A stretch of DNA of 34,852 bases from Stramenopiles sp. TOSAG23-6. Taxonomy: Eukaryota > Sar. The notes under the pieces were generated by a model. It was not told the origin of the DNA and searched no databases. It was given only the letters and a program-made list of their open reading frames with translations. Shown here piece after piece: positions 1-34,852 of the stretch (positions within the stretch are counted from its first letter, which is position 1; each line of letters begins with the position of its first letter). The translations under genes were made by a program, and so were the position numbers. Location: contig LT635949.1 of NCBI GenBank assembly GCA_900128565.1, forward strand, positions 1-34,852, written 5' to 3'.

Positions 1-2948
1 TTAATGATTTTTCAAGTCCGAATACTCGCATTGCTCTTAAAAATGATGAATTGCTGTATAAGACTGCATATTATTGCCCAGAAGGCACTGGTGTTTTTGG
101 ACCCCTAAAATGTCCAAAAGGAACATTTTGCCCAGATTCCAAAACGCAAGTATCGTGCCCTTTGTTGCCAGATGGATCAACACTTTTTTGCAATGATGGA
201 TCATTCACCAAATCTCCATGTCCTGCAAATTTTGCATGTCAAACACCTTCACTGATTACTGAATGCACTAGTCTTGAGTTTTGTAGCGAAGGTACACTAA
301 CTCCATCTGAATGTCCCGGCAACTTAGCCTTGGCAACTGGTTCTCACGATCGATGTGAATGTCCATCAACTTTCTTTGGATACTTGAAAGTAGGGACCAC
401 AGGAGTTGTAACACAGCAACAGTGTGAAAATACTACAGTTGTAAATGAAGTAGTAACCCAATCATATATTACTTCAGCAATTTCACGTCATTCCTTATCC
501 TCTGCTGTTGATGTTAAAGTTGAAATGCTTCAAGGTTTAGAAACATTTGCCATTCAGTGTACAAAGTGCCCAAAAGGAACAATGTGCAAATGCAATAGTT
601 TTGAATCTTCTTGTAGCTCTGTTGGACATTGTTCAGGTGGTTTGGCTCTCTTTACAGATGATCCAGCACGTGAAGTACATTTAGAGCCTGGATATTGGCA
701 AATCAGAGAGTACTTTAAGGATAAACCAGAAAACTTTTCACCATATTATTGTGGAGACTACGTACCTCCAAAATATGCTACTGCTTTATGCCTTGGGGGA
801 GTGGATAGGCCCCATCCAAACCCAAATGGAAGAAATTGTCGTGAGGGGCATACTGGCCCGCTATGTGCTTTATGCTGTTCCCAAAAGAAATATGATTTAT
901 GTTTAGCCAAGTGTAAAGATACTGACAATGTCTGCAAAGATTCGTGTACAGAAAAGTGGAAGAATGGATGTAAATTAGGTGCAGAGTGGGCATTGTCTGG
1001 TTTCACTTGCAATAACTGCACAGATAGTGGAGACAATTCAAATACACCCAATATACTTTTTATTGTTTTATGTATACTTCTTTACATTGTATTTATCTTA
1101 TTGATGACATTGAAGGCAAATCCTGTAGTTTATGACGATGTCTTAGCAGAAAAGAGAAAGAAAGCTAGAAGAAGATTGAAGAAGTTATCAAAAATGATTA
1201 CTCTATTTGAGGCAGGCACATCAGTGACAAAAGTAATCCCCATTGGATCATCGAAAGAACGACACACTCATGATTTAAATATATTTAAGAAGCAAAGCTT
1301 TCTTCACAATAAAATTCACAAGATGGCGGATACAAACAAGGGGCGTAAAAAATTAATGACAGTTTTGCACAAGAAAACCAAACCCAAAACTCAAGTGTCA
1401 ATTGAAGAAAAGTTGAAACGTCGAAAACGACGACACATTCATGAGGGACAAATGTCAAAAACCGACAAGGCACAGAAGTGGGGAGAATTGCAGTCCACAG
1501 TAAAGCTCATCATTAGCTTTCTACAAGTGACATCCCAATTGAAGTATACTTCAGGTGAACCACAGCCTGAAGATTTTGAAAACTTCTCTGAATCACTTGA
1601 CATTGTAAATTTAGATTTCACACAAATTGCCCCAGACCTAGGTCCATGCAGTTTTGCTTCCAATTTTGAGTACAAGTTCTACACCCATATCATACTCCTT
1701 CCATTATGTTTACTACTTATTGGAATAGCCTTGGCAAATGCTATTTGTATAAAGAACTTCTGCCACTTTAAATTAAAGTTTACAAAAAGTAGCGCAAGGA
1801 TGCATGCTCGAAACTTAATGAGCAATATATTATTTGTGATGTATCCGGGTCTTTGTATGAAGTGCTTCAATGTTTTCAATTGTCTTGAAATTAATGGAAT
1901 TAGATATCTATATGCGGATCTTAGTATTGAATGTTCTGGAGACCAATACGAAATGATGGCAATAACTGCTAAAATTGGAATAGCTTTTTATGTAGTTGGT
2001 ATACCAGCTTCATCGTGCATCTTTTTTTATCATATAAGAGACTGGCTTGTGGCACAAGAAGATATGGATGACGACATGTATACTGCTATCTCAACAAATG
2101 ACGAAATCAACAGAACACACTTTAAATATTTGGAGCAGTATGGAAATTTGTATTTGAATTATCGTCATGGTGTATGGTGGTATGAGTTTGTTGAAATGAT
2201 CCGAAAAGCTGCTATGACAGGATTTTTAACAATCTGGCCGGCTGGCGTGTATCGTAATTGTGTATCTGTAGCAACATCATTTTTCTTCTTCATGTTTTGC
2301 TTAATTGTGAAACCATTTCGACGAAATGGCGATTTTAGTCTTCAGTCACTTTTACTTTTTCTCACAATGGGTGTATTTTTCTCAAATTTGTTGATTTCTA
2401 GTGGCATGTTGACAAGTGATTCTTCTGGTCTGAATGAGGTACTGGTAGGATCCCACTGTTGTGGTTTACTATATGGTGGAATTGTTGTGTTTACAATGAT
2501 TCCACCTGTGAGGAAAAAGCTTGAGGGCTTTCACCATAGAAAACTGCGAAGAAAAGTGGCTGTTGCACGGCAAGTGTTAGGGGATTCCTCAAATCAAAGT
2601 TTAGAAAATAACAAAATTACATACGAAAATAATTTGCAGTCAGTTGCACCATCAAAATTTGCCATTGAGGAAGATTCTGTCGATGAAAATAAGTATTCCT
2701 ATGAGCCTTCAGATGAGGAAGATTCTTCAGATGAGAAAGAAATTGTTAGAGAAGATTTACCTGACTCTGTCAATGTACAGCAACTTATGGATACATTTGA
2801 TCAAGACTTACAAGGTATTACAGAAGAGTTACCTAATTCTGAAGAAAACATATCTGATTCTGTAAATTCTGAAGAAGAAATATCTGATTCTGTAAATGAT
2901 TTACCTCTTGTTGCAGAAGATTTTTCTGAGGATGAAACATATTTGTAA
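1..2948 (+). CDS. 5'-truncated ephrin-receptor-like Cys-rich protein with TRP-like multi-TM region
   Basis: The reading frame is open to the left edge (first full codon at 3), so the gene is partial; the first in-window ATGs are internal. About 970 residues are seen. The first 330 are extracellular-type and very Cys-rich, with repeated C-P-x-G-T-x-C units (CPEGTGVFGPLKCPKGTFCP) as in GCC2/GCC3 or ephrin-receptor-like modules. Hydrophobic segments follow near nt 1050-1112, 1683-1745, 1821-1870, 1975-2035, 2205-2320, 2341-2405 and 2440-2500. The first and second are separated by a long Lys/Arg-rich cytoplasmic loop (nt 1140-1500). The C-terminal 120 residues are acidic, with an EEISDSVN-type near repeat. 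The architecture matches large protist surface proteins with a TRP-like channel region; channel activity is inference. Stop TAA at 2946. Confidence 0.8.
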   Translation, partial: NDFSSPNTRIALKNDELLYKTAYYCPEGTGVFGPLKCPKGTFCPDSKTQVSCPLLPDGSTLFCNDGSFTKSPCPANFACQTPSLITECTSLEFCSEGTLTPSECPGNLALATGSHDRCECPSTFFGYLKVGTTGVVTQQQCENTTVVNEVVTQSYITSAISRHSLSSAVDVKVEMLQGLETFAIQCTKCPKGTMCKCNSFESSCSSVGHCSGGLALFTDDPAREVHLEPGYWQIREYFKDKPENFSPYYCGDYVPPKYATALCLGGVDRPHPNPNGRNCREGHTGPLCALCCSQKKYDLCLAKCKDTDNVCKDSCTEKWKNGCKLGAEWALSGFTCNNCTDSGDNSNTPNILFIVLCILLYIVFILLMTLKANPVVYDDVLAEKRKKARRRLKKLSKMITLFEAGTSVTKVIPIGSSKERHTHDLNIFKKQSFLHNKIHKMADTNKGRKKLMTVLHKKTKPKTQVSIEEKLKRRKRRHIHEGQMSKTDKAQKWGELQSTVKLIISFLQVTSQLKYTSGEPQPEDFENFSESLDIVNLDFTQIAPDLGPCSFASNFEYKFYTHIILLPLCLLLIGIALANAICIKNFCHFKLKFTKSSARMHARNLMSNILFVMYPGLCMKCFNVFNCLEINGIRYLYADLSIECSGDQYEMMAITAKIGIAFYVVGIPASSCIFFYHIRDWLVAQEDMDDDMYTAISTNDEINRTHFKYLEQYGNLYLNYRHGVWWYEFVEMIRKAAMTGFLTIWPAGVYRNCVSVATSFFFFMFCLIVKPFRRNGDFSLQSLLLFLTMGVFFSNLLISSGMLTSDSSGLNEVLVGSHCCGLLYGGIVVFTMIPPVRKKLEGFHHRKLRRKVAVARQVLGDSSNQSLENNKITYENNLQSVAPSKFAIEEDSVDENKYSYEPSDEEDSSDEKEIVREDLPDSVNVQQLMDTFDQDLQGITEELPNSEENISDSVNSEEEISDSVNDLPLVAEDFSEDETYL

Positions 2949-3067
2949 CAAAAAAATGCTATGGAATGTCACAATGCGCACAACACTATTTGTAAAGCAA
3001 AATGATAAGAGATGAAATCATTAAATCTCCAAAGATTTAGTACAATAAATTAAATAAAAAGTATTTG

Positions 3068-3122
3068 ATATACATCAGTAACAATGACTCAATTTTATAT
3101 ACATCAGTAACAATGACTCAAT
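3068..3122. repeat. 26-nt direct repeat, two copies, period 29
   Basis: ATATACATCAGTAACAATGA plus CTCAAT occurs at 3068-3093 and again, identically, at 3097-3122. It lies in the 247-bp convergent spacer between the Cys-rich membrane protein and sulfite oxidase. No function is visible; a recent slippage duplication is likely. Confidence 0.9.
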
Positions 3123-3195
3123 ATAAAATGCATCAAAAAAAAACCATCTCTTAAAAATACTAGAATCCACATACAACATTGTCATCTACACAAAA

Positions 3196-5392
3196 TCATG
3201 CTCTCCCTGGACATTGAAACCCGTCGGGTCCACAAGCAACATTGTCATCTACACGGTATGTAAATCCTGGGTTTTCAACAGGCCAGACATGACTTCCACC
3301 AGCTGGCATTTTTGGAGCATCAACACATTCAGTACATTTCTTTTCTGGGTCTAAAGTTACTTTTACTCTTGCTTGATGATTACAACAAATACCTAAAACA
3401 TTCCATGTTGATGTCATTTTTTCTGGTTGAGAGTTAAAATCACCATCAATTGCATTTGTTACAATTTCCAACTCAACTTTTTCACCATTTCGAAGTTTTT
3501 CTTTTACATGATCCGGTAAAGCAATTTTTTGCTGAAACTGTTGCCATGCCCAGTGACTTCCCATGCCGGATTGAGGATTTGATCTCATAGCACAATTAGC
3601 AGAGTCTGGATTTTTGGCACGATCATTTGGTCTTTGAATAACCAATTCTCTCTTACTTCTTGGTATTCCGATGGGTCCACTAAATAACTCAGCAGCTTGA
3701 TAAGAATCACCTCCATCAATAGATACTTCAACACGACATATCCCACGACCACCTCCAGACCAAGCTACACCCTCTACAGTTACACTATCCATTTGACCAG
3801 ATAAAGTAGCTCTATCAGGAGGTTCTGAAATGACAGACTGGACAGGTAAAGTTTGAATTACAGGACCTTGATCGAGTCGAAGTTTATCTTCTCCTTCACG
3901 TATGTGACCTTTAAATGTTACATCTGGTGCAAAATGACGATCAAGTTTTGATCCAGAGTCCAACTCTGACGGAGCTTCAGTCAAAATAATTCTAGAAACC
4001 CACTTCACATTACGACAACCAGCATGTCCTGGAGCTAAGAGACGAATAGGGTATCCATGATCACGTGGTAGAGTTTCATCATTCATCTCATACGCAAAAA
4101 TTGTGGAAAAATATTTAAAAAAATAAAAATCGTTAGGTAAAAAATTTTCTTTGTAAAAACTTTGAAATTTTTTAAGTGGACAACATACAAGAATTGCATC
4201 ACCAAATGGATTTACTACTTTTTCAATAGGTATTACTCCAGCATACGGTGTCCCAGTCTCATCCTGGTCTTCTCCAATAAAATTTACTATTTTCACTTTA
4301 GAATGAGAAACGTTTCCTAAAGCCATATATTGTGAAAAAATATGTCGTACGTTTGAAATTTGTTAGGTACGAAAATTGGTACAAAAGAAAATAAATTTGA
4401 AATTAAGTGATAAAAACATACATACCATCTACATCTAAACCTGCAACACGAAATATATCTCGAACTTTTACACCCACCCATTTTGCACAACCAATTGCAC
4501 CACCGCGCCAATGAGGTGCGACATATAAAGGGCGATCAGGGGTGACATAATCTTCTTGTCGATTTCCAGCGCATTGTAAAGCAGATACGACTTCATGTCT
4601 GGGAAATTTAGTCTTGAGATCTGCAAGAGTTAGTTTTAATTCTTTCGTTCCTGCATCTTCATTTGCTTCAATCTCTAAAACATAATCTTCAATATCAACG
4701 CTGGGTACAGGATTATGATTACGTACAAAAAATAAGTCATTTGGAGTTAAAAAATCATTCACCAAAGCTCTAAGTGGCGGTTCCATATTCCAAGGTTTCG
4801 TTGATGGTATGCGCATTTCTGTTGCTTTTGGCCTTTCTGGATCATCCTTGTATGCATCTTCAAATTGAGACTCATTTTTGACAATGATGGCATCTTCAGG
4901 GGATAAACTACCAATCCTATAGTCTTCGAGTAACTCACGAATGTGAGGTCGGTCATGGATTTCGTGATATACCCGCCAAAAGGCATGCAAATCTTGACCA
5001 GAAACCATCATGATACGCATAGCACCACCAGGATGAGCATCCATAAAGTTAGTGACATCATAAACACCACCATTGAGACTGACCCAAACGCGACCTTCAG
5101 GTGCGTTGCGAAACTCGTCCAAGGAGAAGATTCGGTTCAATGTACCTTCTGGAGGAGCTCCACCCGAGCCAAAGGTTCCTGCAACAGGGGCATCATCACT
5201 AAAAGTATTTTGGTTGCTCACAACTGCTGCCGCGAAAGCAGCTGATCCTGCTGCTAATCCATATATACCAAATTTACGGAAATTTGACCTAGGAGGAGAC
5301 ACAATATAACTTAAAGAACGACTTCTCGGTAAAGATAATCTAGACCTTGATGCTGAAAGGTGTAGTCTGTATCCACTATGTCGTAACAACAT
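3196..5392 (-). CDS. SUOX: sulfite oxidase, heme/Moco type, three exons
   Basis: Oxidises sulfite to sulfate. Exons under the preferred model are 5392-4422, 4324-4189 and 4095-3196, giving 668 residues. Residues 1-40 are Arg/Ser-rich and are followed by a hydrophobic stretch (42-60), a bipartite mitochondrial leader pointing to the intermembrane space as in animals. Cytochrome b5 domain 87-163 has HPGG (120-123) and a second candidate heme His near 146. The Moco domain starts near 204, with the molybdenum-ligand Cys at 274 in ALQCAGNRQ, and continues through LPRDHGYPIRLLAPG. The dimerisation domain includes TSTWNVLGICCNHQARV. A Cys-containing tail of about 50 residues follows the usual family end. 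GVKVRDIFRVAGLDVDG ends exon 1. The two introns belong to the introner-like family described separately; exon borders are therefore the main uncertainty. The ATG at 5392 is the natural start because the leader follows it. Confidence 0.93.
4096..4188 (-). repeat. introner-like intron copy C (sulfite oxidase intron 2)
   Basis: On the minus strand the insert starts GTATGTTG after codon CTT and contains TTTTACCTAACGATTT (branch-like) and ATATTTTTCCACAATTTTT ending at 4096. Removing it joins DAIL to AYEMNDE, the conserved sulfite oxidase sequence. The nearest downstream AG (4088-4087) would delete the conserved AYE. The insert itself is open in frame (adding CCPLKKFQSFYKENF and so on), so retention would not cause a stop, but it interrupts a conserved strand of the Moco domain. 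Copies A, B and D share the same layout. Confidence 0.8.
4325..4421 (-). repeat. introner-like intron copy B (sulfite oxidase intron 1)
   Basis: Minus strand: GTATGTTTTTATC at 4421, then AATTTCAAATTTATTTT, a TACCTAACAAATTTC branch-like box inside a TCGTAC/GTACGA inverted repeat (plus-strand 4345-4372), and ATATTTTTTCACAATATAT ending at 4325. This border yields VDG-MALG-NVSHSK in frame. An ordinary GT-AG alternative also works: 4425 to 4317, ending in TTTAG, yields VDG-NVSHSK. The sequence alone cannot choose between them. Confidence 0.8.
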
Positions 5393-5758
5393 TGATGATT
5401 TTTAATGATATTGTAGAGGTCTACACGAGGTTTTGACTAAATTATATACAGGATACAATGTTACAAAATGAATCGATTTTGAAAAGACACCAAAAATTTT
5501 TATGATTGTCGTCAGGTCAGGTAGATTTATTTATTTTTGTGGTGATCTCTTGAAGAAGACGACCGAAGTGTTTCAAGTTTGAATTCAAAAAAAGAAAGTT
5601 CCTGAAATTTTTGGTACGGAATATTGCTATGAAAAAATTAGCTCGCTCTCCATTTATTCATTGTTGGTGCCAGGACAATTTTCAAAAGAAGGAGTAAAGA
5701 AAATATTTGTTTTTTTACCGGTGTGTGAATTTCTCACAAAAGGAAAGTTCTTGTGGAA
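5393..5758. other. divergent intergenic region, sulfite oxidase / claudin-like gene
   Basis: 366 bp between two divergent start codons; it must hold both promoters. It is AT-rich with homopolymer runs. I see no convincing TATA box, RNA gene or repeat in it. Confidence 0.5.
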
Positions 5759-6437
5759 ATGAAAAATCGTGCAAAATTAGGAGTAGCATTATTATGTGCA
5801 TTAGTTGGATTTTTGATTTCCATAGTGGGCTGTATAGTTCCCTGGTCAAGAACGAGTTCAACCGTTGGAGGTTGTCGTTTCACAGGAGAATATGGTGTTT
5901 TGCAAATGTGTCTCGATGTGGAGTGTCCCGCAATAAAACAATATCGTTCTTGCGAGTCTACGACGAATGCACTAAAAGATTGGAGTGGTGAAGGGAAAAC
6001 TGCTTTTTCAAGAACAACATATGGCGCTCTCGCTTTATCTATAGTACGTCAAAATCCTTATCTCCCACCCTAACCCTAATCTCCCATACATTTCAACCAT
6101 ACCTAAAAAAAAATGATAACAATATAAAAGTCTTTCTATACACTAACAAAATTACAAATGCTTCCATTTACAATAACTAAAACAGCTTACCGTCACATTA
6201 TCAAGTATATGTATTGTACTAAATGTATTTTCACTGAGTTGCTCACCTGGACCTTGCTGGAAATGTGTTCACAGTTTTCTTGGTATACTCGGTGCGATAA
6301 CAGCAGGAACAGCTGTTATTCTTGCAAACGAATCCAATATTCTCCTTGTATTTTCTACATCTAACTCCAACCCTAATATTGTATCATATCTATTTGTATT
6401 CATTTTTGTTATTATTGATATATTGTCGACATTGTAG
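5759..6437 (+). CDS. claudin/PMP22-like four-TM membrane protein, two exons
   Basis: Exon 1 is 5759-6043 and exon 2 is 6186-6437, joined in phase 0 through a GT-AG intron (GTACGT...AAACAG), giving 178 residues. The ATG at 5759 (MKNRAKLG) is used because the open frame upstream of it has only a GTG. Four hydrophobic helices lie at about 7-29, 88-112, 124-142 and 156-178. The first extracellular loop has W29 followed by G46-V-L-Q-M-C51 and C56, resembling the W-GLW-C-C pattern of the claudin/PMP22 fold. The join makes one continuous TM2 (LALSI + LTVTLSSICIVLNVF), good support for the splice. Paracellular sealing would make little sense in a protist, so the role is open: perhaps a surface or endomembrane tetraspan protein. 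Stop TAG at 6435. Confidence 0.75.
6044..6185 (+). other. ordinary GT-AG intron in the claudin-like gene
   Basis: 142 nt, donor GTACGT, acceptor AACTAAAACAG, with a CACTAAC element about 40 nt upstream and AACTAAAACAG at the end. It restores one hydrophobic frame over 84 codons downstream. It carries a double telomere-like repeat (CCCTAACCCTAA at 6068-6079). It lacks the ATATT box and overall similarity of the introner-like family, so two intron types coexist in the window. Confidence 0.7.
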
Positions 6438-6501
6438 AATAAACACTACACCTTTAAAGGAATTCACGTAACAACATTTAGTCCGTACATTAGTTTTTAT
6501 T

Positions 6502-6638
6502 CTATGTGTTGTGTTTCTTTTCTTTTAACGTGTAGTGGTTTGCTAACATGGCATGCCAATTTAAGAAAAAATAATCCAGAATATATTCCAGCTTTTCAAT
6601 ATGCACAGTTTCAGCCTTAAGTGGAGTAGAAAATGAAA
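6502..6638 (-). CDS. possible terminal exon of an unrecognised gene
   Basis: On the minus strand, after an AG (TTATTCAG) at 6639, the frame reads VSFSTPLKAETVHIEKLEY and continues to a stop after KEKKHNT. Composition is protein-like rather than homopolymer-driven. Upstream lies a copy of the introner-like family (6639 to about 6749), and before it a short frame ILPLKIDEG (about 6750-6776). No ATG-led first exon could be assembled convincingly, although ATGs occur near 6960 and 6915. It could be a real small multi-exon gene, a decayed pseudogene, or chance. I do not recognise the protein. Confidence 0.3.
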
Positions 6639-6749
6639 CTGAATAATGAGAGAAAGATGAAAAAAACCTAAGTTTCTTTAGGCACAAAATTTCGTATGAA
6701 AAAAATAAATTTGATGAGTGTACAGTTGAAGAAAATATTTTTACCAAAC
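6639..6749 (-). repeat. introner-like intron copy E
   Basis: The minus strand contains TCAAATTTATTTTTTTCATA, then CGAAATTTTGTGCCTAAAG and AAACTTAGGTTTTTTT. It is clearly similar to copy A in ThrRS, including the CCTAA...TTAGG hairpin (plus 6667-6682; copy A 11279-11294). Unlike A-D it ends in a plain CATTATTCAG. The donor is uncertain: GTTTGG at 6749 keeps a single frame, GTAAAA at 6744 does not. It flanks the possible exon 6502-6638. Confidence 0.6.
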
Positions 6750-7005
6750 CTTCATCAATTTTCAGTGGAAGAATCTCCTATATAATAAAAAAAATAATAT
6801 TTGTGTAAAGTTCTTTTTGTTTTACCTTTATTATAATCACAACATCTTATTACTTTATATGAACAAATTTTACGTTTTGTTGTGCTTTCCGGTACAAAAA
6901 AATGTGTTTTTCATAATTTTCTAATAATTAGAAGTATAAAGTAGCAATATCGTCTTGCATGAACTATCACTCTTGTGAATAATAAATTTATAAATTTGTC
7001 ATACA
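6750..7005. other. AT-rich stretch with possible minus-strand exon fragments
   Basis: Between the uncertain exon and the CGR1-like gene. Short minus-strand open pieces exist (ILPLKIDEG at about 6750-6776; YEKHIFLYRKAQQN at about 6856-6900) with candidate splice sites, but no consistent gene model emerges. Confidence 0.3.
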
Positions 7006-7557
7006 TTATTCATAAATACCTACAATTTCAACAGAACCATCTGCATTCACACGGGTTTTCTTAATCCGTTTCAACTGCTTTTTACTCATTTTCTTAATTT
7101 TTTCAACGTTTGTTATAGTTTGATAAGAACTATTTTTAAGCTCGTTTAGTTTTCGCCGTTTCTCTTGTTCCGCTCTTCTTTCTCTCTCTGCGACACGTTT
7201 TAACCTTTTTTTCTCTTTGATTTCATTTTCTAAAGTTTTCATTTGTTTCCTCAGTTTGTTTGCTGCTTGTTTCTTTTCCCATAAAGCTTTACTATTTGCT
7301 ACTTTTTTCCTACCTGCGGCAGAAGATCGACGTGGTTGCTTCCGTTTCCAATGACGATCACTGACACACTTACCAATAGTTTTATTAGTGGATACATCAA
7401 TCGCAGCAACAGATTGAACTGCGTATGGTCTTGGTAATACTTTACCTGTACTTGCTTTAACATCACATAGTGTTCCATCAGGAAATTTTCTCTCTCGATA
7501 TGTAGGTGTCTTGGTAACTTTGGCAGTCACGTTATCCTTTGAAGTCACTGGAGCCAT
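7006..7557 (-). CDS. CGR1/CCDC86-like ribosome biogenesis protein
   Basis: 183 residues, complete, from ATG 7557 to TAA. A WKRKQPRRSSAAGRKK stretch lies near residue 70, then an unbroken Lys/Arg/Glu coiled coil (about 85-145), then the family-like end KIKKMSKKQLKRIKKTRV and a short DGSVEIVGIYE tail. The charged helix followed by KMSKKQLKxIKK is the pattern of the Cgr1/CCDC86 family, nucleolar proteins needed for 60S rRNA processing in yeast. The N-terminus contains FPDGTLCDVKASTGKVLPRP. Family assignment rests on the C-terminal half; role from established family knowledge. The region upstream (7558-7944) is a divergent promoter shared with the coiled-coil gene. Confidence 0.65.
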   Translation of the reverse strand: MAPVTSKDNVTAKVTKTPTYRERKFPDGTLCDVKASTGKVLPRPYAVQSVAAIDVSTNKTIGKCVSDRHWKRKQPRRSSAAGRKKVANSKALWEKKQAANKLRKQMKTLENEIKEKKRLKRVAERERRAEQEKRRKLNELKNSSYQTITNVEKIKKMSKKQLKRIKKTRVNADGSVEIVGIYE

Positions 7558-7944
7558 GATGTTATGAATTGTATTTTAACTGAAGAATGTATTTAAGTAT
7601 CTCTCTACTATAATATACTTTTGGAGTGGGTCGTAATGTCACAATAACTTCTTGGTGGCGGGGAATCCCAATACTTTCTTGCAGGAATAGTACTTTTCAA
7701 GATGTAGAGTGTGTGTGACTGTTCTTAATTAAACTGGATAGATTTTGAATGTTACCGGGTACGCAAAATGTAACGTCCTGAAATCTGACTACCTCTTTAT
7801 CTATCTATATCTCGTTCCAAACATTTATGTGGTTGGTATAACACAGAAAGTAGTTTGCACCAACGTAATAATGTACTATTTCACCAACATTACCAAATAA
7901 TAGACACAATACAATTGTTCTATATAGACAAACAAAATCATATT
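7558..7944. other. divergent intergenic region
   Basis: 387 bp between divergent starts of the CGR1-like and coiled-coil genes. It contains a GC-richer patch around 7655-7675 (GGTGGCGGGGAATCCC) in otherwise AT-rich DNA, a possible promoter element. No RNA gene or repeat recognised. Confidence 0.4.
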
Positions 7945-9048
7945 ATGACATCAAGGTACCTTCCACCAGACATAACTCACTCGACAACAACAAAAAACTT
8001 TCAAAAAAATCATTTTCGTTTATTAGAGGTTTTGGAGGCTACTGTACTAGAAAATGAGGCATTGAAGACTGAAATCTACAATATACACACTAGAGCCATT
8101 GAGACTATTAAAGAGGAGAATAAAAAACAGAAACTTTACAATATTGATAAACAAATCCTTTTGGAAAAACATAATACCTCATTGTCAAAGGAGATAAATG
8201 AGAAAGGCGACTTACAGCAGAAACTAGACATACTTAAAGAAAACCTAAGAATGCATGAAACAAAATTCTTTACTAAGCAAAATGAATGGCATGCAAACAC
8301 AAAGACACTTAGTGACGAAATTTCTGATTTGCGAAAAAAGCTTTGTAATAAAGATAAAAACATTGAAAAGTTATTAGAAAAAGTGAAAAAAGATAAAAAA
8401 AAACACAAGGAAAAAAATTGTTTATTATGTGAAAAAAAATCACAAAAGTTTCTTCTTCTAAAAGAAAGCAATGCCACATTAGAATTAGAGATGTCTAACT
8501 TATTGGTTCAATATAATAGTGTTGTAGACATAAAAAATGAGTTAGACTTTGAGTTAAAAGAAACATTAGAAAAGTTTAAAAAAACTGAAAAGGAATTGAA
8601 AATATTACAGATAGAAAAACAAAAATTTGAAAAAGAAGTAAAAAGATTACGCTTAGAAAAACAAAATTGTACATCAAATTCAGAATCTTCAAAAAACAAT
8701 GCTACATTGTCTAGTATCCCACCTCCACCAAAATTTCAAAAACATAATAACTATAAAGGAACAATTACAGGTGCTAGAATAAAAGAAAGTCAAATTCTTG
8801 GGGAATTAGCCTCTTTAAAGAATGAAAATTTCCACTTGAAACAGAAAAAAGGATATTTTGGAATACGCCATTTACGTGAAACAAAAATGACGATGAATCC
8901 ATTTGCGGAACAGGAATCAATGTATACATCTAAAATATCACTAAATAGTATGACAACTAAGTCTAAGAGAAAACATGAACGCTATAGCGATAAAAATGTT
9001 ACAAACATTGTAGGGAGTAAAATACTAGACGAATTACTACAACGATGA
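7945..9048 (+). CDS. coiled-coil protein
   Basis: 367 residues from the first ATG (7945, MTSRYLPPDIT); the frame is open further upstream but without ATG. Residues from about 20 to 240 form a long Lys/Glu/Leu-rich heptad coiled coil (LLEVLEATVLENEALKTEIY, LEKVKKDKKKHKEKN), with a small CLLC pair in the middle. A Pro-rich break (SIPPPPKFQKH) follows, then a shorter helix and a basic tail ending KILDELLQR. The layout resembles cytoskeletal or basal-body coiled-coil proteins, but low-complexity coiled coils match many families. Function not assigned. Confidence 0.75.
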   Translation: MTSRYLPPDITHSTTTKNFQKNHFRLLEVLEATVLENEALKTEIYNIHTRAIETIKEENKKQKLYNIDKQILLEKHNTSLSKEINEKGDLQQKLDILKENLRMHETKFFTKQNEWHANTKTLSDEISDLRKKLCNKDKNIEKLLEKVKKDKKKHKEKNCLLCEKKSQKFLLLKESNATLELEMSNLLVQYNSVVDIKNELDFELKETLEKFKKTEKELKILQIEKQKFEKEVKRLRLEKQNCTSNSESSKNNATLSSIPPPPKFQKHNNYKGTITGARIKESQILGELASLKNENFHLKQKKGYFGIRHLRETKMTMNPFAEQESMYTSKISLNSMTTKSKRKHERYSDKNVTNIVGSKILDELLQR

Positions 9049-9254
9049 TTTAGATGTGTGAAAATTTTATATGAGAAAAAACATCCAAGTAAGCAAATAA
9101 TTGAAAACCAATTTATTACATTTCATCATAGCGTTTTTGAAAGTAATAAAACATAAATTAAATTGTAGTTTTTAATTTGGTACATTGACAAGCATCATGA
9201 ATAAAATAAAAGAATTGGTATATGGTCATTTATGCAATTACTTTACACACTGAT

Positions 9255-12200
9255 TTATGAAATTGGAGCGTCTGCCAAATTACTACGACATGAACCAGCA
9301 GTAGTTAGTAATGGTTTTCCTTGCCACGTAGCAACACATTCATCATTCGTTTTCAAATCTTTTGCCATTGCTTCCCACAATTTTTTCTTCTTCACTTGGC
9401 TTTTTGTTGCTGGAGTACCACTCAGTCCTTCAATAAATATGCGCTCACCATTCGCTGCACCAACAGGAGGTTCCACAAATTGAACTGCGTCGCCTAGTTT
9501 TGCACATAATACCATTCCCTCACTAGTCACACCAGCTAATTTTGCAGCTTTCAAATTTGCAACTACCAATACTTTTCGTCCTTCCATATCACTTACTTCT
9601 GGATAAAACTGTCGAAGACCTGAACTGATTGATCTCATACCAATTTCTGCTCCTAAGTCAATTTCTTCACACCATAATTTTTCAGAATCAGGATTTGGCC
9701 AAGCCTTTGTTATCGTTCCAACACGTATGTCAATCTTTGTAAATGAATCTTGATTTGGATCAGATGCTACCTTTTGCTTTTTCTTTCCTTTATTAGCATT
9801 TTTGTCACCTTTTTGAATGAGTTTTGCAGCTTCTAGGAGAGCAGATGGTTGTTGAGGTTTATCACAACATTCTTGCTTCATATTAGTAATTATTTGTTCA
9901 ATCGTTTTAACTTCTTGTCCATTTGTACCACGAGGACGAACCGCAGCCGACTTAATTGACATCTCAGCATCGCCAACTATTAAAATATAGTTATATTGAG
10001 CTAGAGACGCCTCACGAATTTTTTTTGGAAACTGTTTTGATGATAAATCTACGGAGACATGAAATCCAGCCATGTGTATTTTCTCCTTTACACTTCGAGC
10101 ATAATCATAATGAGCTTGAGCAATAGGGACAACCATAACTTGACGTGGGCTTAACCAAAGCGGCCATTTCCCACCATAATGCTCAGTAAGTATTGCAAAC
10201 ATTCGTTCAACAGACCCAAGCATTGCACGATGAACCATAACTGGTCTTTGAAACCCAGGAGCAGCTTCAGGATTTGAATTGGGTAAATTTTTATAAACAC
10301 CGCGACAAGAGGAGGATGATTCTGATTTCTTTTTTTGTTTCTTTTCTTTGGATTTTTCATTATCTGATTTTCGAATTTGTTCACCTGTACGATATTGTAA
10401 ATCGAAACGAATAGGTAGATTAAAATCTAATTGTACTGTAGCACACTGATGAATTCTGTCCATACAGTCAAATACTTTAATGTCAATTTTAGGACCATAA
10501 AATGCACCATCCCCAGGGTTATCTTTCCAATTGCCTTTTCCAGCAAACTCATCTAAAGCATTTGCTAATGACTCTTCAGCATCATCCCATCGTTTAAGTC
10601 CTTCAGGAGTATCAGCACCAACTGCTTTTTTAGGTCGAGTACTACGCTCAAGTTTAAATTTCATACCAAAAATAGAGTATACAGCTTTCATAAATTGAAG
10701 TGAACCAACAACTTCATCTTTCACTTGTTCAGGGGTGCAAAATATATGTGCATCATCTTGCTGGAAACGTCTGACACGTGTCAATCCAGTTAATGCACCA
10801 GAACGTTCATTACGATGTAAAACACCAAAATCAGCCATTCTGATGGGCATTTCTCTGAAAGTTCTGATTTGTTGACGAAACATTAAACAATGTCCAGGAC
10901 AATTCATTGGCTTCAAGGCAAATTCATCCTGATCACTTGTATTAAATAAAAACATATCATCTCTGTAGTGCTGATAATGACCTGAAATTTTCCATAAATC
11001 AGTTGAAAAAATATTCGGTGTAACAACTTCATCATAACCGCGCTGCCAATATTCATTTTTTATGAAATCGATTAAAGCATTGTATATACGAGCACCATGA
11101 GGAAGAAAGAAAGCTGATCCTGGAGTTAAATCATGAAAGAAAAATAATTGTTGACGAGGCCCAATGCGACGATGATCATTCATTCTTTTCAATTCCATCA
11201 CAGCTTTCCATTTTTTCATTTCTTTTTTATCAGGGAATGCAACACCATGTATTTTGGAAAAATATTTCAAAAAAAAAACCTAACATTTGTTAGGTACAAA
11301 ATTGCGTACGAAAAATAAATTCGAAATTGAAAAAAAATAAAACATACATATACACGCTGTAGTGAGTCACATTTTTCATCACCCATCCAATATGTTGCAC
11401 TATGTTTTATAACATCCATACACGTAATTGAAGAGGTTGTAGGCACGTGTGGTCCCATACATAAATCAATAAATGGTCCATTTTTGTACACTGTCGTAAA
11501 TGTATTATCTGTGACTTTTGTTCTTATAATTTCTAATTTAAAGGGATTATACTCAAACAACTCAAGTGCTTCAGCTTTAGAAACAATCATTCTTTCAAAC
11601 ACTTGTTTTTCTTTAATTGTTGTAGCATTTCTCTTGCTTAGTACCTGGTACCACTTTTCTTCTGTGACAACGTCTTTACCTACAAAAGCATCATAATAAA
11701 AACCATTTTTTAGTGGAGGACCAATGGTCAAGACAGCACCGAATTCACGCTCCATACTTTGACCTAGAATATGAGCTGCAGAGTGCTTAAATGTTGTTTT
11801 ACCCTCTGGTGTACTGTAATTATGAAAAATAATGTCACAATCGCCTTCTAGTGGTCTATTTAAGTCCCACAACTCAAATTCTTGTTTCTCACTGGCGGTA
11901 GTTGTATCCATCTCGTCTCCACCAGCCTCAGCCATCATTTCTTCTTCAGCGTGTGTCACAATATCAGCACCATATCTTACACCAGTATAGCGAACTTCTG
12001 CAACAAGTTGACGTTTAGCCATTTGTTTTGAAATGTTTAATGCAATCATCATTGGTGTAGTTTCCCACGTTGTTCCAGGGTGAGTCTTCTTATCTGGCAT
12101 GGTGACTGTCATTGCCTCCCGTGGTTTTTCAAGAAGACGTTTTTCATACGCAGCTTTTACACGATTATATACATCTTCACGAGCAGCAATAAACTGTGGC

Positions 12201-12397
12201 GATTTACACCCAGAATAAGAATCGCCTCCAATTTTACCTTTAGATTGAAGAGTATGGACTTGACCTTCGACAGCACGGTCTTTGTTGACACGACCTAATG
12301 TGCTCTGGAGCACATGGACATCCCCACTGCTCACTTTCAAGCGAGAAAGTTCTGCTTCCAATTCAGCAATACGTTGATCTCTTTCGTTTGGCGTCAT
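9255..12397 (-). CDS. threonyl-tRNA synthetase fused to a C-terminal EMAPII-type tRNA-binding domain
   Basis: Charges tRNA-Thr. Exon 1 is 12397-11348 (350 codons) and exon 2 is 11246-9255 (663 residues plus stop), total 1013. In order: short N-terminal coiled coil (MTPNERDQRIAELEAELSRL), TGS domain (about 90-145), editing domain with HSAAHILG, catalytic core with NCPGHCLMF, the RRFQQDDAHIF motif and MVHRAMLGSVERMF, anticodon-binding domain (RQVMVVPIAQAHYDYA). A lysine-rich linker leads to an OB-fold domain (IDIRVGTITKAWPNPDSEKLW, EGMVLCA) typical of EMAPII/Arc1p/MetRS C-termini. A Lys/Ser-rich insert of about 35 residues sits before the third class-II motif. The exon join RVY-GVAFPDKKE restores the conserved family sequence. 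It is a cytosolic-type enzyme; no targeting leader is seen. Confidence 0.93.
11247..11347 (-). repeat. introner-like intron copy A (ThrRS intron)
   Basis: 101 nt on the minus strand: GTATGTTTTATT after codon TAT, then AATTTCGAATTTATTTTTC, GTACCTAACAAATGTTAGG (hairpin, plus 11279-11294), T10, and ATATTTTTCCAAAATACAT ending at 11247. The conserved ThrRS sequence lies on both sides right up to the borders (SLQRVY and GVAFPDKK), so the join is fixed by homology, yet the intron end has no AG. An AG alternative at GTTAG would insert 11 residues (VFFLKYFSKIH); the next downstream AG destroys conserved sequence. Confidence 0.85.
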
Positions 12398-12624
12398 TTT
12401 GCACTACCAAAGATAAGACAACAATCTGAGAATTTACTCAAAAGAATAATTGGATTATTGTTTATTACCTATGCGCGAGTAAGTAGTATATACTGCGTGC
12501 GTGCGTGTTTACGATACACGTGTGTGAGTGGTAGCTGAACTAGTTTTTTTGCCATTATTGGCCCAGCAGTTTTGTGCCAATTGAAAAGAAAAAAAAAAAA
12601 ATTTTATTGTTTTACAATAATGTT

Positions 12625-14106
12625 TTACATTTTCATTGCAAGTAAAAACTCCTCATAACTAATCACTCCATCAGTCCCACCATATTTCTCAAGCATTTGT
12701 GTTGCCTCTGTAGAGTCAAATTGTGATCCCAAAACTTCTTTTAAATTTTTTTTTGTAATTTGACCTGAGTGATCAACATCTAACATATCAAAGGCCTTTC
12801 GTAATTTTGTTTCATTCATGAACATTTTTCTAGCTATACAGGATGAAACAAATTCTGAAACTTCAATCAATCCATCACCTGAAATATCCACGGCATCAAA
12901 TATTTTTTTATATTCATCATCATCTAAAACATTTATATTTTGTGCTTTCAGTGACATATTTATAGAGTCTCTTAATTCTATTAAAGACACAAAACCATCA
13001 TGATTTTTGTCCATATTTATGAAATGTTTTTGAATGCATTCAATTTGTTGCGGGTGTAAGGTAAATGCTACTGTCGACACAATGAGTTGCTTTAATTTAT
13101 TCATATTGCTAAAGTTTTTCATTGAATCAAAAACTTCTAATGGTAATGGTGTAGGTGGGTGTTCCTGCTCTGCTTTCATTATCCAAGTATCGTTCAATGC
13201 TTCTGCTGCAGTTGGTCGAAGATCTGGATCAAATGTGAGAAGTCTTCTAACAAAATTTTTCGCATCTGTACTAATTCCATTCCAAATATCTGCTTTACGA
13301 GAAAAACTAAATTTTCCACGTTTTATCTTACTTAAGATAATTTTATCATTTGGACCTGGAAATGGCGGACTACCACTCAATATCATAAATGTTATAACAC
13401 CTAAACTCCATATATCACATTTGTAATTATACATTTTCTGTAAAGCTATTTCTGGAGCAATATAGTACGAAGTGCCAACCATATCCTTCATATTCGAATC
13501 ACTAGAATTCTTGATTTGTTTTGCAAAACCAAAGTCAATCAGTTTTAATGGTGAACTTTCACTTTTGTTTGCAAAAACAAAGTTTTCTAATTTTAAGTCT
13601 CTGTGAACAATATTTTTACTATGGAGGTAATTAATCGAGCTTAACATTTGCACTACCAATTTTGCTGCCTTATACTCCGTCAAGTGACCAGATTTCGAAT
13701 TAGCCAACCTTTCAAATAATTCACCACCACTGCATAGTTCCAACACCAAATATAAAAATCGATTTCTTTCGTTATAGGTCTCGTATAATCTTGCAACATT
13801 TGGATGGTCTGTTGCACTAAGCAAAGCTATCTCGGATCTTATTGCTTTAAGTGCATCAGTACCAGAAGCCATATATAAAGAAGCACAATTCATGACCTTT
13901 AGAGCAAACTGTTCCCCATCTGAACGTCTTGTGATTATCTTTACTTGACCTGATAAACCTTCACCTAATAACTCGAAACTATCAACACCACTATATAATC
14001 TACGGATATTAGCATATTTACCTTTACCATACTTTTTATTGGCTACAAGATTTTCATGCATTGTTGTTGTCTGGGTCGTTGCAACTTTAGCACTACAAAT
14101 TCCCAT
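12625..14106 (-). CDS. calcium-dependent protein kinase (CDPK)
   Basis: 493 residues, complete. N-terminus MGICSAK carries Gly2 for myristoylation and Cys4 for palmitoylation, so membrane anchoring is likely. Kinase domain about 45-310: LGEGLSGQV glycine loop, Lys70, HRDLKLEN (168-175), DFG 191-193, APE 217-219. An autoinhibitory junction (about 320-355) precedes four EF-hand positions. EF1 366-377 (DKNHDGFVSLIE) and EF2 407-418 (DISGDGLIEVSE) are canonical. EF3 starting at 443 has Asn at loop position 12, and EF4 around 475-486 (YGGTDGVISYEE) has Tyr instead of Asp at position 1, so calcium binding in the C-lobe is probably weaker. CDPKs occur in plants, algae, alveolates and related protists but not in animals or fungi. 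Confidence 0.95.
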   Translation of the reverse strand: MGICSAKVATTQTTTMHENLVANKKYGKGKYANIRRLYSGVDSFELLGEGLSGQVKIITRRSDGEQFALKVMNCASLYMASGTDALKAIRSEIALLSATDHPNVARLYETYNERNRFLYLVLELCSGGELFERLANSKSGHLTEYKAAKLVVQMLSSINYLHSKNIVHRDLKLENFVFANKSESSPLKLIDFGFAKQIKNSSDSNMKDMVGTSYYIAPEIALQKMYNYKCDIWSLGVITFMILSGSPPFPGPNDKIILSKIKRGKFSFSRKADIWNGISTDAKNFVRRLLTFDPDLRPTAAEALNDTWIMKAEQEHPPTPLPLEVFDSMKNFSNMNKLKQLIVSTVAFTLHPQQIECIQKHFINMDKNHDGFVSLIELRDSINMSLKAQNINVLDDDEYKKIFDAVDISGDGLIEVSEFVSSCIARKMFMNETKLRKAFDMLDVDHSGQITKKNLKEVLGSQFDSTEATQMLEKYGGTDGVISYEEFLLAMKM

Positions 14107-14538
14107 TTTATGGGGTATACTCTATCTCGATTTATTGATATTTCTTATCACAGCTGTAGCAACTCATTAGAAATGTATACAGCAGTACGATTATTCATAC
14201 TGAGCAAATATCAGGACATTACTTGAGTAGTGCATGCGGTAGTTCTATTGTTTTATTTCATTAATATAATCTATAGATCATAGCTTCTACAGCAATAGAT
14301 TGTAACTATCTATACGTAGTAGTAAATTTCTCCGACTATTAATGTTCTACTACTATTAATGTTCTACTACTATTAATATTGTATCTAGTCCAAACGGAAC
14401 TACTAGCTAGAGAACGGTCTGTCCGTTACGAAGACGTTCCGAATTTTGAAATCCATATTCCTATTTATAAATCATTTGAAAACAAAGCCACAAAAAAAAA
14501 AGATGATCAATTATTTTTCAAATTCAAATTTATTTTCA
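14107..14538. other. intergenic region upstream of the CDPK
   Basis: 432 bp between the CDPK start and the end of the large SAM/IQ protein, both on the minus strand. Apart from the 17-nt tandem repeat at 14335-14380 I see no gene or RNA in it. Confidence 0.5.
14335..14380. repeat. 17-nt tandem repeat, about 2.7 copies
   Basis: ACTATTAATGTTCTACT is repeated at 14335-14351 and 14352-14368, with a partial third copy from 14369. It lies in the spacer upstream of the CDPK gene. Confidence 0.9.
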
Positions 14539-17500
14539 TCAAGTAGAAGATTCACCACCTAATCCTAATAGAATACCCTTAGCTGCAGTAAATGTTAACT
14601 TGCCAGAACCATTTCCACCACTGCCAATATCGAGTAATTCTCTAGCATCATATATATCCACCTCATGTCCTAATCCACATAACCAATGTTTAAGCTCATT
14701 TGCTGTCATATAACCATCACCATCTGTATCACATAGATTAAATGAAGTTTTCCATTTAAATTCAAGTCTTTCTTGTTGTGTCATTGCATCCAGTATTTCG
14801 TGCGGATCATACTTCTCCTCATTTTCATCATATGATGAATCACTATTTGTGTCAATACTATCATTATTATTTTCAATACTATTATTATTAACATCGACAC
14901 TATAACTATTTGTGTCAATATTATTAATATTTTCAATATTATTATTATTATTAATATCGACAGTATAACTATTTGTGTCAATATTATTATTATTTATATC
15001 GATAGTATCATTATTTGTATCTGTACTATCATTTTTGTTTTGTTGATTTCTGACATGTTGCTGTATTACAATAGCTGCTCTATTTCTTGCTCTTTCTTTG
15101 ACATTTTCTATTTCTTGACTGAAATCCAAAAAAAAGTCATTTTGATTGATATTAGTATCATCTATATCATGCATAATGTTATTATTATCAATGTCAATTA
15201 GATCATTATTTTCAATAGCATTCATATTATTATTATTATCAATACTACCCATATCATTATTAACCTCAATATTATTATCATTATCAACATTATTAATTTT
15301 ATCGGCATAAGCAGTTGTAGCTATTAAAATATTTCTCTTTAATCGAACCATTTTTTGTATTTTTCTCACCGAACAAATTTCTAATTTGTTGAATTTGGTT
15401 TTATACTTTATATCCAATGAACATGTTACGAAATCTTCATATGAAACCATACCAGAATTAAATGTATCAAAATTCTTGGCTAATTGATTAATTTCTGGTA
15501 ATGACAAGAAATCCATTAATATTGGAGTTAGGACTTTACAAAATGTTTTTGTTGGAAGAGCCCCAACACGTTTCATGGGGTCAATAGAGTCAGTACAACG
15601 CAGTAATTTTCGCATATTTATACCTCTAACTCTCAAAAATGCAGCACCGCTGCTTAATTTTTGGAGAAGTTCATTTGTATCAATAGTATCATCATTCTTA
15701 TCAATAGTATTATTAATTGTAGTCTTTTGTTTTGATTCATCAGTCATATCTTTTGTAGAATCTAAAGAAAATGTGACATTTGTTGGACTATGCAGTCGAA
15801 TTTTTCGTGTTCTCCGAGCCTTTTGTGCTTTTTGTCGAGCAATTGCTAATTCTATTTCTTGAGTATATTGACCACGTAGTCGATCTCTTTCTAAACGAGC
15901 AGCATTTATTTTGTCATCAGCAAATCCAACACGACCTCCTCCTCGCGATGCTCGCTTTTTCATTTTGACAAAATTTCGTGTTTTTGCTGCTCTGTATGTA
16001 CTCTGTATAACTATTGCTGCATTGTTATGATTATTTATCGTGCGTTTTTTATCATATTGTTTATATAATGCTTGTAATGTCACTGCAACCTTTAATCTGG
16101 CATGTGTGCGCAATATATATTTGTGGCAGGTTTGACCAATAATTTGACTTGCATTTTTGTGTGTTTTGTGTTTTTTGTTTTTATTTCCTTTTTGGTCTAC
16201 CCTTTCATCATCATCATATTCAATACTGCTACCAGAGGCCAGGTCATTTATTGTATTGAGTTCATTTGGTGTATTACTATTTAAATCAACCACAGCAACA
16301 ACTACATTTCCTCTCTTGATAGCTTCAGATTTCTGAAGGACTTTCATTGAATCATTATGCCCTTTTTTAATATCATATCTCGCACAAGCAGTTTTACGCT
16401 GATAATCTCCTTCGCGTTTTCTCTCAATTTTAATAGTGGCAACCTTGCGACAAGCAATTACTATTCGTGCGTATGTCTGTATTTGAAGTGCACTGCGATT
16501 TTTATGTAGCATATCTTTTCGAACAGCCGATGCACGAATTATTCTTTGTAGTAATAAAGCTGCTTTATTTCGTGTGCATAATGTTCCACGAGTCAATCGA
16601 CCTCTGTGAAAACTTTGTAAGCGTATAGCAGCTATAGTTTGTTTTTGTTCATGCTGCTTCAATTTTTTACCAATGTTACGTGTCAAATAACCCCTTCCAA
16701 TACTTTGTATCTGTATTGCCGAAGTAATATAATCTGAAGAATCCAAATAATTATTATTATCATGAATGTCATTTTCCACTGTCTTCTGTATACTGTTATT
16801 ACCATGAATATCGTTTTTCACTGTCTTTTGTATATTATCGTTATCATGAATGTCATTTTTCATAGTCTTTTGTATATTATTATTATCGCATGTGTTTTGT
16901 ATGCTTTGTATGCGTTTTTTTGCTTGAGGAGATCGTCCAGGATACGGAACAGGCAAATCAGATTTTAGTGCTGATTTTAGTGCTGATTTTTCTTTAACTT
17001 TTTTTATTTTTTTTAACTTTTTTTCACTTTTTTTTTCACTTTCTGCTTTTTCTTCAGTCTGGTTTCTAGACTTTTGTTCCGATTGTGCAGATTTGACGAT
17101 TGCATTTCTTTGTTTTAATTTTGGTGCTTCTGTTTCTTCTGTTTTACTTCGTGACTTTAATCTTTGCTTTTGCTTTGTTCGCTTTAATCGTTGGTGTCGT
17201 ACAGGAACTATTTTTTCTACATTATTTTTTTCCTTATTTTTCGTTGATTTTATACTTTTTATTTTTTTTTTGTTTTGTTTTTTTTGTTTTGCTGAACTTT
17301 TAATTTTTTTCTCGGTTGATTCTACTTGCAAAATATCAGTATCATGACCGAGAAGACCAGTGTGTGAATTTATAATTTCGGTCCATTCAACATAGCCATC
17401 ATTATTAATATCTGTCACAGTTACAGTCATTTCAGCATCTAGCTTACTTTGCATTTGCCATTCATCCATAATCTCATTAGACAAGCTTTTTACATATAAA

Positions 17501-20500
17501 TTGACTGTATCTTTGATTCGGTCATAATTTGGTATTTCCCCATACTCAGTCTGTTTATTAATTTCAATAATTTGATTCCGTAGTTTTTGATATTTCCTGC
17601 AAGCGCCAATACATTTTTTCATATATAAAAATATCATAGTAAACATATCAACTGCATGATTAATTTGCAATTTACCTTTCCCATCCTTATTATAAGATTG
17701 CCAAATTGGTCTTAATTCAGAAACTCGTAGTTGTCCTAAAACACTAAACTTCAAACTTTTCATGCTTTTTGCATTTTGCGAAATTCGCGCAATGGCTGGA
17801 AGAAGTGCAGAAGTCAGTACGTCTTCATAATCACCAAATATTGTACTATAACGTGAATTATCATTCTCATTAATATTATCTTGTGTTGATTGAGGAAACT
17901 GCTCTGTACTTGGAGCATTTTCATCCAAATTTATGATTTTCAAATTTTGTAATTTATCTTTCTTTAATAATGCGACTTTTCGAAGATTTACTGCTTCTTC
18001 TGACCAATCTTCTACATGGAATCCAGCTAAAGCATGTTTTAATCGAAGGCGATCACCTACTCTTCGAATACCTAATTTTGTACTTAAAATATGATCGATA
18101 TAAACATCTCTCTCGCTACCAACCTTTTCATTATGTAATATATTTTTTGTTTGATCACCGATGATACCTTTTCGATCATCTATATCTGTACCTAAGATTG
18201 ATGCCTTCATTGCAAGTAAAGCATCAGAAGTAATGTTATGTTGCCAAAACTTTGATATAAAACTTGACATATTTAGCGATGATAAAAACATTTCCACAAT
18301 GACATCTCGAGGATGTACGACTGATGGTGATGGTTCAACTGATGGTTCAACTGATGGTGGTAGTGTTTGAGCATCATGTCTCTGTAATGATGCCACCCTT
18401 CTTGCTCCACTTGCGCTTTTTATTTTTCTACTATTTTTCTTACTTATCAAAGCAGATGATGTTTGAGGGCGACGTCCCAGTGGAATATTTGTCCCTTTTC
18501 GTGGAACATATATCTTTCTCTCTTTACCATTCTTCTTCGAATTATTTTTTCTATCCATCAGTGAATAAGATTTCGTGGTCTTTACATTAGGTTTTTGCCT
18601 AATTTTTCTTTCTATCTCAACTGTTGAGAGTTTCAAAAAGTTTTCTAAATATTTCAAATTGGCTGATGAAGGATCACCATGATTTCGGAGTAATAATAAA
18701 GTATACGGATTTTGTTTTTCATTACTATATTGATAAGGACTTTGCAACGCTGTCCTAATATTTATACTTGAATCACGTTCATTTATAGTACGTTGTTGTG
18801 ATGTATATCGCGTTGGTTTGGCTGAGTATGGTCTACGTTTATATTTATTGCTTTGTTTTTTGTGTACTGCAGAAAATGGTCGAGGTTTTCGAATTATTTT
18901 TTTTTTCGTGCTTTTCTTCTTTATTTTAATACCCATTGGCTCTATATTATTTTTTATCGCTTTCCCCATTCCAGATGAATGATGCTTGGCTATATTTTTA
19001 TTTTGTATCCTTGACATAAATCGATTATAATCAGCTCTACGTATCGGGGAACATTGTCGCCGGGATGTGTCAGTTAATTTAATAAAACTGCTATCTGGTG
19101 TTTTCAACTGTTCATTTTTTCCTTTTGTTTCTTCAGTACTTTTTCCTTTTGTTTCTTTAGTACTTTTGTTTATATGACTAGCTGTTGTTTTTTCATACTC
19201 AGGTGGAACATTAAGGCTTAGAGAAGTTATATCTGGCGTAGAAACAGGTTTATCCATAGCCATTATTGTCATATACGGATTTTCATTATTTCCGTTCTTT
19301 CCTACTCGTGGTCCTACAAGTAGTGTTTGTGGTACCAGAAATTCTGCATCGTGCATATTGCCATCTGGGCCCTTTACAGGAATTCGTGACTTATGAATAT
19401 TATTCCAAGATGTTTTCAATGGAGGAACAAAGCTATCATTATTTGTATGTGCTTTTTTTTTATTTCTCTTTTTTTGTAGATCTTTTGATTTTTTTTTAAC
19501 TTTAGTCCGTTTCTTAAATATTTTGTTTCGGAACACTTTGTAACGCTGATTAACAGTTTTCTCATCAAGATATGATTTACCTAGTTCTTTCAACATACTT
19601 TTCTGTTGTTTCTTATGCCAATCTGTGTTTGCTTTTACTTCAGTGATTAATGAGAGACTTTGCGACATAACATTACTATGATTGATATCTGGTGTTACTG
19701 CAAAATGAATCGTCCCATTTTTATTTAATACATCATCTGCACTTGATTTGACTGGCGTAAAATCACCTAATTGATTATTGACTTTATCAAACATTGGTGT
19801 TTTTATTTGTTTCATTGGCACTTTTGTATATTTTAATGGCGCTTTATATTTTATTGGTGATTTTGTTTGCTGTATTAGTGTTTTTCTTTGTCGAATTGGT
19901 GACTTCGTTTGTTTTATTGATGATTTTATTGGTTTTACTGATGATTTTACTTGTTTTACTGGTGATTTTTTTTCTTTCAGTTTTTTTATTGACGTTTCCA
20001 TGTCATTTGAGTTACTTTCAATGATATATTTTTTCCAGTTAGGAATATTTTGTTGTAGTGCATCTAATCCACGCATAGGTCTTGGATCAACATATTTTGT
20101 ATTATCAGAATCTGTAGTATTCTTTGCAACATCTGTAGAATTATCATTCTCATTATCTATTGTATTATTATTCTCAACATCTATTGTATTATTATTCTCA
20201 ACATCTATAGTATCATTATTCTCAACATCTATAGTATCAGTATTCTCAACATCTATAGTATTATTATTCTCAACATCTATAGTATCATTATTCTCAACAT
20301 CTATAGTATTATTAGTAACACTTTCAGAATTGAGAACTGCTTTCTGCAACGTTTCGGAGACAATACTTTTATCTGCATTAGTTTGTGTAAGTAAATTATC
20401 TGAAAGATGTATTGCAAGTGCCTGTTCATGCATGGCTTTTGCTTCAGAAACTCTACCAAGTTTTTCTAATTGACTGCCATGACTATGATAAGCAATTACT

Positions 20501-21405
20501 AAATTACTTCTATGACTCCTTGCTTTTTGAGTTAATTCATGAATTTGAGATCTCACAGAAACATCTTCCACAATACTATTATTATCAATATTCTGATCAC
20601 TGTCAATGTTATTTTTACTACCAGTAGGAGATGTAGAACCAAAAAAAGAACCACTATAAAGACTTTTCGATGTATGTATTGATTCGCTATTTGTAGTCGT
20701 TTTCAATATTTTGTCTATTGTTTCGCCAATTATTTCGATTTCTTCTTCTAAATTTTTTATCGCAATGAGTGAATATTGTAATGCATCATAATGCTGTTGA
20801 TTTGAAGCCAATAATGAACTCATATTTAGTGACGTAACTGCAATCAATGGCCGACATCCTACACCATTTTTTATAGAATCACTTTCCATATTTTTATGAC
20901 CATCTGGTAAAGAACTTGCTATAGAATATGCTCTATCCAAGTGTTTCATTGCTAGCTTTGGTTGAGCAATCAACTGATAAAATAGAGCGAAATTATTGCT
21001 AGTAGTCACGTGTGCTCGACCAACGTTAGCGTAAAGATACATTTTCTTCTCTTTCATGGCGGTATTGTTAAAAGAAGGGGAAGCTAAAGAAGAAGGAATT
21101 ATTCCAGTAGTGTTTTGATCATTCCAAGGTGGCAAAATTGACGCAGCTTCGACTAAATATCTACGTATCAATTGATATTTTGAAGCATTGCGACGCTCTA
21201 TATATTGTCTAGCAACATGATTTAGGTGCTCTGTAAGTAATAAAGTTTGAGATATCGTATTTATAGACTGAAGACCGCTTTCTTTACGAACAAGTAGCAA
21301 AGATCGCTTACTTTGTTCAATCGACTGTTCTAATTTCCCTTTATTCCACAAATCAGTAGCTTCATCTTCACTTTGTTGAACTGACTCGCTTTGTACACCA
21401 TGCAT
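14539..21405 (-). CDS. large SAM / IQ / EF-hand protein with low-complexity repeats, possibly flagellar
   Basis: 2288 residues in one exon. Residues 1-340 are helical with TPR-like stretches (LAMKHLDRAYSIAS; RVSEAKAMHEQALAIH). Acidic 8-residue repeats of type NNNTIDVE follow (about 363-420), then a Lys-rich heptad-like repeat (about 472-540). RPFSA, RRPYSA and RRPQTSSA motifs lie near 838-988. A SAM domain with an insert spans about 1030-1125 (FLSSLNMSSFISKFWQHNI, LGIRRVGDRLRLKHAL). EF-hand DINNDGYVEWTE is near 1330; a 14-residue NIQKTVKNDIHDN repeat is near 1505-1553. IQ motifs are near 1565-1660 (IQIQSIGRGYLTRN) and 1770-1815 (AIVIQSTYRAAKTRN). Degenerate EF hands, Asn/Asp repeats and a final canonical EF hand (DTDGDGYMTANE) follow. 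IQ plus EF plus RPxSA motifs suggest a calmodulin-binding axonemal or basal-body scaffold; that is inference. Confidence 0.8.
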   Translation of the reverse strand: MHGVQSESVQQSEDEATDLWNKGKLEQSIEQSKRSLLLVRKESGLQSINTISQTLLLTEHLNHVARQYIERRNASKYQLIRRYLVEAASILPPWNDQNTTGIIPSSLASPSFNNTAMKEKKMYLYANVGRAHVTTSNNFALFYQLIAQPKLAMKHLDRAYSIASSLPDGHKNMESDSIKNGVGCRPLIAVTSLNMSSLLASNQQHYDALQYSLIAIKNLEEEIEIIGETIDKILKTTTNSESIHTSKSLYSGSFFGSTSPTGSKNNIDSDQNIDNNSIVEDVSVRSQIHELTQKARSHRSNLVIAYHSHGSQLEKLGRVSEAKAMHEQALAIHLSDNLLTQTNADKSIVSETLQKAVLNSESVTNNTIDVENNDTIDVENNNTIDVENTDTIDVENNDTIDVENNNTIDVENNNTIDNENDNSTDVAKNTTDSDNTKYVDPRPMRGLDALQQNIPNWKKYIIESNSNDMETSIKKLKEKKSPVKQVKSSVKPIKSSIKQTKSPIRQRKTLIQQTKSPIKYKAPLKYTKVPMKQIKTPMFDKVNNQLGDFTPVKSSADDVLNKNGTIHFAVTPDINHSNVMSQSLSLITEVKANTDWHKKQQKSMLKELGKSYLDEKTVNQRYKVFRNKIFKKRTKVKKKSKDLQKKRNKKKAHTNNDSFVPPLKTSWNNIHKSRIPVKGPDGNMHDAEFLVPQTLLVGPRVGKNGNNENPYMTIMAMDKPVSTPDITSLSLNVPPEYEKTTASHINKSTKETKGKSTEETKGKNEQLKTPDSSFIKLTDTSRRQCSPIRRADYNRFMSRIQNKNIAKHHSSGMGKAIKNNIEPMGIKIKKKSTKKKIIRKPRPFSAVHKKQSNKYKRRPYSAKPTRYTSQQRTINERDSSINIRTALQSPYQYSNEKQNPYTLLLLRNHGDPSSANLKYLENFLKLSTVEIERKIRQKPNVKTTKSYSLMDRKNNSKKNGKERKIYVPRKGTNIPLGRRPQTSSALISKKNSRKIKSASGARRVASLQRHDAQTLPPSVEPSVEPSPSVVHPRDVIVEMFLSSLNMSSFISKFWQHNITSDALLAMKASILGTDIDDRKGIIGDQTKNILHNEKVGSERDVYIDHILSTKLGIRRVGDRLRLKHALAGFHVEDWSEEAVNLRKVALLKKDKLQNLKIINLDENAPSTEQFPQSTQDNINENDNSRYSTIFGDYEDVLTSALLPAIARISQNAKSMKSLKFSVLGQLRVSELRPIWQSYNKDGKGKLQINHAVDMFTMIFLYMKKCIGACRKYQKLRNQIIEINKQTEYGEIPNYDRIKDTVNLYVKSLSNEIMDEWQMQSKLDAEMTVTVTDINNDGYVEWTEIINSHTGLLGHDTDILQVESTEKKIKSSAKQKKQNKKKIKSIKSTKNKEKNNVEKIVPVRHQRLKRTKQKQRLKSRSKTEETEAPKLKQRNAIVKSAQSEQKSRNQTEEKAESEKKSEKKLKKIKKVKEKSALKSALKSDLPVPYPGRSPQAKKRIQSIQNTCDNNNIQKTMKNDIHDNDNIQKTVKNDIHGNNSIQKTVENDIHDNNNYLDSSDYITSAIQIQSIGRGYLTRNIGKKLKQHEQKQTIAAIRLQSFHRGRLTRGTLCTRNKAALLLQRIIRASAVRKDMLHKNRSALQIQTYARIVIACRKVATIKIERKREGDYQRKTACARYDIKKGHNDSMKVLQKSEAIKRGNVVVAVVDLNSNTPNELNTINDLASGSSIEYDDDERVDQKGNKNKKHKTHKNASQIIGQTCHKYILRTHARLKVAVTLQALYKQYDKKRTINNHNNAAIVIQSTYRAAKTRNFVKMKKRASRGGGRVGFADDKINAARLERDRLRGQYTQEIELAIARQKAQKARRTRKIRLHSPTNVTFSLDSTKDMTDESKQKTTINNTIDKNDDTIDTNELLQKLSSGAAFLRVRGINMRKLLRCTDSIDPMKRVGALPTKTFCKVLTPILMDFLSLPEINQLAKNFDTFNSGMVSYEDFVTCSLDIKYKTKFNKLEICSVRKIQKMVRLKRNILIATTAYADKINNVDNDNNIEVNNDMGSIDNNNNMNAIENNDLIDIDNNNIMHDIDDTNINQNDFFLDFSQEIENVKERARNRAAIVIQQHVRNQQNKNDSTDTNNDTIDINNNNIDTNSYTVDINNNNNIENINNIDTNSYSVDVNNNSIENNNDSIDTNSDSSYDENEEKYDPHEILDAMTQQERLEFKWKTSFNLCDTDGDGYMTANELKHWLCGLGHEVDIYDARELLDIGSGGNGSGKLTFTAAKGILLGLGGESST
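14830..15010 (-). repeat. coding Asn/Asp/Ile tandem repeat (period about 66-69 nt)
   Basis: Encodes repeated TNSYTVDINNNN-type units near the C-terminus of the large protein. Lengths remain multiples of three. Confidence 0.75.
16745..16893 (-). repeat. coding 42-nt repeat
   Basis: Encodes about three copies of NIQKTVKNDIHDN just before the IQ cluster of the large protein, with few substitutions between copies. Confidence 0.8.
19785..19985 (-). repeat. coding Lys-rich short repeat (KSPxKQxK type, about 21 nt)
   Basis: Encodes SSVKPIKSSIKQTKSPIRQ and related units with Lys, Ser/Thr and Pro at regular spacing. The pattern resembles basic microtubule- or DNA-binding tails with S/T-P phosphorylation sites. 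Confidence 0.75.
20147..20314 (-). repeat. coding 24-nt minisatellite, seven units
   Basis: Plus-strand unit TTCTCAACATCTATAGTATT plus ATTA, seven consecutive copies with single-base differences, encoding NNNTIDVE-type octamers in the large protein. The period is a multiple of three, so copy-number change keeps the frame. Confidence 0.92.
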
Positions 21406-21715
21406 TATTCTAATATATGACTGTGCATATATCTATAATCAAATGTTAAAGCAAAATGGAGAAAGTGAATACAATTCAGAACAGAACCTTGCGTATAACA
21501 ACGTGGTAGTAAACTATTAGTAATTTTTACTCTAGCTACTGGTACAAGCCTAATAACACTATAACGCTAATAATTGGTAACGGCCAAAAAATAAACGGAT
21601 GAACAAACCGAACAAACCTGTTGTTCTCTTCGATTTTGAAATTGAATGAAATGAAATGAAAGAATTCAATTTGATTTACTTTAGTTGATCTTTTACTAAT
21701 GCCAACATCAACACA
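21406..21715. other. divergent intergenic region
   Basis: 310 bp between the large SAM/IQ protein and the small basic protein, divergent starts. AT-rich; a short ATGAAATGAAATGAAA run lies near 21645-21660. No other feature recognised. Confidence 0.4.
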
Positions 21716-22306
21716 ATGGATCGGATAACATGCTCACAGGAGGAAGAACACATTTCTTCATCAGATGATGATCTTCCAAGTCTTGCAAATAGACTACGTT
21801 GCAAAATGTCATCAAATATTTCTTTCTTAGTTGTATCGTCAACAATAGCTGACCTTCAAACAAAAAATGGCGAGAAAATCGTCACTGCACTATCGAAAGC
21901 ACAGCGAAGAGCATATCGAAAAAAAGCTCGACAGGATAACTTACGGAGTACTCAGTACAATGTTGATATTACAAAAAGTGGAAAAAATTTAAAGAAAGAA
22001 AATAAATTTAGCCTGAATATAGATGAGAATCATAAGAAAACAAATTATAATAAAAGTGTGGTGAAGACAACTTTGCCATCTAGTGTGTCAAGTGTACCTA
22101 AAGCATTACACGCCAAACGTCCCGTAATCTCTACCATTGACAGTGAACCAGCCATAAAAAGACAAAAAGCAAAAAATGCAATAGATTCAAAATTAACAAA
22201 AAGTGCAATAGATTCAAAATTAACAAAAAGTGCAATAGATTCAAAATTAACAAAAAATCCATGGTCACTATCTCTACTAAAGGGAAAAAAAAAAGTTGCA
22301 AGTTAA
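21716..22306 (+). CDS. small basic protein with three 9-residue repeats
   Basis: 196 residues, complete, from ATG 21716. The N-terminus is acidic (EEEHISSSDDDLPSLANRL), followed by a strongly basic helix ALSKAQRRAYRKKARQD (about 59-75), a Lys/Asn-rich middle and three near-identical AIDSKLTKS units (about 155-181). The end is NPWSLSLLKGKKKVAS. I do not recognise the family; composition suggests a nuclear or nucleolar protein. The last 17 codons and following bases are duplicated exactly, inverted, at the right edge of the window, so a paralogue or segmental copy exists. Confidence 0.65.
   Translation: MDRITCSQEEEHISSSDDDLPSLANRLRCKMSSNISFLVVSSTIADLQTKNGEKIVTALSKAQRRAYRKKARQDNLRSTQYNVDITKSGKNLKKENKFSLNIDENHKKTNYNKSVVKTTLPSSVSSVPKALHAKRPVISTIDSEPAIKRQKAKNAIDSKLTKSAIDSKLTKSAIDSKLTKNPWSLSLLKGKKKVAS
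22178..22258 (+). repeat. coding 27-nt tandem repeat, three units
   Basis: Units at 22178-22204, 22205-22231 and 22232-22258 encode IDSKLTK-type nonamers; they are nearly identical at the DNA level, so the expansion is recent. Confidence 0.93.
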
Positions 22307-22319
22307 AGTAAAAAAGACG
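22254..22319 (+). repeat. inverted duplicate, copy 1
   Basis: 22254-22308 is identical base for base to the reverse complement of 34798-34852 (55 nt, including a run of ten A). With a one-base indel the similarity continues about nine nt more, then stops. Copy 2 is cut by the window edge. Confidence 0.95.
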
Positions 22320-22389
22320 AAAGAGATCGGACAACCATTTTTTCTTCTCTAAAAGAAGAACACTAACTATACTATATACATTTTTGATT

Positions 22390-24456
22390 TTATAAACGAC
22401 ACCTAATCGTTTCTTGAATTCTATAATTCTGTTTTTCATTATACTGCTGCTCTCTTTTTCCAGTAGTAGTTTTATATTTAATTCCCAAGTTGCCGACAGC
22501 AAAAACATTCTGTGGATCAACAGCACTCTTGAAACCAGACAGCATATTCATGCCGACATTAGAAATAACTCGTGGCATCCATTTTTGTCGTATCTTACCG
22601 ACACCATGATGATGCGACAAAGCACCACCACACGCCAATACTTGATTTCGTGCGTTTGTCTCTATTGTTTCAAATAAATGAATCACTTCTTCTGCAGCCT
22701 CTTTTTCGTGCTTTCCTCTTTTCTTAAATTCATCAAAAACATGTCCAAATGGCATGGCCACATAAAAATATATAGCAGCCCCAGACGCATATGTTTGAGT
22801 CACTCGACAACATACAAATGGATCACCTGGAATACCTAAAGTGGAAAAACTTTGAGCAATATTCTGCTTCACTAATGTACACAACTCATTCACTCTTCCC
22901 CAAGGAACTGAAGTTTCAAAACTTTCAGCCAATAAACCATAATTCATTCCAAAATCTCTAATGTAAGCGATTAAATACGTAAGTAAATATCCGCGCATAC
23001 CATTCTCACTGCCACCATTCATTCCACCATATTTTTTAACAATACTAAAAACATTTCTTTGTTGTTGACGAACCTGATCGCCAGTGCCCTCAAAAAGAAG
23101 AGTCATTGCCACCATTTTTTCTGGGTTAAAGCCTTTATATTTCGTGACATAAAACTTTTTTGCTGAATCAACAACGTGATCATATAGAGGAGTCGCACTC
23201 GTAGGTTTCATTACTCTACCAAGTTGAAATTGTAAATTATCCATTAATCGTATTGAAGCAGGTTTGTTTGTCGCCGATGAAGATACATTGGCTACTTCTT
23301 TCATGGCAGAAACCCCAGCTTCAAATGATGGAAAAATAACCGAACCATACTCACATACTGCAGGCAATTCTTGTAATTTAACCACACATTCTGTAATAAC
23401 ACCAAACATTCCTTCACTACCTATAATCATTTCTATCATATCTGGACCAGTAGACACTCTACCTCCTTCACGACAGGTAAGTTCCAATGTCCCCGTTGAA
23501 GTTACAACACGTACATTAAGAATAATATCTTCAATATTGCCATACTTATTTTTCTTCATTCCTGATGCCCTTGTAGCAACCCAACCACCCAACGTCGAAA
23601 ACTCCGATGAATCAGGCTCATGACCTAACTTTAACCCTAATTGTGAAAGTTCTTCCTCCAGTGAAATACCAACTGCTCCAGCCTGAATTTTTGCCGTCAT
23701 TGACTCACGATCTATCCATAAAATATTATTCATTTTTTTCATATCAAGTACAACAACCATGCGACCTAAGGATTGATCCGACATACATTGAAGCGCCCCT
23801 GTAACGTTGGTACCCCCACCATACGGGATAATACATACGTTATGAGTGATTGCAGCTGTAACAATAGCTACGACATCTTCATGTGAACGAGGGTAAATTA
23901 CACAGTCAGGTGCAATGTGATACTGTTTTACGTTCTTCGTTGCAATATTTGAACTTTTCATATTTGATTTATCACGGTCTAAATCTGAAATCACAGAAGA
24001 AGGACCGGAAGGATAATCACAAGGAGTTCCCCATCGTAAATTCATCATCTCTTCTGAAGTTTGACCGTGAGAGTGCTTTAATCGAACTTTGTTATCTATA
24101 GATATTGCACCAAAACAAGGAGAAATTGCACCTCTTTCAGGTTCGTCGATGCAAATTTCCCCTAGTTCAGTGACCCCAATGGCTCCCAAAAATTGTTTAT
24201 TCAAATATGGAACAGGAAGAACAGGAGGTCCAGATCGACCTTTGTTTGGATTATTTAGATCCATCATAGGAAATCGTTCCTTGATAAAAGAGATAAATTT
24301 TGGAAGTACACGACCAGCAGAAAATATAGAGGCAAAACGCTTACCAGTGATATAAATAGAACTTGATGCTGAAGAGGCAGTACCATCGACAGCAAATGCT
24401 GTATCTTCGAAACCCCAACCATTCCAACGCTCATGGTCTGACATCTTGTGTATCAC
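22390..24456 (-). CDS. AGPS: alkyldihydroxyacetonephosphate synthase, peroxisomal (PTS1)
   Basis: Exchanges the acyl chain of acyl-DHAP for a fatty alcohol, the ether-bond-forming step of ether lipid synthesis. 688 residues from ATG 24456 (a second ATG lies four codons on). The FAD-binding PCMH domain begins at DCVIYPRSHEDVVAIV and includes IIPYGGGTNVTGALQC, GHEPDSSEFSTLGGWVATRA, SGMKKNKYGNIED and GSEGMFGVITE. The C-terminal substrate domain has FYVTKYKGFNPEKM, RGYLLTYLIAYIRD, ESFETSVPW, CRVTQTYASGA and the active-site LSHHHGVGK. The protein ends in CRL, which fits the PTS1 consensus [SAC][KRH][LM]; the human enzyme uses an N-terminal PTS2 instead. Length and domain order match the family. 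Confidence 0.95.
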   Translation of the reverse strand: MIHKMSDHERWNGWGFEDTAFAVDGTASSASSSIYITGKRFASIFSAGRVLPKFISFIKERFPMMDLNNPNKGRSGPPVLPVPYLNKQFLGAIGVTELGEICIDEPERGAISPCFGAISIDNKVRLKHSHGQTSEEMMNLRWGTPCDYPSGPSSVISDLDRDKSNMKSSNIATKNVKQYHIAPDCVIYPRSHEDVVAIVTAAITHNVCIIPYGGGTNVTGALQCMSDQSLGRMVVVLDMKKMNNILWIDRESMTAKIQAGAVGISLEEELSQLGLKLGHEPDSSEFSTLGGWVATRASGMKKNKYGNIEDIILNVRVVTSTGTLELTCREGGRVSTGPDMIEMIIGSEGMFGVITECVVKLQELPAVCEYGSVIFPSFEAGVSAMKEVANVSSSATNKPASIRLMDNLQFQLGRVMKPTSATPLYDHVVDSAKKFYVTKYKGFNPEKMVAMTLLFEGTGDQVRQQQRNVFSIVKKYGGMNGGSENGMRGYLLTYLIAYIRDFGMNYGLLAESFETSVPWGRVNELCTLVKQNIAQSFSTLGIPGDPFVCCRVTQTYASGAAIYFYVAMPFGHVFDEFKKRGKHEKEAAEEVIHLFETIETNARNQVLACGGALSHHHGVGKIRQKWMPRVISNVGMNMLSGFKSAVDPQNVFAVGNLGIKYKTTTGKREQQYNEKQNYRIQETIRCRL

Positions 24457-24726
24457 TCACCACCAGAAATATTTAACGCAAAGACAATACTGTGGCAAAA
24501 TAATTGTGTGTGTCTACAATTTTCGTCTCTGCTACGTATTTCTTTTCATTGACATTTTTTTTGTGTGAATATTTTCGAAGTTCCTCAACAACACGAAAAC
24601 AAACGAAAAAAATGAAAAAAAACGAATTCAGGAACGACATCATCTTCTTGATTTGAAAAAACAAGGTTCTCTTCTTTTATGTAAACACTACCTTCAGTCA
24701 AAAACATAAGAACAACTTCAAGAATT
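24457..24726. promoter_or_regulatory. divergent promoter region, AGPS / membrane protein
   Basis: 270 bp between divergent ATGs; it must contain both promoters. AT-rich, no distinct element recognised. Confidence 0.4.
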
Positions 24727-25975
24727 ATGGCGAAGGGACATGGTCTTAATTCATGCTACTTGGCAATTTATTATGCAACGTTATCAATAGTTTGGTTAAG
24801 CTTAGCAGTATATGCTTCATTATTTTACGAAACTTATGAAGAAAACTGTTCCGCGACTTGTCCGCTTGTTACTTTAGATGTTGCCTATGTTAATGAAAAA
24901 ATTGCAGCAGGGGACCAAAGAGTAATAGACTTCTATGGTGGTGCAACATATAATAATGATCCAATTAATACAGTATCTTCAAAATTTTGTTACAGATCGG
25001 GGGCAATATGTCTTAAAAAACCTGAGACCGATGGACAATTGCGTAACCAGTGCGAAGTTTACAGTGAAATTTATAATCTGACAGCAGCAGACGCTTGGAA
25101 ATACAAGTGCTTGATTTGCGATGAAACCAATCAGTCTAGAGTCTTATGGCCTTCTTTAACAACATCACTAGAGAGTTTTTGGAACGTAGCACAACCTTGC
25201 GGCGAAGTAAGTATAGTACCTGGAATACCAGAGACGGATATCCCCACAGCGCTTTTTCCAGATATGCCAATCGACTCTCGTCAAGAAAAAGGCTATTTCA
25301 GGTATCCATTCGGTGTAGGCGATTATACAATGTGTTATAACTTTGATGAACCAAGTGATTTCTGGATTACTGTAGCAAAATTGTCTCTTAAAATTTCTAT
25401 TTATATTTTTTTCATTAATTCAACTTTAGGTTTACTATCAGCGGCGATACTGGCAACGTTTCATAAAGTACTTTTAAGCGATTGGAATAGACTGTCACTT
25501 CCCAAGCAATGTGCTTCATACTTATTGACAATTATGATGAAATTACTTAAAATTTCATGGTTGATTGGTTTCTGCGTTTCCTTTATTGCTTTAGGTACTA
25601 ATGGATTGGATAAAACTTGCGTTTTTCAAGAAACTGAATTAGGGTCCGTTGATGTTTATCCAAAGGCAGAAGCGTTTTGTTGGGCCTCATTTATTTCTTA
25701 TTTATTAGTACTCATCTATCGTAATTTTAGAAGGCAAGATATTGTGTGTTGTCTATTTTAATTTCAAATATATTTTTTTATTGAAAATTTCTAACCTGAC
25801 GAATTTCAAACTTATAACATATTTTCTTACTATACTTATCGGTGATGTGCAGTTTATGTATATACCATATGAACTATCGCCAGTTAGATCTGATGATAAG
25901 TGTGACTGTGGAAGTTTCTATCGTGTTTTTTTACAACCATGCTTTGTATATTTTGAAAAATATGTCGGCCCATAA
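24727..25975 (+). CDS. Cys-rich multi-TM membrane protein, two exons
   Basis: Exon 1 is 24727-25743 and exon 2 is 25838-25975, 384 residues under the non-AG model; an AG alternative starts exon 2 at 25853 for 379. TM1 is residues 12-33. A Cys-rich lumenal loop of about 180 residues follows (CSATCP, CLICDE, VAQPCGE), then TM2 near 222-245 (FFINSTLGLLSAAILATF), TM3 near 278-295 (WLIGFCVSFIALG) and TM4 near 318-335. Exon 2 adds a cytoplasmic tail, MYIPYELSPVRSDDKCDCG through YVGP. Without splicing the frame stops at 25761 inside the intron. Family not recognised; the large disulfide-type loop suggests a surface or secretory-pathway protein. Confidence 0.7.
25744..25837 (+). repeat. introner-like intron copy D
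   Basis: 94 nt: GTGTGTTGTCTATTTT, AATTTCAAATATATTTTTTT, CTAACCTGACGAATTTCAAA and ATATTTTCTTACTATACTT ending at 25837. It is similar to copy B over most of its length. Both this border and an ordinary AG (GATGTGCAG, ending 25852) keep the frame into the 3' exon, so here the acceptor is ambiguous. It is the plus-strand member of the family. Confidence 0.75.
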
Positions 25976-26114
25976 ATTATTGAAGACTAATAAAAATATA
26001 CTCTTGTAGTTTCTGTATTTTATTAAAGAAACACCTTCCAAGGAAACAGAAGATTTGATTGCAAATCATAGTTTTATACATACAACATACTAAAAAATAG
26101 TAGACATATTGATT

Positions 26115-27332
26115 TCAAACTCGAAGTCGCATAGCTTCTAATTTTTTCTTTTTCCTGTCAATTATCTTTTGCCTAGCTGCAGCTCTTGCATCAACAACAA
26201 CACCAGCTTCGGATTCATATTTTTTTATAATTGATGAGAAAACAGATTTTTTAAGCATACGATCTATCTGACCAAGCAATCCTAAATTTGGTTCATTTCC
26301 TTTTTTTTTTAATATTTTTGAATCAATTATCTTCGACATTCCAAAGTCGATCAACTTAAATGTTCCGAAATGATCCATCATCATATTTTTACCAATATTA
26401 TCATCATTATGAAGAATTTCAGCAGCGCTGAGATCACGGACTAACTTTTCAATTTGTTTGGCTTGAGAAGATTTCAATGTCTTATTCTGTTCCATGATGA
26501 CGTCCTCTAAAGTTTTATAAAGTTTTTCCATAACAAAACAACGATTATTGGCGTCAATACTCCAAGTAGATACAATTTTAGGTGCAAGACCAAGCGCAGC
26601 CGCTTTCTTCTGAAATGCAATTTCTTTACGAATATTAGTAGTAGATTTTGTTGGTTTAAAAACCTTCATGGCATATTTTTGTCCATCTTTAAGCGAGAGA
26701 ACGAGAAATACTTGACCATCTTTTCCCTCAGCACCTAAAGTTGAAAGTGGTCGGAATTCATTTCGAGCCGACTGACTACAACTTTTCAATAAACGAGAGG
26801 TATCAAAATTTTCCACCTGTGGATCTTCATTATCAGACAAGGAAGTTATTTCGATACCATTTTGAAGAGTTTGAAATTTTCTTTGGCCTCTTTTTGTATA
26901 TTTTTTGGACTTTGATGTAGCTTTTTCATGGTTGACTGTAGCATCATCTTGAACAGAAGATAGACTATCGTCGTCTGATGTATTTGACTGCAAATTAGAG
27001 CTTTCTCTCGCCAGCTCAAGAAGAAGACGTTCAACCAATTCTGCCTTTCGCCCACTTACTTTGCAACCTAGTTTTGAAAGTTCAGCTTTTAACTCAACTA
27101 CTTTCATTTTTTTGACTTCTTTAGAGTGTATTCGCCCTAATTCCAGTGCGGCATCCGAAATACTTGGTACAGCTTTTACTTTTGCCATTTCAGTTCGAGT
27201 AGACTTTTTTCTACTAAAATTTTGCTGAACAACTTCAGATTCATCGTCAGAAGACCCCGTTATGTCGCCATTTGCAATACGGTAACTAAGCGGACCACGG
27301 CAAGATCTTTGACGTTGACCTCTAATTGTCAT
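26115..27332 (-). CDS. SAP-domain protein kinase-like protein
   Basis: 405 residues, complete. A SAP motif (residues 74-108: KMKVVELKAELSKLGCKVSG) gives a predicted DNA/chromatin-binding helix pair. A Ser/Asp-rich linker follows, then a compact kinase-like domain: LGAEGKDGQVFLV (199-211), Lys223 in YAMKVF, APKIVSTWSID, HNDDNIGKN (308-316) as catalytic loop with Asp310 and Asn316, and LIDFG (327-331). The loop is one residue longer than the usual HRDLKPEN and lacks the RD pair, as in atypical or viral-type kinases. After the DFG the domain is short and ends in a Lys/Arg-rich tail (RQKIIDRKKKKLEAMRLRV), without a normal APE segment. Activity is plausible, substrates unknown; SAP suggests a nuclear role. 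Confidence 0.75.
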   Translation of the reverse strand: MTIRGQRQRSCRGPLSYRIANGDITGSSDDESEVVQQNFSRKKSTRTEMAKVKAVPSISDAALELGRIHSKEVKKMKVVELKAELSKLGCKVSGRKAELVERLLLELARESSNLQSNTSDDDSLSSVQDDATVNHEKATSKSKKYTKRGQRKFQTLQNGIEITSLSDNEDPQVENFDTSRLLKSCSQSARNEFRPLSTLGAEGKDGQVFLVLSLKDGQKYAMKVFKPTKSTTNIRKEIAFQKKAAALGLAPKIVSTWSIDANNRCFVMEKLYKTLEDVIMEQNKTLKSSQAKQIEKLVRDLSAAEILHNDDNIGKNMMMDHFGTFKLIDFGMSKIIDSKILKKKGNEPNLGLLGQIDRMLKKSVFSSIIKKYESEAGVVVDARAAARQKIIDRKKKKLEAMRLRV

Positions 27333-27683
27333 ATTAATTTGTTGTTCTTGTATTTTTACGTGCTCTCGCGAATTGAGTTTTGTTAGTTTTGTTTTGCAAT
27401 TTTTGATGGATTTTTTAAATTTTTTTTATTTGATTGATGTTGACACTTTGCGGTTTGCTTTCCTTTGATATCTTCTTCTCATTTATTATAACATTTTTCA
27501 TTACATATAGTCTGTGGTAAAGACTTAAAGTATTAACATCGACAAACATCATAACAATCTTAAATAATAATTCGGATAATTCGTACAATAAAAAAAGAAA
27601 ACACTTTTAACCAAAGATACTGGGCTGATATAGCTAAAATCTCTACTTTATTATATTATTTATGAGTGTTTTCTGTCAACATA
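27333..27683. other. intergenic region
   Basis: 351 bp between the SAP kinase start and the kinase-cyclin stop (both minus). AT-rich with T runs; nothing else recognised. Confidence 0.45.
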
Positions 27684-28964
27684 TCAAGATATAGGCAAAA
27701 ACATACAGTAATTCATTGATTTTAAGATGACCTTTTCTTCACGAATAAACCTGTCCAACTCAAAATTTTCACAAATTTCAGGAAATTCTTCATCGCAATC
27801 TGACACATCAATTTTTTCTTGTTCATAAATTTTTACCGCCAGGATCACACAATGTACCCATGCGGTAATATCATCTAAAGGAGCCCAAATTTCACCATCT
27901 TCATCACCTTCTTTCTCTTCAGTTGCAATTCGTTCTAATGCGTCTGGTGAAGCATACGCAGCGTTATGATATGCACTTGCAGCAACTAATACAAAATCAT
28001 TTTGTATTTCAAAAACACGACAAACTTTTTGTAGGGTTGGATGGCGGACAGTTTTGTTTTTTCCCTTTCGTTTTGTTTTTGAACCAGTTTTTTTACTTTG
28101 GTCCGTGACAGTCTTCATTGTAAATAATTTTGGATTCACTGTTTGAAATTTTTCATTTGATGCAAATATAGGCAGCATCAATGCTTCTTTTGCTGTAATA
28201 CGAGTACTTGGATTCTCATCAAGAAGTTGTTTAAGGAGGTTTGGAACAGGTTTGTCTGGAAGGTCAGCTTTAATTTGTTTTACTTTTTGGAACGCAGCTT
28301 TATCTCTTTCACACTTTAATTCTCCTACAAATGTCTCTAACAGAACAATACCTACACTCCATATATCTGCGGAAATATCATATTTTTCTTTTGCGTATAC
28401 TTCTGGTGCCATATATCCTGCAGTACCACAATCAGTGGTGTGAGTCGTCCCATGAAGATCTTTTTTATTAGTAATCTTGGCCAAACCAAAATCAATCAAT
28501 ACTGGACACATTTTATCAGTAAACATGACATTCTCAGTTTTGATATCTCGATGCATTACACCATTTTCATGAAGATATGCTACAGCAGAAAGTAAACCAT
28601 GTGCAATACGAAGTTTGAGACCTTTTTGTTTGAGTCCAGAGCCCTGAATTGCGCCTTTTAAATCGCAAACAAATTTTGGCATTACCATACAAAGCTCACC
28701 CTCAATCACACATAAATCTGACATACCAACTATATTAGGATGAGCATTTTCACCGCTCAGGATACGAAGCATGGCCAACTCACGAAACGTTTCCAGTGCA
28801 GTTGTCTCATCCTCCTCGTCTGGTTCAAATGTTTTCATTGCAAATACTGCTCCATCATCGTCATATACCATATTTACTGCACCACAAGCACCATCACCGA
28901 GCCGCTGAGCACGATGATATTGCTTCCATGGTAAAGATCCAAAGCAAAACTGTCTTGCTGACAT
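27684..28964 (-). CDS. CDK-like kinase with C-terminal cyclin-box-like region
   Basis: 426 residues, complete. Kinase domain about 15-270: LGDGACGAV (22-30), Lys44, HRDIKTEN (138-145), DFG 158-160, a Thr-rich activation loop (GTTHTTDCGTAGYMAPE) with APE 186-188, DIWSVGIVLLE. The helix-C region ALETFRELAMLRIL is in the place of PSTAIRE. A basic linker (290-310) leads to about 100 residues with cyclin-fold spacing: FVLVAASAYHNAAY, then WVHCVILAVKIYEQ, then FIREEKVILKSMNYCMFLP, matching the cyclin-box pattern ACLxLAxKxEE ... E..IL..L.F. The protein ends (TGA) just where the last helix of the box would start, so the fold may be partial. An E2F-like site lies upstream. Kinase is certain; the cyclin region is inference from pattern. 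Confidence 0.88.
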   Translation of the reverse strand: MSARQFCFGSLPWKQYHRAQRLGDGACGAVNMVYDDDGAVFAMKTFEPDEEDETTALETFRELAMLRILSGENAHPNIVGMSDLCVIEGELCMVMPKFVCDLKGAIQGSGLKQKGLKLRIAHGLLSAVAYLHENGVMHRDIKTENVMFTDKMCPVLIDFGLAKITNKKDLHGTTHTTDCGTAGYMAPEVYAKEKYDISADIWSVGIVLLETFVGELKCERDKAAFQKVKQIKADLPDKPVPNLLKQLLDENPSTRITAKEALMLPIFASNEKFQTVNPKLFTMKTVTDQSKKTGSKTKRKGKNKTVRHPTLQKVCRVFEIQNDFVLVAASAYHNAAYASPDALERIATEEKEGDEDGEIWAPLDDITAWVHCVILAVKIYEQEKIDVSDCDEEFPEICENFELDRFIREEKVILKSMNYCMFLPIS

Positions 28965-29319
28965 CCTTTTTCTACAAAATCTTCCAAAATTTGTAAAAAC
29001 CTTTTCTTCGGAAGTGGTTCTGGAACCAAGTCTGAAGTTCTGAACACTTTTTTTTTGCCAAACATCAACTTTTTATTCGCGCGCAAAAAAGACCCCGACG
29101 AATTGATAAAATATTTTAATCAAATCGCTCCATTATTTTTTATTTTTTTTCTGTATATATTAAATATTTATTCATCGGTCAACTGAAGCTATAGCTAGAT
29201 TATTAAAATATTAAGGTATCAATAAAGAACATCAAGATTTTTTTTTATTTCTTGAGCGAAAACACGAAATGAATGAAGCATATTCGTTAATTTATTCCGT
29301 ATTATAGAAAATACATTAA
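28965..29319. other. intergenic region with E2F-like site
   Basis: 355 bp between the NAA40-like stop and the kinase-cyclin start (both minus). It contains the GC-rich element at 29076-29090; otherwise AT-rich. Confidence 0.5.
29076..29090 (-). promoter_or_regulatory. E2F-like element
   Basis: TTTTTTGCGCGCGAA on the minus strand, about 112-126 nt upstream of the kinase-cyclin ATG. It matches the E2F/DP core TTTSSCGC in a strongly AT-rich background. E2F control of cell-cycle genes is conserved across many eukaryotes; its use here is inference. Confidence 0.45.
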
Positions 29320-30216
29320 TCATTCTAGACCGTCATCGTACTCTTGTTGTTCGTTTTTCTGTTGAAAATCAACAGAAATATTCTTGTTTTCACTCGCCAT
29401 ATGTAATAAAGTGATTTTTCTCGCTAGCATTTGTGCCTCGACTTTGGCTTTTTCTTGTTCACTTTGCTTTTGTTTTTTATTTAGCGATTTATTATACACT
29501 ACATAATCTTTTTCAGTATTTGAACAGGTAAGAGAAGAACCATTATATTTAAAGAATTTTTTAGTTTTCGATTGCAGAAAAGAATTCATGACACTGTTGA
29601 TATTGAGATATTGAACCATGATATGATGCATTGACTGTTTTTTTGCGATAAGTGTCATTAACTGAAAGAGATGTTTTCCTAAACCTTTGCGCTGATAGTC
29701 GTCACGGATCTGAATTTCCTTCACCAACAAACACGATTCACCAGACATTTCATTATACAAAGCCCCTTGAAGCGTAAAGCAAAGGGTTGCGTATCCTATT
29801 ACCTCGCGTCCAGGTAAAGAGTTATCGAAACATACAATGTGCCGAGTAGATTTCTCCTTCAAATCTTCTTCTTTATCTTCATCGACCCATTCGAAGTTAC
29901 CAGCATAAATAGGCTTCATATTATCCTTTGTAATCTCTAAACAAGTATCACAAATGTCTTCTTCTTTTCTCATTAAACTCCCACTGAAAAATTCTAAAGA
30001 AATATCCAAATTATTCCTTCGATATAAACAAAAAGGTTGGAAGTCATTTAATACATTGCGGTCTGTGCCATCTGAGTTAAATAAAGCTGCTCTTAATGAA
30101 ACAAGGAATTCCTTTGGTGTCTTCAACTCCTTCGAAAGCATATTCGTTGTTTTCCCACCCCCACCTCGAGATTTCCCACTACCGCCTTTTGAACATTTAC
30201 CTCCACCAGATGCCAT
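29320..30216 (-). CDS. NAA40-like GNAT N-alpha-acetyltransferase
   Basis: 298 residues, complete. A Gly/Ser/Lys-rich N-terminus (1-23) precedes a GNAT domain of about 95-235: MKPIYAGNFEWVDEDKE, RHIVCFDN, VIGYATLCFTLQG, VKEIQIRDDYQRKGLGKHL with the acetyl-CoA loop Q175-R-K-G-L-G180, and FLQSKTKKFFKYNG. The KPIY...W and YQRKGLGKHLFQLM features resemble NAA40 (Nat4), which acetylates the N-terminal Ser of histones H2A and H4. The C-terminal 55 residues are a charged coiled coil not typical of human NAA40. Substrate assignment is inference from family. Confidence 0.72.
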   Translation of the reverse strand: MASGGGKCSKGGSGKSRGGGGKTTNMLSKELKTPKEFLVSLRAALFNSDGTDRNVLNDFQPFCLYRRNNLDISLEFFSGSLMRKEEDICDTCLEITKDNMKPIYAGNFEWVDEDKEEDLKEKSTRHIVCFDNSLPGREVIGYATLCFTLQGALYNEMSGESCLLVKEIQIRDDYQRKGLGKHLFQLMTLIAKKQSMHHIMVQYLNINSVMNSFLQSKTKKFFKYNGSSLTCSNTEKDYVVYNKSLNKKQKQSEQEKAKVEAQMLARKITLLHMASENKNISVDFQQKNEQQEYDDGLE

Positions 30217-30365
30217 ACTACAGTCGATAAATACACCTACTAAGTAACTTTCCTACTTTAATGAAGTATTTAGTCGCTATTTAGTCGTCGAAACTCGAAA
30301 AGTTGTTTTTTATATCAATCAATTGGTCAAAAAATATTTCAGACTTTGATTGATTGATTGCTTAC

Positions 30366-30378
30366 TAGGGTTAGGGTT
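30366..30378. repeat. telomere-like double repeat
   Basis: TAGGGTTAGGGTT in the spacer upstream of the MED1-like gene; one of several TTAGGG-type doublets in the window. Confidence 0.85.
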
Positions 30379-30465
30379 CAAAAAGAAGTGCTGGCACCAC
30401 AACAAAAAGTGTAAAAAAAGCAGCACTCAATTTATTTCAGACATGTTATTGATACTTTAATCAAA

Positions 30466-32136
30466 ATGCTGAATAGTACATTAAGAGAGTGCGCTTCAAA
30501 TCTCCGCAGCTTGAACCAAGAAACGCCTAACTCATGTACCACTGAGAAACAAAAAGAATCTAAGGATGATTTGGTGAGTCGTTTAAAACATATTTCATCC
30601 GAGCTCGGGCTTGATTTTTGTGATGAGGCTGGTCTTGATAATATTGTCACTATTGAAAATCCAACGATGTTTATTGAGATAACTATGGGTGATGGTAAAT
30701 CTATTCGTGTCGAGCAAGACCAGGGTGATCTTCTCCGTCGTGATACTGATTGGGAATCAGACATTAATAATAATTTAAAAAGGGTACTTCAAGAAAATTC
30801 TCTCGAACAAGTAGAGACAGCTTTATATGGTTTAGCACGTCGTAGCAGACTTGTTCAAAAATACAAAAGGTTACAAGCACAGTATAAAGAATCACAGACT
30901 CCAAACCCTAGTCAATCTTTAGTCAGTTTTCACAAAACTGAAACTGAGTTGTACACAATATTTAAAAATATAGTGAAACTAAGTAACGAAGAAACTTCAT
31001 CGGAAACAAACTCAGTGGCTCTTACTCAGAATGGTAAATATAGTGTCAGTCGTACTTGTGAAGGTGTAATTCTACATTATTTTTCGAATAACATTAGAAA
31101 TATAGAGTTTGCATGTAAATGTATATTAACTAGTGGTGGTGTTATCTTTAGACTTTCGCCAGCAGTATGCTTACCTAATATTATATGTAATTATATACGA
31201 AACCAGTTTACTTTATTGATACATGATTCAGGAAACAAAAAGGGATATATTTCAATGAATGGCTCTAAAAATGAACTCACTGTTTCTCATTCCAATGATG
31301 ATCACTCAGACTTTCAAGTACAAAAAAACCTTGCACGAGAATTGTTGGTGTTGCATAAAAGTTTCATTCAAAATCCTTTTTTTTTTACACCGTTACTGAA
31401 CATGAGTGTTTCGGGAGAAACGTTTCATGTTGAGAGTAATAGTTCTTCATCAATTATAAATGGGGAAAAGATACCAAGCTTACAAATGGTAACAGATTTA
31501 AATGTCCAGCCAATAGATGTTACAAGTCTGGAAAGTTCAATTAAATTCCATCAAAAACTTTACTCTATTTTACAACTAATAAAATGGGTTATTGAGATGA
31601 ATAGATTATTCTGTGATGGTATAAATCAAATACATATTGATAGGTTTAATCCTATATTAGATAAACCTTCTTCTGTTTTAGCAAATGATGAAAAGAAATA
31701 TATGTATATTAAATCTGTTGTACCAGGTATACAAATTTGTAAAGTCAGTGATAGCAATAATATGACTTCATTTGAATCACAGATGATATTTTTATGTGAA
31801 ATTAGTAGAAACAATTCCAAAAACAATTCCAAAAACATATCAAACTCTAACAGCAGATTCACCACGGACACTATGAAAGTTGTTATCCATTCAAGAAGTC
31901 CAAAAAATTGTTTCACAAGAGTGGAATATGTATTGAATACAAAAACGATAGTTTTGATGAGAGATGATATTTTCAAAGAATTTAATGGTACAACAAACAA
32001 TATTGTAAGTGCTTTGAAACATGGAATCCAATTGTTTTCCCCAAAAACTGACAAAAATGAGAAAATTTCACCTAAAATAACAAAACGAAAGACAAAAGCA
32101 ACAGATAACAAAAAGAGTAAAAAAACTCGGAAATAA
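30466..32136 (+). CDS. probable Mediator subunit MED1-like protein
   Basis: 556 residues, complete, from ATG 30466. The N-terminal 130 residues resemble the Med1 domain: DLVSRLKHISSELGLDF (35-51), MFIEITMGDGKSIRVEQD (68-85) and a later LERV-type helical region (LKRVLQENSLEQVETALYGL, 104-123), ordered as in MED1, where RL..IS...GL is followed by F.VE.....V. The middle is beta-rich without clear motifs; the last 35 residues are Lys-rich (KITKRKTKATDNKKSKKTRK). Mediator bridges transcription factors and RNA polymerase II. Similarity is at motif level only, so this is a moderate call; a profile search would settle it. Confidence 0.5.
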   Translation: MLNSTLRECASNLRSLNQETPNSCTTEKQKESKDDLVSRLKHISSELGLDFCDEAGLDNIVTIENPTMFIEITMGDGKSIRVEQDQGDLLRRDTDWESDINNNLKRVLQENSLEQVETALYGLARRSRLVQKYKRLQAQYKESQTPNPSQSLVSFHKTETELYTIFKNIVKLSNEETSSETNSVALTQNGKYSVSRTCEGVILHYFSNNIRNIEFACKCILTSGGVIFRLSPAVCLPNIICNYIRNQFTLLIHDSGNKKGYISMNGSKNELTVSHSNDDHSDFQVQKNLARELLVLHKSFIQNPFFFTPLLNMSVSGETFHVESNSSSSIINGEKIPSLQMVTDLNVQPIDVTSLESSIKFHQKLYSILQLIKWVIEMNRLFCDGINQIHIDRFNPILDKPSSVLANDEKKYMYIKSVVPGIQICKVSDSNNMTSFESQMIFLCEISRNNSKNNSKNISNSNSRFTTDTMKVVIHSRSPKNCFTRVEYVLNTKTIVLMRDDIFKEFNGTTNNIVSALKHGIQLFSPKTDKNEKISPKITKRKTKATDNKKSKKTRK

Positions 32137-32332
32137 TAGTAAACATTGTTTTATTAAATGATAAATATTTTACATTCATTGTATTTAGTTCCCACTTCTC
32201 ATTGAAAAACAAAACAATTTTTCTTTACAACGACTAAAACTTTTACAACAAATGTAGTATAATTCTGTTATGTTTTTATTTTTTATTTGAAAAATTCTAT
32301 ACGATGAATCAACTACAAACATATACACAATT

Positions 32333-33142
32333 TCAACGATTGTTATATTTCTCTTGCTCATATCTGTCTTGTACTTTGTGATGCACTTGTTGTTTTTCCC
32401 ATTGTTCGGAGTCTACCCACGGATCGAGATAATATTTATTATTTTCTATGTTCTTCTTTTTTTCATTATTTATTCTTTTATTTAACAGCCAATTCCACTG
32501 TTCTTGCTCAAAAAGCAAACTTTCATCATCGTATGTTTTCTGATGATTATCTATATCCATTAATCTAAGTGGTATATCTTTCCCATATTCAGAAGGGTTA
32601 TCCTTTCTATTTTGACTATAATGCGGACTTGGAACAATAGTAGGAGAAATAAACGTGTCATAATTACTTTTAATAGGCTCTGATGTGTCATTGTTCTCAT
32701 GTTTAAATTTCGAATTTGCATAATGCTGTGGTATATATCGTGTTGATGATCTACGCATCATTCTATCTATACCTTTTTCTTGTGCTTCACGAACTATCCG
32801 TTGATATTTCGTAGGCTCTTGTGCATTACGCAGTACGTCACTAATTCTATATTTACTTCCATAAGCAAGAGCTCCGATATGTGCTCCAATAGCAGCACCG
32901 AATAATACAAATGGTAACCTATGTGTAGACTTGGCAGTAAATTTCAAACCGCTACGCACAAGATATTTAGGGTGTTGGCGGCATAAAGCGTAACTCGCAG
33001 CGCCGGCAACACTTCCAACTACAAAGCCTTTAAAGCCACCGGTCCATATTGCACGACGTATATCCGCGATTTGACGAAAGTCTTCGGGTTCTAAAATGTC
33101 CTGTAATGACTTTTTCTTCTCATCTCTACGTGGGCTATCCAT
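32333..33142 (-). CDS. glycine-rich two-TM protein, possibly mitochondrial
   Basis: 269 residues, complete. Two Gly/Ala-rich helices with small-xxx-small packing: residues 33-53 (WTGGFKGFVVGSVAGAASYA) and 74-95 (HRLPFVLFGAAIGAHIGALA). A long polar C-terminal tail is rich in Asn, Lys and Glu (QWNWLLNKRINNEKKKN, DPWVDSEQWEKQQ). The Gly-rich hairpin resembles small mitochondrial inner-membrane proteins, but I cannot name a family. It is divergent from the downstream small ORF with a 63-bp gap. Confidence 0.65.
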   Translation of the reverse strand: MDSPRRDEKKKSLQDILEPEDFRQIADIRRAIWTGGFKGFVVGSVAGAASYALCRQHPKYLVRSGLKFTAKSTHRLPFVLFGAAIGAHIGALAYGSKYRISDVLRNAQEPTKYQRIVREAQEKGIDRMMRRSSTRYIPQHYANSKFKHENNDTSEPIKSNYDTFISPTIVPSPHYSQNRKDNPSEYGKDIPLRLMDIDNHQKTYDDESLLFEQEQWNWLLNKRINNEKKKNIENNKYYLDPWVDSEQWEKQQVHHKVQDRYEQEKYNNR

Positions 33143-33495
33143 GATAATTTTCTTTGTTTGAGTTTTAGTATTCGAATCTTAAGGACCAGATTAAATAAAA
33201 CTGTAATGTGTTCCAGTTTGTGTTGTGGTTGTTTGATGAAAGATTTTCTGGAAAGATTGACCGCAGGCGAAGTCTGTAACGTTTACAAAAACACGAAAAA
33301 AACCCGAAAAAATGCAAAAAAAGAAAAACAAAAGAAGAGAATTAGAGAGAAGGCCAACAAGAAGAAGAAAGCACACAACAACAAAATTTTCAACGGTTGT
33401 TAGGTTGCTCTTTACTGTTGAATATTGCTGTGGCATCCACGTAGAATTTTATTGATAGGGACATATCCATAGAAATATATTAGTACATCATAGTT
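33143..33495. other. intergenic region with one small doubtful ORF
   Basis: 353 bp between divergent two-TM gene and selenoprotein K; contains only the 33206-33403 ORF, listed separately. Confidence 0.4.
33206..33403 (+). CDS. small Cys-rich/basic ORF, doubtful
   Basis: 65 codons from ATG 33206: MCSSLCCGCLMKDFLERL, then a Lys/Arg-rich segment and end IFNGC. Cys clusters at the N-terminus could be palmitoylation sites. The second half is A-rich DNA that gives Lys codons by composition. The opposite strand also has an 81-codon hydrophobic frame over the same bases, so neither is secure. Confidence 0.25.
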   Translation: MCSSLCCGCLMKDFLERLTAGEVCNVYKNTKKTRKNAKKEKQKKRIREKANKKKKAHNNKIFNGC

Positions 33496-33777
33496 ATGCC
33501 GTATGTGTCTAATGGTCGAGTGACGGAGAAGCGATCAATGTGGAGACTTTCCATATTTTCCGACACATTTTGGGGCATTTTAGATTTTTTAGCGCTTTTT
33601 TTACAAACAATGTTTACGCCGGATTCATTCGATAAACGTTGGCGACGAAAGCCAACGAATAACAATGGTGATGGAGGGTCTGGTGGAGGTGGTGGAGGCG
33701 GTCCTCGACGTCTTGGTCGTATAAATAATCAGGATGCAGTCAAAATGAAGCCTCCTATGGGTGGGGGCTGATCATAA
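33496..33777 (+). CDS. SELENOK: selenoprotein K with in-frame TGA (Sec)
   Basis: SelK is a small single-pass ER membrane protein involved in ER stress, p97/Derlin-linked degradation and protein palmitoylation with DHHC6. 93 residues if TGA at 33769-33771 is read as selenocysteine, followed by Ser and TAA. MPYVSNGRVTEKRSMWRLS matches the family start (xVYISNGxV...SxWRLS). TM is about 19-40 (SIFSDTFWGILDFLALFL). A Gly-rich stretch follows, then PRRLGRI (70-76), as in PPRRMGRI. The end PPMGGG-TGA is exactly where SelK has GG-Sec. Reading TGA as a plain stop would remove only Sec-Ser. A SECIS element could not be identified with confidence in the 3' UTR, although a long hairpin begins one base after the TAA. 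Confidence 0.9.
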
Positions 33778-33898
33778 GTGAGGTGTTTTGTGTATCAGTT
33801 GTCTTTTATTTCTCAAAAATATATTAACATTGAGCTATATCACACGTATTTGTTGTAGATATTGTAATTGCAGACGCATGATACACAAAAAGCCTCAT
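33778..33898 (+). other. 20-bp hairpin stem with 81-nt loop in the SelK 3' UTR
   Basis: Arms 33778-33797 (GTGAGGTGTTTTGTGTATCA) and 33879-33898 (TGATACACAAAAAGCCTCAT) pair with 17 Watson-Crick, two G-U and one G-A position. It starts right after the stop codon. It may hold or flank the SECIS, or be a small inverted-repeat element. The classical ATGA/GA quartet with a long helix II was not found. Confidence 0.8.
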
Positions 33899-34102
33899 GC
33901 CCTTGTATGAATCAACAGAATTTGAAGTGGTTGTTAGTTTCCTTTGACGTATTTAACGTGAAAACCAAACATATATTTTATAAGTGGAGACGTAATTTGA
34001 CCGAGGAAACTATTCATTTCTTTGCAAAGTTGATTAAAATTTTAAAATAATATAATATTAAAAATTGTCAAACAACAGTTTTTTCAAAAAGATATTTTAC
34101 TT
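33899..34102. other. convergent 3' spacer
   Basis: Remaining AT-rich sequence between the hairpin and the end of the minus-strand SRFK protein. Short plus-strand open frames here have no support. A candidate SECIS downstream (ATGA at about 33908) was examined and not accepted. Confidence 0.4.
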
Positions 34103-34744
34103 CTAGTTTTGCTGACTTTGACGAAAAGCAATTCGCTGAGCTTTAAACCTTGATATTTTTTTACGCTGCGGTTGATACAGCTCTTGCTGACCATCATTTT
34201 TAGGGTTTCTATTGAATATAACACGTTTACCCCTTCCCGATACATCATCAAAAGAAGTGCTCTTTTTGATATTTGAATTGTTTGGTTTTGAATTGTCCGT
34301 ATTTTTTGTAGTGAATAACTCATTCTTCGTTACTTGTGTAGGTATATTTTGTATTCCCTTTGGTGGAATGACATTAAATTGCAAACTACCAACTTTCATT
34401 GGAATTGGTACAGGTAAATCAGGCCACTTTAACATTTTAGAACTTGGTTTACAGATCTTGTCTACATGAGAGCCCAGAATATTAGGGTTAGGGTTGCCTA
34501 GAGTGGAAGACTTTGGAAAAGAACGTTGCAAAGAATTAATGGCATCTTGTCTAACATTCACAGAAGTTACATCGTTGCTAAATAACGCTTCATGAATGTC
34601 TTCCGGAGACATTTCACCACTCGATACACTACCATTATTTACAACGTGATCAGGGTTAGAGTTAGGGTCAACAACACCACCTAGCATGTTCTGTAAACGT
34701 TTTAATGAAGCCAATTGTTTTTTTTGCTTCATGTCATTTTTCAT
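34103..34744 (-). CDS. basic low-complexity protein with SRFKAQR C-terminus
   Basis: 213 residues from the first ATG (34744); the frame runs 22 codons further up without ATG to an in-frame TAA. It is Asn/Ser/Lys-rich. A short amphipathic region KRLQNMLGG is followed by an acidic patch SSGEMSPEDIHEALF, a Pro-rich middle (WPDLPVPIPMKVG) and a basic end RVIFNRNPKND, QRKKISRFKAQRIAFRQ. The SRFK-x-x-R tail is like the C-terminal motif in URI1/Bud27 prefoldin-like proteins, but the prefoldin coiled coil is absent, so I do not assign it. Two telomere-like repeats fall inside this gene and encode NPNPN and PNSNP. Confidence 0.55.
   Translation of the reverse strand: MKNDMKQKKQLASLKRLQNMLGGVVDPNSNPDHVVNNGSVSSGEMSPEDIHEALFSNDVTSVNVRQDAINSLQRSFPKSSTLGNPNPNILGSHVDKICKPSSKMLKWPDLPVPIPMKVGSLQFNVIPPKGIQNIPTQVTKNELFTTKNTDNSKPNNSNIKKSTSFDDVSGRGKRVIFNRNPKNDGQQELYQPQRKKISRFKAQRIAFRQSQQN
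34482..34495. repeat. telomere-like double repeat in coding sequence
   Basis: TTAGGGTTAGGGTT on the plus strand, translated as NPNPN in the minus-strand gene. A related, diverged run CAGGGTTAGAGTTAGGGT lies at 34651-34668 in the same gene. Confidence 0.85.
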
Positions 34745-34797
34745 TTTCCCTTTTATATTTTGTTGACTCTTCTCTTTACTATTATTCGGTCTTTTTT

Positions 34798-34852
34798 CTT
34801 TAACTTGCAACTTTTTTTTTTCCCTTTAGTAGAGATAGTGACCATGGATTTT
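34798..34852 (-). repeat. inverted duplicate, copy 2
   Basis: Exact reverse complement of 22254-22308. It extends to the window end, so its true length is unknown. Confidence 0.95.
34800..34850 (-). CDS. 3' end of a paralogue of the 21716-22306 gene (cut by right edge)
   Basis: The minus strand reads NPWSLSLLKGKKKVAS then TAA, identical in DNA and frame to the end of the gene at 21716-22306. The rest lies outside the window. It ends 56 nt upstream of the SRFK-protein ATG. It could be a full paralogue or only a copied segment. Confidence 0.7.
   Translation of the reverse strand, partial: NPWSLSLLKGKKKVAS

Follow-up and report, generated by a model that had tools for sequence, protein, structure and literature searches.

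A family of introners with apparent non-AG 3' ends in an uncultured marine protist

Genes and inserts in the window

The window (the whole stretch of DNA analysed here, 34,852 nt) contains a sulfite oxidase (SUOX) gene and a threonyl-tRNA synthetase (ThrRS) gene, each identified by Pfam and by comparison with relatives. The SUOX gene encodes cytochrome b5, molybdopterin and dimerisation domains (Pfam). Both genes are interrupted by short related inserts, here called introners, and a more diverged copy lies in a gene with no Pfam match. The initial annotation placed four such inserts in the window, at positions that are confirmed here. A probable ordinary intron is listed with them as a contrast case.

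3196..5392 (-), sulfite oxidase gene (Pfam and relatives), with two introners inside
4096..4188 (-), sulfite oxidase introner 2, 93 nt
4325..4421 (-), sulfite oxidase introner 1, 97 nt
6044..6185 (+), probable ordinary GT-AG intron, GTACGT...ACACTAAC...ACAG, assigned because it is in frame
9255..12397 (-), threonyl-tRNA synthetase gene (Pfam and relatives), with one introner inside
11247..11347 (-), introner in threonyl-tRNA synthetase, 101 nt
25744..25837 (+), diverged introner in the gene without a Pfam match, 94 nt, assigned on reading frame

As had been noted, GTRTGT, a CTAAC box and ATATTTT are found in each of the four. The ThrRS introner has the 5' end GTATGT, with TACCTAAC at 11289-11296 and ATATTTT at 11259-11265. 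In SUOX introner 1 the same two elements are at 4362-4369 and 4337-4343, and in SUOX introner 2 at 4132-4139 and 4108-4114. The diverged copy starts with GTGTGT and has TTTCTAAC at 25788-25795 and ATATTTT at 25819-25825.

Removal of each insert gives an in-frame join, as proposed. The ThrRS join LQRVY/GVAFPD aligns without gaps to a solved ThrRS, the SUOX introner 1 join GLDVDG/MALGN is gap-free and matches five relatives, and the SUOX introner 2 join DAIL/AYEMN aligns without gaps to five relatives. The family sequence is thus restored without gain or loss in the two cases for which this had been claimed, and likewise at SUOX introner 1. For the copy at 25744 the frame is the sole support for the join, because the Pfam search of its gene gave no match.

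A feature missed earlier is that the last two bases of each intron duplicate the target site. The dinucleotide AT is found both at the end of the exon and at the end of the intron in the ThrRS introner and in SUOX introner 1, and TT in both places in SUOX introner 2 and in the copy at 25744. The ends of the four inserts (ACAT, ATAT, TTTT and ACTT) therefore vary, each carrying a copy of its own target.

A repeated family with a 2-bp target-site duplication

A genome-wide pattern search showed that there are far more than four copies. The pattern TACCTAACN{5,30}ATATTTTT has 1,548 matches in the 8.03-Mb assembly of the same organism and 0 in the control, a count that is inflated by duplicated contigs, and GTATGTTN{20,50}TACCTAAC has 663, compared to 2 for the backwards pattern. 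The family is not a chance product. Its copies are many similar introns in unrelated conserved genes, as expected of introners and as initially suggested; copies in different genes have a median nearest-neighbour identity of 0.88, against 0.73 for random pairs. The viral and prokaryote collections searched contained 0 matches, and no transposase was found. An empty-site search of the sampled loci gave no convincing empty site: it produced three empty-site-like matches, each to the copy's own locus, which are probably neighbour tails. No report of introners in MAST-3 was found in the open-licence literature, most subscription papers lying outside the search. In the main text of PMC5778133 'intron' occurs twice and 'splic' nowhere, while in PMC8163842 'intron' occurs nowhere and 'splic' once, in the reference list.

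The sample analysed in detail consists of 82 loci and the window, 303,794 bases in all (with some overlap) out of the 8.03 Mb, the loci being nearly all picked for containing copies. It yielded 130 copies, one further row (L016) having been dropped because it paired a box at a contig start with a distant 5' site. A recognised 5' site is present in 115 of the 130, and 110 of these also have a good end motif and sufficient flanking sequence; after removal of 18 without a clear frame, 92 scorable copies remained. The intron was taken to begin with GTAYGT and to finish with the last base of the terminal motif YCAMAATAYAT, and on this definition 85 copies are in frame.

The terminal dinucleotides of these 85 introns are AT (67), TT (8), GT (4), AG (2) and others (4), the share of AT being biased upward because the search patterns prefer AT at both ends. 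The intron-end dinucleotide equals the upstream exon-end dinucleotide in 76 of the 85. The duplication was tested on pairs of dinucleotides rather than on their shares, and the excess is found at position -1 (79 versus 75.4, p 0.002) and at position -2 (79 versus 59.7, p 0.0002) and is absent at -3. A marginal excess at -4 (p 0.04) is not predicted by a strict 2-bp duplication. The equal dinucleotides are a 2-bp target-site duplication, such as characterises transposon-type introners, and they flank the short inverted repeats (GTAT...ATAC) that form the element ends.

At the 5' end, 84 of the 85 have GTATGT, GTACGT, GTTTGT, GTATAT, GTACAT, GTATGC or GTGTGT, and one has GTATGN; all search patterns began with GT, which is therefore built into the sample. 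Of 72 copies found by their ends alone, 69 carry CTRAY at 25-60 nt from the end (9.0 in shuffled interiors) and 68 carry ATATTTT (18.6 in shuffled interiors). The candidate branch box lies 33-49 nt from the end, TACCTAAC being about 41 nt upstream of it. The copies thus have the GT 5' splice site and a candidate branch-point box, like U2-type introns, but, except for 2 of 85, no AG at the predicted 3' end. U12-type introns have a 5' consensus of their own and a branch point close to the 3' end; neither the GTAYGT-like 5' sites nor the branch spacing seen here matches them. In orientation, 37 of 42 copies are sense, none is antisense and five are ties, in two of which the antisense score is slightly higher.

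The same genome contains at least one GT-AG intron, in an FKBP-type isomerase, confirmed against solved structures. A scan for ordinary introns gave 16 of 39 in frame, which is near chance, and therefore single cases alone are cited; a scan of coding segments for introns of any kind was too noisy and was not used. Of the splicing machinery, Prp8 is conserved. Searches of the incomplete assembly for snRNAs, run with no positive control, gave nothing or, in one case, three matches, the same number as the control, and a single query for U2AF1, also with no positive control, gave no match.

Position of the 3' end

With the intron taken to end at the terminal motif, 85 of the 92 scorable joins are in frame (P about 1.5e-32 against one third), and 66 of 70 once copies with a close neighbour are excluded; the other seven of the 92 are out of frame and run against this reading. 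Eleven joins in nine conserved proteins, selected by eye from the 85 as recognisable, were compared with relatives, and no compared join had a gap.

It had been proposed that the intron ends exactly 19 nt from the ATATT box. This is correct for the four inserts, and the distance is 19 nt in 108 of the 126 copies whose terminal motif is good (18 nt in 12, other values in six). It fails as a rule, and the terminal motif is the better predictor: of the eight scorable copies with 18 nt, the motif gives the right frame in seven and a fixed 19 nt in none. The only scorable copy with 20 nt agrees with the motif, the single 21-nt copy, a poor match to the motif, follows the 19-nt rule, and the single 25-nt copy fits neither. 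Since the 18-nt copies track the motif rather than the distance, the fixed ruler was rejected, while the proposed link between the splice end and the 3' box of the element stands.

The same ends can formally be read as an AT-AC type of intron, a possibility also missed earlier, cut 2 nt before the GT and ending in AAUAY, with a fixed 3' AC or AU and a variable 5' dinucleotide. Where the duplication is perfect this yields the same mRNA, and 42 of the 85 copies are readable in this way. The readings diverge where the dinucleotides are unequal. In two such copies, L071 and L050, the AT-AC cut leaves an in-frame stop, which the GT reading avoids; the latter also keeps the MATE motif EWWAFE of L071. 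The remaining seven of the nine mismatch copies do not decide between the two; the RNA polymerase I copy L029, tried as a third test, is undecided because both relatives compared have M there. GTAYGT, moreover, fits the usual 5' splice site. We regard the AT-AC reading as very unlikely.

Still less likely is that these are ordinary GT-AG introns whose AG lies shortly past the branch box or within the exon that follows, which would make the non-AG ends an artefact. An AG does lie between the branch box and the motif end in 31 of the 85 copies, but the AG acceptor rules, tried in five variants, were all rejected as being at chance: the first AG is in frame in 35, 34, 34 and 35 of 92 copies, and in 28 of the 83 copies having a YAG, against 85 of 92 for the motif end. 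In 22 of the 85 an in-frame AG occurs no more than 12 nt from the motif end, and therefore the frame test alone does not separate the two there. Two of the 85 are readable as GT-AG, and in a related copy (L068) an AG end likewise keeps the frame. In a deaminase-like gene (L025), however, the nearest AG, 5 nt upstream of the end, would disrupt the reading frame. The public gene model appears to favour GT-AG splicing: the ThrRS gene of the window equals one in record GSMAST32 (MAST-3 by its name), whose model has exactly the residues expected from a GTATAT...GTTAG intron. It thereby gains nine residues at the introner, which are missing from relatives, and it also lacks eight blocks that read as open frame in the window. 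Gene prediction based on GT-AG misreads introner-bearing genes, and the ThrRS model is an example. The initial claim that the 3' ends are not AG is thus supported.

The least likely alternative is removal without the spliceosome, either along the hairpin-guided route that has been suggested for introns of euglenozoans or by DNA excision similar to that of ciliate IESs. Short inverted-repeat ends with a duplicated dinucleotide are known from IESs, and the GTAT...ATAC ends resemble them; but RNAalifold, run on 81 aligned copies, found no consensus RNA pair and the median fold z is -0.66 (13 of 85 below -2), so the hairpin was rejected, and DNA excision, under which neither the 5' splice site and branch box nor the absence of antisense copies (0 of 42) would be expected, is set aside on the latter count.

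Proposed mechanism and comparison with known introns

On the basis of these sequence features, the inserts are very probably a scarless transposon-like introner family, which the spliceosome removes using an acceptor other than AG. The unit would be a transposon-like DNA of about 100 bp, spread by transposition, that inserts mostly at AT and duplicates 2 bp of the target site. Its left edge would supply the 5' splice site GTAYGTTT, and its TACCTAAC box would act as branch point. The RNA, presumably in the hands of the major spliceosome, would be cut directly upstream of the GT and directly downstream of the second target dinucleotide, so that the message regains its pre-insertion form and the acceptor is the two bases of the target (AT, TT, GT or others) rather than AG. 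Its position would be set by the terminal box of the element (ATATTTTTCCAMAATAY + 2 nt), as the signal that is read.

The rule applied by the spliceosome may be a target-blind ligation 2 nt past this element-encoded box, probably via a dedicated U2AF-like factor, with other introns keeping AG; we give this an even chance of being correct. If so, the mobile intron is freed from the need for a target AG and its insertions are scarless, which could explain the spread of the family. As the acceptor would be a mere copy of the target, one element could be removed without trace from AT, TT, GT and other sites, and could land at many places in the genome of this uncultured marine protist without scarring the message. 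The system would show, in a natural setting, to what extent 3' splice sites can be chosen without AG in a genome that also has AG introns, and what limits intron gain.

Published introns show several parallels. Introner elements (Gozashti et al., 2022; PMC9860276) are likewise near-identical introns repeated across unrelated genes, resembling DNA transposons, with target-site duplications able to join in splice sites, and their insertion usually leaves mRNA length unchanged. However, their splice sites are described as GY/AG, carried or recruited, whereas here the duplicated dinucleotide is the acceptor and AG is found in 2 of 85. Human TG 3' splice sites (PMC2374985) are also non-AG acceptors of U2-dependent introns, but are single alternative sites in 36 genes rather than a mobile family. 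Euglenozoan non-canonical introns (PMC12621601) share non-GT-AG ends, short flanking repeats and a possible MITE origin; they pair end to end, which was tested here and not found.

To call the acceptor a distinctive splicing signal, as the initial annotation did, is fair, with two precedents. Introners of the dinoflagellate Amoebophrya (PMC7789003) are again found in a protist, have borders other than GT-AG and carry direct repeats where exon and intron meet. Their inverted-repeat ends are comparable but longer (8-20 nt) and form a hairpin, the direct repeats measure 3-5 nt, and a U1 was not found in that organism; in contrast, the present family keeps GTAYGT and the CTAAC box, has a 2-nt repeat and shows no structure. 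In the tunicate Fritillaria borealis (PMC13326754), non-AG 3' ends including AU are removed by the major spliceosome, and the authors mention that such introns may have come from introner transposons whose splice sites are weak. In that species 95% of introns deviate from GT/AG at both ends and there is a duplicated U2AF, whereas here the 5' end is GT and a single sequence family is involved, the one U2AF1 query having given no match.

Extent of the introner family

The four inserts of the initial annotation were re-read in the window sequence, and have the coordinates and appearance described there:

11247-11347, reverse strand, insert in the ThrRS gene
4325-4421, reverse strand, insert in the sulfite oxidase gene
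4096-4188, reverse strand, insert in the sulfite oxidase gene (intron 2)
25744-25837, forward strand, insert in a gene without a Pfam match

A pattern search of the whole assembly shows that the family they come from is very large. The pattern GTATGTTN{20,50}TACCTAAC has 663 matches in the 8.03-Mb, 408-contig assembly (control, 2) and TACCTAACN{5,30}ATATTTTT has 1,548 (control, 0), the independent copies being fewer than these counts because palindromic or duplicated contigs inflate them. Single-cell whole-genome amplification tends to produce mirror-image and near-duplicate contigs, and the match lists contain such contigs (C2, C4 and C37; C13 with C14). Copies from different genes are alike, with a nearest-neighbour median of 0.88, compared with 0.73 for random pairs and 0.55 for shuffled sequences. 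At one locus (L026, reverse strand, C13:1-10000) copies are clustered within a few kb, some of them almost adjoining and separated by tandem boxes or very short exons. Telomere-like TTAGGG/CCCTAA repeats occur within one copy (G000:C23:28479-28542) and, at window 6060-6090, within the probable ordinary intron of the window (6044-6185).

Position of the 3' end

Reading frame was analysed for copies in the window and in 82 loci retrieved from its own assembly. Each copy was given a start at GT and, as its end, the position that best fits YCAMAATAYAT (the motif rule); it counted as in frame if the codon-scored frame upstream of the intron continued in the one downstream. One artefact row was dropped, giving 92 scorable copies. 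The motif rule joins the frame in 85 of these (P ~1.5e-32 against one third), and in 66/70 once copies with a nearby family member are left out. The seven of the 92 that are out of frame lie in L019, L030, L040, L052, L059, L065 and L070. For comparison, ending the intron at the first AG that is 6 nt or more past the branch A gives 35/92, and four further AG rules give 34/92, 34/92, 35/92 and 28/83. The in-frame copies have a median length of 100 nt (range 86-147). An AG acceptor is compatible with the frame in 22 of the 85, because these have an in-frame AG no more than 12 nt away from the end set by the motif.

Since frame gives the intron end only modulo 3, the joins were also compared with relatives, which yielded 11 gap-free joins in nine proteins from the 85 in-frame copies.

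Joins aligned without a gap (slash, intron position; solved structures unless stated)
PRMT5: FSDN/ELSPEC
CHD1-like helicase: at DEMGLGKT, an 18-nt copy
Serine hydroxymethyltransferase: two joins
Adenosine-deaminase-like protein: LAIH/VGE
ThrRS (window): LQRVY/GVAFPD
MATE transporter (L071): LEW/WAFE
RNA polymerase I subunit 2: one join
Sulfite oxidase (window): both joins, five relatives
ATP synthase beta: one join, P0241 and P0242 (proteins of relatives)

The ThrRS join and that of sulfite oxidase intron 2 thus restore the family sequence, as initially proposed. The accompanying ruler, an end exactly 19 nt after the start of the ATATT box, fits the four inserts but is not the general rule: among eight scorable copies with an 18-nt distance the motif rule is right in seven and the fixed rule in none, and the CHD1-like join contradicts the fixed distance because it is an 18-nt copy.

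Putative acceptor dinucleotide and probable target-site duplication

The last two intron bases of the in-frame copies are AT (67), TT (8), GT (4), AG (2), AC (2), AA (1) and GA (1). In 76/85 this dinucleotide equals that at the exon end (AT/AT 63, TT/TT 8, GT/GT 3, AA/AA 1, AG/AG 1). Exon and intron ends match in excess of shuffled pairs at -1 (79 against 75.4, p 0.002) and -2 (79 against 59.7, p 0.0002), and marginally at -4 (33 against 28.6, p 0.04), with no excess at -3 and -5 to -8 in these 85 copies. We read the repeat as a probable 2-bp target-site duplication, in which case the element proper would be GTAYGTTT...CAMAATAY.

A perfect duplication gives identical mRNA from GT...NN or NN...AY, and an AT-AC type intron, cut 2 nt before the GT, formally fits 42/85 copies. 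Nine copies have unequal dinucleotides and could in principle separate the two. In L071 (MATE) the cut at GT gives LEWWAFE (two solved relatives have LEWWSFE and LEWWLFE), while the earlier cut introduces a stop, as it does in L050; the other seven give no decision. The AT-AC reading is very improbable. From the unequal copies we set the cut at GT and take the copied dinucleotide to be the putative acceptor.

One family copy (L068, reverse strand, ~1162-1255) has an in-frame end TATAG, 2 nt beyond where the AT repeat would close the intron, and is possibly turning into an ordinary GT-AG intron.

Splicing context and comparison with known systems

In a set of 72 copies identified from their ends without use of the interior, CTRAY lies 25-60 nt from the end in 69 (shuffled interiors, 9.0) and ATATTTT is present in 68 (shuffled, 18.6). 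The predicted branch A is a median of 41 nt from the intron end (range 33-49). No consensus RNA pairing was found among 81 aligned copies, and the median fold z is -0.66 (below -2 in 13/85). The orientation to coding sequence favours excision from RNA, because 37 of 42 scored copies are sense and none is clearly antisense; in two of the five ties the antisense score is slightly higher.

Besides the introners, the genome has at least one ordinary intron, that of an FKBP-type isomerase (L015; GTAAGT, CTAAC and CAG, with a gap-free join), and further candidates judged by frame (window 6044-6185, L027, L011). Prp8 is present, close to animal Prp8 across 396 aligned residues, and conserves a 3'-splice-site contact, the Q of human position 1522. 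Searches of the assembly found neither snRNAs nor U2AF1, an absence that carries no weight. A study of Fritillaria (PMC13326754) describes diverged U2AF paralogues that bind non-AG ends, AU included; by analogy, the simplest proposal is that a diverged U2AF-like factor would serve the introner ends.

Window ThrRS (9255-12397), spliced by the motif rule, matches 885/888 aligned residues of P0121 (GSMAST32.ASY1.ANO1.1150.1 in EukProt). Judged by that name, the host is probably a stramenopile of MAST-3, assembled from single cells. Eight blocks of open frame in window ThrRS are missing from P0121, which in place of one Y has the ten residues FFLKYFSKIH of introner sequence, the product expected from a GTATAT...GTTAG intron at 11280-11353; its extra residues are absent from relatives P0122 and P0126. 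We infer that the gene was probably misread by prediction tied to GT-AG, and further models of that public protein set may be similarly affected.

Introners as such are already known, as are their non-canonical forms in Amoebophrya and splicing at non-AG ends in Fritillaria. Searches of an open-licence library turned up no description of the combination in TOSAG23-6, where the GT 5' site and the branch box are constant, a hairpin is lacking, and the putative acceptor is simply the duplicated target dinucleotide.
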